The notes below the pieces were generated by a model, which saw nothing but the letters and a program-made list of their open reading frames with translations, had not been told where the DNA came from and made no database searches. Both the position numbers and the translations under genes were made by a program. Of a DNA stretch of 64,000 nt, positions 1 through 64,000 are shown piece after piece. The stretch comes from Rhodopseudomonas palustris (GTDB taxonomy: Bacteria; Pseudomonadota; Alphaproteobacteria; Rhizobiales; Xanthobacteraceae): positions 682,001 through 746,000 of the forward strand of contig NZ_CP019966.1 of the NCBI RefSeq assembly GCF_003031265.1, written 5' to 3'. Position 1 is the stretch's first letter. The number at the start of each line of letters is the position of its first letter.

Positions 1-1165
1 GATTCTTACACAGCGCCGACAGATACGCGACGAAGATCACCGTGCCGATCGCGCTGGTGAAGTTCTCGGCGCTGATCGCCAGCGCCAGCGCCCATTGATC
101 GACGCCGACCACGGCGAGCCACGAGAACGACAGGTTGGCGACCGCCTGCAGCAGGCCGCCGATCCACAGGCTGGCGGCCAGCGAATAACGCCGCGCCACG
201 AAGCCGCCCGCAAAGCCGCCGATCAGCGTTGCGGCGAGTCCAACGCCTTTGACGATCGCCGCATAGTCGTTGCGGGTGAAGCCGAGGTCGATCACGAAAG
301 GCGCCGTCATGGTGCCGGAGAACGCGTCGGTGAATTTGAACAGCACCACGAAAGCCAGCGCCGCGAATGCATCCTTGCGGCCGAGGAATTCGGAGAATGC
401 GCCGATCGCCGCCTGGGTGACGCGGCGGAATGCGCTCTCGCCGCTGGTTGCAGCTTCGGCTCGCGCCGACTGCTCCGGCTCGGTGGCGAGCAGCGCCGTG
501 ACGGTGCCGATCAGCACCATCGCGGCCATCGTCACATAGCCCCACATCCAGGATTCCAGCCGGGTCCGCCCGGTGGATTCGTAGGCGCTGACCAGAAACA
601 GCGCGCCGGCGGTCGAGACCAGCATGCCGATGCGATACGCCGCCACATAGGCGGCCATGCCGGCGGCCTGTTCTTGTTCCGGCAGGCTTTCGACCCTGAA
701 GGCATCGACCACGATGTCCTGGGTGGCCGACGTGGTGGCAACCAGCAGCGCACCGATCGCGACGTAGAGCGGCGACTTCGCCGGGTCCGCGAATGCTAGC
801 ACCAGGATGGCGGCGATCAGCAGCAGCTGGGCGAACACCAGCCAGCCGCGGCGCCGGCCGAACGTCCGGGTGAACAGCGGCACGTGCAGCGCGTCGACCA
901 GCGGAGCCCAGATGAATTTCAGCGTGTAGGGTGTGCCGACCAGTGCGAACAGCCCGATGGTGCCGAGATCGACGCCGGATTCGCGCATCCACACCAGCAG
1001 CGTCGAACCGGACAGCGCCAGCGGCAGGCCGGAGGAGAAGCCGAGAAACAGCACCACCAGCACCCGCGGCTGCAGATACACCGCCATCGCCTCGCGCCAG
1101 CTCGGCTTGGTGACGGCTACTTGCGACGGCGCCTCGGGATTCGACGCGGGATCGGGAGCATTCAT
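1..1165 (-). CDS. ampG: AmpG-like muropeptide permease, MFS family (3' end outside window)
   Basis: An open frame of 388 codons reads from ATG at 1165 off the left edge of the window without a stop, so the C-terminus is missing. It encodes a multi-spanning membrane protein with AmpG-type signatures: SGLPLALSGSTLLVWMRE near residues 34-51, then LVGTPYTLKFIWAPL, and TQDIVVDAFRVE after the third to fourth membrane segment. AmpG carries GlcNAc-anhydroMurNAc peptides from periplasm to cytoplasm during peptidoglycan recycling and can influence beta-lactamase induction. The start is the first ATG. The 200 bases behind it hold only palindromic repeats. A generic sugar or drug MFS carrier is less likely given the motif match. 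Confidence 0.85.
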   Translation of the reverse strand, partial: MNAPDPASNPEAPSQVAVTKPSWREAMAVYLQPRVLVVLFLGFSSGLPLALSGSTLLVWMRESGVDLGTIGLFALVGTPYTLKFIWAPLVDALHVPLFTRTFGRRRGWLVFAQLLLIAAILVLAFADPAKSPLYVAIGALLVATTSATQDIVVDAFRVESLPEQEQAAGMAAYVAAYRIGMLVSTAGALFLVSAYESTGRTRLESWMWGYVTMAAMVLIGTVTALLATEPEQSARAEAATSGESAFRRVTQAAIGAFSEFLGRKDAFAALAFVVLFKFTDAFSGTMTAPFVIDLGFTRNDYAAIVKGVGLAATLIGGFAGGFVARRYSLAASLWIGGLLQAVANLSFSWLAVVGVDQWALALAISAENFTSAIGTVIFVAYLSALCKN

Positions 1166-1211
1166 GTGTGGTTGGTAGCAGATTCGACGGAAGCCGGGCA
1201 TCAAAGTCCGT

Positions 1212-1340
1212 CATCGCCCGGCTTGTCCGGGCGAACCAGTACTCACCATGATTTGTGTGAAGCACGAGGCCATGCTGGACAATGCCGCCGCTGAGCCACG
1301 AAGGCTCTGGGATACTGGGTCGCCCGCTTTTGCGGGCGAT
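1212..1340. repeat. Paired palindromic intergenic repeat, inverted arrangement
   Basis: Two hairpins lie between ampG and rmuC. The first is CGCCCGG (1215-1221), 5-base loop, CCGGGCG (1227-1233), followed by CCAGTA. The second is CGCCCGC (1321-1327), TTTT loop, GCGGGCG (1332-1338), preceded by ATACTGG and followed by ATGACGG. The flanking ATGACG/CCAGTAT words make the two units inverted copies of each other. The same units recur near 7.85, 8.23 and 8.3 kb. Confidence 0.8.
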
Positions 1341-1364
1341 GACGGCGGGTTGCGTGGCGCGGCC

Positions 1365-2597
1365 TCAGCTCGGCGCGACTTCGTCAATCTTGAAGGCGCG
1401 CGAGGCGAACAGATCGGCGCGGTCGGGTGCCAACGAAGCTTCGGGGGCAGGGGTCGATGCGGACTCGGCGGCCGAGTCGCTGAAGTCGAGCTCCTCGATC
1501 CGAGCGGCGCGGCGCTCGATCTTGTCGGCGGAGATCAGGATCTGGCGGACGTCGTCGGTGACTTGGCCGAAATGGGTCTGCAGTTTGGTGACGCGCTCGC
1601 GCAAGCGCGCCAGATCGTCACCGAGACTGAGCACCTCGGTGCGGATCTGATCGGCGGCGTCGCGCATCCGTGCGTCTTTGAGGATCTGCTGCATCACCTG
1701 GATCGCCAGCATCAGCAGCGACGGCGACACCAGCACGACGCGGGCCCGGTAGGCCTTCTGGATCACGTCGTCGAAGCCGTCGTGGATCTCCGCATAGACC
1801 GACTCCGACGGCACGAACATCAGCGCGGTGTCCTGGGTCTCGCCCGGGATCAGGTATTTGGACGCGATGTCGTCGACATGGCGCATCACGTCGGTGCGCA
1901 GCCGCTGCGCGGCGGCCTTCTTGGCTTCTTCGGTGGTCGCCTCGCGCAGCGCCGTCACCGCTTCCAGCGGAAACTTGGCGTCGATGCACAGCGGCCGCTG
2001 ATCCGGCAGCAGCACCACGCAGTCCGGCCGTTTGCCGGTCGACAGCGTGTATTGGAACGCGAACGAGCCCTTCGGCAGCCCGTCCTGCACGATCGTTTCC
2101 ATCCGCGCCTGGCCGAACGCGCCACGTGCCTGCTTGTTGGCGAGCACGTCGCGCAGGGTCGTCACTTGGTCGGTCAGTTCGGTGAGGTTGTCATGGGCGC
2201 GGTCGATGATGCCGAGCCGCTCGTGCAGCGCTTGCAGGCTCTGCATGGTGTAACGGGTCGATTGGGTCAGCGACTGGCCGAACCGGTGGGTGACGCTGTC
2301 GAGCCGTTCGCTCATCGCCCGCGCCATTTCGGCCTGACGGCCGGCAAGCGCCCGGCCCATCGCATCGACCCGGCCGTTGGCCTCGTGCTGGGCCCGCATC
2401 AACACCGCCAGCCGCTGATCGATCTCCGCGGTCCGCCGCGCGGCGCTGCCGCGGGCGACCAATATGGCGATGATCGCGAGCAGGGCCAGCGCGAGTGCGG
2501 CGAAAGCTACGGCGGCCATGCCGAGGCTGACGGGCACTTCGCCGAGCCTGAACAGAATCTGGTCCATCGCCGCCGGTGTAGCAGATTGCACAGCCAT
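1365..2597 (-). CDS. rmuC: RmuC-family DNA recombination protein
   Basis: The 410-residue protein begins with a single membrane anchor (about residues 20-48, rich in A, L and I). A long helical coiled-coil part follows (about 50-190), then the conserved RmuC core with DCVVLLPDQRPLCIDAKFPLEA and ALMFVPSESVYAEI. RmuC proteins are nuclease-fold proteins that limit recombination at inverted repeats in E. coli; the mechanism is not settled. An ATG at 2597 is preceded in frame by a TTG. I chose the ATG, and a further in-frame ATG lies at about 2567. The gene is divergent from def, with a 119-base shared upstream region. Confidence 0.9.
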   Translation of the reverse strand: MAVQSATPAAMDQILFRLGEVPVSLGMAAVAFAALALALLAIIAILVARGSAARRTAEIDQRLAVLMRAQHEANGRVDAMGRALAGRQAEMARAMSERLDSVTHRFGQSLTQSTRYTMQSLQALHERLGIIDRAHDNLTELTDQVTTLRDVLANKQARGAFGQARMETIVQDGLPKGSFAFQYTLSTGKRPDCVVLLPDQRPLCIDAKFPLEAVTALREATTEEAKKAAAQRLRTDVMRHVDDIASKYLIPGETQDTALMFVPSESVYAEIHDGFDDVIQKAYRARVVLVSPSLLMLAIQVMQQILKDARMRDAADQIRTEVLSLGDDLARLRERVTKLQTHFGQVTDDVRQILISADKIERRAARIEELDFSDSAAESASTPAPEASLAPDRADLFASRAFKIDEVAPS

Positions 2598-2716
2598 CAA
2601 GAACGAAGATAGAACGCGACGCTGAACAGACCTTTAAGGCAGGCCGCGCCGAAAGTGGCAGAAGCTCCGGTCGGTCCCGGATTGACCGCAACGTCGGCGC
2701 CGCTTAAATCGCCGCC

Positions 2717-3244
2717 ATGGCCCTACGCGAAATCATCATTCTGCCCGACAAACGGCTGCGCGAGATCTCCAAGCCCGTCACCGAGGTGACGACCGAGATC
2801 CGCAAGCTCGCCGACGACATGTTCGAGAGCATGTACGAGGCCCCCGGAATCGGGCTGGCGGCGATCCAGATCGCCGAGCCGGTGCGGCTGATCACGATGG
2901 ATATCGTCCGCAAGGAAGGCGACGGCAAAAGCGATCCGCGCGCCTTCATCAATCCGGAGATCATCGGCGCCTCGTCGGACATGAACGTCTACGAGGAGGG
3001 CTGCCTGTCGATCCCGGAATACTACGCCGAGGTCGAACGGCCGAAGACGGTCCGGATCCGCTACACCGACCTCGACGGCAACGTTAAGGAAGAGGACGCC
3101 GACGGCCTGTTCGCGACCTGCATCCAGCACGAGATCGACCATCTCAACGGCGTGCTGTTCGTCGATCACCTGTCGAAGCTGAAGCGCGCGATGGTGATCC
3201 GCAAGTTCGAGAAGGCTGCCAAGCGCGGCATTAAATACGTCTGA
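2717..3244 (+). CDS. def: Peptide deformylase
   Basis: The 175-residue protein has all three deformylase motifs in order: GIGLAAIQ (about residues 45-52), EEGCLSIP (about 94-101, metal-binding Cys) and HEIDH (about 137-141, two metal-binding His and the catalytic Glu). It removes the formyl group from nascent polypeptides in the cytoplasm. The length is normal for the family. It is followed 78 bases later by fmt, which adds the formyl group to initiator tRNA, so the pair forms the usual def-fmt unit. The ATG at 2717 gives the expected N-terminus beginning with a short strand and DKRLR. Confidence 0.97.
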
Positions 3245-3322
3245 GCGTGCGCGCAGGTGATCGGCCGACGCGTTGCGACGCTCGGCCCTCCGTCGCCCAG
3301 ACCTGTCCGGGACTCTGACGCC

Positions 3323-4258
3323 ATGCCGCTTCGCCTCGTCTTCATGGGAACGCCCGAGTTCGCGGTACCGACGCTGCTGGCTCTGGCGGCCCATGGCCAC
3401 GACATCGCTGCGGTTTATACGCGCGAGCCGAAGCCGGCCGGTCGGGGCATGAAGCTGCAGGAGACGCCGGTTGCGCTCGCCGCGCACCGGCTGCAGGCGC
3501 CCGTGTTGACTCCAAAGACGCTGCGCACCGATGAGGCGCTGGCGAACTTCCGCGCCCACGAGGCGGATGCGGCCGTCGTCGTCGCTTATGGCATGATCCT
3601 GCCGCAGGCCATTCTCGATGCGCCCGAGCTCGGCTGCTACAATTTGCATGGCTCGCTGCTGCCGCGCTGGCGCGGCGCCGCGCCGCTCAATCGTGCCATC
3701 ATGGCCGGCGACGCTGAGACCGGCGTGATGGTGATGAAAATGGACGCCGGGCTGGACACCGGCGATGTCGCGATGGCCGAGCGGATCGCCATCACCGATG
3801 CCATGACGGTCACCGACGTGCATGATCAGCTCGCCCGGCTCGGCGCCGATCTGATGGTGCGGGCGATGGCGGCGCTGGAGCGCGGCGGGCTGCAACTCAC
3901 CAAACAAAGCGAAGACGGCGTCACCTACGCGGCCAAGATCGACAAAGCCGAAGCCAAGATCGATTTCGCCAAGCCAGCGCGCGCGGTGCTGCGCCACATC
4001 CACGGCCTGTCGCCGTTTCCGGGCGCGTGGTGCGAACTGCCGATCGAAGGTCAGCCGGTACGGATCAAGGTGCTGCGCTGCGCGCTCGCCGAGGGGCGTG
4101 GCACGCCGGGCGAAGTGATCGGCGATGATCTCACGATTGCTTGCGACGACGGCGCGATCCGAATCGCGCAATTGCAGCGCGCCGGCAAGCAGCCGATGAC
4201 CGCTGAAGAATTTCTGCGCGGCACGCCGATCGCGAAGGGTGTGCGGGTGGTTGGCTGA
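3323..4258 (+). CDS. fmt: Methionyl-tRNA formyltransferase
   Basis: The 311-residue protein starts [18 protein letters not shown], the canonical Fmt N-terminus. An upstream in-frame start at 3257 would add 22 residues without family similarity, so ATG 3323 is preferred. The formyl-THF and catalytic segment [20 protein letters not shown] (about residues 109-128) holds the catalytic Asn and His and the SLLP loop. MDAGLDTGD follows. The C-terminal domain, which helps recognise the tRNA, runs from about residue 205. Fmt formylates Met-tRNA(fMet) for translation initiation. It lies between def and truA on the same strand. Confidence 0.96.
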
Positions 4259-4275
4259 GCCTATTGCACAGCGTC

Positions 4276-4354
4276 ATGCGCGGGCTTGACCCGCGCATCC
4301 ATCCTCGAAACAAATCTCTCTTGAACGATGGATTGCCGGGTCAAGCCCGGCAAT
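4276..4354. repeat. Paired palindromic repeat between fmt and truA
   Basis: Two 9-bp-stem hairpins with 5-base loops stand 33 bases apart: ATGCGCGGG (4276-4284) with CCCGCGCAT (4290-4298), and ATTGCCGGG (4332-4340) with CCCGGCAAT (4346-4354). Both loops are CTTGA or its complement TCAAG, so the second unit is roughly an inverted copy of the first. The element fills nearly the whole fmt-truA gap and would be transcribed with both genes. Confidence 0.8.
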
Positions 4355-4370
4355 GACACCAAATAGGGTC

Positions 4371-5108
4371 ATGCCCCGCTACAAACTCACCATCGAATAT
4401 GACGGCGCGCCGTTTTGTGGCTGGCAGTTGCAGCCGGCGCTGCCGTCGGTGCAGGGCGCACTGGAGGCGGCAGCGCTGGCGACCTGCGGCGAGGCCGTGC
4501 GGGTGCATGGCGCCGGCCGCACCGATGCCGGTGTCCATGCGCTGGGGCAGGTCGCGCATGTTGATATTCCGAAGCCGTTCCGCGCCGACAAGCTCCGCGA
4601 CGCGCTGAACGCCCATCTGCGTCCCAACCCGGTTGCTGTGCTGGCGGCCGAAATTGTGCCGGACACATTCGAAGCGCGGTTCTCGGCCGTGAGGCGGCAT
4701 TATCGCTATCGCATTGCCAACCGCCGCTCCAACCTGGCGCTCGACATCGGCAAAGTGTGGCGAGTGCCGAAGCCACTCGATACCGACGCGATGCACCGTG
4801 CTGCGCAGGTGCTGATCGGCAAGCACGACTTCACCACCTTCCGCGACACCGAGTGTCAGGCCGCCTCGCCCGAAAAGACCCTCGATGTGCTCGATGTGAT
4901 CCGGAACGGCGATGCGGTCGATATCGTCACCAATGCCCGCTCCTACCTGCACAGTCAGGTGCGCTCGATGGTCGGTTCGCTGGTCTGGGTCGGCGAAGGC
5001 CGCTGGACCGCGGACGACCTCGCCGCGGCGCTCGCCGCGCGGAAGCGCGCTGCCTGCGGCCCGGTCGCGCCGCCAGAGGGGCTGTATTTGATGCAGGTGG
5101 ATTACTAA
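4371..5108 (+). CDS. truA: tRNA pseudouridine synthase A (positions 38-40)
   Basis: The 245-residue protein opens [19 protein letters not shown], typical for TruA. The catalytic Asp lies in [14 protein letters not shown] (about residues 45-58), and HYRYRI and [12 protein letters not shown] motifs follow. TruA isomerises uridines 38-40 in the anticodon stem-loop of many tRNAs. An in-frame start at 4353 would add six residues (MTPNRV) reaching into the palindromic repeat, so I chose 4371. The gene ends convergent with dapE, separated by a large inverted repeat. Confidence 0.95.
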
Positions 5109-5119
5109 GCGGTGCGGCT

Positions 5120-5238
5120 GTCATTCCGGGGCGCGCGTGAAACGCGCGAACCCGGAATCCCGATGTTGTAGCGAACGTAACGGTGCCTTGAATCTCGGGA
5201 TTCCGGGTTGGCGAGCTGTGCTCGCGCCCCGGAATGAC
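5120..5238. repeat. Large imperfect inverted repeat (about 120 bases) between convergent truA and dapE
   Basis: The outer arms GTCATTCCGGGGCGCG (5120-5135) and CGCGCCCCGGAATGAC (5223-5238) are perfect complements. Inner arms also pair: AACCCGGAATCCCGA near 5149-5163 against TCGGGATTCCGGGTT near 5195-5209. The whole intergenic region can fold into one cruciform. It may act as a two-way terminator for the convergent genes, but its sequence belongs to a dispersed repeat class (compare 12361-12384). Confidence 0.8.
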
Positions 5239-5246
5239 GGGGAGGG

Positions 5247-6410
5247 TCAGGCGAAATATCTCTCCAGCACGCCGCGATAGATTGCGGTGAGCTTGTCGAG
5301 GTCGCTGACCGGCGTGCGTTCGTCGATCTGGTGCATGGTCTGGCCGACCAGGCCGAATTCCACAACCGGGCAGTACTTGGCGATGAATCGTGCGTCGGAG
5401 GTGCCGCCGCCGGTGTTGAGATCGGGGTTGCGGCCAGTCACTTCGGCGATCGCGGCGCCGACCAGATCGGTAAAGGCGCCGGGCTTGGTGACGAACACGT
5501 CGGCGTTGGACGGCAACCATTCGATCCGGGCGCGGATGCGGTTGCCGCAGGCGGCCGCCAGCCGCTGCTCGACCAGCGCCTTCAGCGTCTCCTGGGTGTG
5601 GTGATCGTTGAAGCGGATGTTGAACTTGGCGCGCGCCTGTGCCGGGATCACGTTAGTGGCGGTATTGCCGACATCGACCGAGGTGAATTCCAGGTTGGAT
5701 GGCTGGAATTGCGCCGAGCCAGCATCGAGCGGCTCGTCGCTCAGCGCGGTAATCAGCCTGGCGATGTCCGGCACCGGATTGGCGGCGCGGTGCGGATAGG
5801 CGACGTGGCCCTGGACGCCATCGACGATCAGCACACCGGATTGCGAGCCGCGGCGGCCGATCTTGATGGTGTCGCCGATCGCCTCGACATTGCTCGGCTC
5901 GCCGACGATGCAGTGATCGAATTGTTCGCCGCGCTCGGCTGCCCATTGCAGCAGCTTGACGGTGCCGTTGACCGCGACGTCTTCCTCGTCGCCGGTGATC
6001 AGGAACGAGATCGAGCCCTTTGGCTTGCCGCCGATCGCCGCCAGATAGTCCAGCGTCGCCGCCACCGCGCAGGCGACTCCGCCCTTCATGTCGACCGCAC
6101 CGCGGCCGTACAGCAGGCCGTCTGCCACGTCGCCGGCAAATGCGCCGTGAGTCCAGGCGCTGGCTTCACCTGGCGGCACCACATCGGTGTGGCCGGCAAA
6201 GCAAAGATGCGGCGCGCCGTCGCCGACCCGCGCATACAGATTGTCGATGTCGGCGGTGCCCGGCTCCGAGAAGGTGACGCGATGCACGGTGAAACCTGCG
6301 CCCTTGAGCAGCGTCTCCAACACATCGAGTGCGCCGGCGTCCGCCGGAGTTACCGAGGGGCAGCGCAGCAGGTCCTGGGCGATCGAAAGCGCAGTCGGAG
6401 TCGAGGTCAT
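5247..6410 (-). CDS. dapE: Succinyl-diaminopimelate desuccinylase
   Basis: This is a 387-residue M20-family metalloenzyme. The visible di-zinc ligand motifs are [12 protein letters not shown] (His, about residue 71), [11 protein letters not shown] (Asp, about 103), the catalytic Glu pair in TGDEED (about 137), VGEPS (Glu), and QTMHQIDER near the C-terminus (His). It hydrolyses N-succinyl-LL-diaminopimelate to LL-DAP and succinate in lysine and peptidoglycan synthesis. Its start codon overlaps the stop of the upstream DUF805 gene by one base (TGATG), and dapD lies just beyond, so the three probably form one operon. Confidence 0.95.
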
Positions 6411-6883
6411 CAGGTCAGCGTGCCTTGCGGCTCCAGAGGATCGGGGCCGTATTGATTAGGACCGCGGGTGCCGCGCAGGCAGCCGAGTTCGACGAAGCCC
6501 CAGATCGCGATGCCGAGCCCGATCAGTGCCAGCACCAGGCTGACGGGGCTGTCTTCCATGGTCTGGTTGGAGCCGCCAAGCAGGCTCGGGCCGAACCAGA
6601 ACAGCAGAATCCACCAGCCGCTCTTGTCGCGGTCGTGCAGTCGTTTGACGCCGGTGGCGAGGCCCGACCAGGTGGCGGCAAGGCCGAGTGCGATCGCGAT
6701 CAACCAGATCAGGAGCGCGCCGCCGGCGAAGCGGAACAGCTGCTCGGGATCGACGCCGCCGAGCCAGGCGATGGCCAGCACGGTGAACACCATCCAGGCG
6801 GCGACGTAGATCAGTCCGACCAGCCAGTATTTGGCGCGATTGATCCGGCCTCGAAAGCTGAAGAACAGCGTGGTCCAGTCCAT
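6410..6883 (-). CDS. DUF805 family inner-membrane protein
   Basis: The 157-residue protein begins [20 protein letters not shown], the characteristic DUF805 opening (aromatic residues and the G-R-I-x-R motif). Three to four hydrophobic segments follow, at about 22-42, 50-70 and 105-125, with [13 protein letters not shown] between them, another family signature. The function of DUF805 proteins is unknown. It sits between dapD (19 bases upstream) and dapE (one-base overlap). Translational coupling suggests co-expression with lysine synthesis, without showing a functional link. Confidence 0.85.
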
Positions 6884-6901
6884 TCGCGCCTCCTACAGGT
6901 G

Positions 6902-7747
6902 TCAGTCCCGCAGCAACTCGTTGATCGAGGTCTTGGAGCGAGTGCGCTCGTCGACGCGCTTGACGATCACTGCGCAGGCGGTGGCCGGGCCGGGGGCGCC
7001 GTTCTTCATCGGCTTGCCGGGCAGGGTGCCGGGCACCAGCACGGCATATTCTGGCACTTCGCCGACAAAGATTTCGCCGGTCTCGCGGTCGACGATCTTG
7101 GTCGAGGCGCCGAGGAAAACACCCATCGCCAGCACCGCACCCTTGCGGACGATCACGCCCTCGGCGACTTCGGAACGGGCACCGATGAAGCAGTCGTCCT
7201 CGATGATCACCGGGCCGGCCTGCAGCGGCTCGAGCACGCCGCCGATGCCGGCGCCGCCCGAGATATGGACGCGCTTGCCGATCTGGGCGCAGGAGCCGAC
7301 GGTCGCCCAGGTGTCGACCATGGTGCTTTCATCGACGTAAGCGCCGAGATTGACGAAGGACGGCATCAGCACCGCGTTCTTGGCGATAAAGGCGGAGCGG
7401 CGCACGATCGCGCCCGGCACGGCGCGGAAGCCGGCCTCGCGGAAGCGGTTCTCACCCCAGCCCTCGAACTTCGACGGCACCTTGTCCCACCAGTTGGCAC
7501 CGCCGGGGCCGCCGGCGATCACGCCCATGTCGTTGAGCCGGAACGACAGCAGCACCGCCTTCTTCAGCCACTGATTGACCGTCCAGGTGCCGGAGTCGTC
7601 GCGCTGCGCCACCCGCACCTTGCCCTGGTCGAGCAGATCGAGCGCGTCCTCGACGGCCTGACGAATCTCGCCCTGCGTTGCCGCGGTAACGGTGTCGCGC
7701 GCGTCGAAGGCGGCATTGATGGTAGATTCCAGGGCGGTGAGCGGCAT
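6902..7747 (-). CDS. dapD: 2,3,4,5-tetrahydropyridine-2,6-dicarboxylate N-succinyltransferase
   Basis: The 281-residue protein has an N-terminal helical domain ([16 protein letters not shown], matching DapD) and a left-handed beta-helix of hexapeptide repeats at about 100-240, for example [36 protein letters not shown]. It transfers succinyl from succinyl-CoA to tetrahydrodipicolinate, two steps before DapE acts. Length is typical. It is the first gene of the dapD-DUF805-dapE group. The ATG at 7747 fits the family start. Confidence 0.96.
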
Positions 7748-7842
7748 CGACGGGTCCTTGGGAGGCTGATTTCAGGGAGAGTTTTGCGGAGTGTTGTCCG
7801 GATTCGCCGGGTCGGAGTCAAGGCGCCGCCGCGACCCCCAAG

Positions 7843-7880
7843 TCATCGCCCGGCTTGTCCGGGCGATCTAGTATCCTAGA
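7843..7880. repeat. Palindromic repeat upstream of the GIY-YIG gene
   Basis: The unit TCATCGCCCGGCTTGTCCGGG, continuing CGATCTAGTAT, forms a 7-bp hairpin with a 5-base loop. It is the same class as at 1212-1245 and 8292-8325. It ends about 27 bases before the ATG of the nuclease gene. Confidence 0.8.
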
Positions 7881-7906
7881 GCATTGGGCCGTCTGGGAGG
7901 TCTCCG

Positions 7907-8206
7907 ATGTCGCGTCAGTTTTACGTCTACATCTTGGCCAATCGAATCGGCGGGACGATCTACGTTGGCGTCACCAATGACCTCGTCCGTCGCACAGCCG
8001 AGCACAAATCCAAAGAGGTCGAGGGTTTCACGCTGCGCTACGGCGTCGACCGGCTGGTGTATTTCGAAGTGTTCGATGATGTCGAGAACGCCATCCGGCG
8101 CGAGAAGCGGCTGAAGAAATGGCCGCGCGACTGGAAGATCAGACTGATCGAGCAGCACAATCCGGATTGGAATGATCTGTACCCGGAGATCGCCGGTCCG
8201 CCCTGA
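7907..8206 (+). CDS. Small GIY-YIG nuclease-domain protein
   Basis: This 99-residue single-domain protein starts MSRQFYVYILANRIGGTIYVGVT. The GIY and YIG strands appear as YVYIL and IYVGV. The conserved Arg is in DLVRR (about residues 25-29) and the metal-binding Glu in IRREKRLKKW (about 63-72). The C-terminus has NPDWNDLYPEI, common in this family in Rhizobiales. GIY-YIG domains cut or nick DNA; the cellular role of the stand-alone form is unclear. The gene is isolated, opposite to its neighbours, and flanked on both sides by the same palindromic repeat class, which suggests a link between nuclease and repeat. Confidence 0.88.
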   Translation: MSRQFYVYILANRIGGTIYVGVTNDLVRRTAEHKSKEVEGFTLRYGVDRLVYFEVFDDVENAIRREKRLKKWPRDWKIRLIEQHNPDWNDLYPEIAGPP

Positions 8207-8215
8207 CCGGCGCTC

Positions 8216-8340
8216 TGGAATACTGGATCGCCCGCCTGCGCGGGCGATGACGGCGGGGGGATGTGGTGACGCCACGTCATCTCTCTTCCACGTCGTCGCC
8301 CGGCTCGTCCGGGCGATCCAGTATCCCAGGGCATTGGACG
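8216..8340. repeat. Two further palindromic repeat units downstream of the GIY-YIG gene
   Basis: The unit at 8221-8253 has CGCCCGC (8229-8235), CTGC loop, GCGGGCG (8240-8246), preceded by ATACTGGAT and followed by ATGACGG. The unit at 8292-8325 has CGCCCGG (8297-8303) and CCGGGCG (8309-8315), followed by ATCCAGTATCCCAGGGCATTGG. That last stretch closely matches the sequence after the upstream copy (7867-7888). The first unit is inverted relative to the outer two. Confidence 0.8.
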
Positions 8341-8420
8341 GAAGATCGCGAGCGCTCTGCAATACCTGGCCGCCTTGCATCCGGCGGCGATGACGATCGA
8401 GGCTGTGGAGGCGTTGCGGC

Positions 8421-9119
8421 TTACAGCGAACTCAGCTTTCCCAAGAACCCTGTCAAATCATCGGTCACGTGATCGACGTGGGTGGCGTCGCGGCCTTCGA
8501 GTTCCCAGTCTTCGCGGACCACGTCCTGGCTATCGTCAGGCACCACCAGCACGGTGGTCATGCCGAGCTGGTGCGGCACGGTGAGGTTGCGGGCGAGGTC
8601 TTCGAACATCGCGGCCCGGGCCGGGTCGACACCATGGCGGTCGAGAAAACGGCGGTAGGTCTGCGGCGCCGGCTTCGGTTCGAGGTCGGCCGCAATGATG
8701 TCGAACACCGCCTCGAAATGATGGCCGATGCCGAGCCGCTCCAGCACCTTGCCGGCGTGCGCGGTCGAGCCGTTGGTCAGGATCAGCTTGCGGCCCGGCA
8801 GTCGCTCGATCGCATCGCCCATCGCCGGATTCGGCTGCAGCGGCGAATGGTCGATGGCGTGGACATAAGCCAGGTAGTCGTCGGCGTGGACGCCGTGCTC
8901 GGTCATCATCCCGCGCATCGTGGTGCCGTAGCGCTTGTAGTAATCCTTCTGGATACGGAAGGCCTCTTCCGGCGAAACTTTCAGCCAGTTGGCGACGAAG
9001 TCGCGAATCCGCGCATCGACCTGCTGCCATAGGTTGAGGTGATGCGGGTACAGCGTGTTGTCGAGATCGAACACCCAGGTCTCGACGTGATCGAAGCCGC
9101 GTTTGCCGAGCTGCATCAT
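8421..9119 (-). CDS. HAD-superfamily pyrimidine 5'-nucleotidase-like hydrolase
   Basis: The 232-residue protein carries HAD motif I as VFDLDNTLYPH (about residues 17-27, nucleophile Asp and the general acid Asp). Motif II is LTNGSTAHA (about 112-120) and the later acidic motif is MFEDLARNL. The DLDNTLYP form is typical of the alphaproteobacterial pyrimidine 5'-nucleotidase (SDT1/PpnN-type HAD) group. The substrate is inferred only from family. Its ATG overlaps the stop of the upstream DUF1036 gene by four bases, so the two are co-translated. Confidence 0.85.
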   Translation of the reverse strand: MMQLGKRGFDHVETWVFDLDNTLYPHHLNLWQQVDARIRDFVANWLKVSPEEAFRIQKDYYKRYGTTMRGMMTEHGVHADDYLAYVHAIDHSPLQPNPAMGDAIERLPGRKLILTNGSTAHAGKVLERLGIGHHFEAVFDIIAADLEPKPAPQTYRRFLDRHGVDPARAAMFEDLARNLTVPHQLGMTTVLVVPDDSQDVVREDWELEGRDATHVDHVTDDLTGFLGKLSSL

Positions 9120-10117
9120 GGGGCGGACAACCTCAATGTCTTACCGCTACTCAGATCGACGGCCGCGAAGCCGGTGGCGGCGAGGCCGCGCGCTGCGCAA
9201 TCGCCTTGCTCGCCGATCTCGAACTTGCTGTCCCGCGTGCACAGCGTCATGCCACCGCCCCAGTTCAGCGCTCGGCCCTTGATGGTGACCGGCCTGCCGC
9301 TGCCGTCGACCGCTTCGGCGAAGCTGAACACCCGCTTCGGCTGAGCGCCGAGGTCGGGGCGCAGGCATTGGCCGGGCGCGACGCCGTACCAGCCGCGGCT
9401 GGTGACAGTCTTGCCGTCGTCTTCGCCGACTGCCGCCATGATCTTGTACTTGGTGTCGTTGCACCAGGTCAGCCCGCTGCCGGACGGCTGCTGCACCGCC
9501 TTGATCATCACGTCGAAGAAATCCGGCGCATCGACGATCTCGGGCTTCAGGCCTCGGCTCTTGAGGAAGGCGGACAGTGCGGCCTGTGTCTTCGGGCCGT
9601 CGACGCCGTCGATCGGCGAGGCGTCGTAGCCGGCGATCACCAGCAGCCGCTGGATCGCGGCGAGCTTGGCCTGTTCGTCGTCGTAGCCGGAGTCTTCCGC
9701 CAGATACGCGATCTTGTTGCCGTCCTCGGTGTCGGTGGGCTTGATCTCGGTAAAGGCGGCGAGCGTCTGGCCGCCGCGGCATTGCCGCGCGGCGGCGATG
9801 ACGAAATTGTCCTCGGCGATGCACAGCCGGTCGGTGCCGTTCTGCGGCAACGGCGAGACGCCGTACACCGGCAGTGCGCGGGCATTCAGCATGATGCGGT
9901 CGGCATTGAGCGCGCCTTGCACCACGACCCGGCATTGCGCCGGATCGATCCGCAGCCAGCCGCGCGACGCGGTAGTGCCGTTGGAATCGACCCCGATCGC
10001 CGTCTCGACCACGTAGCTCATGCGGTTGCAGAGCTTGAGGTCGGCGTGTGCGGTCGTGCTACCAATCAAGGCGAAAAAGCCAGCCGCGAAGATCGCCTGC
10101 CACCTGCACGACCTCAT
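9116..10117 (-). CDS. Exported DUF1036 protein with peptidoglycan-binding-like domain
   Basis: The 333-residue protein has a signal peptide (MRSCRWQAIFAAGFFALIG, predicted cleavage after AHA, about residue 25). The mature part begins LKLCNRMSY, a DUF1036 opening. A second DUF1036-like half starts at about residue 223 (SGLTWCNDTKYKIMAAVGEDDG). Between them, about residues 146-190, AAIQRLLVIAGYDASPIDG and GPKTQAALSAFLKSRGL resemble a PG_binding_1 fold. The function is unknown; a periplasmic location is inferred. The in-frame region upstream of 10117 is antisense to argB and repeat DNA, so I reject longer starts. Confidence 0.82.
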   Translation of the reverse strand: MRSCRWQAIFAAGFFALIGSTTAHADLKLCNRMSYVVETAIGVDSNGTTASRGWLRIDPAQCRVVVQGALNADRIMLNARALPVYGVSPLPQNGTDRLCIAEDNFVIAAARQCRGGQTLAAFTEIKPTDTEDGNKIAYLAEDSGYDDEQAKLAAIQRLLVIAGYDASPIDGVDGPKTQAALSAFLKSRGLKPEIVDAPDFFDVMIKAVQQPSGSGLTWCNDTKYKIMAAVGEDDGKTVTSRGWYGVAPGQCLRPDLGAQPKRVFSFAEAVDGSGRPVTIKGRALNWGGGMTLCTRDSKFEIGEQGDCAARGLAATGFAAVDLSSGKTLRLSAP

Positions 10118-10240
10118 GGTGAGGAGGCGCGCTCTGCGCGCCGTCTCGAACCATGCGGACCCGCGGCCATCCTTCGAGACGCCCGACGCCGCCCTACGGG
10201 GCGCGTCGGGCTCCTCAGGATGAGGCCCGAACGCATGGCC
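10118..10240. repeat. Dispersed intergenic repeat of the CGAGACG...TCCTCAGGATGAGG type
   Basis: This stretch contains GGTGAGGAGGCGCGC, GCGCGCCGTCTCGAACCATG, CATCCTTCGAGACGCCCGAC and CGTCGGGCTCCTCAGGATGAGG. These are paired words (GAGGAG/CTCCTC, GACGCCCGACG/CGTCGGG) that can form one extended hairpin. This kind of element is common between genes in Bradyrhizobium relatives. It differs in sequence from the CGCCCGG class above. Confidence 0.65.
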
Positions 10241-10272
10241 GGGCATAACGCCATTAAAGCGCGGGCCCCGCA

Positions 10273-11169
10273 TCACTTGTGGATCAGCGTGCCGGTGCCC
10301 TGGTTGGTGAACAATTCGAGCAGCACTGCGTGCGGGACCTTGCCGTCGAGAATGACGACGCCTTCGACGCCCTGTTCGAGCGCGTAGATGCAGGTCTCGA
10401 CCTTGGGAATCATGCCGCCCGAGATGGTACCGTCGGCGATCAGCTTGCGAGCGTCCTTGATCGACAGTTCGGGGATCAGCTTCTTGTTCTGGTCGAGCAC
10501 GCCCGGCACGTCGGTCAGCAGCAGCAGGCGCTTGGCCCGCAGCGCACCGGCAACCGCACCGGCGAAGGTGTCGGCATTGACGTTGAAGGTCTGGCCCGAC
10601 GCGGAGGTCGCCAGCGGCGCCAGCACCGGGATCAACTCGTGGCCGATCAGCTGGTTGAGCAGGGTCAGGTCGACCTTCTCCGGCTCGCCGACGAAACCGA
10701 GGTCGATCACCTCTTCGATCCGCGAATCCGGATCGACCATGGTCCGCGTCGCCTTGGTGGCGGACACCATGTTGCCGTCCTTGCCGCACAAGCCGACGGC
10801 CTTGCCGCCAGCCTCGTTGATGTAGCCGACGAGCTGCTTGTTGATCGAGCCGGCCAGCACCATCTCGACGATCTCGATGGTGGCGGCATCGGTGATGCGC
10901 AGCCCCGCGGCGAATTCCGACTTGATGCCGAGGCGCTTCAGCATCTGCGCGATCTGCGGGCCGCCGCCATGCACCACCACCGGGTTCACCGCGGTCTGCT
11001 CGAGCAGCACGATGTCGCGCGCGAATGCCTTGGCGGTGTCCTCGGCGCCCATGGCGTGACCGCCGTATTTGATGACGATGGTTTCTTCGTCGTAGCGCTG
11101 CATGTGCGGCAGCGCTTCGGACAGAATCCGGGCCTGATCGAGCGGGCTGATGACGGGCACGTCGGTCAT
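10273..11169 (-). CDS. argB: Acetylglutamate kinase
   Basis: The 298-residue protein has the amino-acid kinase fold signatures: [12 protein letters not shown] (about residues 30-41), [18 protein letters not shown] (about 66-83), [20 protein letters not shown] (about 199-211) and [12 protein letters not shown]. It phosphorylates N-acetylglutamate in arginine synthesis. The length is slightly above E. coli ArgB and fits the arginine-sensitive type found in alphaproteobacteria. Start ATG 11169 is the only good candidate. It lies downstream of engB and the DUF423 gene in the same direction, with a 124-base gap. Confidence 0.96.
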
Positions 11170-11293
11170 GAAGCGGTCTTTCGAGCTGAAGGGACGATCT
11201 GAACGAGCAATTCCGGGGCCGTTGCGGCGGGACAGATCGCTAGCACTTCGGCGCGGCCGATCCTAGGGGCGGAATCCGCCGCCCGGACTCGCT

Positions 11294-11665
11294 CTAGCGT
11301 CGTGGCCACAGCGCGGCGACCGCGAGCAGGAGCCAGCTTCCGATCAACACTGAGCCACCAGTCGGCGCCGCCATCGGAAACAGGCCGTGGCCGGTGAACT
11401 GCAGCAGCGTCAGCGCTCCGGCGAACAGCCCAGTGCCGAGCACAAAGCCGAACGTCGCCGCCAGCCCGGCAATCCGGTGGGCGATACCGCGCTCGACCAG
11501 CAGCACGGCCGCCGAAATCGCGCAGGCATGAAACAGCAGTATCGAAGAGGCCGGACCGAGCCGGCTGGCATCCGGCAGATGCGCGCTCGCCGCCGCCAGG
11601 GCGACACCAGCAGCGCCGTACAGCCCGGCGATCACGATCGGCAGGCGGAGCAGGGCGTTCATCAC
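11294..11665 (-). CDS. DUF423 family membrane protein
   Basis: The 123-residue protein has four hydrophobic segments (about 9-27, 42-58, 67-88 and 100-118) and the family signatures GAAGVALAAASAHLP and FHACAISAAVLL. Its loop TGHGLFPMAAPTGGSVLIGSW also matches DUF423. The function is unknown and the location is the inner membrane. Its start overlaps the engB stop by four bases (ATGA), implying translational coupling. Confidence 0.85.
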   Translation of the reverse strand: MMNALLRLPIVIAGLYGAAGVALAAASAHLPDASRLGPASSILLFHACAISAAVLLVERGIAHRIAGLAATFGFVLGTGLFAGALTLLQFTGHGLFPMAAPTGGSVLIGSWLLLAVAALWPRR

Positions 11666-12312
11666 CGCCGCTCGTCGAGCAGGCGGATCATCGCCGCCCG
11701 CAATTCTGGCATTCCGGCGCCGGTGCGCGAGGAGGTGGTGAGCACTTCCGGGAACGCCGCAGGGTGCTTCGCCAGCGCCGCGAGGGTTGCGGTCACCCGC
11801 TCGGCGAGCTCGGCGGCTTTGACCTGATCGGCCTTGGTCAGCACGATCTGATAGCTGACCGCGGCCTTATCGAGCGTCTTCAGGATGTCGAGGTCGACGT
11901 CCTTCAGCCCGTGGCGGCCGTCGATCAGCACATAGACCCGCGCCAGCGTGGCGCGGCCCTGCAGGAAGTGGTGGATCAGCGAGGTCCAGGACGCGACCTT
12001 GGCCTTCGAGGCGGCGGCGTAGCCGTAGCCCGGCATGTCGACCAGCCGCAGCCCGGCATTCGGCGGACCTTCGAAGAAGATCAGCTCCTGAGTCCGGCCA
12101 GGGGTGTGTGAGGTTCGGGCAAGGGCGTTGCGGCCGGTGAGCGCGTTGATCAGGCTCGACTTGCCGACATTGGAGCGGCCCGCGAAGGCGACCTCCACAC
12201 TGCCCATCGGAGGCAGCGTTTCGATCGACGGCGACGCCCAGATGAAATGCCAGTCGCCGGCAAACATCTTGCGGCCGCGTTCGATCAAGTCGGGATCGAT
12301 GGCGTCGGTCAT
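11662..12312 (-). CDS. engB: Ribosome biogenesis GTP-binding protein YsxC/EngB
   Basis: The 216-residue GTPase shows G1 AGRSNVGKSSLINALTGR (about residues 45-62), G2 within TPGRTQEL, G3 DMPGYG (about 94-99), G4 TKADQV (about 158-163) and a G5 TSSRTG (about 194-199). EngB assists late assembly of the large ribosomal subunit. It lies directly downstream of yidC, the common alphaproteobacterial order, separated by a perfect palindromic hairpin. Start ATG 12312 fits the family length. Confidence 0.95.
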   Translation of the reverse strand: MTDAIDPDLIERGRKMFAGDWHFIWASPSIETLPPMGSVEVAFAGRSNVGKSSLINALTGRNALARTSHTPGRTQELIFFEGPPNAGLRLVDMPGYGYAAASKAKVASWTSLIHHFLQGRATLARVYVLIDGRHGLKDVDLDILKTLDKAAVSYQIVLTKADQVKAAELAERVTATLAALAKHPAAFPEVLTTSSRTGAGMPELRAAMIRLLDERR

Positions 12313-12360
12313 GCGGCGAGAGTCCAGGAGTGGCGCGAATCTGCGCCCGGCAGGGTCGTC

Positions 12361-12384
12361 ATTCCGGGGCGGGTGCCCCGGAAT
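12361..12384. repeat. Perfect palindromic hairpin between yidC and engB
   Basis: ATTCCGGGGC (12361-12370), loop GGGT, GCCCCGGAAT (12375-12384). The arms share the CATTCCGGGGC word with the outer arms of the 5120-5238 repeat. It is co-transcribed between the two genes. No T-run follows on the minus strand, so it is not a typical intrinsic terminator. Confidence 0.75.
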
Positions 12385-12394
12385 AACGTGAAGG

Positions 12395-14260
12395 TCAGGT
12401 CGTCTTCTTTTTCTTGCTGAAGGTCGATCTCAGATTGTCCAAGAGCTCTACCTTCACGCCGTTGCGCTGCATGATGAAGGCCTGCTGCGCCACCGACAGA
12501 GTGTTGTTCCAGGCCCAGTAGATCACGAGACCGGCCGGGAAGTGCGCCAGCATGAAGGTGAAGATCACCGGCATCCAGGCGAAGATCATCTGCTGGGTCG
12601 GATCCGGCGGCTGCGGGTTCAGCTTCATCTGGAACCACATCGTGAAGCCCATCACCAGCGGCCAGGCGCCGAGCACCAGATAGTGGCCGAGCACCGGGAT
12701 CGCGGTCGGATCGTAGGGGATCAGGCCGAACAGGTTAAAGATGTTGGTCGGATCCGGCGCCGAGAGGTCGTGAATCCAGCCGAAGAACGGCGCGTGCCGC
12801 ATTTCGATGGTGACGAACAGAACCTTGTACAGCGAGAAGAACACCGGGATCTGCAGCAGGATCGGAAGACATCCGGCGACCGGATTGATCTTCTCCTTGC
12901 GGTAGATCTCCATCATTTCCTGCTGCTGCTTCACCTTGTCGTCGGGGTGGCGCTCCTTGAGCGCGGCAAGCTGCGGCTGGATCGCCTTCATCTTCGCCAT
13001 CGAGGCGTAGGACTTGTTGGCGAGCGGCAGGAACAGCAGCTTGACCAGCACCGTCACCAGCAGAATGGCGACGCCGAAATTCCCGACCAGATGGAAGAAG
13101 AAGTCCAGCGCCAGGAACATCGGCTTGGTGATGAAGTAGAACCAGCCCCAGTCGATCAGCAGGTCGAAGTGGTTCAGGCCGAGCTGGCGGTCGTAGCCGC
13201 CAAGACCGGCGAACGGGAAGTTGATGCCGACCACCCGCGCTTCCTTGGCGCCGGCGAACAGCCGGGCGTTCGCGGTGACGGTGCCGCCGATCGGAACGGT
13301 GCGGGCGTCTTCGAGATAGTCGGTCTGGTAGGTGGTGACGTTGCCGACCTTGTTGGCCGAGAACCGCGCCTGGAGCTGGGCGCTGGTGTCGGGCAGCAGC
13401 GCCGACGCCCAGTACTTGTCGGTGATGCCGAGCCAGCCATTGGTCGCCTTGAAGCCGACCGACTTGGCTTCGTCGATCTTGCTGTAGCTGTATTCCTGCA
13501 GGCCCTGGTCGCCGAGATAGCCGATCAGGCCCTCGTGCAGGATGTAATAGCCTTCGACATGCGGCGTGCCGTGGCGCGAGATCAGCGCGAACGGATACAG
13601 CGTCACCGGAGCGCCACCGGTGTTGGTGACGTCGTCCTTGACGGTGAACAGAAAACGGTCGTCGACGGTGATCTGGCGGCGGAAGGTGAGGCCCTCACCG
13701 TTGTCCCATTTCAGCGTGATCGGAGTGGCCGGGGTCAGGGCGCCGGTGCCTTCCTGCTCCCACACCGTGTTGTGGTCCGGCAGCTTGACGCTGGCGCCGG
13801 CGGCGCCGACCCAGCCGAATTCGGCATAATACGGACGAGCGCTGCCCGACGGCGAGAACAGCTCGATCGGCGGCGACTTCGGATCGACCGTCTCGCGATA
13901 TTGCGTCAGCGCCAGATCATCGATCCGGGCGCCCTTCAGCGCGATCGAACCCGCCAGACGGGGCGTTTCGACCTTGATGCGCGGCCCGGCAGCGAGCGCA
14001 GCTTCGCGGCTGACGGTCGGGGCGGCGGCCGGCTGCGGGCTGGCCGGAGCGGCGCCCGGCGCGCCGGGCGAAGCCGGCGTCGTGCTCGGCTGCGCCGCAC
14101 CCGGCGTCTGGGTTTCGGCCTGCTGCTTGGCGGCCTGCTGCTGCGCCTGCTGGGCGGCGCGCTGCTTCTCCATCTGCGGGATGTTGAAGAAGTATTGCCA
14201 GCCGAGCAGCACGAGGCCCGACAGAACGACGGCGAGGATGGTGTTGCGATTGTCGGACAT
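12395..14260 (-). CDS. yidC: Membrane protein insertase YidC
   Basis: The 621-residue protein has an N-terminal membrane anchor (NTILAVVLSGLVLLGWQYFF, about residues 5-24), then an A/P/Q-rich linker (about 33-85). A large periplasmic beta domain follows (about 90-360), then the five-segment insertase core from about 365. The core has NFGVAILLVTVLVKLLFLPLA, CLPILLQIPVFFSLYKVLF and a late GLVIYWAWNNTLS. The tail is basic (KKKKTT), suited to ribosome contact. It inserts and folds inner-membrane proteins with or without Sec. It is downstream of rnpA and rpmH, the near-universal order. Confidence 0.97.
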   Translation of the reverse strand: MSDNRNTILAVVLSGLVLLGWQYFFNIPQMEKQRAAQQAQQQAAKQQAETQTPGAAQPSTTPASPGAPGAAPASPQPAAAPTVSREAALAAGPRIKVETPRLAGSIALKGARIDDLALTQYRETVDPKSPPIELFSPSGSARPYYAEFGWVGAAGASVKLPDHNTVWEQEGTGALTPATPITLKWDNGEGLTFRRQITVDDRFLFTVKDDVTNTGGAPVTLYPFALISRHGTPHVEGYYILHEGLIGYLGDQGLQEYSYSKIDEAKSVGFKATNGWLGITDKYWASALLPDTSAQLQARFSANKVGNVTTYQTDYLEDARTVPIGGTVTANARLFAGAKEARVVGINFPFAGLGGYDRQLGLNHFDLLIDWGWFYFITKPMFLALDFFFHLVGNFGVAILLVTVLVKLLFLPLANKSYASMAKMKAIQPQLAALKERHPDDKVKQQQEMMEIYRKEKINPVAGCLPILLQIPVFFSLYKVLFVTIEMRHAPFFGWIHDLSAPDPTNIFNLFGLIPYDPTAIPVLGHYLVLGAWPLVMGFTMWFQMKLNPQPPDPTQQMIFAWMPVIFTFMLAHFPAGLVIYWAWNNTLSVAQQAFIMQRNGVKVELLDNLRSTFSKKKKTT

Positions 14261-14276
14261 CGTCGGGTCTCGTCAC

Positions 14277-14618
14277 TCACGCGGGTTTGGGAGAGCGCCG
14301 CGCCACCCGCTCGAGCGCGGTGCGCAGATCGCCGAGCATGACGGCAAAGTCGCGGCTCAGCGCCGCACGGCGTCCGACCAGCACATAGTCGCTGTGCGGC
14401 AGCAGAAAACCGCGATCCGTCCGCTTCACCAATTCGCGCAGTCTGCGTCGAATTCGATTGCGTTCGGTCGCGGTGCCGATTTTCTTGGTGACGGTAAAGC
14501 CGACCCGGATCGGGCCCTGGTCTTCGCGGCGCAGGCTCTGCAGCACGAAGGCAGGTCCGTTGATCCGCAGCCCGCCGGCAACGGCGATGAAATCCGCCCG
14601 CTGCCGTAACCGCTCCAT
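14277..14618 (-). CDS. rnpA: Ribonuclease P protein component
   Basis: The 113-residue basic protein begins MERLRQRADFIAVAGG and contains the RNase P signature RNRIRRRLRELV (about residues 58-69). The preceding FTVTKKIGTATE also matches. It supports the RNA subunit in 5' maturation of tRNAs. A TTG codon one position upstream (14621) could also serve; ATG 14618 is chosen. It is sandwiched between rpmH (23 bases upstream) and yidC (16 bases downstream). Confidence 0.94.
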   Translation of the reverse strand: MERLRQRADFIAVAGGLRINGPAFVLQSLRREDQGPIRVGFTVTKKIGTATERNRIRRRLRELVKRTDRGFLLPHSDYVLVGRRAALSRDFAVMLGDLRTALERVARRSPKPA

Positions 14619-14641
14619 CAACAGGTCCCGGGCAAGCCCGA

Positions 14642-14776
14642 TCAGGCGCTCAGACGCTTGCGTCCGCGGGCGCGGCGCGCCGCCAGCACCTTGCGGCCAC
14701 CGGTGGTGGCGAGACGGGCACGAAAGCCGTGACGGCGCTTGCGCACCAGTTTGCTGGGTTGATAAGTCCGCTTCAC
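14642..14776 (-). CDS. rpmH: 50S ribosomal protein L34 (GTG start)
   Basis: This is a 44-residue, extremely basic protein of normal L34 length. It reads [18 protein letters not shown] after the start and ends [10 protein letters not shown]. The start is GTG at 14776; the family requires a start immediately before KRTYQPS and no ATG is available. It heads the rpmH-rnpA-yidC series. The upstream 329 bases hold its promoter and leader. Confidence 0.96.
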
Positions 14777-15105
14777 GGGTCGTTCTCCGTCGCCGGGTCA
14801 GTTATTCATAAGTGGTGGGTAAGCCCGAAGATGTCGGCTCACGAATGAGCCGGATGCAGCCCAATAATGAACCGCCCCGGGCAGAGCCGGGCCATCGCGG
14901 ACAGTTGGCGCGGCTTATACGGGAGCGTCCTGTTCTCGTCAATTGCACCCCGCACTGCTTTGGACGTATCGAAACCGCGCGCTCATCTTCACGAATGAGG
15001 AAACGGTAATTTGACCTGCTTCTGGCAAAGGAGCATCTTGACATTAAATATTGTCACGATTCCGGCCCGACAGGGCGGTGAGGAGCGGGCCGAGGGCGAC
15101 AATCG
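14777..15105. other. Intergenic region between divergent rpmH and the sensor kinase gene
   Basis: This 329-base gap should hold the promoters of rpmH (leftward) and the kinase (rightward). A paired word TGACA/TGTCA with an 8-base spacer lies near 15038-15055 and includes a TTGACA that resembles a -35 element, but I see no convincing -10 at the right distance. GGCTCACGAATGAGCC near 14842 is a short hairpin. I found no cluster of DnaA boxes, so there is no support for a replication origin here. Confidence 0.5.
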
Positions 15106-16587
15106 GTGCAGGCAGCGGACAAACAGCCGGAGACGCACGCGTGGCGGCGCGGCCTGGAGCCTAAAATTGGGCTGTCCGGCAAGCTGCTGCTGTTGACGAT
15201 TCCGCTGGTTCTGATCGCCGAAATCCTGATCTACGTGCCGTCGATCGCCAACTATCGGCTGAACCGGTTGAACGACCGCCTCGCCGCCGCCAACACCGCG
15301 GCGCTGGTGCTGGATGCATCGCCGTCGGGGCGGGTGCCCGATTCCCTCGCCCAGCAGATTCTCGACTCGATCGAAGCGCGGGCGGTGGCGATCAAGATGG
15401 GCCAGCAGCGCCGGCTGCTCGCCAGCTCGAACCTGCCGACCAAGATCGACCATGTCGTCGACATGCGCAACGTCACGCCGTGGGGCGCGATCCTGGATTC
15501 TTTCGTGGTGATGCTGGAAAGCGGCAATCCGACGATCCGCGTGGTCGGCCCGGCCGAGGGCAATGCCGAATTTATCGAGGTGGTGATCGACGCTGCGCCG
15601 CTGCGCAATGCGATGTATCGGTTCTCCAGCAATCTGCTGCTGGTGTCGCTGACCATCACCAGTCTGACCACGGCGCTGATCTATCTGGCGCTGCATTTCC
15701 TGTTCGTGCGGCCGATGCGGCGCCTGACCGCCAACATGGTCAATTTCCGCCGCGACCCGGAAAGTCCGGCTTCGATCGTGGTGCCCGGCCCGCGCGGCGA
15801 CGAAATCGGTCTTGCTGAGCGCGAATTGTCGGACATGCAGCGCGACCTGGTGTCGATGCTGCATCAGAAGAGCCGTCTCGCTGCGCTCGGCTTGGCAGTG
15901 TCGAAGATCAACCACGATCTGCGCAATCTGCTGGCGTCGTCGCAACTTCTGTCGGATCAGCTCTCCAGCGTGCCGGATCCGCGGGTGCAGCGGTTCGCGC
16001 CGAAGCTGGTGCGCTCGTTGGAGCGTGCGATCGCGTTCTGCCAGTCGACGCTGTCATACGGCCGCGCCCAGGAAGCGGCGCCGGACCGCCGCAGCATCCT
16101 GATCGAGCCGCTGGTCAACGACGTCCGCGAAACCGCAGGGCTCGCCGACGATGCGTCGGTCACCTGGGTCAGCGCGATCGAGCGCGGTTTGACCATCGAT
16201 GCCGACCCTGATCAGCTGTTCCGCGTGCTGCTCAACTTGGTGCGCAACGCCGCCCAGGCGCTGGAAGGCCAGCCGCGCAACAACGACGCCAACCTGCAGC
16301 AGATCCGCATCACCGGCCGCCGGGAAGGCTCGGTGACGGTGCTCGAGGTGTCGGATACCGGCCCCGGCGTGCCGCAGAAGGCGCGCGATCACCTGTTCGA
16401 GGCATTTCACGGCTCGGTTCGCGCCGGCGGTTCGGGCCTCGGCCTCGCTATCGCGGCCGAGCTGGTGCGGGCCCATGGCGGCGAGATCAAGTTGGTGGAA
16501 GGCACGATCGGCGCCACCTTCCGGATCTCGATCCCCGACCGCCCTGTCGATCTGCACAGCCTGCGCAGCGAACGGGCTCGCGCCTAA
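15106..16587 (+). CDS. Orphan membrane sensor histidine kinase
   Basis: The 493-residue protein has a membrane segment at about 25-46 and a periplasmic sensing region at about 47-178. A second membrane segment lies at about 180-202, then a HAMP-like linker (FVRPMRRLTANMVNFRRDPES). The phospho-acceptor box is AVSKINHDLRNLLASSQ with His at about 270. The ATPase domain follows with N-box LLNLVRNAAQAL, DTGPGVP and GGSGLGLAIAAELV. The start is GTG at 15106; no upstream ATG is in frame. No response regulator lies in the window, so the partner is unknown. It might belong to the core region rather than to the flagellar genes. Confidence 0.88.
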   Translation: MQAADKQPETHAWRRGLEPKIGLSGKLLLLTIPLVLIAEILIYVPSIANYRLNRLNDRLAAANTAALVLDASPSGRVPDSLAQQILDSIEARAVAIKMGQQRRLLASSNLPTKIDHVVDMRNVTPWGAILDSFVVMLESGNPTIRVVGPAEGNAEFIEVVIDAAPLRNAMYRFSSNLLLVSLTITSLTTALIYLALHFLFVRPMRRLTANMVNFRRDPESPASIVVPGPRGDEIGLAERELSDMQRDLVSMLHQKSRLAALGLAVSKINHDLRNLLASSQLLSDQLSSVPDPRVQRFAPKLVRSLERAIAFCQSTLSYGRAQEAAPDRRSILIEPLVNDVRETAGLADDASVTWVSAIERGLTIDADPDQLFRVLLNLVRNAAQALEGQPRNNDANLQQIRITGRREGSVTVLEVSDTGPGVPQKARDHLFEAFHGSVRAGGSGLGLAIAAELVRAHGGEIKLVEGTIGATFRISIPDRPVDLHSLRSERARA

Positions 16588-16744
16588 CTCTCTACAATTG
16601 AAGATTTTTCGAGCCCAGCGGTCGTCCGCGCGGGCGCGCGTTGACATGGTCGCAGGCTGCCTTTGCCGCTGATAATCCCCAGGACGGCCGCAGCGTCGTC
16701 AATCCGTAAGAAAAGAGCAGCCGGGGCGCTTGCCAATCCGAACC

Positions 16745-16804
16745 GGAGCCGCTAGCTATGGCGGCCTTCGCAGCGCTTCGCCGCTGCGGAACGCCAGCGG
16801 CTCC
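16745..16804. other. Nested hairpin upstream of tRNA-Arg
   Basis: The outer stem GGAGCCGCT (16745-16753) pairs with AGCGGCTCC (16796-16804). The inner stem CGCAGCG (16769-16775) pairs with CGCTGCG (16782-16788). It lies 158 bases after the kinase stop and 32 bases before the tRNA. It could end kinase transcription or be a repeat remnant. No T-run follows. Confidence 0.55.
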
Positions 16805-16836
16805 AGGCCTTAACGCCCAGCGAGCCCGCGGCAGAC

Positions 16837-16913
16837 GCGCCCGTAGCTCAGCTGGATAGAGCACCAGACTACGAATCTGGGGGTCAGAGGTTCGAATCCT
16901 TTCGGGCGCGCCA
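16837..16913 (+). tRNA. tRNA-Arg (anticodon ACG)
   Basis: A 77-base cloverleaf: acceptor GCGCCCG (16837-16843) pairs with CGGGCGC (16903-16909), discriminator G, encoded CCA (16911-16913). The D arm includes TAGCTCAGCTGGATAGAGC. The anticodon stem is CCAGA/TCTGG with loop CTACGAA, giving anticodon ACG (read as ICG after deamination). The T arm is AGAGG-TTCGAAT-CCTTT. It reads CGU, CGC and CGA arginine codons. Confidence 0.97.
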
Positions 16914-17043
16914 TTCAAATTTTTCCGAACTCGATATTTGATTAGGCGGCGACACGCTGTGCAATCGCGCTTGCGCTGTCCAGCGCAGCGCGGGTCGTGC
17001 GGCCCAGCGCGCCGACCTGCGTCCGAACGTCCGGATAGGTCTC

Positions 17044-17553
17044 TCAGTTGAGACGGGTGCTGCGCGGCTCCGCGGGCATGCTTTCGCAAGCGATGGCGTG
17101 CGATAGGCGCCAGAACATCCGGGCGAGGCGGGTGAAGGCGATCAGATCGCGCTGCGGGGCCTCGATGTTCGGCGGCAGCGTGACGGTCTCGATGTCGAGG
17201 ATCTGATCGAACGGCGCGGCGTCGCCGATCGTTTGCGCGATCACCGAAACGCACGGGCCGTCATCTTCGGCCTGCTGGGCGGTTCTCGGCGCCAGCCCCG
17301 GGTACTGCAGTGGCGCGTAGTAGAACTGATAGGCGCCGTGGCCGATCTGCTTCACCACATCGCTCTGCAGCGTTAGCGGGCCGCCGAAACAGATCAGTCG
17401 CGACTCCTGCAATTCCTCGGGCTCGAGCTGCTCCAGATCGCAGAGTTCGAGATCATCACTGACGGTCAGTCCGGGATTGTGTTCGCGCAGCAGCGCGGCG
17501 AGCGCCGGCCGGTGTTCGGCATTGGCGGCGAACAGGATCAGGTTTTTCAGCAT
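17044..17553 (-). CDS. Hypothetical protein, formyltransferase N-domain-like
   Basis: The 169-residue protein has an alternating strand-helix N-terminus (MLKNLILFAANAEH). The segment LICFGGPLTLQSDVVKQIG is followed by YQFYYAPLQYPGLAP (about residues 78-92), which recalls the formyltransferase motif NFHPGPPEYPG, but the catalytic His is replaced by Tyr and the later Asp motif is not evident. It may be a catalytically dead relative. It is last in a run of three minus-strand genes next to flagellar genes. A role in flagellar protein modification is inferred from context only. ATG 17553 is preceded by GGAG about 9 bases upstream on the minus strand. Confidence 0.6.
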   Translation of the reverse strand: MLKNLILFAANAEHRPALAALLREHNPGLTVSDDLELCDLEQLEPEELQESRLICFGGPLTLQSDVVKQIGHGAYQFYYAPLQYPGLAPRTAQQAEDDGPCVSVIAQTIGDAAPFDQILDIETVTLPPNIEAPQRDLIAFTRLARMFWRLSHAIACESMPAEPRSTRLN

Positions 17554-17579
17554 GACGAGCTCCTGGAGGTGAAGGCGAC

Positions 17580-18905
17580 CTAGCCGCGGGCAATCAGGGA
17601 AGGGGTTTCGGCATCTTGCCGATCGAGCTTGGCGAAGAAGTCGTGCGGGATCGGCTGGCCGGGCACGATCTCCGCGACGCGCAACCGCGCCGACGTTGCC
17701 GCTTCACGTGCGAAGTCGACCTCATCCCGCCAGGCGCACAGCATCAGTTCAAGCCGGCCGAATCCGCCATTGTCGGCTGCGAAGGCGCTCGTCGTGGTCT
17801 CGACCGTTGTGGCCACCACCCGGCTGTCCGCGGCCGCGATGTCCCGCAGGATCACCGCAACGCCGTCGCCGGAGGCTTGATGTGACGTCATCACCACCAG
17901 CGCGTCACGTCCGCCGGTGCGGCCGGCGCGGCGTGCGGTACGTACCAGCGATGCGAAGCCGGGATCGGGGCCGAGATCGGCCGAGGTGCCGGGCAGGTCG
18001 TGGACGATCGTCGCCGATGGCTGCGCCGGATCGCCGTGCAGCGTGTGATAGCTGCGCGGCAGCCACACCGTGTCGAGTGCGCTGCGCGACAGCGCGAGGC
18101 TCCAGGCCTGGTCGAGCAGATAACCGTCCCAGACGGTAGGATGGGCTTTGGCCAGCCGTCGCCAGCCGAGAAGCAGCGCCTGCGCTGCTTCTGAGCGGCC
18201 GAAATACAAGGTCCGCGCCGACAGCTCCCAGCGATTCCATCGGTGCAGGGCAACGTCGCATTCGAGCTGCGCCGGCAGGAGCGGCGGCGCCTGTAACAAC
18301 GCGCCGGCCTCGATATAGAGCAGCGGTTCGGGAAACTGCTCCCAGGCCTGCAGGATGAACTCGGCCTTCTCGTAAGCGAGAAGACGGTCGTCGCATTCGC
18401 TCATCAGCGGGCTGATGTGCGCGGCGAGGCCGAGCGACTGAGCGGCGTGCTGCAGCGGCCAGATCAGATCGTCGCAGCCGTGCTGATAGCAGGACACGAT
18501 CCGAGGCCGGGCTGTCTCGGACGCATCGGCCGCGAGCGTCTCGGCGTTGCCCACTCCGCCCCACCACATTTCGTGCGGCCCGTCGGCGCCGCACGGGCCG
18601 ACGGTACCGAACTCGGTCAGCTTGGACTTGAGGAAATCGAAATCGGGATTTTCCCCGAATGGCAGCACCACCACGCAATCCCGCGGCAGGGCGCTGCAGA
18701 ACAGCTCGGCGCCGGCGCCGCTCATGGGTTCGGTGACGATCAACAGCCCGGCGTCGCGGTCCAGCGCTTCGCCCGGACGTTGCACTCGTGCGGGACCCGT
18801 GCGATCCGCCAGCCAGTCCAGCCGTCGCCGCTGCGACGTCCCGAGCCGCAGCCCGGTTTTTTGCAGCAGTTCGGTGAGCTTGGCGGAAGGGGAGGTCGGC
18901 ATCAT
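17580..18905 (-). CDS. Hypothetical protein with glycosyltransferase-like central region
   Basis: This 441-residue cytoplasmic-looking protein has no signal peptide. Its centre (about residues 185-265) reads LLYIEAGALLQAPPLLPAQ, DVALHRW, LYFGRSEAAQALLLGWRRL and later GYLLDQAWSLAL. That pattern resembles GT-A nucleotide-sugar transferases in which an acidic metal site is followed by a strand ending in a DQ motif. The DxD appears here as EAG, so activity is uncertain. The N-terminal part (about 25-150) and C-terminal part (about 310-441) are unrecognised. It is flanked by the HAD-domain gene and the formyltransferase-like gene, all pointing away from the flagellin operon. Confidence 0.6.
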   Translation of the reverse strand: MMPTSPSAKLTELLQKTGLRLGTSQRRRLDWLADRTGPARVQRPGEALDRDAGLLIVTEPMSGAGAELFCSALPRDCVVVLPFGENPDFDFLKSKLTEFGTVGPCGADGPHEMWWGGVGNAETLAADASETARPRIVSCYQHGCDDLIWPLQHAAQSLGLAAHISPLMSECDDRLLAYEKAEFILQAWEQFPEPLLYIEAGALLQAPPLLPAQLECDVALHRWNRWELSARTLYFGRSEAAQALLLGWRRLAKAHPTVWDGYLLDQAWSLALSRSALDTVWLPRSYHTLHGDPAQPSATIVHDLPGTSADLGPDPGFASLVRTARRAGRTGGRDALVVMTSHQASGDGVAVILRDIAAADSRVVATTVETTTSAFAADNGGFGRLELMLCAWRDEVDFAREAATSARLRVAEIVPGQPIPHDFFAKLDRQDAETPSLIARG

Positions 18906-18981
18906 GACGGGCTCGTTGAAGGCAGGGTTATGACTTCAACGCAGCAGGCCGCCGGATCAGGCGCGGCCGGCGCCGGATCCG

Positions 18982-21384
18982 CTAACAGCCGAGCGGGGTC
19001 ACGGCGACGGTGTAGATGGTGATGCCGTCCGCCGGCTCGACGAGGATCAGCAGGCAGCCGTCGTCGTCTGGGGCGAGGTAGTGCCTTCCGTTGCGGTTCA
19101 GCCCCGCCGCGCTGAGGCGGTCGTCTGCGACCGGCATGAACGCTTCGGCGCGCATCGCCTCGGCGGCGGTGCCGCCGCGCTGGATCATCACCCCGTCGAT
19201 CACGCCCTCACGCGCGAGCCGGCCCAGCGGCACGGCGATCATTGCGATCCGCATCGCGCCAGACAGCGGAATGCGCAGGCGCAGGCCGCTGAAACCGGTC
19301 CGCAGCACTGACACCTCCTGCAGCGATCCCGCGCCGTCCGTACCGAACAGACCGATCCGGAGCGAACCGTGAGGCCGGTCGCCGACCATCTCGCCAGGAA
19401 GCTGGCCAGCGCCGAACAATGCATACAGAAAAGCATGCGACTGTGAGTGCGCGGCGAAGCTGCCCGCCATCCACATCGGCGGGGGCGACAGCGCACAGGT
19501 TGTTGGCAGGCCCCGCAGCACGATCTGGTCGCCGATCGCGTCGCTGTGAATCATGGGCGCGAGCGTATCGGTGCCGAGATTGACGTCGTGCTGAAATGAG
19601 CCGAACAGCGCCAGTTCTTCCTCGTCCGGCAGCAGCAGCAGGCGTCCGAGCGTCGTGGCGGTCGCGCGCGCGGCGACGCCGAGATCCCGATAGGGATCGA
19701 GCCCAACCTCGCGGGCGACCCCGCGTGCCGTCGACGCGTAGGTCAGCGCGCCCGCTTGAATCTCGGATGTCACCTCGATCTGCGCGGCCGGCCGCGGATC
19801 TGGTTCGCGGAGCACATGACCGTTCGCATAGTCGCGTACCGAACCTTCCGCCGAGCAGCAGATCTGCTCGAAAATCGGCGCGTTGCGGATCAGCGTCCGA
19901 TTGAGATGCGGCGTCAGAACAAGATCGTCGATCAGCCCGGAGACGGTGTCCTCCTCGGCGAGCTCGTCGCACGCATCGCCGAGGGCGAGCAAATAGCAGC
20001 CGTGGACACGTAGCGTCAGACCGGCGAGTTTTAAAACTCGGCTCAGCGCCTTCTGCACGCTGGCCGAATAGCCGAGATCGACCAGCAGCAGATCGGTGCA
20101 ATCGTCGAGGTCGGGAATCTGCTGCCGGATGTAATCGAGCAGGCGTCCGCGCAGGCCCGCCGCGAGTGTTTCGATCTTGTGTGGCTCGACCAAGCCTGGA
20201 AGAGCGTCGGCCAGCTCGATGCCGGTGGCGATTCCGCTCTCGCAGCGTCCAAAATAGTCCGCCAGCGCCGGCGGCAAGATCTTGAGCATGTCCTGCAGCT
20301 TCGCCGCGTCGATCCTTGGGATCTTGCGGATCAATTCGCAGATCGGTCCGATCGTATTGGCCGAGGCAATCAGGCTGACGCGGCGATTGATCTCCAGATA
20401 GGCGGCGGGCTCGCCGCGGGTCTGTTGCCACAGGCGATGCGACAGGAAGCCGTCGCGGCCGAGAAAGCCGATCGCGACACGGCGGCCGTCGGCTGTAAGG
20501 TCGGCGCTGCGCGTCGCCACGAATTCGTCGAATGCCGTCAACACCGGCCCGACCACCGTGGCACCGAGATGATGTGCCGCAGATTTCTCGGCACTGCGCG
20601 CCGCCACCATCCGCCGCAGCGTGCGTGCGCCGTAGTCGAGCCGCGTGGGCTGTCCTTTGAACATCAGCTGCTGCAGCGCATCTTCGCGCAGCAGCCGTGT
20701 TGCGAGCCGCGGCCCGGCTTGGGGATAGTGCCGTGATCGGATGCCGTGCCGCTTCGCGCCGCGGACGTCGGCGTGTTCATTGTCGCCGACATGGCATGCG
20801 GAGCTTGCGTCGATACCTTGTTGGCGCAGATAGGTCGCGAATAGGTCTTCTGCCTTGCCGCTACCATGGTCGCAAGACGCGTACAGAAAATCCCACGTCA
20901 GCCCCGGACTGCAGGCGCGCAGCAGCCGGCCCAGCCGCTCCGTATTCCAATAGGTGTCGGAGATAAACCCGACGCGATTCCCGGTGCGGCGCCGCGCGCG
21001 ATATTGCTCGAGCATGTCCGGATTGATTCGGCACAGTTCGAGCTCGGCGCTGAACTCGGCTTCGATCAGGTGGTCGAGATCCTCGCGCTTCAGCCCGAAT
21101 AGCCGGAAGGGAAAGCGCGCGTAGATCTGGTCGATGCTGATCTCTGTCGCCTGTCCGCGCGAACGCGCGGCCTCGCGGACACGCGACTCGGCCAGGATGC
21201 GATGCTGGACGAAATGTTCAGACATGTTCGGACACAGATCCGAAACACGCGACAGCTGATAAGTCCGCTCGAACACACCGGTCGGCGTGGTGCAGGCGCG
21301 GATCAGAAATGTATCGAAAACATCGAACGACCAGGCGAAACGATTCTCAACGCGTGGTGTGTGATCGATAGAAACAAAAGACAT
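18982..21384 (-). CDS. Large HAD-domain protein, possible glycan-modification enzyme
   Basis: The 800-residue protein has an N-terminal HAD hydrolase. Motif I is WSFDVFDTFLIR (about residues 18-29), motif II GFISDTYWNTE (about 139-149), and GDNEHADVRGAKRHG (about 202-216) is the acidic motif. The middle region (about 285-470) includes AIGFLGRDGFLSHRLWQQ and DLLLVDLGYSASVQKAL, segments seen in HAD-type proteins of surface-polysaccharide loci. The last 300 residues look beta-rich and are unrecognised. I chose ATG 21384, since the extra 16 residues from a TTG at 21432 are unlikely. Expression diverges from the ECF sigma gene. A role in modifying flagellar proteins is an inference. Confidence 0.65.
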   Translation of the reverse strand: MSFVSIDHTPRVENRFAWSFDVFDTFLIRACTTPTGVFERTYQLSRVSDLCPNMSEHFVQHRILAESRVREAARSRGQATEISIDQIYARFPFRLFGLKREDLDHLIEAEFSAELELCRINPDMLEQYRARRRTGNRVGFISDTYWNTERLGRLLRACSPGLTWDFLYASCDHGSGKAEDLFATYLRQQGIDASSACHVGDNEHADVRGAKRHGIRSRHYPQAGPRLATRLLREDALQQLMFKGQPTRLDYGARTLRRMVAARSAEKSAAHHLGATVVGPVLTAFDEFVATRSADLTADGRRVAIGFLGRDGFLSHRLWQQTRGEPAAYLEINRRVSLIASANTIGPICELIRKIPRIDAAKLQDMLKILPPALADYFGRCESGIATGIELADALPGLVEPHKIETLAAGLRGRLLDYIRQQIPDLDDCTDLLLVDLGYSASVQKALSRVLKLAGLTLRVHGCYLLALGDACDELAEEDTVSGLIDDLVLTPHLNRTLIRNAPIFEQICCSAEGSVRDYANGHVLREPDPRPAAQIEVTSEIQAGALTYASTARGVAREVGLDPYRDLGVAARATATTLGRLLLLPDEEELALFGSFQHDVNLGTDTLAPMIHSDAIGDQIVLRGLPTTCALSPPPMWMAGSFAAHSQSHAFLYALFGAGQLPGEMVGDRPHGSLRIGLFGTDGAGSLQEVSVLRTGFSGLRLRIPLSGAMRIAMIAVPLGRLAREGVIDGVMIQRGGTAAEAMRAEAFMPVADDRLSAAGLNRNGRHYLAPDDDGCLLILVEPADGITIYTVAVTPLGC

Positions 21385-21886
21385 AAGGCGAAACTCAATT
21401 GTTTGCCTTTGTTCAACGGACGCATGGTACAAATCAGGCGCGTCGATACAGAAAGTCGTCGTGCGATCAGTTGATTGCTTTCACCGAGAACTGACAGATT
21501 CGAACATGTGTGATCGTCGGATCGATGAGTTGGACATTTCTGCGGGCGGAGATGCCGCCTTCGTCGACAGTTCTTCGGCGAGTTGATCGCCCCAAGGTCG
21601 CCCAGCGGCGACTTCGACTTTGTGCGCTTCTCCGTCCTTCCACCAGCCCTGCTGTCCTCATGCCGTCGTGGCCGCGCGCGGCCCGTTCCGCGTTGTGCGG
21701 GGCGGCTGCTTGCGGCTTGTGGTCGCGACGAGGGCGGCAAATTTTGCCCGGCGGTGGGCAAATTATTCCATCTAAGTATCTGAAAAAATTGCAAAATCTA
21801 GCGCCTGGTTGGGGGCGATGGCGCGTTCAACTCGATAAGCCCGCGTTGGCGGAGTTGTGCCGGGGCTGCGAGTTGGAGGATGCGAG
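21385..21886. promoter_or_regulatory. Divergent control region between the modification-like genes and the flagellar operon
   Basis: This 502-base gap has no supported gene. Near its right end the word GGCAAATT occurs twice, 21 bases apart (21736-21743 and 21757-21764), about two DNA turns. The first copy is part of the 13-base palindrome GGCAAATTTTGCC (21736-21748). An A/T-rich run (ATTATTCCATCTAAGTATC to about 21805) follows. These look like operator and promoter parts for the sigma gene. No good sigma-54 or FliA promoter was recognised. Confidence 0.45.
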
Positions 21887-22585
21887 ATGAATGGCGCGCT
21901 CGATGTTTTGGCCCCCGCCGAAGTCATAGTCGCCGCGACTGCCCCGGCTGATAACGAAGCGTCGGACATGCAGCCGGTTGAGATCGTGCTCGATAGTCCG
22001 CCGGTCAGTGCCGAGATGGTGTTCGACGAGGATGCCGATCTGCTCGACCGTCTTGCGACCGACGACGAAGCGGCCTTCAGGATGCTGGTCGAGCGGCACA
22101 TCGACCGCGCCTATTCGATCGCGCTCCGGATTCTCGGCAATGCGGCCGATGCCGAGGACGTGGTGCAGGACACTATGCTGAAGGTATGGACGCATCGCGG
22201 GCGCTGGCAGCACGGCCGCGCCAAGTTCTCGACCTGGCTGTATCGCGTCGTCAGCAATCGCTGCATCGACCTGCGCCGCAAGCCGCGGACCGAAAACGTC
22301 GAAGCTGTCCCCGAGGTGGCGGATACTCAGCCGGATGCGGTTCGCGTGATCGAGCGCAACGAACTCAGCAATCTGCTCGAAGCCGCGATGCAGCGGCTGC
22401 CCGAGCAGCAGCGGATCGCGGTGATTCTCTCGTACCACGAGAACATGAGCAACGCCGAGATCGCCGAGGTGATGGACACCACCATTGCCGCGGTGGAGTC
22501 GCTGCTCAAGCGTGGGCGTCAGCAGCTGCGCGCACGGCTCAGCGGCGACGAGCCCGAGCTGCGGGCGGCGTTTACCGATTTTTGA
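21887..22585 (+). CDS. ECF-type RNA polymerase sigma factor heading the flagellin block
   Basis: The 232-residue protein has an N-terminal extension of about 50 residues. Sigma region 2 follows (about 53-125: AAFRMLVERHIDRAYSIALRI, AEDVVQDTMLKVW, STWLYRVVSNRCIDLRRK), and region 4 lies at about 160-222 (MQRLPEQQRIAVILSYHE, NAEIAEVMDTTIAAVESLLKRG). Region 3 is absent, so it is ECF and not FliA-like. The ATG at 21887 has GGAGG 8 bases upstream; an upstream in-frame start at 21857 lacks this. It is followed 142 bases later by flagellin on the same strand. The target promoters are unknown. Confidence 0.9.
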   Translation: MNGALDVLAPAEVIVAATAPADNEASDMQPVEIVLDSPPVSAEMVFDEDADLLDRLATDDEAAFRMLVERHIDRAYSIALRILGNAADAEDVVQDTMLKVWTHRGRWQHGRAKFSTWLYRVVSNRCIDLRRKPRTENVEAVPEVADTQPDAVRVIERNELSNLLEAAMQRLPEQQRIAVILSYHENMSNAEIAEVMDTTIAAVESLLKRGRQQLRARLSGDEPELRAAFTDF

Positions 22586-22727
22586 CCATAACTTTCGCTG
22601 CGTCCGCGCTGGTCGCCTGATCGCGGCCGGTCCCTCCGTTTGAGCACTCAGACGGGGACGATCCCGCGTCGTCAGGTGTCATCGCCGCGATGCGGCGGGT
22701 TATGCCGTTCAGCACAGGAGCCTTGAT

Positions 22728-23552
22728 ATGCCCGCGATCTCGACCAACACGGCGGCCAACTCCGCGGTCCGCTACCTCAACATCAACTCCGCCCAGGAGA
22801 CCAGCTCGCTGTCGAAATTGGCGAGCGGCTCGCGCATCACCTCGGCGTCCGACGACGCTGCCGGCCTTGCGATCTCGACGCGGATCTCGTCCGACGTCAC
22901 CACGCTGCAGCAGGCGGCGACCAACGCCTCGCAGGCGGTGGCGATCCTGCAGACCGCCGACGGCGGTGCGTCGAACATCAGCGACATTCTCGCCCGGATG
23001 AAGTCGCTGGCTTCGGAATCGGCCTCCGGCACCACCACCGACTCCAGCCGCGCTTACATCAATTCGGAATTCTCTCAGCTCTCGAGCCAGATCGATTCGA
23101 TCGCGAGCGGCACCCGCTATTCGAGCCAGAGCCTGCTCGACGGCACCAGCGTATTCGCCTCCGGCGTCGCCGTGCTGGTCGGCACGCAGAGCAGCGACTC
23201 GATCACCATTACGCTGTCGAACCTGAAAGCTTCGACGCTGGGTGTGTCGACGCTGGACGTTAGCAGCCTGTCCGGCGCCACCACGGCGCTGAGCGCGCTC
23301 GATACCGCGATCAACACCGTATCGTCGGCTCGCGCCAGCATCGGCGCGCAGGAGTCGCGGTTCAATTTCAGCGCCGACTCGATCTCGACCCAGACGCAGA
23401 ATTTGCAGTCGGCGAATTCCGCCATCAAGGACGTCGATATCGCGGCCGAGCAGGCAAAGCTGTCGTCCGCCGAGGTGAAGACCCAGGCGGCGGTGTCGGC
23501 CGAAGCCGCGGCGAACCAGATGCCACAATATTTGCTGAAGCTGCTCGGCTGA
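22728..23552 (+). CDS. fliC: Flagellin (short, lacking a large variable domain)
   Basis: The 274-residue protein begins MPAISTNTAANSAVRYLNIN. Its conserved N-terminal D0/D1 helices contain LSKLASGSRITSASDDAAGLAIS. The C-terminal helices contain ARASIGAQESRFNFSADSIST and end QAAVSAEAAANQMPQYLLKLLG. Only about 80 residues separate the two conserved ends, so the outer D2/D3 domains are essentially missing. Many Ser and Thr are exposed in the middle. AGGAG lies 9-13 bases before the ATG. It follows the sigma factor and precedes fliD, with a strong stem-loop behind it. Confidence 0.96.
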   Translation: MPAISTNTAANSAVRYLNINSAQETSSLSKLASGSRITSASDDAAGLAISTRISSDVTTLQQAATNASQAVAILQTADGGASNISDILARMKSLASESASGTTTDSSRAYINSEFSQLSSQIDSIASGTRYSSQSLLDGTSVFASGVAVLVGTQSSDSITITLSNLKASTLGVSTLDVSSLSGATTALSALDTAINTVSSARASIGAQESRFNFSADSISTQTQNLQSANSAIKDVDIAAEQAKLSSAEVKTQAAVSAEAAANQMPQYLLKLLG

Positions 23553-23563
23553 TGACGTCTGAT

Positions 23564-23587
23564 CCGGGCCGGCACCTGCCGGCCCGG
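23564..23587 (+). terminator. Strong stem-loop after flagellin gene
   Basis: CCGGGCCGGC (23564-23573), loop ACCT, GCCGGCCCGG (23578-23587): a perfect 10-bp, all-G/C stem, 11 bases after the fliC stop and 26 before the fliD start. No T-run follows, so it may attenuate read-through or protect the abundant flagellin mRNA from 3' decay. Confidence 0.6.
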
Positions 23588-23613
23588 CCTCCTCCTGTGA
23601 TCGGACTTTGGTC

Positions 23614-25329
23614 ATGACCTCGGTCAGCAGCACGACGTCGAGCACCGCCACGACCAGCAGCACGAGTTCGTTGACGTCGTCATCTGGCGCCTCGGTGACG
23701 ACCTCGGGCAGCTCGACCACCACCAGCGTCGATTGGGATTCGCTGATCGCCTCGGCGGTGAACGCCAAGCTCGCCGCGGCGACTTCGATCTCGACCAAGA
23801 TCACCGCCAACGAGGCGAAGATCTCGGCCTATCAGACGCTGCAGACCGATCTCAGCAAACTGTCCTCGGGATTGTCCTCGCTGGCGACTGCGGTGGTCAA
23901 TTCGCTAGCCACCAACGTGTTCGCCACGCGTGCCGCAACGCTGTCGTCGACCGGCGATGTCAGCGCCTCCTCGGCGCTGTCGATGAGCGTCAGTAACGGT
24001 GCCGCTACCGGCGACCATACGCTGACGATCAGCCAGATCGCCACCGCCCACAAGGTGATGGGCACGACGCAGTCCAGTCAAACCGACGATCTCGGCTATT
24101 CGGGCGTGTTTTCGCTCGGGCTCGCGGGCGGATCCACCGCAGACATCACCGTCACCAGCACGATGTCGCTGCAGGATATCGTCGATGCGGTCAACGCGCA
24201 GACCTCGACAACAAACGTCGAGGCCTCGATCGTCCAGGTGTCCTCCGGTGCCTACGAAATGGTGCTGACCGGCACCAAGGATGCGGCCGATATCACCTAT
24301 TCCAGCAGTTCCGGGACCGACATTCTGAATTCGCTCGGCTTCACCGACAGCTCCGGTGCGTTTGCGAACGTGCTACAAACCGCTCAGGCGGCGAAGTTCT
24401 CGCTCGACGGCATCTCGATGACGCGAGACACCAACGACATTACCGACGTGCTCGCAGGCGTCACCTTTAACTTGCTGCAGGCGACGCCGACCGGCTCGGC
24501 CATCAACATCAGCATCGGCACCGACACCAGCCAGATCCAATCGGCGCTGACCACCTTCGTCACCAATTACAATACCTATCGGGACGAGGTGATCGCGCAG
24601 CAGGCGACCAACTCCGACGGCACGGCATCGGACAGCGCGGTGCTGTTCGGCGACGGGACCATGCGCGATATCACGACCCGGCTGGAAGCCGCCCTGAACA
24701 CGACGGTGGGCGGGCTGTCGATGAGCGACATCGGCCTGTCGTTCAACGATCAGAACGAGCTTGAACTTGATACGAGCACGCTGTCGACGATCCTCTCGAC
24801 CAATCTCAGCGGCGTCACCAAGCTGCTGTCGGCGCAGACCACCACATCGTCCAGCCAGCTCAGCGTCGTCAACACCGGAACGTCGCCCCAGTCGTTCACG
24901 CTGGATCTGACCGTTGATTCCAGCGGAACGCTGAGCAGCGCTTCGGTCGGCGGCGACAGTTCGCTATTCACGATCAGCGGCAACACGATTATCGGCGCGT
25001 CCGGCAGCATCTACGCCGGCATGGCATTCACCTATACCGGCACCACCTCGCAGTCGATCACCGTCACGTCGACATCGGGCATTGCCACGCAAATGTACCA
25101 GATCGCCAAGACGGCCTCGGCCAGCACTGGCTCGTTGCAGACGCTGATCACCAATCTGCAGAGCCGCGACAGCGAGTTGCAGCAGCGGGTGGATGACATC
25201 ACGGCCGCGGCTGCCACGTTCAAGGCGCAGCTGCAGACCCAATACGCCAAATACCAGGCGGCGATTGCGAGCGCCGACAACACGATGACCTATCTCAAGG
25301 CCCTGCTCAACGCCAGTTCGAGTAATTGA
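23614..25329 (+). CDS. fliD: Flagellar filament cap protein FliD (HAP2)
   Basis: The 571-residue protein has an extremely Ser/Thr-rich start (residues 1-38). FliD N-terminal features follow: WDSLIASAVNAKLAAATSIS, then AKISAYQTLQTDLSKLSSGL. The C-terminal part has LSMSDIGLSFNDQNELELD and a final coiled coil (TLITNLQSRDSELQQRVDDI to NTMTYLKALLN). FliD caps the growing filament and folds incoming flagellin. ATG 23614 is preferred to a TTG two codons earlier. It overlaps fliS by one base (TGATG). Confidence 0.93.
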   Translation: MTSVSSTTSSTATTSSTSSLTSSSGASVTTSGSSTTTSVDWDSLIASAVNAKLAAATSISTKITANEAKISAYQTLQTDLSKLSSGLSSLATAVVNSLATNVFATRAATLSSTGDVSASSALSMSVSNGAATGDHTLTISQIATAHKVMGTTQSSQTDDLGYSGVFSLGLAGGSTADITVTSTMSLQDIVDAVNAQTSTTNVEASIVQVSSGAYEMVLTGTKDAADITYSSSSGTDILNSLGFTDSSGAFANVLQTAQAAKFSLDGISMTRDTNDITDVLAGVTFNLLQATPTGSAINISIGTDTSQIQSALTTFVTNYNTYRDEVIAQQATNSDGTASDSAVLFGDGTMRDITTRLEAALNTTVGGLSMSDIGLSFNDQNELELDTSTLSTILSTNLSGVTKLLSAQTTTSSSQLSVVNTGTSPQSFTLDLTVDSSGTLSSASVGGDSSLFTISGNTIIGASGSIYAGMAFTYTGTTSQSITVTSTSGIATQMYQIAKTASASTGSLQTLITNLQSRDSELQQRVDDITAAAATFKAQLQTQYAKYQAAIASADNTMTYLKALLNASSSN

Positions 25330-25721
25330 TGACCCAGAATGCAATGGCGCACCGCGCCAATCAGGCTTATCGCGGCACCGCCGTAACCGTTCCTCCGCTG
25401 AAGGCCGTGGTGATGTTGCACGGCGGCGCCATGACGCTGCTGCATCAGGCGATTGAGGCGCAGGAGGCTCGCCGATTTGAGCATGGCCACGATTGCTTGG
25501 TGCGGGCGACCGCAATTCTCCGCGGCCTGAGCCATCATCTGGATTGCAGCCGTGGAGGCGCCGTCGCCGAGCGGCTGTACGAGACGTACAATGCGCTGGT
25601 GCTGGCGGCGCTGCGGTCCTATGGCAGGCCGCATGCCGCCGCCAACCTGCGGCGGATCATCGCGAGCATCGCCGAGTTGCGTGAGGCTTGGGAGTATGTC
25701 GCGGTGACGACGCGGCGTTGA
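25329..25721 (+). CDS. fliS: Flagellin export chaperone FliS
   Basis: The 130-residue protein matches FliS: RANQAYRGTAV near the start (the A-x-x-A-Y motif), VVMLHGGAMTLLHQAIEA (about residues 28-45), ARRFEHGHDCLVRATAILRGL, and VAERLYETYNALVLAAL. It binds the flagellin C-terminus in the cytoplasm and prevents premature polymerisation. The start overlaps the fliD stop by one base, the usual fliD-fliS coupling. Confidence 0.93.
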   Translation: MTQNAMAHRANQAYRGTAVTVPPLKAVVMLHGGAMTLLHQAIEAQEARRFEHGHDCLVRATAILRGLSHHLDCSRGGAVAERLYETYNALVLAALRSYGRPHAAANLRRIIASIAELREAWEYVAVTTRR

Positions 25722-25816
25722 TGACGATGATCCCCGTAATCGTCTCCACCGAAAACGGATTTCCGGCGGCACGTAATTGCTTTAAGAGGGAGGTGGTAGC
25801 CCTCGGCGAGCACAAC

Positions 25817-26116
25817 ATGGACGTTGCGGAACTTGAAGACCTGATCGATCGGCTGGGGGAAGATCCTTCCCGCTGGCCCGATGATCGGCGTCTCGCCGCA
25901 GAGAGATTGCTGCAGGAGTCCGCCGCCGCGCGCGCTCTATTGGCACAGGCGCGTGCCGTCCGAGAGGCGCTGTCCGCTCCGCCGGTTCGGGCCCCGGCGG
26001 GACTCGCCGACCGGATCGTTGCGGCCGCGATGCGCGCCGAAACGGCCAAGACAACCGCCAAGACCGAGCCTGCCGACGATCGCGCTCCTTCCGAGCCCGC
26101 AACTCCCCACGGCTAA
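25817..26116 (+). CDS. Small conserved hypothetical protein, possible ECF sigma partner
   Basis: The 99-residue protein begins MDVAELEDLIDRLGEDPSRWP and continues ARALLAQARAVREALSAPPV, APAGLADRIVAAAM. In other alphaproteobacteria, from memory, proteins with this LIDRxGxDxxxWP opening are encoded next to ECF sigma genes. No membrane segment or signal peptide is seen. It has a Glu/Ala/Arg-rich helical character. Here it follows fliS by 95 bases, in the block headed by an ECF sigma gene. A longer start at 25721 or 25688 is possible, but the extra residues look unrelated. The function is unproven. Confidence 0.6.
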   Translation: MDVAELEDLIDRLGEDPSRWPDDRRLAAERLLQESAAARALLAQARAVREALSAPPVRAPAGLADRIVAAAMRAETAKTTAKTEPADDRAPSEPATPHG

Positions 26117-26492
26117 GGACGCTCTGCTGGTGCGCCAAATGATTCTGGCGCGACCATTCCAATGAGCCTCCGGATCAGCCAGCGCTGCGATGAAGCCGGC
26201 GCTCCAATTCATCCATCGTCTTTGAATTGATCCAGATGCTGCGCCGCTTCGTTAGCGGCGCACGTCGTCACTGGCTGCTTGATACGTATTCCGATTCTGC
26301 CGGCGTTGTTCCGTCACGTCCTGCTACAGGCAAATTCTGCCGAGCAATCAAGTCGTTCTGCCACCGCGGACGCGCGCCTGATTTGGCCGCCTCGCGCGTT
26401 TGATCAGCAGACCACCTCGCGATCTCCATCACGACGATCACCACACGACCCGAGTCCTCCGCCGCATCCGGCGAAGACAGGATGGCTACGCC
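26117..26492. other. Intergenic region upstream of flgD
   Basis: This 376-base gap has two hairpins: GCGCCA/TGGCGC with an 8-base loop near 26136-26155, and GCGCCGC/GCGGCGC with a TTCGTTA loop near 26241-26261. The first may end the sigma-fliC-fliD-fliS transcript. A possible 54-codon frame starting near 26237 has no Shine-Dalgarno sequence or recognisable features. The flgD promoter should lie in the right half; I cannot identify it. Confidence 0.45.
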
Positions 26493-27161
26493 ATGACCAC
26501 GATTTCCAGCGCCGTATCGACGGCCGCCACCACGACCAGCACGACGAGTTCGACCAGTTCGGCGTCTTCGTCGCTGAGCTCGAGCGATTTTCTCAGCCTG
26601 CTGATCAGCGAACTCCAGAACCAAGATCCGCTGAATGCGACCAGCACGACCGATTTCATCAATCAGCTCACCTCCTATGCCAATTTCAGCCAGCAGCAGG
26701 AGATCAACTCCAGCATGACGTCGCTGGCGAATTCGTTCTCCAGCCTGGTGACGCTGAATTCCGTCAACTACATCGGCCACACCGTCGAGGCGAAGACCGA
26801 CACGGCGACGCTGACGGGCGGCTCGGCGACCTTCGGCTACACGCTGTCGTCAGCGGCCTCCGATGTGTCGATCAGCATCAAGGATTCATCCGGCAACACC
26901 GTGTGGAGCGGCACTGGCTCCGGCAACGCCGGCTCCAACAGCTTCACCTGGGACGGCAAGAATTCGAGCGGCACCCAGCTCGCGGACGGCGGCCAGTACA
27001 CCATCTCGGTGAGTGCGACCGATTCAGCCGGCAACTCCGTCTACAAATATTCCACCGTGAGCGGCACCGTGACCGGCATCGACACCTCGTCGAGCACGCC
27101 GGCCCTGCTCGTCAACGGCGTGTCGGTCAGCGCCAGCAACATCATCGGCGTTTCGTCCTGA
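26493..27161 (+). CDS. flgD: Flagellar hook assembly scaffold FlgD
   Basis: The 222-residue protein has a Ser/Thr-rich start (residues 1-32), then the FlgD signature DFLSLLISELQNQDPLNATS (about 33-52) and TDFINQLTSYANFSQQQEINSSM. A later Ig-like/tudor-like part contains WDGKNSSGTQLADGGQYTISVSA, the FlgD-Ig pattern. FlgD caps the hook during assembly. ATG 26493 is chosen because the 31 residues upstream in frame are charged and unlike FlgD. flgE follows 19 bases later. Confidence 0.93.
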   Translation: MTTISSAVSTAATTTSTTSSTSSASSSLSSSDFLSLLISELQNQDPLNATSTTDFINQLTSYANFSQQQEINSSMTSLANSFSSLVTLNSVNYIGHTVEAKTDTATLTGGSATFGYTLSSAASDVSISIKDSSGNTVWSGTGSGNAGSNSFTWDGKNSSGTQLADGGQYTISVSATDSAGNSVYKYSTVSGTVTGIDTSSSTPALLVNGVSVSASNIIGVSS

Positions 27162-27180
27162 GTGCGGCCGGAGTAGTATC

Positions 27181-28446
27181 ATGAGTCTCACTGGCGCGCT
27201 TTCCTCGGCGATATCTGCGCTCAACGCGCAGAGCCAATCGTTGTCGATGATTTCCGACAACATCGCCAACTCCGACACCACCGGTTACAAAACCACCTCG
27301 GCGATGTTCAGCCAGCTGGTGACGGCGTCGAGCAGCGCGACGTCCTACGCATCCGGCGGCGTCACCGTGGCGGGGCGCGCCAACATCAGCCAGCAGGGTC
27401 TTCTGGCTGCGACCAGCAACGCGACCGATGTTGCCATCCAGGGCTCCGGCTTTTTCGTCGTGTCGGACCAGACCTCGGGCGGCACAACGTCTTATACCCG
27501 AAACGGCGCGTTCTCGATCGACAACGCCGGGTATCTGGTCAACAGCGGCTATTACCTGGAAGGTTGGCGCACCGACGCCGACGGCAAGATCGTCGGCGAC
27601 GCATCGTCGGCGACGCTGTCGCCGATCAACACCAACGTGGCCGCGACCAGCGGCAGCGCTACCACCAAGACCACCTTCGCGGCCAATCTGCCGGCGGATG
27701 CGGAGACAGGCGCGACTTATTCGAGCTCGATGACGGTGTACGACTCGCTCGGCACCGCCAACTCGATCCAGGTGACATGGACCAAGACGGCGTCAAATGC
27801 CTGGACGGCAGGCTTCGCCAATCCGACGCTATCGTCGAGCACCAGCACCACCACCGGCACCACCACCGGCTCGGTGTCGCTCACGTTCAACAGCGATGGC
27901 TCGCTCGCGTCCACCAGCCCCAGTCCGCCGACGATCTCGGTGTCGGGCTGGACCAACGGTGCCGCAAACAGCACGATCTCGCTCGATCTGGGAACGGTCG
28001 GTAAGACCAACGGCCTCACCCAATATGCATCGGGTGAAGCGACGCCGACCATCAACGTCACCAGCATTTCGTCCGACGGTCTGCCTTACGGCAAATTGAG
28101 CAGCATCGCGGTCGGCGATGACGGCACGGTAAATGCGACCTATTCGAACGGACAGACCATCGCGATTTACAAAATCGCAGTCGCGACCTTCAAGGATCCC
28201 GACGGCCTCTCGGTGAACAGCTACGGCATCTACTCGGCGACCGCGGCGTCTGGCGATGCATCGGTTCAGACCTCCGGCAGCAACGGGGCCGGCAAAATCT
28301 ACGGTAGCGAACTGGAATCCAGCACCACCGACACCTCGAGCCAGTTCGCCAGCATGATCTCGGCGCAGCAAGCTTATTCGGCAGCCTCGCAGGTGATCAC
28401 GACGGTGAACAAGATGTTCGACACCCTGATCTCCGCGATGAGGTAG
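27181..28446 (+). CDS. flgE: Flagellar hook protein FlgE
   Basis: The 421-residue protein begins MSLTGALSSAISALNAQSQSL, followed by ISDNIANSDTTGYKTT, the classic axial rod/hook motif. The conserved C-terminus has ELESSTTDTSSQFASMISAQQ and ends TVNKMFDTLISAMR, which forms the D0 coiled coil. The middle contains a Ser/Thr run (SSSTSTTTGTTTG, about residues 219-231). It polymerises into the hook. A small gene follows after 5 bases. Confidence 0.95.
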   Translation: MSLTGALSSAISALNAQSQSLSMISDNIANSDTTGYKTTSAMFSQLVTASSSATSYASGGVTVAGRANISQQGLLAATSNATDVAIQGSGFFVVSDQTSGGTTSYTRNGAFSIDNAGYLVNSGYYLEGWRTDADGKIVGDASSATLSPINTNVAATSGSATTKTTFAANLPADAETGATYSSSMTVYDSLGTANSIQVTWTKTASNAWTAGFANPTLSSSTSTTTGTTTGSVSLTFNSDGSLASTSPSPPTISVSGWTNGAANSTISLDLGTVGKTNGLTQYASGEATPTINVTSISSDGLPYGKLSSIAVGDDGTVNATYSNGQTIAIYKIAVATFKDPDGLSVNSYGIYSATAASGDASVQTSGSNGAGKIYGSELESSTTDTSSQFASMISAQQAYSAASQVITTVNKMFDTLISAMR

Positions 28447-28451
28447 CCGCC

Positions 28452-28709
28452 ATGGTCACTGCCGTCAGCGATGAGACGCATCTCGAATTGCTGCTCAGCC
28501 GGTTGGCACGGCTCAAGCTGCTGTCGCAGGCAGTAGACCGCGGCGATCGCGGCCAACTGGTCGCGCTGCTGGACGAGATCGAGAAGATTAAGTGCGAACT
28601 CGTCCGAGGCCGCGAGCGGGTCGGCAGCGAGATGGCCCGCGCGACGACGCGGACCACGGCGATCACGGCCTACGCGCGCGGGGCAGGCGCACCCGTGCGG
28701 CGTCACTAA
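28452..28709 (+). CDS. Small coiled-coil protein between flgE and flgN-like gene
   Basis: The 85-residue protein MVTAVSDETHLELLLSRLAR is mostly helical up to about residue 65, with heptad-like leucines (LLLSRLARLKLLSQAVD, LVALLDEIEKIKCELV). It has no signal peptide. I do not recognise it. Size, charge and position (5 bases after flgE, 15 before the FlgN-like gene) suggest a flagellar export chaperone or regulator such as a FliT- or FlgN-like protein, by inference only. Confidence 0.65.
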   Translation: MVTAVSDETHLELLLSRLARLKLLSQAVDRGDRGQLVALLDEIEKIKCELVRGRERVGSEMARATTRTTAITAYARGAGAPVRRH

Positions 28710-28724
28710 ATTCGAACAACGGGA

Positions 28725-29186
28725 ATGATGAAGATGGCACAGATTGGCACCCCCACGGTTTCTCCGGTGAGCGATGAGCGCGCGCTGGCGATGATCGCGC
28801 TGATCGATGACCTGATCCTGGTGATCGACGACGAGAATGTCGAGCTCGCCAAGGGATTGCCCGCGTCGCGGCTGAAGCAGGTCGACGAGAAGGCGCGGCT
28901 CGCCGAGCTGTTCGAGCGCTGGGTGGCTGAATGCACTGGCGGCAATGGCGTGATCCAGGTGCAGAACCGCCAGCTGCGCGACAGACTGCTCGACCGGATT
29001 CTTCAGCTCCGTGGCGCGATGGATGAAAACCTGATGCGGCTGCGCGCTGCGATCGAAGCCAGCAATCGCCGGATCGAGGCGGTGATGCAGGCGATCCGCG
29101 AGCAACTGGCCGGCAATGCGCCGTATGGCGCCGCCGGGACGCGCACCGCCCGAGCGGTGTCGTGCGGGACCAGCCTTCGCGCCTGA
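28725..29186 (+). CDS. FlgN-like flagellar chaperone
   Basis: The 153-residue mainly helical protein (about residues 19-127) includes ALIDDLILVIDDENVELAKG. That resembles the FlgN pattern of a long N-terminal helix followed by ENxxL. IEASNRRIEAVMQAIREQL in the C-terminal helix also matches. FlgN binds FlgK and FlgL before export, and both are encoded immediately downstream. The start is an ATGATGAAGATG cluster, so the exact N-terminus is uncertain by up to three codons. The stop lies 20 bases before flgK. Confidence 0.75.
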   Translation: MMKMAQIGTPTVSPVSDERALAMIALIDDLILVIDDENVELAKGLPASRLKQVDEKARLAELFERWVAECTGGNGVIQVQNRQLRDRLLDRILQLRGAMDENLMRLRAAIEASNRRIEAVMQAIREQLAGNAPYGAAGTRTARAVSCGTSLRA

Positions 29187-29206
29187 TCCACCCCAGGGAG
29201 GCTCGC

Positions 29207-30970
29207 GTGTCGCTCAACATCGCCCGCAGCATCGCGTTCAGCGGCCTCGCGGCGACGCAGGTCCAGATCTCAGTGACCTCGGCGAACATCTCGAATGCCG
29301 ACACGACGGGCTACACCAAGAAGACCGCCGGTCAGGCCAGCAGCGTCACCGGCGGGGTCGGCACCGGCGTCACCGTTACAGGCATCACCAGCTCGGTCAA
29401 CAAGCTGCTGTTGAAATCGCTGATCGCGGCGAATTCGGATCTGGGCGCGGCCGACACCACCAACAGCTACCTGACCTCGTTGCAGCAGCTCTACGGTTCC
29501 TCGACCAGCGCGACCAGCACATCGACCGGAACCTCGCTCGCCAATACGCTGGCATCGCTGGAATCGGCGTTGTCGTCGCTCGCGAGCACGCCGACCAGCT
29601 CGGCGCTGCAGTCCAATGTGGTCGATGCGCTCGACAGCGTGGCGTCGCAATTGCGCGAGACCTCCAGCGGCATCCAGAAATTGCGATCCAATGCCGATCA
29701 GGACATCGCTTCGGCAGTCGGCTCGGTGAACGACGATGTGCAGAAGATCGCCGATCTGAATGCGGCGATCAAGCAGGCGGCGGCCGCGGGCCAGTCGACG
29801 GCGGATCTCGAAGACAAGCGCAACACCGCGCTGCAGGATCTGTCGTCGCAGATGAATGTCAGCTACTACACGGCGTCGAACGGCGATCTGCAGGTCTATA
29901 CGGCAACCGGTCAGGCGCTGGTCGACAGCGCGGCGCATCCCTTGAGCTACACCACGACGGCGAGCGTCAGCGCTGTGACCAGCTACAGTAGCGGCGGCTT
30001 CAGCGGCATCATGCTCAATGGCGTCGATGTCACGTCGCAGATCACGTCGGGCAAAATCGGTGCACTGGTGACGCTGCGCGACCAGACGCTGCCAGCCGCC
30101 CAATCGCAACTCGACGAACTGGCGCAGCAGCTCGCGACCAGCCTCAATGCGGTGTCCAACGGCCAGACCACGCTGCCGCCACCGACGAACCTGACCGGTA
30201 TCGCCACGGTCAGCAGTTCGGACGCGCTGTCGGCGACGGGCTCGGTGCGTCTCGCGGTCACCGATTCAAGCGGCAAGCTTATCTCCTATAGCGATCTCGA
30301 TTTGTCGTCCTATTCGAGTGTGGGTGATCTGGTGAGCGCCATTAACGGCGTGTCCGGACTGTCGGCCTCGATCGACACCAGCGGGCACCTGAAGATCGCG
30401 ACGACTGCGTCCAACACAGGCGTTTCGATTGCGGGGCTCACCAGTTCGGTCGGCAGTGCCGGTGAAAGCTTCTCCGACTATTTCGGCCTCAACGATCTCG
30501 TCACCGCCACCGGGGCGTCGGACATCGCGGTCCGCAGCGATATCCTGTCCGGCAAAACGTCGCTGTCGCTGGCGACACTGTCGTCGTCCGCAACGCTCAC
30601 CACTGGCAGTTCGGTGCTGTCGTCCGATGGAGCCAGCGCTGCCAATACGCTGTACGATGCGCTGACCGGATCGACCAGCTTCAAAGCGGTGGGGGGGCTG
30701 GCGGCCGTCACCGGCTCGTTCGCCGACTTCGCTTCGACCATCGTTTCCAGCGTCGCGGGGAAAGCGTCGCAGGCGTCCTCGACCTACAGCGCCAAAGAGG
30801 CTGCGCAATCGACCTATGCCAACTCGCTGTCGTCGCAGTCCGGCGTCAATCTCGATGAAGAGTCGGCGCGGCTCAGCGAATTGCAGAACAAATACACCGC
30901 CGCCTCACAACTGATCCAGGCGATCAATGCGATGTTCACCGCGCTGGTCAGCGCCGTGAGCTCGACCTGA
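29207..30970 (+). CDS. flgK: Flagellar hook-associated protein 1 (FlgK), GTG start
   Basis: The 587-residue protein begins SLNIARSIAFSGLAATQVQI after the start. VTSANISNADTTGYTKK is the axial-protein motif. The C-terminus has SSQSGVNLDEESARLSELQN and ASQLIQAINAMFTALVSAVSS, the FlgK ending. FlgK joins hook to filament. The GTG at 29207 has a CAGGGAGG Shine-Dalgarno 6 bases upstream. A frame start at 29162 would overlap the FlgN-like gene and add 15 unrelated residues. The protein is rich in Ser and Thr. Confidence 0.94.
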   Translation: MSLNIARSIAFSGLAATQVQISVTSANISNADTTGYTKKTAGQASSVTGGVGTGVTVTGITSSVNKLLLKSLIAANSDLGAADTTNSYLTSLQQLYGSSTSATSTSTGTSLANTLASLESALSSLASTPTSSALQSNVVDALDSVASQLRETSSGIQKLRSNADQDIASAVGSVNDDVQKIADLNAAIKQAAAAGQSTADLEDKRNTALQDLSSQMNVSYYTASNGDLQVYTATGQALVDSAAHPLSYTTTASVSAVTSYSSGGFSGIMLNGVDVTSQITSGKIGALVTLRDQTLPAAQSQLDELAQQLATSLNAVSNGQTTLPPPTNLTGIATVSSSDALSATGSVRLAVTDSSGKLISYSDLDLSSYSSVGDLVSAINGVSGLSASIDTSGHLKIATTASNTGVSIAGLTSSVGSAGESFSDYFGLNDLVTATGASDIAVRSDILSGKTSLSLATLSSSATLTTGSSVLSSDGASAANTLYDALTGSTSFKAVGGLAAVTGSFADFASTIVSSVAGKASQASSTYSAKEAAQSTYANSLSSQSGVNLDEESARLSELQNKYTAASQLIQAINAMFTALVSAVSST

Positions 30971-30985
30971 CGCAGGAGCCGGCGC

Positions 30986-31897
30986 ATGACGGTGATGCGG
31001 GTCGCGACCTTCGCGCAGTCCGGACAGATGATCGCAGACGCGCTGCGGGTGCAGTCGCGGATGGCGGAGCTGCAGATCCAGGAAGCCTCGGGCGTGAAGT
31101 CCGAGAGTTTTGCCGGCTACGGCGCCGACGCCCAGCACGTCGTCAATCTGCAGGTCGGGGTCACCCGTGCGCAGTCCTACATCGATGCGGCGACGCTGGC
31201 CGGCGGCAAAGTCCAGGTGATGTACTCGGCGGCCGGCTCGATCGCCGACATCGTGACGCAGCTCCGCTCGCAGCTCAGTGCGGCGTCGACTGGAAGCGCC
31301 ACCGAAGCGACCTCGGCGATCAGCTCGGCGCAGCAGATGCTGCAGCAGGTGGGATCGCTGCTGAATACGCAGTACGACGGCCAATACGTGTTTGCCGGCA
31401 GCAAGACGTCGACGCCGCCGGTCGATCTCAGCAGCTTTGCCTCGAGCGCCGGCAGCACTACCACCGCCGACACCAGCTATTACGTCGGCGACGACGCGAC
31501 CACGTCCGTCCGCGTCAGCGCCGACCAGTCGGTGGCCTACGGTGTCAACGCCGACAATTCCGCGTTCGAGCAGGTGATGCGCGTGCTGCGCTATGTGGCC
31601 AACAGTTCGTCGTTGTCCTCCAGCCAGATCGCGACGGCGCTCGATCTGGCGAGTTCCGCGCTTGATGCCTCTGCCTCGGTGCAGGAGAGACTCGGAAACG
31701 CTGCGTCCGAAATCGAGAACGCTAGTGCGCGGCAGAGCGACTACAAAAGCTTCGCCTCGACGCTGGCGAGTGACCTGACCAGCGTTGACGTGGCTGCGGT
31801 CACCGCCGAACTGTCGACCTACCAGTCGCAATTGACCGCGTCGTATTCGGCGATCGGCAAGATCTTTAGCCTCAATCTTGCCAGCTATCTGAAATGA
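30986..31897 (+). CDS. flgL: Flagellar hook-associated protein 3 (FlgL)
   Basis: The 303-residue protein has the FlgL N-terminal helix pattern (MRVATFAQSGQMIADALRVQ, then MAELQIQEASGVKSESFAG). Its C-terminal flagellin-like helices run VQERLGNAASEIENASARQ to TYQSQLTASYSAIGKIFSLN. NTQYDGQYVFAGSKTSTPPV is a clear HAP3 motif. It forms the second junction layer between hook and filament. It starts 15 bases after flgK and ends the flagellar block, convergent with badK, with 19 bases between the stops. Confidence 0.92.
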   Translation: MTVMRVATFAQSGQMIADALRVQSRMAELQIQEASGVKSESFAGYGADAQHVVNLQVGVTRAQSYIDAATLAGGKVQVMYSAAGSIADIVTQLRSQLSAASTGSATEATSAISSAQQMLQQVGSLLNTQYDGQYVFAGSKTSTPPVDLSSFASSAGSTTTADTSYYVGDDATTSVRVSADQSVAYGVNADNSAFEQVMRVLRYVANSSSLSSSQIATALDLASSALDASASVQERLGNAASEIENASARQSDYKSFASTLASDLTSVDVAAVTAELSTYQSQLTASYSAIGKIFSLNLASYLK

Positions 31898-31916
31898 CGA
31901 GGCGGCGCCGCACAGC

Positions 31917-32693
31917 CTAGCGGTGGGTGAAGTGTGGTGCGCGCTTCTCCAGGAAGGCCCGAATGCCCTCGCGGGCGTCGGCGCTGGCGAAGCGGGCGTG
32001 CAGCTCGCGACGCTCGAACAGGATGCCTTCGGCGAGCGTGCTTTCGAATGCGCGGTTGAGGCTTTCCTTCAGCGCCATCAGGGCGGGGGCGGAGAACGCC
32101 GCGATCGTGGTGGCCAGCGCCACGGTCTCGTCGCGCAGCCTGTCGTCATCGACCACACGCGACACCAGGCCGTAGCGATCGGCCTCTTCGGCGTTGAGTG
32201 GTCGCGCCGACAGGCACATGTCCATGGCCTTTGCCTTGCCGATCGCGCGCGGCAAGCGTTGCGTGCCGCCGGCTCCGGGCAGCAGGCCGAGCTTGATTTC
32301 CGGCAGCGCGAATTTGGCACTGCGGCCGGCGATCACGATGTCGCAGGCAAGCGCCAATTCGCAGCCGCCGCCATAGGCGAGGCCGGCCACCGCGGCCAGC
32401 ACCGGCTTTCGCACCTGGCGGATCGTTTCCCAATTGCGGGTGATGAAGTTCGAGCCGTAGACGTCGCTATAGCTCAACGCCGCCATCGAGGCGATGTCGG
32501 CGCCGGCCGCGAACGCGCGGGCATTGCCGGCGATCACGATCGCACCGATGCCGTCGTCGGCGTCGAACGCCAGAAGGGCAGCGCCGAGCGCATCCATCAG
32601 CGCGTCGTTCAGCGCGTTGAGGACTTCCGGCCGGTTCAGCGTGATGATGCCGACCCGGCCCTGGGTTTCGGTGAGGATGGGATTGGACGACAA
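31917..32693 (-). CDS. badK: Cyclohex-1-ene-1-carboxyl-CoA hydratase (crotonase family), TTG start
   Basis: The 258-residue crotonase-fold protein has the oxyanion-hole region AFAAGADIASM (about residues 61-71). Both catalytic Glu are present: GGGCELALACD (about residue 114) and LPEIKLGLLPGAGGTQRLPR (about 134). It adds water to cyclohex-1-enecarboxyl-CoA in the R. palustris reduced-ring pathway. The only start giving a full N-terminus is TTG at 32693 (next Met about residue 33). It is the last gene of badH-badI-aliB-aliA-badK. The substrate is assigned mainly from this gene order. Confidence 0.88.
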   Translation of the reverse strand: MSSNPILTETQGRVGIITLNRPEVLNALNDALMDALGAALLAFDADDGIGAIVIAGNARAFAAGADIASMAALSYSDVYGSNFITRNWETIRQVRKPVLAAVAGLAYGGGCELALACDIVIAGRSAKFALPEIKLGLLPGAGGTQRLPRAIGKAKAMDMCLSARPLNAEEADRYGLVSRVVDDDRLRDETVALATTIAAFSAPALMALKESLNRAFESTLAEGILFERRELHARFASADAREGIRAFLEKRAPHFTHR

Positions 32694-32720
32694 GGTCGTG
32701 CTCCGTGGTCGGTGTGCGCT

Positions 32721-34364
32721 TTAAAGATCACTCTGCTGCAGCATCTCGCGCAGCCGGAATTTTTGGATCTTGCCGGACGGTGTTGCCGGCATCGCGTCGC
32801 GAACCACGAGCCGCTCGGGGATGTATTGCAGCGCCAGCTTTTGCGCCTTGAGGAACTCGACCATCGCGGCGAAGTCGATGCTGGCCCCGGTCTTCGGCAC
32901 CACCACGGCGCAGGCGCGCTCGCCGAGCCGGTCGTCTGGATAGGCGACGATCGCGACCTGTGCGACGGCCGGGTGCTTGTAGAGCAGGGCCTCGATCTCG
33001 ACGACCGGGATGTTCTCACCGCCGCGGATGATCACGTCCTTGCTGCGGCCGCTGATCCGGATGTAGCCGTCGGCGGTCATGTAGGCGAGGTCACCGGTAT
33101 CGAACCAGCCGTCGGCATCGGTGCCGTTCCAATGCGGCCGCTTCAGATAGCCGCCGAAATTCGAGCACGACCGCACCACCAGCCGGCCGATCTGGTTCGG
33201 CGGCAGCGCCTTGCCCTCGCCGTCGATCACTTTGACCTCGACGCCTGGCAGCGGGCAGCCATCGGTGGTCGAGGCGAGCTTGTCATCGTCGTCGAGCTTG
33301 ATCAGCGTCACCGCGCCATTCTCGGTCATGCCCCAGGCCGAGACGATCTTGGCGCCGAGACCCGCCTGAGCCTGTTCGACCAGCGGCCCGGGAATTGGCG
33401 CGCCGGCGCAGAGGAAGGTCTTCAGGCTGGGTACCGGCTCGCCGCTCTCCTTCACCACGCGCGTCAGATCGGTGAGGAATGGCGTCGACGCCATGGTGAA
33501 GGTGACGCGCTCGGCGCGGATCAGCTCGGCGGCCTTGGCCGGATCCCAGATGTCCTGCAGCACTGCGCTGGCGCGCAGCATGATCGGCATCATCAGCCCG
33601 TACATGAAGCCGGTCTGGTGTGCCATCGGCGACGCCATCAGGATCACGTCGGACTCGCGAAGCGCGAGCCGCTGCGCGTAGGGCACGATATTGGCCATCA
33701 ACGTATTGGCGCTGTGCATCACGCCTTTCGGCTCGCCGGTGGTGCCGGAGGTGTAAATCAGTTGTGTGATGTCGTCCGGGGAGGGCCGGCTGCGGCTCAG
33801 GATCGCTGCGGCGTCCGGCTGCTTTTCCCATTCGGGCGTCGTCAGCAACGTGTCGAAATCGTCTACGCCGTGACCATCGACCACCACGATGGTTCGAAGC
33901 GCCGGCAGATCAGGCTGCAGGCCGCGCGCCATGGCTTCATGATCGAAGCCACGGAAGCTCTTCGGCACCACCAGCACCTTGGCTTCGCCGTGCTTCAGCA
34001 TGAACGACAGCTCTCGCTCACGGAAGATCGGCATCAGCGGGTTGAGCACCGCGCCGATCCGGGAGCAGGCGAGATACAGCACGGTGAACTGCCACCAGTT
34101 CGGCAGTTGCATCGCCACAACGTCGCCGTGGCCGATGCCGAGCCGGCTGAGGCCAACCGCGACGCGATCGGCCAGCGTCGCGAGCTCGCGGTAGCTGAAG
34201 CGGCGCACCGCGCCGCCGTCAAGCCGGACCGCGGTCAGTGCGATCTTGTCGGGGCAATGCGTCACGCAGGCGTCGAGATCGTCGTTGATGGTGCGGTCGT
34301 GCCACAGGCCGGCGGCGATGCTCGCGGCGCGGCGTGGCGGCAGCAGAACGGCGTCGAACTCCAT
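32721..34364 (-). CDS. aliA: Cyclohexanecarboxylate-CoA ligase
   Basis: This is a 547-residue adenylate-forming enzyme. The P-loop is QLIYTSGTTGEPKGVMH (about residues 195-211) and the A5 motif is SAWGMTENG (about 333-341). A7 is GWFDTGDLAYM, A8 is GRSKDVIIRGGENIPVVEIE and the catalytic Lys lies in TPSGKIQKFRLRE (about 529-541). It activates cyclohexanecarboxylate with ATP and CoA. The next gene, aliB, encodes the dehydrogenase for its product. It starts 57 bases after the aliB stop. Specificity is assigned from the known R. palustris cluster order. Confidence 0.9.
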   Translation of the reverse strand: MEFDAVLLPPRRAASIAAGLWHDRTINDDLDACVTHCPDKIALTAVRLDGGAVRRFSYRELATLADRVAVGLSRLGIGHGDVVAMQLPNWWQFTVLYLACSRIGAVLNPLMPIFRERELSFMLKHGEAKVLVVPKSFRGFDHEAMARGLQPDLPALRTIVVVDGHGVDDFDTLLTTPEWEKQPDAAAILSRSRPSPDDITQLIYTSGTTGEPKGVMHSANTLMANIVPYAQRLALRESDVILMASPMAHQTGFMYGLMMPIMLRASAVLQDIWDPAKAAELIRAERVTFTMASTPFLTDLTRVVKESGEPVPSLKTFLCAGAPIPGPLVEQAQAGLGAKIVSAWGMTENGAVTLIKLDDDDKLASTTDGCPLPGVEVKVIDGEGKALPPNQIGRLVVRSCSNFGGYLKRPHWNGTDADGWFDTGDLAYMTADGYIRISGRSKDVIIRGGENIPVVEIEALLYKHPAVAQVAIVAYPDDRLGERACAVVVPKTGASIDFAAMVEFLKAQKLALQYIPERLVVRDAMPATPSGKIQKFRLREMLQQSDL

Positions 34365-34421
34365 GTTTCCCCCGGAATAGTTATTAGTTATGGATGCAGA
34401 ATGTCTCGGCAGCGCCTCCGC

Positions 34422-35573
34422 TCAGGCCGGCACTGCGGCGCGGCCGGCACGGTGGCGCGCGATGATCGTCTTCATGATCTGCGCGGTGCCGTCGCCGATC
34501 TGGAAGCCGAGCACGTCCCGCAGCCGCTGCTCCATCGGGCCGCGGTCATAGCCGCCGTGGCCGTGCATCAGCAGACATTGATGGATCACGTCGTAGGCGA
34601 GTTTCGGCGCCCACCATTTGCACATTGCGGCCTCGGCACTGTGCGGCGCGCCTTGGTCCTTCAGCCACAGCGCCTGCAGGCAGAGAAGGCGCGCAGCCTC
34701 GACCTGGGTGTCGAGGTCGGCGAGCGGATGCGACACGCCCTGAAACGCCGACAGCGGTTTGCCGAATGCCTGCCGTTCCGCGACATGCGCCCAGGTCTCT
34801 TCGAGCGCGACACGCGCAACGGCGAGCACTTGCAAGCCGATCAGTGCGCGCGAGAAGTCGAAGCCCTGCATCACCTGGACGAAACCCTTGTTCTCGTCGC
34901 CGAGCCGATGTGCGGCCGGGACGCGCACGTTCTCGAAGAACAGCGAGCCGCGGCCGATCGCGCGCTGGCCGTGGCAGTCGAACCGGCTGCGGGTGATGCC
35001 GGGCAGGTCCATCGGGATCAGCAGCGCGGTGACGCCGTGAGCGCCGGACTCGATCGAGCCGGTGCGGCCGAACACCACCGCGGCGTCGGCCTGATCGGCG
35101 GCGGAAATCGAGGTCTTCTCGCCATTGACGATGTAGTCGTCGCCGTCGCGCTCGATCCGCAGCCGCAGGTTCGCCGCATCCGAGCCGCCGCGCGGTTCGG
35201 TCAGCGCGATCGCGAACAGCGCGTCGCCGGCGATCAGCTTCGTCAGCCACGGCTGCACGATCTCGCGCTGGCCGTGCTGCGACAGGATTTGACCGTTCAG
35301 CGAGGCGAGTAGATTGACATAGGACATGCTGAGGTCGGCGCGCGCGATCTCCTCGTGGATCACACCGGCCGCGAGGCTGCCCATGCCGAGCCCGCCGCAA
35401 GCTTCCGGCAGTTCCGGCGCGATGAAGCCCATCTCGCCCATCGCCTTCATCAAGCTGCGGTCGAGCACCCGCGTGCGGTCGCGCTCCTGAAATCCCGGTG
35501 CGATCCGGTCGGCGGCGAACCGCCGGGCCTGCGCGGCCAGCGCCACGAGGTCTTCGTTCAAATATGGATTCAT
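34422..35573 (-). CDS. aliB: Cyclohexanecarboxyl-CoA dehydrogenase (acyl-CoA dehydrogenase family)
   Basis: This 383-residue flavoprotein has acyl-CoA dehydrogenase signatures: FAIALTEPRGGSDAANLRL (about residues 120-138), KTSISAADQAD, and the C-terminal QCLLMHGHGGYDRGPMEQRL. In the loop that usually carries the catalytic Glu (EGT in common family members), the sequence is QIGDGTAQI. Asp therefore replaces Glu, and the catalytic base may be elsewhere. It makes cyclohex-1-enecarboxyl-CoA for BadK. Start ATG 35573 has GGAGGGCGAGGC upstream. It sits between badI and aliA. Confidence 0.9.
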   Translation of the reverse strand: MNPYLNEDLVALAAQARRFAADRIAPGFQERDRTRVLDRSLMKAMGEMGFIAPELPEACGGLGMGSLAAGVIHEEIARADLSMSYVNLLASLNGQILSQHGQREIVQPWLTKLIAGDALFAIALTEPRGGSDAANLRLRIERDGDDYIVNGEKTSISAADQADAAVVFGRTGSIESGAHGVTALLIPMDLPGITRSRFDCHGQRAIGRGSLFFENVRVPAAHRLGDENKGFVQVMQGFDFSRALIGLQVLAVARVALEETWAHVAERQAFGKPLSAFQGVSHPLADLDTQVEAARLLCLQALWLKDQGAPHSAEAAMCKWWAPKLAYDVIHQCLLMHGHGGYDRGPMEQRLRDVLGFQIGDGTAQIMKTIIARHRAGRAAVPA

Positions 35574-35637
35574 GCCTCGCCCTCCTTGAGAATTCGAGCG
35601 CCGGCGTTGCCGGCGCCGTTCGTCGGCGGGAGAGCGG

Positions 35638-36420
35638 TTATTTGATGTATTTGCGGAATTCGGGCTTACGCTTCTCCTGCAGCGCCTTGACGCCTTCGCG
35701 CGATTCCTCTGTGTCGTAATAGAGTTTCAGCGCGTACATCCCCATACCGGCGATGCCGGCTTGATGCGCGGTGTCCATGTTGAAGCTGCGCTTGGCGATC
35801 GCGAGCGCGGTCGGTGAGCGCTCGCACAGTTCCTCGCCCCACTTCTGCACTTCGGTGTCGAGCTCCTCGTGCGGCACGCAGAGATTGGCGAGGCCCATCG
35901 CTTCGGCTTCCTTGCCCGAGTAACGCCGGCACATGTACCAGATCTCGCGGGCCTTCTTTTCTCCGACGACGCGGGCCAGGAACGCGGTGCCGTAGCCCGG
36001 ATCGACCGAGCCCATCTTCGGGCCGACCTGGCCGAAGATCGCCTTCTCCGAGCAGATCGTCAGGTCGCAGATCGTCGCCAGCACATTGCCGCCGCCGATT
36101 GCATAGCCCTGGACGCGGGCGATCACCGGCTTAGGCACGTCGCGGATCGCAGTGTGCAGTTCTTCCATCGGCAGCCCGACGGTGCCGCGGCCATCGTAAT
36201 TGCCGTCGTGCGTAGACTGATCGCCGCCGGTGCAGAAGGCGCGGTCGCCGGCGCCGGCGAGCACGATCGCGCCGACGTCCTTGTCGTAACCGGCCTTGTA
36301 CAGCGCCTTGATCAGCTCGTCGCAGGTGGTGCCGCGGAACGCATTCATCTTGTCCGGACGGTTGATGATGATCCACGCCACGCCGTTGCGGATTTCATAG
36401 ATCAGGTCTTCGAACTGCAT
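35638..36420 (-). CDS. badI: 2-Ketocyclohexanecarboxyl-CoA hydrolase
   Basis: This 260-residue crotonase-family enzyme is close in pattern to MenB: FCTGGDQSTHDG (about residues 61-72), IGGGNVLATICDLTI, and GYGTAFLARVVGEKKAREIW (about 140-159), then MCRRYSGKEAEAMGLANL. It hydrolytically opens the ring of 2-ketocyclohexanecarboxyl-CoA to pimelyl-CoA. A GGGAGGATTCC Shine-Dalgarno precedes ATG 36420. It lies 29 bases after badH in the same operon. The MenB-like sequence and context exclude a menaquinone role here. Confidence 0.93.
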   Translation of the reverse strand: MQFEDLIYEIRNGVAWIIINRPDKMNAFRGTTCDELIKALYKAGYDKDVGAIVLAGAGDRAFCTGGDQSTHDGNYDGRGTVGLPMEELHTAIRDVPKPVIARVQGYAIGGGNVLATICDLTICSEKAIFGQVGPKMGSVDPGYGTAFLARVVGEKKAREIWYMCRRYSGKEAEAMGLANLCVPHEELDTEVQKWGEELCERSPTALAIAKRSFNMDTAHQAGIAGMGMYALKLYYDTEESREGVKALQEKRKPEFRKYIK

Positions 36421-36449
36421 TGGAATCCTCCCGTAATTGTTGATTGGGC

Positions 36450-37217
36450 TCAGCCGTTCATCGTCAGGCCGCCGGAGACGCTCAGCACCTGGCCGGTGAT
36501 GAAGCCGGCGTCGTCGCTGCCGAAGAACGCGATCGCACCGGCGAGATCATCCGGTTTGCCGAGTCGGCCGAGCGGGATTGCTTTGGTGAAGGCTTCGATC
36601 AGCTTCTCCGGATTGGCGGCGCCGGAGGTCACACCGGCAAGCAGCGCGGTGTCGGTCGGTCCCGGGCAGACGACGTTGACGGTGATGCCGTGGCGGGCGT
36701 GTTCGCGTGCCAAGGTCTTGGAGAATGCGACGAGGCCGCCTTTGCAAGCGGCGTACACCGCTTCGCCCGACGAGCCGACGCGCGCTGCGTCAGAGGCGAT
36801 GTTGACGATGCGGCCATAGCGCCGCTCGACCATGCCGGGCAGCACTGAGTGATGCATGTGCAGCGCGCCGATGAGGTTGATGGCGATCAGTCGCTCCCAT
36901 TCGCCGGGTTCGCTCTTGGTGAACGGCTTGAAGATGTCCCAACCGGCGTTGTTGACCAGAATGTCCACCGGCCCGAGTTTGTCCGCCGTCGTCGCGATCG
37001 CGGCGTCGACACTTTTGCGGTCGGCGATGTCGCAGCGGATCGCTTCGGCCGCGCCGCCCGCGGCGCGGATCTCGCCGGCGACCTTCTCGGCGGCGTCGAG
37101 ATTGAGGTCGAGCACCGCAACCTTGGCGCCGTCCTGCGCAAACCGGTGACACGTCGCCCCGCCGATGCCGCCGCCGCCACCCGTGATCACTGCCGTTTTG
37201 TTCTGCAGCCGCGCCAT
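36450..37217 (-). CDS. badH: 2-Hydroxycyclohexanecarboxyl-CoA dehydrogenase (SDR family)
   Basis: This 255-residue short-chain dehydrogenase has the NAD-binding motif TGGGGGIGG (about residues 12-20), VLDLN after beta-2, NNAGWD (about 89-94), catalytic Ser in NIASDAA and the YAACK pair (about 154-158). It oxidises 2-hydroxycyclohexanecarboxyl-CoA to the 2-keto form for BadI. It heads the leftward operon and diverges from badR, with 122 bases between the starts containing a perfect palindrome. Confidence 0.93.
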   Translation of the reverse strand: MARLQNKTAVITGGGGGIGGATCHRFAQDGAKVAVLDLNLDAAEKVAGEIRAAGGAAEAIRCDIADRKSVDAAIATTADKLGPVDILVNNAGWDIFKPFTKSEPGEWERLIAINLIGALHMHHSVLPGMVERRYGRIVNIASDAARVGSSGEAVYAACKGGLVAFSKTLAREHARHGITVNVVCPGPTDTALLAGVTSGAANPEKLIEAFTKAIPLGRLGKPDDLAGAIAFFGSDDAGFITGQVLSVSGGLTMNG

Positions 37218-37287
37218 CCTCGCTCGCTCCTCTTTGATTCTGATCTCTTTTTCCCCAGGAAGCCCGCGATCGAAGCTGGCAACTAGG

Positions 37288-37299
37288 ACAATATATTGT
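37288..37299. promoter_or_regulatory. Perfect palindrome ACAATATATTGT in the badH-badR gap (candidate BadR operator)
   Basis: This is a 12-base perfect inverted repeat within an A/T-rich stretch (CTAGGACAATATATTGTTAT, on to ATTTAG), 41 bases before the badR start and 71 from the badH start. MarR proteins bind such symmetric A/T-rich sites in divergent gaps. BadR is reported to control badH, so this is a good operator candidate. A degenerate TTGAT-N4-ATCTC lies at 37234-37247. Confidence 0.6.
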
Positions 37300-37339
37300 T
37301 ATATTTAGGCAGCGTTGCGAAGATGCGTCAAGATGGTCG

Positions 37340-37867
37340 ATGATGGCAAATAAGCGCACGAGTGCCGATCCTGCTGCAGATGCGAAGATGGAGCTGGCCA
37401 ACCGGTTGTTCTTCCGTCTCTATCAATGTGCCAATATGTTGCATAAAACAGGCACCCGGGCGGTCGAAGCCGAGGGGCTGACGACGCAGCAATGGGCGGT
37501 GCTCGGAGCGCTGTCGCGACCCGCGGTGGCGACCGGCATGAGCATTGGCGATCTGGCCCGCTATCTGATGGTCAGTCGGCAGAATCTCACCGGCCTGATC
37601 GGTCGCATGGAGCGCGATGGTCATGTCGCGGTGGTGCCGGACGAGCGCGATCGCCGCTCACGGCTGGTGACGATGACCAAGTCCGGGCGGCACGTCTGGG
37701 AGGTGCTCGCGCAGCCGAAGATCCGTGCTTATTACGGCGAAGTGCTTGGCGATTTCTCGATCAATGATGTCACCCACGCGCTGCACTATCTGCTCAAGAT
37801 CCTCGACAACATGAAACGTCTCGACGATGGCGCTGCGGGCGAGCCGGCGGCGACGGAATTGGAATGA
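37340..37867 (+). CDS. badR: MarR-family regulator of ring-degradation genes
   Basis: The 175-residue protein has a MarR winged helix: LTTQQWAVLGALSRP (about residues 47-61), MSIGDLARYLMVSRQNLTGLIGR (about 67-89, recognition helix) and the wing DERDRRSRLVTMTKSG (about 100-115). In R. palustris, BadR is described as controlling anaerobic benzoate genes by responding to a reduced-ring CoA compound. Two adjacent ATGs (37340 and 37343) could start it. It diverges from badH and is followed by badC 75 bases later. Confidence 0.9.
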   Translation: MMANKRTSADPAADAKMELANRLFFRLYQCANMLHKTGTRAVEAEGLTTQQWAVLGALSRPAVATGMSIGDLARYLMVSRQNLTGLIGRMERDGHVAVVPDERDRRSRLVTMTKSGRHVWEVLAQPKIRAYYGEVLGDFSINDVTHALHYLLKILDNMKRLDDGAAGEPAATELE

Positions 37868-37877
37868 CTTTGGTCAA
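37864..37877. promoter_or_regulatory. FNR/FixK-like site ATGAC-TTTG-GTCAA before badC
   Basis: The arms TGAC/GTCA around a 4-base spacer overlap the badR stop. Read on the minus strand it is TTGAC-N4-GTCAT. The same half-sites occur at 53476-53489 before hbaB and at 63919-63932 near the window end. Binding by a Crp/Fnr protein such as HbaR or AadR is inferred. Confidence 0.45.
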
Positions 37878-37942
37878 GGCGCGCGGGCCTCATCCAACAT
37901 CTATCGGGCGCAAGCGATAACAAGACGAGGGAGACGGAGGCG

Positions 37943-38962
37943 ATGAAGGCGGCATTCATGACCGGTCATGGCGGCAACGAGGTGATCGAGGTCGGCGATC
38001 GCCCGACGCCGCAGCGCCGCCCGGGTGAAGTGCTGGTGCGGATGCGCGCTGCGACCGTTAACCGCGTCGACCTCTACATGCGCGACAGCGGCGCCGGCAT
38101 CACCCACAGCCTGCCGCAGATCATGGGAGTAGATGGTGCCGGCGTGATCGAGGAGGCGGACACGCCGGAGCTGATTGGGCGGCGGGTGACGCTGTATCCG
38201 GGGATCGTCTGCGGTTCTTGCGAATTCTGCCGCCGCGGCGAGCCGGTGCTATGCGCCAAGATGAGCCTGCTAGGCGAGCATCGCGACGGCACCATGGCCG
38301 AGTATGTCTGCGTGCCGGCGGGAAATGCCCTGCCGATCCCTGACCGCCTTGATTTCGCCCAGGCCGCTGCGCTCGGCGTGAACTATCTTACGGCGTGGCG
38401 GATGCTGTTCACCAAGGCGAAGCTGCAACCGGACGAAACCGTGCTGGTGTTCGGGGTTGGTGGCGGCGTGTCGCTCGCGGCGATGCAGATTGCTGCGGCC
38501 GCCGGCGCCCGTGTGCTGGTGACCTCACGCAGCGCTGACAAGCTGGCGCGGGCCCGGGCGCTCGGCGCCGATGCGGTGATCGATGCGCCGGCCGATAAGA
38601 TCCCCGCCGCGGTGATGGATTTGACGGGCGGCCGCGGCGCCGACGTGGTGATCGAGAATATCGGCGGCGCGATGTGGAGCGCGGCGCTGAAGTCATTGGT
38701 GCGCGGCGGGCGGGTCGCGACCTGCGGTGCCACGATCGGCGACCAGCCGCCGGCCGATTTGCGCCGGGTGTTCATCCGCCAACTTCAGATCTTCGGCTCG
38801 ACCCTCGGCAACCCGAGTGAGCTTTCCGATCTGATCGCCTGGTGCGATGCCGGAAAGCTGACACCGCCGATCGATCTGCACTATCCGCTCGGCGATATCC
38901 GCGCCGCATTCGATCATCTCGAATCCGGCAGCCAGTTCGGCAAGATCGCGATCGACATCTGA
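37943..38962 (+). CDS. badC: Zinc-type alcohol dehydrogenase of the bad cluster
   Basis: This 339-residue medium-chain dehydrogenase has GVDGAGVIEE, and structural zinc ligands in GIVCGSCEFCRRGEPVLC (about residues 90-107). The Rossmann motif is VFGVGGGVSLAAMQIAAAAG (about 169-188). The BadC substrate is not firmly established; a role in oxidising a reduced-ring alcohol CoA ester has been suggested. ACGGAGGCG precedes ATG 37943. It is 172 bases upstream of badD, and an FNR-type box lies between them. Confidence 0.88.
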   Translation: MKAAFMTGHGGNEVIEVGDRPTPQRRPGEVLVRMRAATVNRVDLYMRDSGAGITHSLPQIMGVDGAGVIEEADTPELIGRRVTLYPGIVCGSCEFCRRGEPVLCAKMSLLGEHRDGTMAEYVCVPAGNALPIPDRLDFAQAAALGVNYLTAWRMLFTKAKLQPDETVLVFGVGGGVSLAAMQIAAAAGARVLVTSRSADKLARARALGADAVIDAPADKIPAAVMDLTGGRGADVVIENIGGAMWSAALKSLVRGGRVATCGATIGDQPPADLRRVFIRQLQIFGSTLGNPSELSDLIAWCDAGKLTPPIDLHYPLGDIRAAFDHLESGSQFGKIAIDI

Positions 38963-39016
38963 GCCCCGCGGCGGCGGGGTGCCGTCCGTCCGGTCTCGGC
39001 TTTCCCATCGCCAGAT

Positions 39017-39030
39017 TTGATCCGCATCAA
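39017..39030. promoter_or_regulatory. Perfect FNR-type box TTGAT-N4-ATCAA upstream of badD
   Basis: TTGATCCGCATCAA ends 104 bases before the badD ATG. The R. palustris FNR homologue AadR is known to be needed for bad gene expression, so this is very probably an oxygen-response activator site for badDEFGAB. The A/T-rich sequence from 39031 to 39070 suits a promoter. Confidence 0.75.
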
Positions 39031-39134
39031 ATTAATTTTCGCATTCCAATACTAGATTACATTTAAATCGCCGGACCGGAAAATGGCCGGCAGCGCGACC
39101 CCGGCAGAGCCGCCGGGCAGGGAGGACGACCGGC

Positions 39135-40319
39135 ATGCTCGACAGGCCGCATCACACCACGGCGGACATCATCGCCCGTTGCGAGACGCTGTTCTCAGAC
39201 CTCAGCTTCACCGCCGCCCGCGAATGGAAGGCCGCAGAGCCCGGCCGCATCGTGGTCGGCTTTCTGCCCTACTACGCTCCCCGCGAACTGGTCCACGCCG
39301 CCGGCGGATTGCCACTCGGGATCTTCGGTGGCGGCGACCAGCTCGAAGTCATCCACGGCGACGCCTACTATCAGAGCTACATCTGCCGAATTCCGCGCTC
39401 GACCATCGAACTCGGTGTCTCCGGCCGGCTCGACTTCGTCGACGGCATGATGTTTCCATCGATCTGCGACGTGATCCGCAATCTGTCGGGGATGTGGAAG
39501 CTGATGTTCCCGTCCAAGGGCGCGCGCTACATCGACCTGCCGCACAATTTCGACGACGATCTCGGCGGCGAGTTCTATGTCAGCGAGCTGCGCGAAACCT
39601 GCGAATGGCTGTCGAGCCTCACCGGCAAGCCGATCACCTCCGATGCGATCCGCGCCTCGATCGCGGTGTTCAACGACAACCGCCGGCTGGTCCGTGCGCT
39701 GTATCAGCTGCGCGCCGACGAGCCGTGGAACGTGCCGTCGGCGGAACTCTATCTGCTGCTCCGCGCCGGCATGGTGATCCCGGTCGAGGAGCACAACCAG
39801 ATGCTCACCGATTACCTGGCGGCAGTGCGGCTGCAGCAGCGGCCGATCAAGGACAATTCGCGCGTGGTGATCTGCGGCATGTTCTGCGAGCAGCCGCCGC
39901 TGAACCTAATCAAGTCGATCGAGCTGTCGGGTTGCTACATCGTCGACGACGACTTCATTCTGGTGACGCGCTGGGAGAATTCCGACGTCGCGCTCGACGG
40001 CGATCCGCTGCGGAGCCTCGCCCACGCATATCTGCACGACTCCAAATCGACGCCGCCGAAATACGAGCCGGACGAGGCCAAGAAGGGGCTGTGTCTGGTC
40101 GACAGCGTGCGGAAGAACCGCGCCGAAGGCGTGATCTTCGCCATGACGTCGTTCTGCGATCCAGGACTGCTCGAGCGGCCGATGCTGCAGGCGGTGCTGA
40201 AGAGCCACGGCATTCCGCAGATCGCTTTCAAATACGCCGAGAATTCCGGCCAGATGCAGCCGATCCGCGAGCAGGCCGGCACCTTCGCCGATTCGATCAA
40301 ATTGTGGAGCGGAGCATGA
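39135..40319 (+). CDS. badD: Benzoyl-CoA reductase, substrate-binding-type subunit (BcrC-like)
   Basis: This 394-residue protein is of the HgdB/BcrB-BcrC family: VVGFLPYYAPRELVHAAGG (about residues 39-57), MMFPSICDVIRNLSGMW, VPVEEHNQM-like stretch IPVEEHNQMLTDYL, and MTSFCDPGLLERPML (about 337-351) with a cluster-ligand Cys. With BadE it should bind benzoyl-CoA and a [4Fe-4S] cluster. GGGAGGA lies upstream of ATG 39135. It overlaps badE by four bases (ATGA). Confidence 0.94.
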   Translation: MLDRPHHTTADIIARCETLFSDLSFTAAREWKAAEPGRIVVGFLPYYAPRELVHAAGGLPLGIFGGGDQLEVIHGDAYYQSYICRIPRSTIELGVSGRLDFVDGMMFPSICDVIRNLSGMWKLMFPSKGARYIDLPHNFDDDLGGEFYVSELRETCEWLSSLTGKPITSDAIRASIAVFNDNRRLVRALYQLRADEPWNVPSAELYLLLRAGMVIPVEEHNQMLTDYLAAVRLQQRPIKDNSRVVICGMFCEQPPLNLIKSIELSGCYIVDDDFILVTRWENSDVALDGDPLRSLAHAYLHDSKSTPPKYEPDEAKKGLCLVDSVRKNRAEGVIFAMTSFCDPGLLERPMLQAVLKSHGIPQIAFKYAENSGQMQPIREQAGTFADSIKLWSGA

Positions 40320-41626
40320 CCGTCATCGTCGGACCGAAGACCAAGCCGCCGGAAGCCATCAAGGATGCGTCGATGGCGCGGCAGAAGCAGATGGTCAACG
40401 CCCACTACGATCGCCTCGCGAGCGCCAAGGAGCGCGGCGAGAAGGTGGCCGCGACCTTCGTGCCGGGCAATCTCAACGAGCTGCTGATGTGCTTCGACAT
40501 GGTCAACAACCTGCCGGAGGTCAACGCGATCCAGAACGGGCTGCGGCGGCAAAGCGGCGGCTACGTGATGGAGGCGGAAAAGCTCGGCCATTCCGAAGAC
40601 GTCTGCACCTACGTCAAATCCGACATCGGCATGATGGCCAAGGGCAATATCGGTCCGAACGGCAAGCCGCTGCCCGACCCGGACGTGCTGCTGCTATCCT
40701 ACACCGGCTGCTTCACCTTCATGAAATGGTTCGAGCTGCTACGCCGGCAGTACAAATGCGAGACCATCATGTTCCAGACGCCGTATCTGGCCGATGGCCG
40801 GATCACCAAGGACATGATCAGCTACATGGTCAAGCAGCTCCGGCAAGACGTGATCCCGAAGCTGGAGCGGATCTCAGGTGTCAAATTCGACATCGACCGG
40901 CTGCGCGAATATTTGCGCAAGTCCGCCAAGGCCGAGGACGATCACGTCTGGGTGCTGCAATCGGCCAAGCACAAGCCGTCGCCGATCGACGCCTATTTCG
41001 GTGGGATCTATTACATCGGGCCGATCTTCGGCGCCTTCCGCGGCACCGACGATGCGATCGAATACTACAAGTTCCTGCGCGCCGAGGTCGAGGGGCGGAT
41101 CGCGCAAGGTAAGGGGCCGGTGACGCCCGATGGCGACATGGGGCAGGAGCGCTACCGCCTAGTGGTGGAAGGCCCCCCGAACTACACCAATTTCCGCCAG
41201 TTCTGGAAGATGTTCTACGACGAGGGCGCCGTGGTGGTCGCCTCAAGCTACACCAAGGTCGGCGGCACCTATGATTACGGCTTCCGCCACGATCCGGATC
41301 GGCCGCTGGAGTCGCTCGCCGAATACTGCCTCAATGTCTACACCAACCGCAATCTGCCGATGCGGGTGGACATGCTGGAGAACTATATCAACGAATACCA
41401 GGCGGACGGCCTTCTGATCAATTCGATCAAGAGCTGCAATTCGTTCTCCGCCGGCCAGCTCCTGATGATGCGCGAGGTCGAGAAGCGCACCGGCAAGCCG
41501 GCGGCGTTCATCGAGACCGATCTGGTCGACCCGCGCTATTTCTCGGCCGCCAACGTCAAGAACCGGCTGGAGAGCTATTTCCAGATGATCGAACAGAAGC
41601 GCGCGGGCTTCCGCGGCGCCGCCTGA
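40316..41626 (+). CDS. badE: Benzoyl-CoA reductase, substrate-binding-type subunit (BcrB-like)
   Basis: The 436-residue partner of BadD in the same HgdB-like family carries [17 protein letters not shown] (about residues 124-140), [28 protein letters not shown] and [20 protein letters not shown] (about 376-395). The conserved Cys are likely cluster ligands. ATG 40316 overlaps the badD stop; a longer frame upstream is out of frame with badD and is only its shadow. badF follows after 11 bases. Confidence 0.94.
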
Positions 41627-41637
41627 GGAGCGCAACG

Positions 41638-42951
41638 ATGCGGACTTTCGTTGGAATCGATCTCGGCTCCACCACCACCAAGGCGGTGCTGATGGACGAC
41701 AACAAGGAGGTGATCGGGCGCGGCATCACCAATTCTCGCTCGAACTACGCCACCGCGGCGCGCGTCGCCTCCGAAGAGGCGCGGATCGACGCCCGGTTCA
41801 CGTTGTTCCGCCGGGCCCTTCACGTCGGCGAGGCCGGCCACGAGCACAGCGCCGAGTTCCTGGCGGCATTGGAGCGTAACTTCCGGCTCATTCAGTTTCT
41901 CGAACAGCTCGACGATCTGGAGGAGACGTGTCATCGCCAGCTCGAGGCGGATCGCTTCAAGTCGATTGCCGGCCCGCTGCAGGAGGCGCTGCACGTCATC
42001 TTCGCCCGGCTGCGGCAGGAGGCGGCCTCGCTCTATGCCCCCGGTGCCAAGCGCAAGTCGGATTTCTTCCGCGACATCGCCGGTTCGCGGTTTCATGTCC
42101 ACGCCGAAGCGGTGGCCCGCGAGATGGGGATCGCGCTGGACATGGTGCTGAACGCCTACGACAAGTCGATCATCGAGGTCGAGAATCGGCCGCCGGGTGG
42201 CGACCTCAGCGACAAGTTTCGCCGTGCCGTTGCGCGGATGCTGGCTGCGGATTCGCACGCGGCTGATGGCGAAGGCGATTTCGCCGCGATGATCGAGTCG
42301 GCGCTCGGGATCGAGCTGGAGGAGACCTATCTGGTCGGCACCGGCTACGGCCGGGTGACGCTGCCGTTCTCCAAGGAGCACATTCGCTCCGAGATCCTGT
42401 GCCACGGCCTCGGCGCCCACATGATGTATCCCGGCACGCGCACCGTGCTCGACATCGGCGGCCAGGACACCAAGGGCATTCAGATCGACGGTCACGGCAT
42501 CGTCGAGAACTTCCAGATGAACGATCGCTGCGCTGCCGGCTGCGGCCGCTATCTCGGCTACATCGCCGACGAGATGAACATGGGGCTGCACGAGCTCGGT
42601 CCGCTGGCGATGCAGTCCAATCGCCCGGCGCGGATCAATTCGACCTGCACGGTGTTCGCCGGCGCCGAACTGCGCGATCGGCTGTCGCTCGGCGAGAAGC
42701 GCGAGGACATTCTCGCCGGCCTGCACCGCGCCATCATCCTGCGGGCGATCTCGATCATCTCGCGCTCGGGCGGCGTCACCGATCAGTTCACCTTCACCGG
42801 CGGCGTCGCCAAGAACGAGGCGGCGGTCCGCGAGCTGCGCAAACTGATCCAAGAGAACTACGGCGAGGTGACGATCAACATCAATCCGGACTCGATCTAC
42901 ACCGGCGCGCTCGGCGCCTCCGAATTCGCCCGCCGCGCCGTCGCGGCGTGA
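41638..42951 (+). CDS. badF: Benzoyl-CoA reductase, ATP-binding subunit (BcrA-like)
   Basis: The 437-residue protein of the ASKHA activator family has phosphate-1 motif [18 protein letters not shown] (about residues 4-21) and [14 protein letters not shown] (about 270-283). The cluster Cys are in [12 protein letters not shown] (about 295-306) and [15 protein letters not shown]. With BadG it binds a [4Fe-4S] cluster between subunits and couples ATP hydrolysis to electron transfer onto benzoyl-CoA. badG follows after 53 bases with a strong GAGGAGGAAACG site. Confidence 0.94.
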
Positions 42952-43004
42952 ACGATGGGCGCTTGGATGATCAAACGTTCGGCCGGACTTGCGAGGAGGA
43001 AACG

Positions 43005-43838
43005 ATGACCATCACGTCGGGGATCGATGTCGGGACCGGGGCCATCAAGGTGGTGGCGTTCGCGGTCGAGGGCGACCAGGAGCGTTGCCTCGGCAAGCGG
43101 GTCGAGCGGGTGCGGCAGCGCGATCCCTTGAAGCTCGCCGGCGACATCTACGATGATCTGCTGAAAGAGACGGGTCTGGCGCGCGCCGACGTCGCCTATT
43201 GTGCCACCACCGGCGAGGGCGAGGCGCTCACCTTCCACACCGGGCACTTCTACTCGATGACGACGCATGCCCGCGGTGCGATCTATCTCAATCCGGGCAG
43301 CCGCGCGGTGCTGGACACCGGCGCGTTGCATGGCCGGGCGATCCGCATGGACGAGCGCGGCAAGGTGCTAGCCTACAAGATGACCAGTCAATGCGCCTCT
43401 GGCTCCGGACAGTTCCTGGAGAACATCGCCCGCTATCTCGGTATCGCGCAGGACGAGATCGGTTCGCTGTCGCAGCGTGCCGACAATCCGGAGAAAGTCT
43501 CCGGCATCTGCGCCGTGCTGGCCGAGACCGACGTCATCAACATGGTGTCGCGTGGGATCTCGTCGCCGAACATTCTGCGCGGCATCCATGAATCGATGGC
43601 CGACCGGCTGGCCAAGCTGCTCAAGACCCTCGGTAGCCTCGATGGCACGGTGCAGATGACCGGCGGTCTGGCGCTCGACGCCGGGCTGGTCGAGGCGATG
43701 AAGGACGCCGTGGTCAAGGCCAAGGTCGACGTCGCGATCGAGAGCCATCCGGACGCAATTTACGCCGGGGCGATCGGCGCAGCACTGTGGGGAGCCTTCC
43801 GTCACAAGAGGCTTGCCGACATGGCACGCGCCGCCTGA
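43005..43838 (+). CDS. badG: Benzoyl-CoA reductase, ATP-binding subunit (BcrD-like)
   Basis: The 277-residue ASKHA ATPase has SGIDVGTGAIKVVAFAVEG near the start, VLDTGALHGRAIRMDERG, the cluster-binding SQCASGSGQFLENIARYLG (about residues 128-146) and CAVLAETDVINMVSRG. It is shorter than BadF, as in the Thauera-type complex. It forms the activase half of the reductase with BadF. ATG 43005 is fixed by GAGGAGG 6 bases upstream. Confidence 0.94.
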   Translation: MTITSGIDVGTGAIKVVAFAVEGDQERCLGKRVERVRQRDPLKLAGDIYDDLLKETGLARADVAYCATTGEGEALTFHTGHFYSMTTHARGAIYLNPGSRAVLDTGALHGRAIRMDERGKVLAYKMTSQCASGSGQFLENIARYLGIAQDEIGSLSQRADNPEKVSGICAVLAETDVINMVSRGISSPNILRGIHESMADRLAKLLKTLGSLDGTVQMTGGLALDAGLVEAMKDAVVKAKVDVAIESHPDAIYAGAIGAALWGAFRHKRLADMARAA

Positions 43839-43866
43839 TAATTGCGATCAGCCTGAAGCCGGGTGG

Positions 43867-43882
43867 ATGCCGATATCGGCAT
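43867..43882. promoter_or_regulatory. Perfect 16-base palindrome ATGCCGATATCGGCAT between badG and badA
   Basis: It lies in the 115-base gap, 71 bases before the badA ATG and 28 after the badG stop. The gap is the longest within badDEFGAB. It could be an operator for a separate badA promoter or an RNA hairpin (8-bp stem, but no loop, so DNA recognition is more likely). Confidence 0.5.
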
Positions 43883-43953
43883 TCACAACCGGCGAGCGGA
43901 AAGCGGCGTCAAGATCGCTTCCGGACAACCATAAAGGCGATCAGGAGGAAACC

Positions 43954-45528
43954 ATGAATGCCGCAGCGGTCACGCCGCCACCCGAGAAATTCAATTTCGC
44001 CGAACATCTGCTGCAGGCCAACCGCGTGCGGCCGGACAAGACGGCGTTCGTCGATGACATCTCGTCGCTGAGCTTTGCGCAGCTCGAAGCCCAGGCGCGT
44101 CAGCTCGCAGCTGCCTTGCGCGCGATCGGCGCCAAACGCGAAGAGCGCGTGCTGCTGCTGATGCTCGACGGCACCGACTGGCCGGTGTCGTTTCTCGGCG
44201 CAATTTATGCAGGCATCGTCCCGGTCGCGGTCAACACGCTGCTCACCGCCGATGACTACGCCTACATGCTGGAGCATTCGCGCGCCCAGGCGGTGCTGGT
44301 CAGCGGCGCGCTGCATCCGGTGCTCAAGGCGGCGCTGACCAAGAGCGATCACGAGGTGCAGCGGGTCATCGTCTCGCGCCCCGCGGCACCATTGGAGCCG
44401 GGCGAGGTCGATTTCGCCGCGTTCGTCGGCGCACAGGCGCCGCTGGAGAAGCCCGCCGCCACCCAGGCGGATGATCCGGCGTTCTGGCTGTATTCGTCGG
44501 GGTCGACCGGGCGGCCGAAAGGCGTGGTGCACACCCACGCCAATCCGTACTGGACGTCGGAGCTGTACGGCCGCCATACGTTGCATCTGCGCGAAGACGA
44601 CATTTGTTTTTCGGCGGCGAAACTGTTTTTCGCCTACGGCCTCGGCAACGCGCTGACGTTTCCGATGACGGTCGGCGCCACCACGTTGCTGATGGGCGAA
44701 CGGCCGACCCCGGACGCGGTGTTCAAGCGCTGGCTGGGCGGTGTTGGCGGAGTGAAGCCGACCGTGTTCTACGGCGCGCCCACCGGCTACGCCGGCATGC
44801 TGGCCGCGCCGAACCTGCCGTCGCGCGATCAGGTGGCGTTGCGGCTCGCGTCGTCGGCTGGCGAAGCGCTGCCGGCGGAGATCGGGCAGCGGTTCCAGCG
44901 CCATTTCGGCATCGATATCGTGGACGGCATCGGTTCGACGGAGATGTTGCACATCTTTCTGTCGAACCTGCCCGACCGGGTGCGCTACGGCACCACCGGA
45001 TGGCCGGTGCCGGGCTATCAGATCGAGCTGCGCGGCGATGGCGGCGGACCGGTCGTCGACGGTGAGCCGGGCGATCTCTACATTCACGGCCCGTCGTCGG
45101 CGACGATGTACTGGGGCAACCGGGCCAAGAGCCGCGACACCTTTCAGGGCGGCTGGACCAAGAGCGGCGACAAATACGTCCGCAACGACGACGGCTCCTA
45201 CACCTATGCGGGCCGCACCGACGACATGCTGAAGGTCAGCGGCATCTATGTGAGCCCGTTCGAGATCGAAGCAACGCTGGTGCAGCATCCCGGCGTACTC
45301 GAAGCCGCCGTGGTCGGCGTCGCCGACGAGCACGGCCTGACCAAGCCGAAGGCCTATGTTGTGGCGCGGCCGGGTCAGACGCTGTCCGAGACCGAGCTGA
45401 AGACTTTCATCAAGGATCGACTGGCGCCGTACAAATATCCGCGCAGCACGGTGTTCGTCGCCGAATTGCCGAAGACGGCGACCGGCAAGATCCAGCGCTT
45501 CAAGCTGCGCGAGGGCGTGTTGGGCTGA
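43954..45528 (+). CDS. badA: Benzoate-CoA ligase
   Basis: This 524-residue adenylate-forming enzyme has P-loop WLYSSGSTGRPKGVVHTH (about residues 178-195), FFAYGLGNALTFPM, A5 DGIGSTEMLHIF (about 324-335), A8 GRTDDMLKVSGIYVSPFEIE (about 420-439) and the catalytic Lys in TATGKIQRFKLREG. The GLGN and STEMLHIF patterns are typical of benzoate-CoA ligases. It supplies benzoyl-CoA to BadDEFG. CAGGAGGAAACC precedes ATG 43954. badB starts 17 bases after it. Confidence 0.95.
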   Translation: MNAAAVTPPPEKFNFAEHLLQANRVRPDKTAFVDDISSLSFAQLEAQARQLAAALRAIGAKREERVLLLMLDGTDWPVSFLGAIYAGIVPVAVNTLLTADDYAYMLEHSRAQAVLVSGALHPVLKAALTKSDHEVQRVIVSRPAAPLEPGEVDFAAFVGAQAPLEKPAATQADDPAFWLYSSGSTGRPKGVVHTHANPYWTSELYGRHTLHLREDDICFSAAKLFFAYGLGNALTFPMTVGATTLLMGERPTPDAVFKRWLGGVGGVKPTVFYGAPTGYAGMLAAPNLPSRDQVALRLASSAGEALPAEIGQRFQRHFGIDIVDGIGSTEMLHIFLSNLPDRVRYGTTGWPVPGYQIELRGDGGGPVVDGEPGDLYIHGPSSATMYWGNRAKSRDTFQGGWTKSGDKYVRNDDGSYTYAGRTDDMLKVSGIYVSPFEIEATLVQHPGVLEAAVVGVADEHGLTKPKAYVVARPGQTLSETELKTFIKDRLAPYKYPRSTVFVAELPKTATGKIQRFKLREGVLG

Positions 45529-45545
45529 ACCGGGAGGAGGACGAC

Positions 45546-45791
45546 ATGGCGCTGATGATCAACGAGGACTGCACGGCCTGCGACGCGTGCCGGCCGGTGT
45601 GTCCGAACCAGGCGATCTCGGCCAGCGACACGATCTATGCGGTCGATGCGCTACGCTGCACCGAATGTGTCGGTGCCGAAGACGAACCGCAGTGCCAGCT
45701 CGTCTGTCCCGCCGATTCCATTGTGCCCAATCCGGATTGGCGCGAGACGCCCGAGCAGTTGCAGGACAAGTACCAGCAGCTGCATTCCTGA
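45546..45791 (+). CDS. badB: 2[4Fe-4S] ferredoxin, electron donor to benzoyl-CoA reductase
   Basis: The 81-residue ferredoxin has cluster motifs CTACDACRPVCP (residues 11-22) and CTECVGAEDEPQCQLVCP, a C-x2-C-x8-C-x3-C arrangement. The longer loop in the second motif is the Allochromatium-type form seen in ferredoxins of aromatic-ring reduction. It delivers low-potential electrons to BadF/BadG. It is the last gene of the badD operon, convergent with badM. Confidence 0.94.
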   Translation: MALMINEDCTACDACRPVCPNQAISASDTIYAVDALRCTECVGAEDEPQCQLVCPADSIVPNPDWRETPEQLQDKYQQLHS

Positions 45792-45837
45792 GAAACGGCT
45801 GCGCCGCAACGATGCAGCCTGAAAGCCCGGTTGAGGG

Positions 45838-46302
45838 CTACGCCCGTCCGGCCGACGAATGCCGGGCCGAGGCGCCGTTCGGACCGCGTTCGGCTTTGCG
45901 GCGTTCGGTGTCGATTACCTTGAGCAGCGAGGTGATCGACACCGACCGAAGCGTCGTCATCGCGATTTCGTCGATGTCGCGCAGAACCTTGTGCAGCGCC
46001 CGGCTCTCTTCATGCTCGTCCGAGGCGGCCTCCTGCAGGTCGAGCCCGGTGTCTTCGAACAGCGCGATGATATCGAGCAGGGTGACGCGCTTGGGATTGC
46101 CGGCGAAGCGATAGCCGCCGCCGGGGCCGCGCACCGATTCGATCAAGCGCGCCCGCACCAAGGTGCGCAGCACCTTGGCCAGATGATTGAGCGAGATGTC
46201 GTATTTGTCGGCGATGTCGCCGGCCGAAACCTGACGATCCGGATTCGCCGCGAGTTCGAGCACGGCGTATAGTCCACACATCGTCGATTTCTGCAGCCGC
46301 AT
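45838..46302 (-). CDS. badM: Rrf2-family repressor BadM
   Basis: The 154-residue protein has a winged helix near the N-terminus (MCGLYAVLELAANPD, SAGDIADKYDISLNHLAKVLRTL at about 27-49, then the wing VRGPGGGYRF). The only Cys is residue 9, so it lacks the three-Cys [Fe-S] site of IscR or RsrR. In R. palustris, BadM represses badDEFGAB. Start ATG 46302 matches the family N-terminus (MRLQKSTMCGLYA). Longer in-frame starts would run into badL. Confidence 0.9.
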   Translation of the reverse strand: MRLQKSTMCGLYAVLELAANPDRQVSAGDIADKYDISLNHLAKVLRTLVRARLIESVRGPGGGYRFAGNPKRVTLLDIIALFEDTGLDLQEAASDEHEESRALHKVLRDIDEIAMTTLRSVSITSLLKVIDTERRKAERGPNGASARHSSAGRA

Positions 46303-46361
46303 CGGCGTCAATCTTCGTGTTGGTCTCGACCACAAACCGCGCGAGCGCGTCGGGGGTGTGA

Positions 46362-46841
46362 TCAGTCGAGATTCTTTTCCATTCCGATGAACCGGCCGAC
46401 CATCAGGCCCTGGCTGCGGAAGAACGCCATGACGAGCTGATTGTCGTGCTCGATCATCGTGCGAACCTTCCTCACCCCCGCCTGAGTGAAAATTAGACAA
46501 ATCTCTTCAAAGAGTTGCGTGCCGATACTGTTCACCCTTATCGCAGGATCGACGGTCAACGCAAACACCCAGCCGCAGCTTTCCGCACCGAACTCGAAAT
46601 CCCGCACTTCGCCACAGATGAAGCCGACCACCTCGCCCTTCAGCTCGGCGACCAGGAAGGCGCGGCAGCCGGCACGGTTCTGCGAGAAACTTTCAAACAG
46701 GCTCTGCCAATAACGCGGTTTGGCTTCGCCGGTCGCAGCCTCGTCGATCGCCGCCACGCGCGCCACGTCCGCCGCCGCAGCGGGCCGGATCTGCACATCG
46801 CGGTACGGCTCCGCCGCGGTGATGCTGCTTGCGCCACTCAT
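46362..46841 (-). CDS. badL: GNAT acetyltransferase BadL
   Basis: The 159-residue protein has a GNAT fold: IRPAAAADVARVAAIDEAAT (about residues 18-37), GWVFALTVDPAIRVNSIGTQLFEE (about 89-112, in place of the canonical Q/RxxGxG/A acetyl-CoA loop) and IEHDNQLVMAFFRSQGL (about 128-144). BadL in R. palustris acetylates aminobenzoates, and the acetamidobenzoates relieve BadM repression. It lies 59 bases upstream of badM on the same strand, fitting that functional pair. Confidence 0.88.
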   Translation of the reverse strand: MSGASSITAAEPYRDVQIRPAAAADVARVAAIDEAATGEAKPRYWQSLFESFSQNRAGCRAFLVAELKGEVVGFICGEVRDFEFGAESCGWVFALTVDPAIRVNSIGTQLFEEICLIFTQAGVRKVRTMIEHDNQLVMAFFRSQGLMVGRFIGMEKNLD

Positions 46842-46939
46842 CGCGTTGTCCTCCCTCGTGGTGCCGCGTGATCCCGGCTCCTGATGCGGATTATGCAGCC
46901 ACGGCGCCGGGCGTCGATTGATCTTTGAGACGAGGCGGT

Positions 46940-47662
46940 TCAGACGCCCAGCATGGTTCTGACCATCTCCTGATCGGCGAGCAGCTCGGCCGAGGTGCCT
47001 TCGAACACCACCTGTCCCTTGGTCAGCACGACGTGGCGGTCGACCAGGTCGACCAGATCGTCGAGGTTCTTGTCGACGATCACGATCGAGATTCCCTTGC
47101 GCGCAATGATGCCGAGCGTTTCCCAGATCGCGTCGCGCATCTTGGGCGCAAGACCTTCGGTCGCTTCGTCGATCAGCAGGATGCTGGGATTGCTGAGCAG
47201 CACCCGTCCGATCGTCAGCATCTGCTGCTCGCCGCCAGACAGCTGATTGCCCCAGATCCGCCGCCGCTCGAATAGTCGCGGAAACATCTGGTAGATCGCC
47301 TCCTGGGTCCAGTCGACGCGGCCGTCAGGACCCGGGCGGGCCGCAAACAGAAGGTTTTCCTCGACCGACAGGTTCGGAAAGATGCCGCGTCCCTCCGGCA
47401 CGAAACCCATGCCGGCACGCGCCTTGATATTGGCCCTCGCATCGGTGACGTCGCGGCCGTCCAGCAGAATCGCGCCGCGCTTCGGCTTCAGTAGTCCCAT
47501 CAGTGTCCGCAGCAGCGTCGTCTTGCCCATGCCGTTGCGGCCGAGCAGGCTAACCGTCTCGCCACGGCCGACGTGGAAGTTCACGCCGCGCAGGATGTGG
47601 CTGGGGCCGTAGAAGGCGTCGATGCCGCGTGCATCGAGCATCGCTTGTGCCGCTGCGGTCAT
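46940..47662 (-). CDS. hbaH: ABC transporter ATP-binding protein, LivF type
   Basis: This 240-residue ATPase has Walker A LLGRNGMGKTTLLRTL (about residues 35-50), signature NQLSGGEQQMLTIGRVL (about 138-154), Walker B ILLIDEATEGLAP and the switch His replaced within SIVIVDKNLDDL. KNLDD in place of the common EQN or EHD is typical for LivF-like proteins. It belongs to the branched-chain-amino-acid/aromatic-acid transporter class. Its ATG overlaps the hbaG stop by four bases. The symbol follows the R. palustris hba cluster order. Confidence 0.85.
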   Translation of the reverse strand: MTAAAQAMLDARGIDAFYGPSHILRGVNFHVGRGETVSLLGRNGMGKTTLLRTLMGLLKPKRGAILLDGRDVTDARANIKARAGMGFVPEGRGIFPNLSVEENLLFAARPGPDGRVDWTQEAIYQMFPRLFERRRIWGNQLSGGEQQMLTIGRVLLSNPSILLIDEATEGLAPKMRDAIWETLGIIARKGISIVIVDKNLDDLVDLVDRHVVLTKGQVVFEGTSAELLADQEMVRTMLGV

Positions 47663-49446
47663 GCCGACTCCTTCATCTTGGCGTGATGACCGAGATAGGC
47701 TTCGAGCACGGCTTCGTTGCGCCGGATCTCATCGGGGCGGCCGCGGGCGAACAGCTTGCCCTGCACCAGCACCGTCAGCGTATCGGCGGCAGCGAACACC
47801 GCATCCATGTCGTGCTCGATCACGATCACGGTGTGGTCGCGCACCAGGTCACGCAACAGCGCCACCACCCGCTGGGTTTCCTCCGGCCCCATCCCGGCCA
47901 GCGGCTCGTCGAGGATCAAGAGATCGGCGCCGCTGGCGATCAGCATTGCGATTTCGAGCTGCCGCTGCTCGCCATTCGACATCCGTCCGGCAATGGTGTC
48001 GCCGCGATCGGCGAGTCCTGCGACCCGCAGGGCGCGGTCGACCGCGGCGTGTTCGCGCGCCCGATACGGCGCATCGCGCAGCCGCCACAGCGCGCCCTTG
48101 TCGAGTTGCGCCGCGAGCACGCAGTTCTCGCGCACGGTGAAGCGCGGGAAGATGTTGGTGCGCTGATAGGAACGGCCGAGGCCGGCGCGGGCGATCCGAT
48201 AGGCCGGCCAGCCGGTGACGTCGAGCTCGTCGATTTGCACACTGCCGGCGCTGGCGGGCAACGCGCCGGACAACAGGTTGGTGAAGGTGGTCTTGCCGGC
48301 GCCGTTCGGCCCGATGATGGCGTGGACCTTGTTGGGCTCAAACGTCACGGTGACGTCGCTGACCGCCGCGATGCCGTTGAAGTTCTTGCTGAGATGGCTG
48401 GTCGCCAGCGCCTTCGCGGTCTTCGCCGGACGCTGCGGTTCGTCCACCGGAGGCCGCGCGGGTGTGGCCTGGGGCTGCTTGCGCCGCCAGTTCAGCAATC
48501 CAGCGAGGCCGTCCGGCGACATCAGCACCGCGGCGATCAGTGTGGCGCCGGTGCCGAGCCGCCAATGGTCGGCGACCAGCGAGCCGACGATGCTGGCGGT
48601 CTTCAATAGTTCTTCCAACGACGAGTAGGCGAGCGCGCCGAGGATCGGGCCGAACAGCGTGCCGGCGCCGCCCAGCACCACCATCATGATGGCGAGGCCG
48701 GATTGATGCCAGTTGAGCAGGTCGGGCGTGACGAAACCGTCGATCGAGGCGAACAGCGCGCCGGCGAGCCCGGCCACCATGCCGGCAATGGTGAAGGCGG
48801 CGAGCTTGTAGCGATAGGTGTCGTAGCCGAGCGAACTCATCCGCACCTCGTTAGCGCGGATGCCCTGCAGCACCCGGCCGAACGGCGACCGCACCAGCGC
48901 CAGCAGCAGGCCGTAGGCGGCGATCAGCACGACGATGCAGACGTAATAGAACTGCAGGCGGTCGGAGAAATCGAGCAGCGTCAGACCGCCCAGCGTCAGC
49001 TCGGGCTTGACGTTGATATAGGCGCCGTCCGAGCCCTTGGCGATGTCGGTGTCGTGGAACAGCGCGAACAGCATCTGGCCGGCGGCCAGCGTCACCATGA
49101 TGAAATAGAAGCCACGCGTCAGCGTCGCGAACGCGCCGACCACCAGCGCGGCGAGCCCGCCGGCCAGCAGGCCAGCGCCGAGCGCGACAATGACATTGGC
49201 GGCCTCTGCCTCGGGTGAAACAAAATACACCGCATAGGCGCCGCAGCCGAAGAACGCGGCGTGGCCGAAACTGACCAGGCCGGTGACGCCGATCAGCAAG
49301 TCGAGGCTGAGCACGAAGGTCGCGATGATCACGATCCGTGTCATCAGCTTGACCGGATACGGTCCGGCGATGAACGGCAGCGCCAGCAGGCAGCCGAGCA
49401 GCACCGTGAAGAACAGGACGACGACGAGGTTGGGACGGGTCAGCAT
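47659..49446 (-). CDS. hbaG: ABC transporter LivM-LivG fusion (permease plus ATPase)
   Basis: In this 595-residue fusion, residues 1-300 are a LivM-type permease with about eight hydrophobic segments and GLVSFGHAAFFGCGAYAVYF, GVQGIRANE-like LQGIRANEVRMSSLGYDTY and GGAGTLFGPILGAL. Residues 345-590 are a LivG-type ATPase with Walker A AIIGPNGAGKTTFTNLLSG (about 377-395), signature MSNGEQRQLEIAM and Walker B LLILDEPLAGMGPEET. These are usually two genes. hbaF ends 2 bases before its start and hbaH overlaps its end. Confidence 0.88.
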   Translation of the reverse strand: MLTRPNLVVVLFFTVLLGCLLALPFIAGPYPVKLMTRIVIIATFVLSLDLLIGVTGLVSFGHAAFFGCGAYAVYFVSPEAEAANVIVALGAGLLAGGLAALVVGAFATLTRGFYFIMVTLAAGQMLFALFHDTDIAKGSDGAYINVKPELTLGGLTLLDFSDRLQFYYVCIVVLIAAYGLLLALVRSPFGRVLQGIRANEVRMSSLGYDTYRYKLAAFTIAGMVAGLAGALFASIDGFVTPDLLNWHQSGLAIMMVVLGGAGTLFGPILGALAYSSLEELLKTASIVGSLVADHWRLGTGATLIAAVLMSPDGLAGLLNWRRKQPQATPARPPVDEPQRPAKTAKALATSHLSKNFNGIAAVSDVTVTFEPNKVHAIIGPNGAGKTTFTNLLSGALPASAGSVQIDELDVTGWPAYRIARAGLGRSYQRTNIFPRFTVRENCVLAAQLDKGALWRLRDAPYRAREHAAVDRALRVAGLADRGDTIAGRMSNGEQRQLEIAMLIASGADLLILDEPLAGMGPEETQRVVALLRDLVRDHTVIVIEHDMDAVFAAADTLTVLVQGKLFARGRPDEIRRNEAVLEAYLGHHAKMKESA

Positions 49447-49448
49447 CG

Positions 49449-50309
49449 TCAGGCCCGCCCGAACAGCCCGGCCGGCCGGATCACCAGCACCAGCGCCATT
49501 AGCGCGTAGATGATGATGCTGGAGAACTGCGGCAGGAACACCTTGCCGAACGCGTCGGCCATGCCGATAAGCAGCGATCCGATGAACGCGCCGCGCACCG
49601 AGCCGATGCCGCCGATCACCACGACCACGAAGGAGATGATCAGCACGCGGTCGCCGATGCCTGGATAGGCGCTTTCGATCGGCGCCGCCAGCATCCCGGC
49701 GGTGGCGGCGAGTGCAACGCCGGTGGCGAATACCATGCGGAAGATCAGCCGCGAGTCGAAGCCGAGTGCCTCAACCATCTCGCGGTTGGATTCGGCGGCG
49801 CGGATCAGGCGGCCGATCCGGGTCTTCTGGATCACCAGCGCCATTGCGATGGCCAGCGCAACGCAGATCGCCATCAAAGCCAGCCGATAGACCGGATAGC
49901 TCAGGCCTTCGGTGAGCCTGACGCTGTGTGACAGATAGCTCGGCGCCGGGATCGAATGCGGATACGAGCCCCACACCACCTGCTGAAATTCGTTGAAGAT
50001 CAGGATCAGCGCGAAGGTCAGCAGCACCTGCTGTAGATGATCGCGATCGTAGAGATGGCGGATGAACAGCCACTCGATCGCCAGACCGAGCAGGAAGGCG
50101 AGCGGAATGCCTGCGACCAGCGCCAGGAAGACGTCGCCGAACATCCCGGTCAGCGACAGCGCCAAATAGGCGCCGAGCATGTAGAACGAGCCGTGCGAGA
50201 GATTGATGACGCCGAGAATGCCGAACACCAGTGTCAGGCCGCTGGCGGCCAGAAAGATCACCAGTCCGGTCTGAAGGCCGTTCAGCGCCTGAATCAGAAT
50301 GAGACTCAT
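49449..50309 (-). CDS. hbaF: ABC transporter permease, LivH type
   Basis: The 286-residue protein has about eight hydrophobic segments. The LivH signature GLTLVFGILGVINLSHGSFYMLGAY (about residues 25-49) is split by SHG, the conserved loop. IRAAESNREMVEALGFDSRL (about 170-189) is the cytoplasmic EAA-like loop, and GGIGSVRGAFIGSLLIGMADAF lies near the end. With HbaG it forms the membrane channel for the substrate bound by HbaE. It starts 85 bases after hbaE. Confidence 0.87.
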   Translation of the reverse strand: MSLILIQALNGLQTGLVIFLAASGLTLVFGILGVINLSHGSFYMLGAYLALSLTGMFGDVFLALVAGIPLAFLLGLAIEWLFIRHLYDRDHLQQVLLTFALILIFNEFQQVVWGSYPHSIPAPSYLSHSVRLTEGLSYPVYRLALMAICVALAIAMALVIQKTRIGRLIRAAESNREMVEALGFDSRLIFRMVFATGVALAATAGMLAAPIESAYPGIGDRVLIISFVVVVIGGIGSVRGAFIGSLLIGMADAFGKVFLPQFSSIIIYALMALVLVIRPAGLFGRA

Positions 50310-50394
50310 GGGAACCTGTCACCGATGTCGGTCGGGTAGGGCCGCGGACGGCGACGATGCGCCGGCCGCTGCCGAACCCTCAGTCGGGCAGTTA

Positions 50395-51573
50395 TCAGCT
50401 CAGCTTGCAGCCGATCGCTTCGTCGGCGACCGCCGGTGCGGCGAGGCCGAGATTGACGCTCTTGCCGCCCTTCAGCTCGCGCAGATAGAAGTTCTGCACC
50501 GGGTTATGCGCGGCCGACAGTTTGAACGGTCCGCGCGGGCTGGCGAAGCTTGCCGCCGCCATCGCGGCATTGAGCTCCTTGCGCTTAGCGACGTCGCCGC
50601 CGACCGCCTTGAGGCCGGCGTCGAGCAGCTGCCCGGCGTCCCAGCCCTGCACCGCAAAGACGTCCGGAGGGATCTTGTAGGCCGCCTCGAACGATTTGAC
50701 GAACGCCTGGTTCTCGGCGTTGTCGAGGTCGCTGACGTAGTGCAGCACGGTCTTGATGCCGTCGCCGGCCGGGCCGGCCGCGGCTTCGACGCCATCGGTG
50801 AGGAAGCCAGGTCCCCACAGCGGAATGCCGAGATTGGCTGCCGCGTAGTCCTTGATGAATTTCAGCGCGCCGCCGCCGGAGAAGAACGCATAGACGCAGT
50901 CCGGCTTCAGCGACGCGATCTCGGCCAGCGCCGATTGGAATTCGACGTCGGGGAACGCGATGGTGATGTCCTTGACCACCTCGCCCTTACCGGCGATGAA
51001 CGACTTCTTGAAGCCGGACACCATCTCTTCGCCTGCCGCATACTTCCAAGTGACCGTGACGGCCTTCTTCAGGCCGGCTTTGATCATCGCATCGCCGGTG
51101 GCGCGGCCGATCTGGCCGTTGGCGAATGAAGTGCGGAACACGTTGGGCGCGCACATCGCGCGGGTGATGATGTCGGCCCCGGCGTTCGGCACGATGGTCG
51201 GAATGCCGTCCTCGCGGGCGATCTTCACCATCGCCATCGCCACGCCGGAATGCACCGTGCCGATCAGCACGTCGGCCTTCTCGCTCTGGATCAGCTTGGT
51301 GGTGAGTTCGGTCGCCTTCGGCGGTGCGGATTCATCGTCGACTTTGACGAAGCTGATGCTCCTGCCGCCGAGCTTGCCGCCCTGCGATTGCACATACAGC
51401 TCGAGGCCGCGGGTGATGGCTTCGCCGAGCGGCGCATAAGTCCCGCTATAGGGCAGCAGCAGGCCGACCTTCAGGGCGCCGGCTTGCGCGTAGGACGGGC
51501 GAATAAACGGGCCGCAGGCCAGCGCGGCACCAGCCGACGCTCCGAGCGACAACAGACGACGTCGATCGATCAT
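50395..51573 (-). CDS. hbaE: Periplasmic solute-binding protein of the aromatic-acid ABC transporter
   Basis: The 392-residue protein has a twin-arginine-like export signal (MIDRRRLLSLGASAGAALAC, cleavage near SYAQA, about residue 31). A LivJ/LivK-type type-1 periplasmic fold begins KVGLLLPYSGTYAPLGEAI. Other family segments are DVLIGTVHSGVAMAMVKIA and GDAMIKAGLKKAVTVTWKYA. It should capture an aromatic acid, possibly 4-hydroxybenzoate or benzoate. ATG 51573 has GGGGAGGA about 7 bases upstream. An in-frame start at 51735 would add 54 residues before the signal peptide and is rejected. Confidence 0.87.
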   Translation of the reverse strand: MIDRRRLLSLGASAGAALACGPFIRPSYAQAGALKVGLLLPYSGTYAPLGEAITRGLELYVQSQGGKLGGRSISFVKVDDESAPPKATELTTKLIQSEKADVLIGTVHSGVAMAMVKIAREDGIPTIVPNAGADIITRAMCAPNVFRTSFANGQIGRATGDAMIKAGLKKAVTVTWKYAAGEEMVSGFKKSFIAGKGEVVKDITIAFPDVEFQSALAEIASLKPDCVYAFFSGGGALKFIKDYAAANLGIPLWGPGFLTDGVEAAAGPAGDGIKTVLHYVSDLDNAENQAFVKSFEAAYKIPPDVFAVQGWDAGQLLDAGLKAVGGDVAKRKELNAAMAAASFASPRGPFKLSAAHNPVQNFYLRELKGGKSVNLGLAAPAVADEAIGCKLS

Positions 51574-51616
51574 GGTAGTCCTCCCCTCGGTCTTCCCTTC
51601 GCGAGCGATCAGCTCG

Positions 51617-51673
51617 TCATTTTGCTTTTTCGGTACTTTATTGCGACTATTACATCGAGCCAGATCATTTTGC
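51617..51673. promoter_or_regulatory. Direct repeat TCATTTTGC upstream of hbaE
   Basis: Copies stand at 51617-51625 and 51665-51673, 48 bases apart, in the 177-base gap between hbaA (3' end) and hbaE (5' end). On the transcribed strand they read GCAAAATGA. They could be paired activator sites for the hbaEFGH transcript. The evidence is the repetition alone. Confidence 0.35.
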
Positions 51674-51750
51674 GAGACGCCAATGAGGCCGATGGTCGCA
51701 TCGTCAGTCTTGCTGATATTGCGCTGCACCCGCAAGCGCCGACTTGGTTG

Positions 51751-53370
51751 TCATCGTCCGCTGCCGGCGGCGGCGCGTCCATAGACCACGCGGTCAGCGC
51801 GCGTGTTTTCCGTAGCGTCCACTCCGCCGAGCGTCATCTCGCGGAGCAGATAGCGCTGCAGCTTGCCGCTCGATGTCTTCGGCAGATCGTCCATGATCTG
51901 AATCCAGCGCGGATATTTCCACGGCCCGATCGCGGCCTTGACGTGTTCCTTCAGCTCGTCGAACAGCGCTCCGGGATCGATATCGGTGCGGGACGCCAGC
52001 ACGACGAACGCCTTCGGCTTCACCAGCCCATCGATGTCTTCGGCCGGGATCACCGCAGCTTCCAGCACCTTGGCGTGACTCATCAGCGCCTGTTCGATCT
52101 CGAACGGTGACACCCAGATGCCGCTGACCTTGAAGATGTCGTCGGTCCGCCCGCAATAGGTGTAAACGCCATCGGCGCGCCGGTGATATTTATCGCCGGT
52201 TCGGGTCCATTCGCCGACGAAGGTCGTTCGTGTCTTGTCGCGCTGATTCCAATAGCCCGCGGCGGCCGAACGGCCATTCACCAGCAATTCGCCGATCTCG
52301 CCGTCGGCCACGTCGTCTCCACTTTCGTCGACCAGCCGCAGCCGGTAGCCGTCGACCGGCACACCTGACGTTCCGTATTCCACGGCGTGTGGGAGGTTAG
52401 TCAGGAACAGGTGGCCCATCTCGGTTGAGCCAACGCCGTTGACGACGTCGCGGCCGAAACGATTGCGCCAGTTGAGCCCGACCTGCGCCGGCAGCGGTTC
52501 ACCTGCAGAGACGCACAGCCGCAGCCTTTCCGGGAGTGTCTCTGTGCGAGAGCGCGGATCGGCCAGCATGGCCGCATAGAGTGTCGGCACAGCGAACAGC
52601 ATTGTTGGCTGGTGCAGCTGCAAAGTATCGAACACCGAGTCGGCGGTCGGCCGTTCGGGGTAGAGCACCGAGGTGGCGCCGATCCCCATGGTGCAGAACA
52701 TCGCGTTGCCGAGCCCATAGGCGAAAAACAGCTTGGCTGCCGAGAACACCACGTCATCTTCGCGGTAACCGATCCGGCGGCCGGCATTCTCGGCCATGAC
52801 GCGCGGACTCGAATGTACGTGCATCACGCCTTTCGGCATCCCCGTGGTGCCCGAGGAATATTGCCAATAGGCGATGTCGTCCGCGCAAGTCGCAGCGGGG
52901 GCGCCGCCTTCGTCCTCGGCCGCGAGCAGCTCAGCCAGTTGCAGGGCTGAGTGCGGAGCGTCGTCCACTGCGACCACCGCGCGCAGATGCGGCAGATCGG
53001 CCGTGGCCTCTTCGATGACTGGCAGGAATTCCGAGGAGGCGAACACCACCTTGGATCGCGAATCTTCTAGCAGATAGCGATACTGATCCGTGTTCAGCCG
53101 GGTGTTGAGCAGCACCGGAACGATTCCGGCGCGGATCGCGCCCCAGAACAGGATCGGGAAGTCGACGGTGTCCTTGAGCACCAGCGCAATGCGGTTTTCC
53201 TGCTCGACGCCGAGGCGTGCCAGCATTGGGCCGACGCGTGCGACGGCGTCGCGCAGCTCGCCATAACTCAAGCTGCGCTGCGGATCGATGAAGGCGATTT
53301 TGCCGCCCCGGCCTTCCGCAACGTTGCGGTCGACGAAATCGACCGCCGCGTTGTAGTCGCGTAGCGGCAT
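51751..53370 (-). CDS. hbaA: 4-Hydroxybenzoate-CoA ligase
   Basis: This 539-residue adenylate-forming enzyme is close in layout to BadA: P-loop WQYSSGTTGMPKGVMHVHSS (about residues 167-186), FFAYGLGNAMFCTMG, A5 NGVGSTEMGHLFL (about 315-327), A8 GRTDDIFKVSGIWVSPFEIE and catalytic Lys in TSSGKLQRYLLREM. Specificity for 4-hydroxybenzoate over benzoate is inferred from its place next to hbaBCD. ATG 53370 has TTGGAGGGAACC upstream; a start four codons earlier lacks this. It diverges from hbaB. Confidence 0.9.
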   Translation of the reverse strand: MPLRDYNAAVDFVDRNVAEGRGGKIAFIDPQRSLSYGELRDAVARVGPMLARLGVEQENRIALVLKDTVDFPILFWGAIRAGIVPVLLNTRLNTDQYRYLLEDSRSKVVFASSEFLPVIEEATADLPHLRAVVAVDDAPHSALQLAELLAAEDEGGAPAATCADDIAYWQYSSGTTGMPKGVMHVHSSPRVMAENAGRRIGYREDDVVFSAAKLFFAYGLGNAMFCTMGIGATSVLYPERPTADSVFDTLQLHQPTMLFAVPTLYAAMLADPRSRTETLPERLRLCVSAGEPLPAQVGLNWRNRFGRDVVNGVGSTEMGHLFLTNLPHAVEYGTSGVPVDGYRLRLVDESGDDVADGEIGELLVNGRSAAAGYWNQRDKTRTTFVGEWTRTGDKYHRRADGVYTYCGRTDDIFKVSGIWVSPFEIEQALMSHAKVLEAAVIPAEDIDGLVKPKAFVVLASRTDIDPGALFDELKEHVKAAIGPWKYPRWIQIMDDLPKTSSGKLQRYLLREMTLGGVDATENTRADRVVYGRAAAGSGR

Positions 53371-53438
53371 GGTTCCCTCCAACGTCTATGAATTGGAGTG
53401 ATCTAAGCGTTCGCTCGGAGCGATCTCCTTGATTTTTG

Positions 53439-53450
53439 CTAAGCGCTTAG
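53439..53450. promoter_or_regulatory. Perfect palindrome CTAAGCGCTTAG between divergent hbaA and hbaB
   Basis: A 12-base perfect inverted repeat, with a second half-copy CTAAGCG at 53403-53409, 36 bases to the left. It lies 68 bases from the hbaA start and 87 from the hbaB start. A half TTGAT (53428-53432) overlaps its left side. It is a candidate operator acting on both directions. Confidence 0.5.
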
Positions 53451-53475
53451 TCGACTGTTGCGGCGTGACGATCGC

Positions 53476-53489
53476 TTGACTTTGGTCAT
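53476..53489. promoter_or_regulatory. FNR/HbaR-like site TTGAC-TTTG-GTCAT upstream of hbaB
   Basis: This dyad with a 4-base spacer centres about 55 bases before the hbaB ATG, a plausible activator distance. HbaR, encoded just beyond hbaD, is known to activate 4-hydroxybenzoyl-CoA reductase genes. Two similar sites stand at 37864-37877 and 63919-63932. Confidence 0.55.
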
Positions 53490-53537
53490 GGATGCCGCCC
53501 TCCCGCGCCGACAGTCTGGTTGGCGAGGGAGCGACCC

Positions 53538-54029
53538 ATGGATGAAACGATGCTGCGACGCCGCAAGCGGCTGCTCGGCCTGAACGTCAATGGCCGATGG
53601 CGCGAGGACGCGGTTACCGACGACATGTTGTTGGTCGATTACTTGCGCGACATCGCCGGGCTCACCGGCGTCAAGACAGGATGCGACGGCGGCGAGTGCG
53701 GTGCTTGCACCGTGCTGATCGACGGCGAAGCAACTCCGTCCTGCCTGGTGCTGGCGGTGCGCTGCGAGGGACGTCACGTCGAGACGGTCGAGGGCCTGGC
53801 GGCGAATGGGCGGCTGCACCGGCTGCAGCAGACATTTCACGAGCGGCTCGGCGCCCAATGCGGCTTTTGCACGCCCGGCATGATCATGGCGGCCGAAGGT
53901 CTGTTGCGCCGCAATCCGTCGCCGACCGACGAAGAGATCAGGACGGCGCTGTCCGGTAATCTCTGTCGTTGCACGGGCTACGCCAAGATTGTCGAATCGG
54001 TGCAAGCCGCCGTGGAGATCGCGCCATGA
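53538..54029 (+). CDS. hbaB: 4-Hydroxybenzoyl-CoA reductase, [2Fe-2S] small subunit
   Basis: The 163-residue xanthine-oxidase-type iron-sulfur subunit has plant-type ferredoxin Cys in KTGCDGGECGACTVLIDG (about residues 44-61). The second cluster is AQCGFCTPGMIMAAEGLL (about 107-124) with NLCRCTGYAKIVESV (about 143-157). It passes electrons between HbaD and HbaC. ATG 53538 has GAGGGAG upstream; a start at 53520 is weaker. It overlaps hbaC by four bases. Confidence 0.95.
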   Translation: MDETMLRRRKRLLGLNVNGRWREDAVTDDMLLVDYLRDIAGLTGVKTGCDGGECGACTVLIDGEATPSCLVLAVRCEGRHVETVEGLAANGRLHRLQQTFHERLGAQCGFCTPGMIMAAEGLLRRNPSPTDEEIRTALSGNLCRCTGYAKIVESVQAAVEIAP

Positions 54030-56359
54030 GCAGTCCCGCGTTTCAGGGAGGCCTCGACCGTGCCGGCGTTCCGCTGGTCGATGGCATCGACAAAGTCACC
54101 GGGCGAGCGCGTTATACCGCCGATCTGGATCATGCCGACGCGCTGGTCGCGCGGATTCTGCGCAGTCCGATCAGTCATGGCGAGATCGCCCGGCTCGATA
54201 TCAGCAAGGCCCTCGCGCTCAACGGCGTCGCTGCGATCGTCACCGGTGAGGACTGTGCGATCACCTACGGTGTGCTGCCGATCGCGATGAACGAATATCC
54301 GATGGCGCGCGATCGCGTCCGGTATCGAGGCGAGCCGATTGCTGCGGTGGCTGCGATCGACGCCGAGACGGCGCAGCGCGCGCTCGACCTGATCGAATGC
54401 GAGTTCCGAAAGCTGCCGGCCTACTATGAGTCCGAGGCTGCACGCGCCCCGGATGCTTGGTTGCTGCACGACAACAAGCCGGGCAATATCGAACGCGAAG
54501 TTCACAACGAGTTCGGCGATCTCGCCGCGGGCTTCGAAGCCGCCGACTTGATCCGTACCCACACGCACCATTGTGCGGAGGTCAACCACGCCCAGATCGA
54601 GCCGCATGCCTGTCTGATGGATTACGATCCGGCCACTGGGAGGCTGACCGCCCAGAGCGTGTCACAGGTCGGCTATTATCTGCACCTGATGCTGGCGCGC
54701 TGCCTCGAGATCGATCCGTCGCGGGTGCGGGTGATCAAGCCGTTCGTCGGCGGCGGTTTCGGCGCGCGGGTGGAGGTGCTGAACTTCGAGGTGATCGCCG
54801 CGCTGCTCGCCCGTAAGGCCGGCGGCAAAGTGTCGATGCGGCTGAGCCGTGAAGAGACCTTCATTACCCACCGCGCCCGGCCGCAGACCGACATCACCTT
54901 GACGATCGGCATGCGCCGCGACGGCCGGTTCACCGCCTGCTCATGCGAGGTGGTGCAGCGCGGCGGCGCCTATGCAGGTTACGGCATCGTCACCATCCTG
55001 TATGCTGGCGCGCTGCTGCAGGGTTTGTACGACATTCCGGCGGTCAAATACGACGGCTACCGCGTCTACACCAACCTGCCGCCGTGCGGCGCTATGCGCG
55101 GGCACGGCTCGGTCGACGTCCGTCATGCTTTCGAGAATCTGGTCGACCGGATGGCGCGAGAACTCGGCCACGATCCTTTTGCGGTGCGCCGTACCAATCT
55201 GCTGGCGGCGCCGACGCGCACGCTCAACGATCTGATGGTCAACAGCTACGGCCTCGCCGAGTGCCTGGACAAGGTCGAGCATGCCAGCGGCTGGCGCGAG
55301 CGGATCGGCCGGTTGCCGCCGGGCAAAGGCCTCGGCATGGCCTGCTCGCACTATGTCAGCGGCTCGGCCAAGCCGATCCATTTCACCGGCGAGCCCCATG
55401 CGGTGGTGGCGCTGCGGCTCGATTTCGACGGCGGCGTCACCGCGCTGACCGGCGCCGCGGACATCGGCCAGGGATCGTCCACCGTGGTGGCGATCACGGT
55501 CGCAGAAACGCTGGGCATCGCGCTGAACCGGGTCCGGGTGATTTCCGGCGACTCCGCCATCACTCCGAAGGACAATGGTGCGTATTCGTCGCGCATCACC
55601 TTCATGGTCGGCAACGCTGCCATCGATGCGGCGACGAAGTTGAAACAGATCCTGATCGCGGCGGCAGCCCGCAAGCTCGAGGCCGCGCCCGAGCAGATCG
55701 AGTGTGCCGGCGAGAGCTTCTTCATCGGCAGCGGCGCCCAGGCCGCGCTCGGGTTCGCCGAAGTGGCCAAAGCCGCGCTGGTCGACGAGGGCGCAATCAC
55801 GGTCAAGGGCACTTTCACGTGCCCGCCGGAATCGCAGGGCGGCAAACATCGCGGCGGCGCCGTCGGTTCGACAATGGGATTCAGCTACGCCGCTCAGGTG
55901 GTCGAGGTCAGCGTCGATGACGCGACCGGCCTGATCACCGTCGACAAGGTCTGGGCGGCGCTTGATTGCGGCCGCGCCATCAATCCGCTCGCGGTGGTCG
56001 GGCAGGTACAGGGCGCGGTGTGGATGGGGATGGGGCAGGCAATGTGCGAGGAGACGCGCTATCTCGACGGACTGCCCGCGCATGCCAGCTTTCTCGAATA
56101 CCGGATGCCGACGATGATTGAATCGCCTCCGATCGAGGTCGCGATCGTCGAAAGCGTCGATCCGTTTGGGCCGTTCGGCGCCAAGGAGGCCAGCGAAGGT
56201 GCGCTTGCTGGCTTTCCGCCGGCGATGGTCAATGCCGTCGCCAATGCCATCGGCATCGATCTCGATGATCTGCCGGCGACGCCCGATCGCGTCGTCGAGG
56301 CGCTGGCGCGGAGGCGGCGCGAAGCGAAGCGGGCAGTGGCGGTGAGGGCCGCTTCATGA
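54026..56359 (+). CDS. hbaC: 4-Hydroxybenzoyl-CoA reductase, molybdenum large subunit
   Basis: The 777-residue molybdopterin-binding subunit begins with the aldehyde oxidase/xanthine dehydrogenase a/b hammerhead (GIDKVTGRARYTADLDHADAL, about residues 18-38). Cofactor-contact segments are GGGFGARVEVLNFEVIAALL, GQGSSTVVAITVAETLGI and GPFGAKEASEGA (about 715-726), the last holding the expected active-site Glu. It removes the para-hydroxyl of 4-hydroxybenzoyl-CoA to give benzoyl-CoA. The ATGA overlap fixes the start at 54026, and it overlaps hbaD by four bases. Confidence 0.94.
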   Translation: MSSPAFQGGLDRAGVPLVDGIDKVTGRARYTADLDHADALVARILRSPISHGEIARLDISKALALNGVAAIVTGEDCAITYGVLPIAMNEYPMARDRVRYRGEPIAAVAAIDAETAQRALDLIECEFRKLPAYYESEAARAPDAWLLHDNKPGNIEREVHNEFGDLAAGFEAADLIRTHTHHCAEVNHAQIEPHACLMDYDPATGRLTAQSVSQVGYYLHLMLARCLEIDPSRVRVIKPFVGGGFGARVEVLNFEVIAALLARKAGGKVSMRLSREETFITHRARPQTDITLTIGMRRDGRFTACSCEVVQRGGAYAGYGIVTILYAGALLQGLYDIPAVKYDGYRVYTNLPPCGAMRGHGSVDVRHAFENLVDRMARELGHDPFAVRRTNLLAAPTRTLNDLMVNSYGLAECLDKVEHASGWRERIGRLPPGKGLGMACSHYVSGSAKPIHFTGEPHAVVALRLDFDGGVTALTGAADIGQGSSTVVAITVAETLGIALNRVRVISGDSAITPKDNGAYSSRITFMVGNAAIDAATKLKQILIAAAARKLEAAPEQIECAGESFFIGSGAQAALGFAEVAKAALVDEGAITVKGTFTCPPESQGGKHRGGAVGSTMGFSYAAQVVEVSVDDATGLITVDKVWAALDCGRAINPLAVVGQVQGAVWMGMGQAMCEETRYLDGLPAHASFLEYRMPTMIESPPIEVAIVESVDPFGPFGAKEASEGALAGFPPAMVNAVANAIGIDLDDLPATPDRVVEALARRRREAKRAVAVRAAS

Positions 56360-57333
56360 CGGGCCTGAACGCGTTGAATTTGCTTCGTCCCGGCTCGGTC
56401 GATGAGGCGATCGCCGCACTGCTGGCGCATCCGGAAGGACGGCTGCTCGGGGGCGGCACGGATCTGCTCGTCAACATGCGGCGCGGCATCGCGCAGCCCG
56501 AGACGCTGATCGACACCACCGGCATCGCCGAGATCAAACGGCTCGTCGCCGATGGCAGCGGCGTGACCATCGGCGCCGGAGTCAACGTGGCGACCCTCGC
56601 CGCCGACAGTCTGGTTGCGGCCTGCTATCCGGCGCTGAGCGAAGCTGCTCGCAGTGTGGCGGGGCCCGGTCATCGCAAGCTCGGCACCGTCGGTGGCAAT
56701 CTCTGCCTCGACACCCGCTGCATCTACTACAATCAGACCGAATGGTGGCGCGGGGCCAATGCGTACTGCCTGAAGAATCGCGGCGAGACTTGTCACGTCG
56801 CCCCGAAGGGCACCCGCTGCCACGCCGCCTTCAGCGGCGATCTTGCGCCGGCCCTGCTGGTGCTCGGCGCCGAGGTTGAGATCGCCGGGCCGGGTGGCCG
56901 GCGCCGCATCGCGCTCAGCGAATTGTATGTTGAAGATGGACGGGCGCATCTCGCGCTGCGGCCAGGCGAGGTCCTTGTTACGGTGTGGCTGCCGCCCGAC
57001 CCACCTGCGTCGCGCTACGTCAAGGTGCGGCAGCGCGGCGCAATCGACTATCCGCTTGCCGGCATAGCAGTTGCGCTGACGCGTTCCGGGTCCAAGATCG
57101 CGCAGCTTCGCATCGCGCTGACGGGGACCAATTCAAGGCCGTTCCTGCTCGCCGAGACCGCCGCCTTTTCGCAGCGGCCGCTCGACGATGCTCTGCTGCG
57201 CGAGATCGATCGGCTGGTGCAGAAACAAGTGCAGCCGATGCGGACGACGCTGATGCCGGCCAATTACCGGCGCGTCGTCGCGGCGGCCCTGGCAAGCCGC
57301 GTGACGGCCGAGCTGTTTGCCTCACTGGCGTAG
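56356..57333 (+). CDS. hbaD: 4-Hydroxybenzoyl-CoA reductase, FAD medium subunit
   Basis: The 325-residue protein has the CO-dehydrogenase-type FAD fold (GRLLGGGTDLLVNMRRGI, about residues 30-47, and AGPGHRKLGTVGGNLCLDTRC). An insert after GGNL, about residues 117-155, carries several Cys (NLCLDTRCIYYN, AYCLKN, ETCHVAPKGTRCHA). This is the extra [4Fe-4S]-binding loop that distinguishes the 4-hydroxybenzoyl-CoA reductase family from other members. The ATGA overlap with hbaC sets the start. Confidence 0.94.
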   Translation: MTGLNALNLLRPGSVDEAIAALLAHPEGRLLGGGTDLLVNMRRGIAQPETLIDTTGIAEIKRLVADGSGVTIGAGVNVATLAADSLVAACYPALSEAARSVAGPGHRKLGTVGGNLCLDTRCIYYNQTEWWRGANAYCLKNRGETCHVAPKGTRCHAAFSGDLAPALLVLGAEVEIAGPGGRRRIALSELYVEDGRAHLALRPGEVLVTVWLPPDPPASRYVKVRQRGAIDYPLAGIAVALTRSGSKIAQLRIALTGTNSRPFLLAETAAFSQRPLDDALLREIDRLVQKQVQPMRTTLMPANYRRVVAAALASRVTAELFASLA

Positions 57334-57362
57334 GGGTGACGTGGCCCTGCGCGAATGAGCGG

Positions 57363-58088
57363 TTAGCGCACGGCCTGCAGCTTGCCGCGCACCGCACTGC
57401 GGCCGTCGGTTGCCAGCTTGCGCAACCGTGCGACATCGCGCACCGCGACTTGTGATGCCTCGACGGTGACGCCGATGCTGCGCAGCTTGGCGAAGGCCCG
57501 CGACAGCGATTCCGGCGTCAAACCCAACTCACCGGCGATCAGCGCCTTGTCGTAGGGCAGCACCAGCGCGCAGGAGCCGTGCTCGGCGGTCGCTAGCGAG
57601 GCGAGGAATTCGGCCAGCCGCTGCACCCCGCTCTGCGCCTTGAGTTGTTCGACACGCTGCACCAGATGGTGCATATGCTGGCAGATCGAAGCGATCATCG
57701 GCACCGAGATATCCGGGTTGGCTCGGATGCAGCGGACCAGATGATCGGCAGGGATTCGCGCGACACGCGCGTCGGTGACGGCTTCGGCGTTGGCCAGATA
57801 GCGATGGCCGGTCAGCGCCGCAGCTTCGGCGAAACTGCCGCCACGGCTCATGATTTCGATCACGGCTTCGTCGCCGGCCAGATTGCTGCGAAACAGCTTG
57901 ACCCAGCCGCCGACGACGATGAAGAACGCGGTCGCCGGTTCGTCCTGGCGCACGATCGACTCGCGCGGCCGCAGGCTGATCGCGGTGGCCGGCGCGATCA
58001 TGTGCGCGACGGTCTCCGCCTTCAGTCCGCGAAACACGGCGATCCGGGTGATGACCTGTAGATCACCACCGGTCAGCTTCGAAGCCAT
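57363..58088 (-). CDS. hbaR: Crp/Fnr-family regulator of 4-hydroxybenzoate genes
   Basis: The 241-residue protein has a cyclic-nucleotide-type sensor domain (about residues 20-130, RESIVRQDEPATAFFIVVGG) and a C-terminal helix-turn-helix (ALIAGELGLTPESLSRAFAKL, about 177-197). The recognition helix holds E-x-x-S-R, the FNR-type signature for TTGAT half-sites. The N-terminal Cys set of FNR is absent, so oxygen is not sensed through an [Fe-S] cluster. ATG 58088 is preferred to a TTG five codons earlier. It is convergent with hbaD. Confidence 0.9.
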   Translation of the reverse strand: MASKLTGGDLQVITRIAVFRGLKAETVAHMIAPATAISLRPRESIVRQDEPATAFFIVVGGWVKLFRSNLAGDEAVIEIMSRGGSFAEAAALTGHRYLANAEAVTDARVARIPADHLVRCIRANPDISVPMIASICQHMHHLVQRVEQLKAQSGVQRLAEFLASLATAEHGSCALVLPYDKALIAGELGLTPESLSRAFAKLRSIGVTVEASQVAVRDVARLRKLATDGRSAVRGKLQAVR

Positions 58089-58146
58089 CGAGAGCGTTTC
58101 CAATTTTGATTAGGGCAACTACACCCCATGCGGGTTTCGCGGTTCC

Positions 58147-58160
58147 TTGATCGCCATCAA
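58147..58160. promoter_or_regulatory. Perfect FNR-type box TTGAT-N4-ATCAA between hbaR and the dehydrogenase gene
   Basis: TTGATCGCCATCAA lies 59 bases upstream of the hbaR ATG and 122 bases upstream of the ATG at 58282. AadR is reported to activate hbaR in R. palustris, which fits this position. It could equally act on the rightward dehydrogenase-box genes. Confidence 0.75.
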
Positions 58161-58281
58161 CTATTTTGAGCATTCCGGTACGAAATTATGTTGCATTGCA
58201 GCGCCATGTTGCAAAGCAATCACCCGTGCTGCGCCGCGGAGGCGCGTTGAAAACCTGCGAGCTACTGCTAACCTACGAGGC

Positions 58282-59394
58282 ATGGACATTCGGGCGGCGG
58301 TGTTTCGAGAGATTGGCGCGGCGCTCCGCGTCGAGCGGATCGTGCTGGATCCGCCGCAGCCGACCGAAGTCTTGGTGCGGCTAGCTGCGATCGGCCTGTG
58401 CCGCACCGATTATCACGTGATGCGCGGCGAGCGCCGTGTTGCGATGCAGCCGATGGTGCTGGGTCATGAAGCCGCGGGGGTCGTCGAGGCGATCGGCAAT
58501 CAGGTGCAGGGCGTCGAGCCGGGCGATCACGTGGTGCTCACCTTCATTCCGGGCTGCGGTCGTTGTCGCTGGTGCCAGCGCGGATTGCATCATCTATGCG
58601 CCGAGGGGCCGCGCATCACGCATGGGCCGCAGCTCGACGGCAGCTTCCGCCGACGCGATGCCGACGGCCACGATGTCGGCGCGTTCTGCATGATCGGAGC
58701 GTTTGCCGAAGCCACGGTCGTCGATCAGGCCTCGGTGCTGGTGATCGAGAAGGATATTCCGCTCGATCATGCCAGCCTGATCGCTTGTGGCGTGCCGGCC
58801 GGTGTCGGCGCTGCGCGCCATCGCGCGCGCGTCAAGCCGGGCGACACCGTGCTGGTCGTGGGCTGCGGCGGCGACGGCATGAACGTGGTGCAGGGCGCAA
58901 AGCTCTGCGGCGCGTCGATGATCATCGCTGCCGACATCGTCGCACAAAAGCTGGAATGGGCGCGGAGCTTCGGCGCCACGCACGGCACCACGGCGCAAGG
59001 CGGCGAGCTGATCAGCACCGTGCAGGCGTTGACTGAAGGCGTTGGCGTCGATCACGCCTTCGTCTGCATCAACCCAGCCGAAACGCTGCTGCCGGCGTTT
59101 CGTGCCACCGCGAAGGCCGGCAACGTTGTGGTCACTGCGATCACGCCCGACACCGTCAAGCAGATCGACGTGCCGCCGCTGGAACTGTTCGCCACTCAGA
59201 AGGCGATCATGGGCGCGGTGTACGGCTTCGCCAGCCCGCGTCTGCAGATCCCCGAACTGCTGGGCTTGTATCGCCGCGGCGATCTCAAGCTCGGCGAACT
59301 GATCAGCCGGACCTATCGGCTCGACGAGATTAACCAAGGTTATGCCGACCTCGATGCCGGGCGGAACCTGCGCGGCGTAGTGCTGATCGATTAA
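58282..59394 (+). CDS. Zinc-dependent alcohol dehydrogenase (class III-like)
   Basis: This 370-residue medium-chain dehydrogenase begins MDIRAAVFREIGAALRVERI. Catalytic zinc ligands are in GLCRTDYHVMRG (Cys about residue 38) and LGHEAAGVVEAIG (His about 63). Structural zinc ligands are in GCGRCRWCQRGLHHLC (about 92-107). The Rossmann loop reads GCGGDGMNVVQGA, with Asp where Val is usual. Its length and pattern resemble class III or NDMA-type dehydrogenases. Upstream of boxC and boxB it may process an alcohol or aldehyde of an aromatic precursor; the substrate is unknown. ATG 58282 has ACGAGG upstream. Confidence 0.85.
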   Translation: MDIRAAVFREIGAALRVERIVLDPPQPTEVLVRLAAIGLCRTDYHVMRGERRVAMQPMVLGHEAAGVVEAIGNQVQGVEPGDHVVLTFIPGCGRCRWCQRGLHHLCAEGPRITHGPQLDGSFRRRDADGHDVGAFCMIGAFAEATVVDQASVLVIEKDIPLDHASLIACGVPAGVGAARHRARVKPGDTVLVVGCGGDGMNVVQGAKLCGASMIIAADIVAQKLEWARSFGATHGTTAQGGELISTVQALTEGVGVDHAFVCINPAETLLPAFRATAKAGNVVVTAITPDTVKQIDVPPLELFATQKAIMGAVYGFASPRLQIPELLGLYRRGDLKLGELISRTYRLDEINQGYADLDAGRNLRGVVLID

Positions 59395-59430
59395 AGTCAG
59401 CGCGCAACGCCGATGACAAAAGGAAGAACA

Positions 59431-60252
59431 ATGGCAGGCTTGAACCCGACTGGTACGCTGGCAATCGAAGGCGCCCAGTTGGAATATCGCTTCGCCGGTC
59501 CACAGCCGGACGTCGCGCCGACCCTTGTGTTGCTGCACGAAGGTTTGGGCTCGGCGGCGTTGTGGGGCGAATTTCCGGACAAGCTCGCGGCCGCGACCGG
59601 TGCCGGCGTGTTCGCATATTCCCGCGCCGGCTATGGCAGCTCGACACGTGCCGCATTGCCGCGCCCGCTCGACTACATGCATCGTGAGGCTTTGCAGGTG
59701 TTGCCGCGGGTGCTTGACCAGATCGGCTTTCGCCGCGGCCTGCTGGTCGGCCACTCCGACGGGGCCTCGATTGCGGCGCTGTATGCGGGCGGCGTCGCCG
59801 ATCACCGCGTTCGCGGTGTCTCGCTGATCGCGCCGCACTTCATCGTCGAAGACATTTCGGTGGCGTCGATCGCGGCGATTCGGACGACGTACGAGACGAC
59901 CGAGCTGCGTGCAAAGCTCGCGCGCTGGCACGACGACGTCGACAATGCCTTTTACGGCTGGAACGATGCCTGGCTCGATCCGGCGTTTCGCGCCTGGGAC
60001 ATCGCCGACTCGCTCGCTTACATCCGGGTGCCGCTGCAGATCGTGCAGGGCGAGAACGACCAATACGGAACGATGCGGCAGATCGAGATCGCACGTTCGG
60101 AATGCTATTGCCCGCTCGAAGTCGAACTGCTCGCGGGAGCGGGGCATTCGCCGCATCGCGAAGCCGCCGACGCGACGCTGCGGCTGATCGCCGGCTTCGC
60201 GGACCGCATTCTGAGCGGCCATGCCGAGGCGACCGGCGGTCGCGCGGCCTGA
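59431..60252 (+). CDS. Alpha/beta-fold hydrolase
   Basis: The 273-residue protein has LVLLHEGLGSAALW (oxyanion loop, about residues 33-46), AYSRAGYGSS, and the nucleophile elbow GHSDGASIAAL (Ser replaced by Asp at the second position after His: G-H-S-D-G, Ser at about 109). A late GAGHSPHRE provides the catalytic His. It may be a thioesterase, lactonase or ring-fission hydrolase acting with the box genes; the substrate is unknown. AAGGAAG 5 bases upstream supports ATG 59431 over an ATG at 59413. Confidence 0.8.
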   Translation: MAGLNPTGTLAIEGAQLEYRFAGPQPDVAPTLVLLHEGLGSAALWGEFPDKLAAATGAGVFAYSRAGYGSSTRAALPRPLDYMHREALQVLPRVLDQIGFRRGLLVGHSDGASIAALYAGGVADHRVRGVSLIAPHFIVEDISVASIAAIRTTYETTELRAKLARWHDDVDNAFYGWNDAWLDPAFRAWDIADSLAYIRVPLQIVQGENDQYGTMRQIEIARSECYCPLEVELLAGAGHSPHREAADATLRLIAGFADRILSGHAEATGGRAA

Positions 60253-60282
60253 TCGGCCATCGGCAATGGACCAGGCCGCCTC

Positions 60283-60352
60283 GCATTAAAATGCATCAAA
60301 GTCGCATTTGCGGCTGGACTCTCCGGCAAAACATGAATTATAATGCACATTA
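60283..60352. promoter_or_regulatory. Two related AATGCA-containing dyads upstream of boxC
   Basis: GCATTAAAATGC (60283-60294) and TAATGCACATTA (60341-60352) are each dyads with a 2-base centre. They share the word TTAWAATGCAY (60286-60296 and 60338-60348), 52 bases apart. They lie in the 128-base gap before boxC and could be operators for a box-pathway regulator. BoxR-type regulators in other bacteria use TGCA-containing sites, which fits but is not proof. Confidence 0.45.
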
Positions 60353-60380
60353 GAAGCAAGAGGAAGCGCAGGGAGCCGCC

Positions 60381-62075
60381 ATGGCCGAGGCCGCAGACAC
60401 GCGCCCGCTCGCGAACGGAGCTGTGCGGGTCGATTTTCAGACCGAGCCGTCCCGCTATCGGCATTGGAAGCTGACGGTTGATGGCGAGATCGCTACGCTC
60501 ACCCTGGACGTCGACGAGAACGGCGGTCTGTTCGAAGGCTACCAGCTCAAGCTGAATTCCTACGATCTCGGCGTCGACATTGAACTCGCCGACGCGATGC
60601 AGCGGCTGCGGTTCGAACATCCCGCCGTGAAGGTGATCCTGCTACGCTCCGCCAAGAACCGGGTGTTCTGCGCCGGCGCCAATATCCGGATGCTGGCCGG
60701 GGCCAGCCACGTCCACAAGGTCAACTTCTGCAAGTTCACCAACGAGACCCGCAACGGCATCGAGGATTCGTCGCAGCATTCCGGCCAGCGTAGCATCGCG
60801 GTGATCAACGGCACCGCGGCCGGCGGCGGTTACGAACTCGCGCTCGCCGCCGATCATATCATCATGGCCGACGACGGCTCCGCGGCGGTCGCCTTGCCGG
60901 AAGTACCTCTACTCGCGGTGCTGCCCGGCACCGGCGGCCTGACCCGCGTGATCGATAAGCGCAAGGTCCGCCGCGATCATGCCGATGTGTTCTGCACCAT
61001 CGAGGAAGGCATCAAGGGTAAGCGCGCGGTGCAGTGGCGGCTGGTCGACGACATCGTCGCGACCACCAAGCTCGACGCCAAGGTGGCCGAGCGCGCCCGC
61101 GAACTTGCTGCCGCCTCGCCGCGAAACGGAAGCGGCGCGGGCGTGGAGCTGACGCCGCTGCAGCGCCAATTCGACGATACCAGCGTGCGCTACGGCTTGG
61201 TCGGCATCGAGATCGATCGCGCCGCCCGGGTCGCGACCATCACGCTGACGGGTCCGGACGAAGCGCCGCCGACGTCGGTCGAAGCGCTGCAGGCGCAAGG
61301 CGCGGCGTTCTGGCCGTTGCAGCTCGCCCGCGAACTCGACGACGCCGTCCTGCATCTGCGGCTGAACGAGCCGGAGCTCGGACTTTGGGTGTTCAAGTCC
61401 CACGGCGATGCGAACCAAGTGCTGGCTTACGACGCGCTTCTCGAAGCACACAAGGATCACTGGCTGGTCAACGAGATCCGCCATTTCTGGAAGCGCGTGC
61501 TGAAGCGCGTCGATGTCACGTCGCGCTCTCTGGTGACGTTGGTGGAGCCCGGCTCATGCTTCGCCGGTACGTTGGCGGAGCTCGTGTTCGCCGCCGACCG
61601 CAGCTACATGCTGATCGGCTCCCGTGAGGGCGATAATCGTCCGCCGCCGATGCTGACGTTGTCGGGACTCAACTTCGGTGCCTATCCGATGAGCCACGGT
61701 CTCACCCGGCTGCAGTCGCGCTTCCAGGCTGATCCGGCCGACCACGAGGCGGTGCAGAGCAAAACCGGCGAAGCGCTCGATGCCGAGGCGGCGGAGACGC
61801 TGGGTCTGGTCACGTTCGCGCTCGACGATATCGATTGGGACGATGAGGTCCGCGTCTTCCTGGAAGAGCGCGCATCGTTCTCGCCCGACAGTCTCACCGG
61901 CATGGAAGCGAACCTGCGCTTCGTCGGCCCCGAGACCATGGAGTCGAAGATCTTCGCGCGGCTTACTGCCTGGCAAAATTGGATCTTCCAGCGTCCCAAT
62001 GCGGTCGGCGAGGTCGGCGCGCTTCGCCGCTACGGCAGCGGGCAGAAGCCGCAATTCGATATGACGAGAGTCTGA
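60381..62075 (+). CDS. boxC: 2,3-Epoxybenzoyl-CoA dihydrolase (BoxC)
   Basis: The 564-residue protein contains two crotonase-like parts. The first (about residues 30-270) has VFCAGANIRMLAG and GTAAGGGYELALAADHII, and ALPEVPLLAVLPGTGGLTRV. The second (about 280-520) has weaker crotonase features. Length and layout match BoxC, which opens 2,3-epoxybenzoyl-CoA with two waters to give 3,4-dehydroadipyl-CoA semialdehyde and formate. GGGAGCC lies upstream of ATG 60381. It is separated from boxB by a palindromic repeat. Confidence 0.93.
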   Translation: MAEAADTRPLANGAVRVDFQTEPSRYRHWKLTVDGEIATLTLDVDENGGLFEGYQLKLNSYDLGVDIELADAMQRLRFEHPAVKVILLRSAKNRVFCAGANIRMLAGASHVHKVNFCKFTNETRNGIEDSSQHSGQRSIAVINGTAAGGGYELALAADHIIMADDGSAAVALPEVPLLAVLPGTGGLTRVIDKRKVRRDHADVFCTIEEGIKGKRAVQWRLVDDIVATTKLDAKVAERARELAAASPRNGSGAGVELTPLQRQFDDTSVRYGLVGIEIDRAARVATITLTGPDEAPPTSVEALQAQGAAFWPLQLARELDDAVLHLRLNEPELGLWVFKSHGDANQVLAYDALLEAHKDHWLVNEIRHFWKRVLKRVDVTSRSLVTLVEPGSCFAGTLAELVFAADRSYMLIGSREGDNRPPPMLTLSGLNFGAYPMSHGLTRLQSRFQADPADHEAVQSKTGEALDAEAAETLGLVTFALDDIDWDDEVRVFLEERASFSPDSLTGMEANLRFVGPETMESKIFARLTAWQNWIFQRPNAVGEVGALRRYGSGQKPQFDMTRV

Positions 62076-62129
62076 CACGAGCGATCAGCTCGATGTGGCG
62101 CGCTCTCGCTGAAACGAGACATCTGCTTC

Positions 62130-62210
62130 GTCATTGCGAGCGAAGCGAAGCAATCCAGGACCGCGCGCGAGGCAGCTGGATTGCTTCGTCGTTCCGTTCC
62201 TCGCAATGAC
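62130..62210. repeat. Palindromic repeat between boxC and boxB
   Basis: The outer words GTCATTGCGAG (62130-62140) and CTCGCAATGAC (62200-62210) are perfect complements. Inner words GAAGCAATCCAG and CTGGATTGCTTC (near 62147-62158 and 62176-62187) also pair. This GTCATTGCGAGCGAAGCGAAG-type element is widespread in alphaproteobacteria. It would fold in the boxC-boxB transcript and could change the relative stability of its parts. Confidence 0.8.
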
Positions 62211-62245
62211 GGTGATTGATACCGCGATCAACCCGGGAGCCGCCC

Positions 62246-63697
62246 ATGAACATGAACATCATGCACGTCGACTACTCGACCAAGATCCCCAACAACGTCG
62301 ATCTCGGCTCCGATCGCCAGGTGCTGAAGGCGCTCGAGGGATGGCATCCCGGCTACATCGACTGGTGGAACGACATGGGGCCGGAGGGCTTCCAGGAGTC
62401 GCTGGTGTACTTGCGCACGGCGTATTCGGTCGACCCGCGCGGCTGGGCGAAGTTCGACTACGTCAAGATGCCCGATTATCGTTGGGGCATTCTGCTGGCG
62501 CCGAAGGAAGAAGGCCGCGTGGTGCCGTTCGGCCAGCATTACGGCGAGCCGGCTTGGCAGGAAGTGCCGGGCGAGCACCGCGCGATGCTGCGGCGGCTGA
62601 TCGTGATCCAGGGTGATACCGAGCCGGCGTCGGTCGAGCAGCAGCGCCATCTCGGCAAGACCGCGCCGTCGCTCTACGACATGCGCAACCTGTTCCAGGT
62701 CAACGTCGAAGAGGGTCGCCATCTGTGGGCGATGGTGTACCTGCTGCAGAAATACTTCGGACGCGACGGCCGCGAGGAGGCTGACGGTCTGCTGCGCCGC
62801 CGCTCCGGCTCGGACGATGCGCCGCGGATGCTGGGGGCGTTCAACGAGGCGACGCCGGACTGGCTGTCGTTCTTCATGTTCACCTATTTCACCGACCGCG
62901 ACGGCAAGATGCAGCTACACAGCCTGGCGCAGTCGGGCTTCGATCCGCTGTCCCGCACTTGCCGCTTCATGTTGACCGAAGAAGCGCACCACATGTTCGT
63001 CGGCGAGACCGGCATCAGCCGGGTGGTGCAGCGGACCTGCGAGGCGATGCGCGCCGCGGGCATCACCGATCCGACCGACATCGACAAGGTCCGCGCGCTC
63101 GGCGTGATCGATTTGCCGACGGTGCAAAAGAAGCTCAATCTGCACTACTCGCTGTCGCTCGATCTGTTCGGCTCGGAAGTCTCGACCAACGCCGCCAACG
63201 CCTTCAATGCCGGCATCAAGGGGCGCTTCCACGAGACTCAGATCCAGGACGACCACAAGCTCGAGCACGACACCTATCCGGTGCTGAAGCTGGTGGACGG
63301 CGAGATCAAGCGTGTCGACGAGCCGGCGCTGACCGCGCTGAACATGCGGCTGCGTGACGATTACTCGCAGGATTGCGTCAAGGGTCTGCTGCGCTGGAAC
63401 AAGGTGATCACCACCGCCGGCTACGACTTCCAGCTCAAGCTGCCGCACGTCGCGTTCCACCGCCAGATCGGCGAGTTCAAGGACGTCGAAGCGACGCCCG
63501 ACGGCGTGCTGATCGATCCGGCGACCTGGGCCAAGCGGCGCAACGAATGGCTGCCGTCGGGGGATGATGGCGAATTCATCGCCTCGCTGATGGTGCCGGT
63601 GTCGGAGGCCGGGCAGTACGCGTCGTGGATCTCGCCGCCGAAGGTCGGCATCGACAATCGCCCGGGTGATTTCGAGTACGTCAAGATCGAGACCTGA
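62246..63697 (+). CDS. boxB: Benzoyl-CoA 2,3-epoxidase (BoxB)
   Basis: The 483-residue diiron oxygenase has the paired ExxH ligand motifs in EEGRHLWAMVY (E156, H159) and TEEAHHMFVGE (E246, H249). Characteristic segments are WWNDMGPEGFQES near the start and GRFHETQIQDDHKLEHDTYP at about 327-346. BoxB adds oxygen to the benzoyl-CoA ring, with electrons from BoxA, which is not in the window. ATG 62246 has GGGAG 6 bases upstream; ten extra residues from an earlier start would lie in the repeat. A terminator follows. Confidence 0.95.
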   Translation: MNMNIMHVDYSTKIPNNVDLGSDRQVLKALEGWHPGYIDWWNDMGPEGFQESLVYLRTAYSVDPRGWAKFDYVKMPDYRWGILLAPKEEGRVVPFGQHYGEPAWQEVPGEHRAMLRRLIVIQGDTEPASVEQQRHLGKTAPSLYDMRNLFQVNVEEGRHLWAMVYLLQKYFGRDGREEADGLLRRRSGSDDAPRMLGAFNEATPDWLSFFMFTYFTDRDGKMQLHSLAQSGFDPLSRTCRFMLTEEAHHMFVGETGISRVVQRTCEAMRAAGITDPTDIDKVRALGVIDLPTVQKKLNLHYSLSLDLFGSEVSTNAANAFNAGIKGRFHETQIQDDHKLEHDTYPVLKLVDGEIKRVDEPALTALNMRLRDDYSQDCVKGLLRWNKVITTAGYDFQLKLPHVAFHRQIGEFKDVEATPDGVLIDPATWAKRRNEWLPSGDDGEFIASLMVPVSEAGQYASWISPPKVGIDNRPGDFEYVKIET

Positions 63698-63743
63698 GGC
63701 GCGCGGGAAGCTGTAGCGCTCTCATTCTTAGACCTATGTCTAA

Positions 63744-63773
63744 GGCCGCCCGACGAAAGCCGGGCGGCCTTTT
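63744..63773 (+). terminator. Intrinsic terminator after boxB
   Basis: Stem GGCCGCCCG (63744-63752) with CGGGCGGCC (63761-63769), 8-base loop, followed by TTTT (63770-63773). It starts 46 bases after the boxB stop and should end the boxC-boxB transcript. Confidence 0.85.
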
Positions 63774-64000
63774 GCATGCCGGTCATGCATGCGGAACGTC
63801 GGGTGAAGACTCGCTTGCTGCCCGTCAGCGCCGGTCAATAGCGCACAAATCGGCCTAATCCCTCGATCGCCACCGAGTGGACTGCGTCCGCCGGCAATGG
63901 TGCGGCGCCGGACCGGACATGACCGAAGTCAAATCAATTTGGCGCTCGTTGGCTATTTTGGGCCGCTTTCCCCTCACCTCTCGATGCCGCTCGCCGGCCT
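63774..64000. other. Right-edge intergenic region with an FNR-like site
   Basis: No gene start is supported in the last 227 bases. ATGAC-CGAA-GTCAA at 63919-63932 (TTGAC-N4-GTCAT on the other strand) matches the sites before badC and hbaB. CAAATCAATTTGG follows at 63930-63942. This suggests another regulated aromatic gene just beyond the window. Confidence 0.4.

Follow-up and report, generated by a model that had tools for sequence, protein, structure and literature searches.

The stretch of Rhodopseudomonas palustris DNA that was analysed here (64,000 nucleotides, hereafter the window) contains a benzoyl-CoA island that is conserved within the R. palustris clade and extends from badK through boxB as one block. 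This reading is part of an explanation that we consider, with all its steps taken jointly, moderately probable, and that combines the observed gene content, conservation in three genomes, absence of a BoxA over cut-off, changed operator half-sites and purifying selection. As the preliminary description had proposed, routes for benzoyl-CoA with opposite oxygen requirements are encoded together, namely badDEFG-AB (39135-45791), the hba genes (51751-58103), boxC (60381-62075) and boxB (62216-63697). The bad and box genes that it named lie at or near the places where it had put them, and all scored far over the curated NCBIfam cut-offs.

R. palustris is the model for anaerobic aromatic degradation. 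If its box genes function in the absence of BoxA, the BoxAB epoxidase of two proteins would not be the general form in Alphaproteobacteria, pathway predictions requiring boxA would overlook 91 of the 151 sampled family genomes that have boxB, and the locus could show how one cell passes the same intermediate between reductive and oxidative routes.

Extent and conservation of the block

The 32-kb block from badK to boxB was found in three of the four Rhodopseudomonas genomes that possess benzoyl-CoA reductase, among 16 genomes of the genus searched. These are the genome of the window (G000, a single contig of 5,269,926 bp), G190 and G125, whose loci are here called embedded. The locus is thus not strain-specific, contrary to the suggestion in the preliminary description that it may be. 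In the gene-order comparison with G190 and G125, identity to the window in the conserved blocks was 98% for boxB and 99% for badE. The block ends are identical in G000/G190 and G125, but the flanks of G125 differ. The fourth reductase-bearing genome possesses a separate box cluster with its own ligase and boxR, and in reductase-less Rhodopseudomonas the box genes also stand alone with their own ligase and boxR (four of four loci read). boxB is missing from five of the 16 genomes. Among hbaD loci of named genomes, boxB was nearby in 4 of the 80 listed, which come from 315 matches and include several short loci.

The locus tags of strain CGA009 are in agreement with this conservation. In that strain badR and badE are RPA0655 and RPA0658 (PMC13289028), and boxB is rpa0677 (PMC12844201). 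The distance from badE to boxB is 19 tags in CGA009 and 19 gene steps in the window. Judged by its locus tags, the CGA009 bad/hba cluster probably has the same genes in the same order as the window.

Anaerobic benzoate genes

31917..37217, minus strand: badK, aliA, aliB, badI and badH homologues (lower anaerobic pathway), left block end
37340..37867, plus strand: badR-like MarR regulator (Pfam MarR_2), position conserved
39017..39030, no strand: TTGAT-N4-ATCAA before badD, a perfect palindrome of FNR/AadR type
39135-40319, plus strand: badD (TIGR02263, 815 bits, cut-off 421)
40346-41626, plus strand: badE (TIGR02260, 945 bits, cut-off 487)
41638-42951, plus strand: badF (TIGR02259, 919 bits, cut-off 578)
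42999-43838, plus strand: badG (TIGR02261, 559 bits, cut-off 313)
43954-45528, plus strand: badA, benzoate-CoA ligase (TIGR02262, 892 bits, cut-off 375)
45546-45791, plus strand: badB, 2[4Fe-4S] ferredoxin (NF033683, 113 bits, cut-off 86)
45838..46841, minus strand: badM-like Rrf2 repressor (45838-46266; TIGR00738) and badL-like acetyltransferase (Acetyltransf_1)
46940..51735, minus strand: branched-chain-type ABC transporter (urea/Liv-type ABC families, all below equivalog cut-offs)

The genes badDEFG are predicted to encode an ATP-dependent benzoyl-CoA reductase, with four bcrCBAD-type subunits over curated cut-offs, plus a ferredoxin. The names badK, aliA, aliB, badI and badH are our presumption from position, and 31917-32693 alone was also searched against families, its best match being enoyl-CoA hydratase PRK05862 (393 bits, slightly below the cut-off of 396). 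Homologues of these five genes are co-conserved in G190, G125 and G141. The substrate of the ABC transporter was tentatively assigned from gene position. BadL and BadM are described in PMC6191541.

The hba genes and regulators

51751..53382, minus strand: hbaA-like aryl-CoA ligase (TIGR02262, 901 bits)
53520..57333, plus strand: hbaBCD, 4-hydroxybenzoyl-CoA reductase (TIGR03193, TIGR03194 and TIGR03195, all over cut-off)
57363..58103, minus strand: hbaR-like Crp/Fnr regulator (cNMP_binding, HTH_Crp_2)
58147..58160, no strand: perfect FNR/AadR-type palindrome in the divergent hbaR/ADH intergenic region
58282..59394, plus strand: zinc alcohol dehydrogenase, ADH (ADH_N, ADH_zinc_N; domain search on 58147-59394)

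Between the bad and box sets, the window possesses hbaBCD, for 4-hydroxybenzoyl-CoA reductase, and a second aryl-CoA ligase, which the preliminary description had left unmentioned. Regulators had been noted between the two halves, and these are an Rrf2 BadM-like (45838-46266) and a Crp/Fnr HbaR-like protein (57363-58103). We take TTGAT-N4-ATCAA to be the FNR/AadR-type motif; two perfect sites were found in the window, against 0.02 expected from shuffles. A homologue of the ADH, 78% identical, adjoins hbaA in the metagenome locus L117, in which no box gene was seen.

The box genes

59413..60252, plus strand: alpha/beta hydrolase, abH (Pfam), which accompanies box clusters
60282..60295, plus strand: altered upstream BoxR-type operator CGCA-N6-TGCA, at the site of the intact TGCA-N6-TGCA of stand-alone Rhodopseudomonas clusters
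60315..60347, plus strand: boxCB promoter-like sequence (TGGACT, 18 bp, TATAAT at 60339-60344), preceding boxC
60334-60347, plus strand: altered downstream BoxR-type operator TGAA-N6-TGCA, inside the promoter-like sequence
60381-62075, plus strand: boxC, 2,3-epoxybenzoyl-CoA dihydrolase (TIGR03222, 1025 bits, cut-off 712)
62216-63697, plus strand: boxB, diiron benzoyl-CoA 2,3-epoxidase (TIGR03225, 914 bits, cut-off 499), right block end

BoxB of the window matched the solved BoxB (3per/3pf7/3pm5/3q1g) with 668 bits in phmmer, and in the alignment its diiron ligand positions, which we take to be E120, E150, H153, D211, E240 and H243, are identical to those of the solved protein. The dN/dS values, in six comparisons each, were 0.02-0.17 for boxB and 0.04-0.20 for boxC, which indicates that purifying selection is still acting on both genes. 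In the BoxB tree, G000, G190 and G125 group as a single clade (100/99), and the sister of this clade consists of the eight other BoxB of Rhodopseudomonas (84/83). The abH family was present in 26 loci, compared with 32 for boxC, and is mostly located directly upstream of boxC.

The box part of the embedded locus has no ligase, transporter or boxR of its own. In this it differs from five stand-alone Rhodopseudomonas loci, which possess a ligase and boxR (5/5), a transporter (4/5) and an intact TGCA-N6-TGCA (5/5). Similar to the window, stand-alone box clusters, both in other Rhodopseudomonas and in related genomes, are without boxA, and they hold the closest BoxB relatives of the window. In the embedded locus the box genes thus make up a stripped operon, abH-boxC-boxB, which most likely, with moderate support, descends from the stand-alone box cluster of the genus and was moved beside hba.

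Control of the box operon

In all three embedded loci, each of the two BoxR-type operators that precede boxC carries a change in one of its half-sites. An intact TGCA-N6-TGCA before boxC was present in 21 of 32 loci, among them the five stand-alone Rhodopseudomonas loci, and in none of the three embedded ones; eight further loci are also without it in the stretch searched. The boxR cluster is absent from the three embedded loci themselves. The box operon may have left BoxR control. Nevertheless, half-site loss alone is no proof of escape, since two of the eight further loci, those of G005 and G050, keep boxR and have a comparable change of one half-site. The pattern taken from the boxC promoter, with two mismatches, was found once against 2.68 times expected in shuffles, where it is not rare, and this count carries no weight.

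AadR might instead drive the box operon from the hbaR/ADH intergenic region, in which case the oxygenase would be made before or during the micro-oxic transition. The perfect palindrome is located some 120 bp upstream of ADH and has the motif also present before badD; ADH, abH, boxC and boxB all have the same direction; and AadR, which is controlled by the oxygen sensor FixLJ-K, is described as activating badDEFGAB (PMC6191541). The palindrome is kept in G190 and G125, but G141 also has it before hbaR, with its flank conserved and with no box genes behind it, and it therefore probably served hbaR originally. As boxC also has a promoter-like sequence of its own, we consider control by AadR rather unlikely.

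Absence of BoxA

No BoxA over the cut-off was detected in the whole genome (best score 68.8 bits, cut-off 459.2), although the preliminary description had named a genome without boxA as one of the findings that would refute its dual-mode reading. The next gene after boxB, beyond the window, is not boxA; it encodes a 994-aa protein of the NF009413 family. With a BoxA protein as query, the best match was 36% identical, covering only the reductase domain, in a CysJ-like protein (L006, PRK06214 type). Similar matches were found in the BoxA-bearing controls G065 and G038, so there is no specific support for the CysJ-like protein as a donor, and it was rejected. A real BoxA, compared with 33 genomes that lack BoxA, gave a best-scoring match of 41% over 149 aa, whereas the two controls gave 100% and 73%.

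The missing BoxA, the changed BoxR-type operators and the five of 16 genus genomes without boxB could mean that boxB and boxC are relics, with an oxygen route that is dead without BoxA and an adjacent boxR, and genes that are being lost. This is improbable, as both frames are full-length, the metal ligands are conserved, dN/dS does not exceed 0.20, and the boxC promoter segment is near-identical although its flank diverges. Among 248 family genomes sampled, boxA is missing from 91 of the 151 that possess boxB. The retention of boxB in so many BoxA-less genomes, together with purifying selection on boxB and boxC, means that the absence of boxA need not imply a dead boxB.

Candidate electron donors

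A [2Fe-2S] ferredoxin and a reductase encoded elsewhere may feed BoxB in place of BoxA, a role suggested by two genes that accompany boxB in g34, a related genus without BoxA. In that genus a [2Fe-2S] ferredoxin lies within 5.5 kb of boxB in 15 of 17 boxB genomes, and a reductase-like gene adjoins the ferredoxin in 10 of the 11 that were examined for it. The ferredoxin of G127 is beside boxB without the reductase, that of G191 is on a different contig from boxB, and none was among the matches listed for G182. Near boxB, the ferredoxin/reductase pair was not found in the window, L003, L060 (G141) or L063 (G024). The box-cluster ferredoxin was rejected as a marker of BoxA-less genomes, as relatives at E 1e-20 occur in 244 of the 248 family genomes, with or without boxB.

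In G000 the 994-aa protein is encoded on the strand of boxB, starting some 325 bp behind it. It has two oxidoreductase parts, with FAD/NAD(P) and iron-sulfur domains according to Pfam, which lists no ferritin domain for the ferritin-like end implied by the family name. That this fusion protein is a BoxB reductase replacing BoxA is very improbable and was abandoned on its distribution: its gene adjoins boxB in G190 too, but the family is over cut-off in just 7 of 248 family genomes, compared with 91 boxB genomes without boxA, it is present without boxB and with unchanged YgiQ-side neighbours in G028, G170 and G215, and it lies far from boxB in G125. The adjacency to boxB looks like an island edge.

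Proposed working of the locus

In the preferred reading, BadA and HbaA would convert benzoate and 4-hydroxybenzoate to CoA esters, and HbaBCD would convert 4-hydroxybenzoyl-CoA to benzoyl-CoA. In the absence of oxygen, BadDEFG with ferredoxin BadB would reduce the ring of benzoyl-CoA; with some oxygen, BoxB would epoxidise benzoyl-CoA and BoxC would then open the ring. As there is no ligase directly with the box part, the simplest reading is that BadA is common to both routes and supplies the box branch. BoxB would receive electrons from the [2Fe-2S] ferredoxin and reductase encoded elsewhere, and the box operon, with its own promoter-like sequence and outside BoxR control, would serve low oxygen or oxygen shifts.

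We put forward a wider reading tentatively, as possible but doubtful. Alphaproteobacterial BoxB would have been freed from BoxA and be run by an exchangeable [2Fe-2S] ferredoxin and reductase in many lineages, and the freed operon, out of BoxR control, would have been captured by the R. palustris anaerobic island, giving one locus that handles benzoyl-CoA on both sides of the oxic-anoxic border with a shared ligase pool. The weight of this reading is reduced because some loci with boxR are likewise without an intact operator.

Comparison with known systems

An epoxidase needs oxygen. BoxB is labelled an anaerobic enzyme in PMC12844201, where rpa0677 is among the twenty genes ranked highest by a model predicting growth on lignin breakdown products, a ranking in favour of the preferred reading. 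The aerobic route named in CGA009 proteomics is beta-ketoadipate (PMC13289028), which counts against that reading. The main text of that paper contains no boxB or boxC, and that of PMC6191541 no box gene; R. palustris box genes are hardly described in the open-licence literature searched.

The locus shares BoxB, BoxC, the alpha/beta hydrolase and the use of benzoyl-CoA with the Box pathway, an aerobic hybrid route (BoxABCD, BclA, BoxR), of Azoarcus/Aromatoleum, Thauera and Burkholderia. It differs from that pathway in that no match in its genome passes the BoxA cut-off, the locus carries neither boxR nor a ligase belonging to the box part, the BoxR-type operators are changed, and the box genes lie beside hba. 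A single ligase for both routes was reported in Thauera and Magnetospirillum (PMC6449761), and 'hybrid' contexts, in which one ligase has both reductase and box genes nearby, account for 10 of 132 sequences in PMC10803450.

Gene content and conservation

The genome of R. palustris G000 is a single contig of 5,269,926 bp, in which the window spans G000:C1:682001-746000. Curated family searches identified badDEFG, badA, badB, a BadM-like Rrf2 repressor, an ABC transporter, a second aryl-CoA ligase, three 4-hydroxybenzoyl-CoA reductase subunits, a Crp/Fnr regulator, an alcohol dehydrogenase (ADH), an alpha/beta hydrolase, boxC and boxB, in this order, confirming the preliminary description, which had placed bad and box genes in one locus. 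Its reading as a locus with both a reductive and an oxygen-dependent route is plausible. The only tRNA detected in the window, an Arg gene at 16837, lies outside the badK-to-boxB block.

Among 16 Rhodopseudomonas genomes, boxB was found in 11 and badE in 4, the same 4 that possess hbaD. The suggestion in that description that the locus may be strain-specific is wrong: the whole badK-to-boxB block is common to G000, G190 and G125, with proteins 88-100% identical to those of the window. In G000 and G190 the block is flanked by flagellar genes on one side and by a fusion gene on the other:

64023-67007 in window-equivalent positions (L003:23-3007, the locus just downstream), + strand, fusion protein of the NF009413 family, 994 aa, 2132 bits

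In a sample of 248 genomes from the same bacterial family, this fusion scored over cut-off in 7, and all but one of these belong to Rhodopseudomonas. We take the protein to be NfnS/NfnL-like; the family name indicates a ferritin-like end. In G125, none of the window's flagellar genes was found within 20 kb left of the block, and the fusion gene is located elsewhere. The same block with other flanks therefore behaves as a unit, ending at badK and boxB. G141 carries bad-hba genes without box genes on one contig and a stand-alone box cluster on another.

In the available text of two papers, boxB of strain CGA009 is rpa0677 (PMC12844201) and badE is RPA0658 (PMC13289028), a distance of 19 locus tags, matching 19 gene steps in the window. 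Judging by these tags, the gene order of CGA009 would be that of the window; PMC13289028 lists badD as RPA0654, at odds with this order. That paper links beta-ketoadipate enzymes with aerobic conditions and bad enzymes with anaerobic ones, and its main text has no mention of boxB or boxC. In the corresponding part of PMC12844201, rpa0677 is among the twenty genes best predicting CGA009 growth on lignin breakdown products, and BoxB is termed an anaerobic enzyme, though it is an oxygen-dependent epoxidase.

Absence of BoxA and a candidate substitute

Absence of boxA from the genome had been named in the preliminary description as an argument against its dual-mode reading. The search was extended beyond the 64 kb to the whole single-contig G000 genome, where the BoxA profile TIGR03224 gave nothing over cut-off. 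In the 248 family genomes (boxA threshold E 1e-50), boxB was present in 151, boxA in 63, both in 60, and boxB without boxA in 91, although many are drafts in which some boxA may be unsequenced. Single-contig genomes without boxA include G000, G108, G125, G190, G199, G024, G122 and G153. A genuine BoxA protein, searched against 33 of the 91 boxA-less genomes, gave partial matches only (best-scoring 41% over 149 aa), with no match at E 1e-8 in G050 and G127; the same query gave 100% and 73% in two control genomes. Outside the family, 6 of 31 phylum-drawn boxB genomes lacked boxA at E 1e-50 (5 of the same class, 1 elsewhere), and G628 has just a piece of boxA at a contig end. In G228 (L081), one boxA is flanked by two boxB copies; the copy before boxA groups with those of G043 and G065, which possess boxA, and G045, which does not, and the other groups with the BoxA-less clade. 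As far as searches of open-licence papers show, the description of a stripped, BoxA-less box operon within a bad-hba island is new.

boxB and boxC are under functional constraint: between G000 and six relatives, dN/dS was 0.02-0.17 for boxB and 0.04-0.20 for boxC. Over its full length the window's BoxB can be aligned to solved BoxB structures (668 bits), and the six positions that we take to be the iron ligands are unchanged.

In the family sample, boxA is absent from all boxB genomes of the related genus g34. Of these 17 genomes, 15 have a gene for a [2Fe-2S] ferredoxin no more than 5.5 kb from boxB; it is on another contig in G191, and G182 has none among the matches listed. Adjoining the ferredoxin in 10 of 11 g34 genomes examined (absent there in G127) is a 342-aa thioredoxin-reductase-like flavoprotein, presumably a ferredoxin-NADP reductase, whose best NCBIfam name, thioredoxin reductase, is a loose match (124 bits vs a cut-off of 343). 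The pair is found near boxR/boxC at L071:5122-6510 and in L181-L190. It offers the best hint, not proof for R. palustris, that BoxA can be replaced by a ferredoxin together with a reductase. The window, L003 and the G141 and G024 box loci yielded no pair of this kind; relatives of the g34 ferredoxin occur in 244 of the 248 family genomes. Both the count of BoxA-less boxB genomes and the gene pair in one genus appear new in the open-licence literature.

Regulation

According to the available texts, BoxR targets TGCA repeats, chiefly TGCA-N6-TGCA (PMC6449761), and BzdR likewise binds TGCA repeats (PMC6678401). TGCA-N6-TGCA lies in the 220 bp preceding boxC in 21 of the 32 loci compared (background 0.06 per kb, these sites included). 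It is intact in all five stand-alone Rhodopseudomonas loci and, within the 220 bp searched, in none of the three embedded loci (G000, G190 and G125). The window has two altered operator-like places about 52 bp apart, CGCA-N6-TGCA and TGAA-N6-TGCA, and the promoter-like hexamers of boxC are intact and conserved although the flank diverges. Since the locus lacks boxR and the half-sites are changed, taken together, our guess is that the embedded box operon may have left BoxR control. Caution is called for here: the intact motif is also missing from the stretch searched in eight other loci (L066-L070, L075, L092 and L093); two of these, in G005 and G050 (L066 and L067), keep boxR, yet show a similar change in one half-site.

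The window contains two perfect AadR/FNR-type palindromes (2 vs 0.02 expected), one upstream of badD and the other in the interval separating hbaR from ADH. Activation of badDEFGAB by AadR, under the FixLJ-K oxygen cascade, is described in the available part of PMC6191541. The second palindrome is also upstream of hbaR in G141, with no box genes following there, which makes hbaR its likelier target. Beside it, at 58161-58203, the block around ATTATGTTGCATTGCAG is for the most part conserved, and this extends to G141, where ADH and box genes are missing at that place; the block may be another regulator site, serving hbaR.

Origin of the embedded box genes

In a BoxB tree of 40 rows (a filter for rows of up to 380 residues removed none), the three embedded copies form one clade (support 100/99), sister to the remaining eight from Rhodopseudomonas (84/83); five of those eight belong to stand-alone clusters in the loci read. 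This sister relation, moderately supported, makes descent within the genus, followed by relocation, the most likely origin of the embedded box genes. From 315 hbaD-like loci found, 80 were retrieved, and boxB was within reach in four, the metagenome loci L125, L147, L149 and L159. Their hbaD genes are distantly related, just 48-56% identical to the window's. The BoxB copies of these four loci fall in two distant places in the tree, so that hba-like and box genes probably came together on more than one occasion. Among the clustered loci, ADH (58282-59394) is present in the three embedded ones only. A homologue, 78% identical, lies beside hbaA in L117, and ADH may go with the hba genes instead of the box genes.
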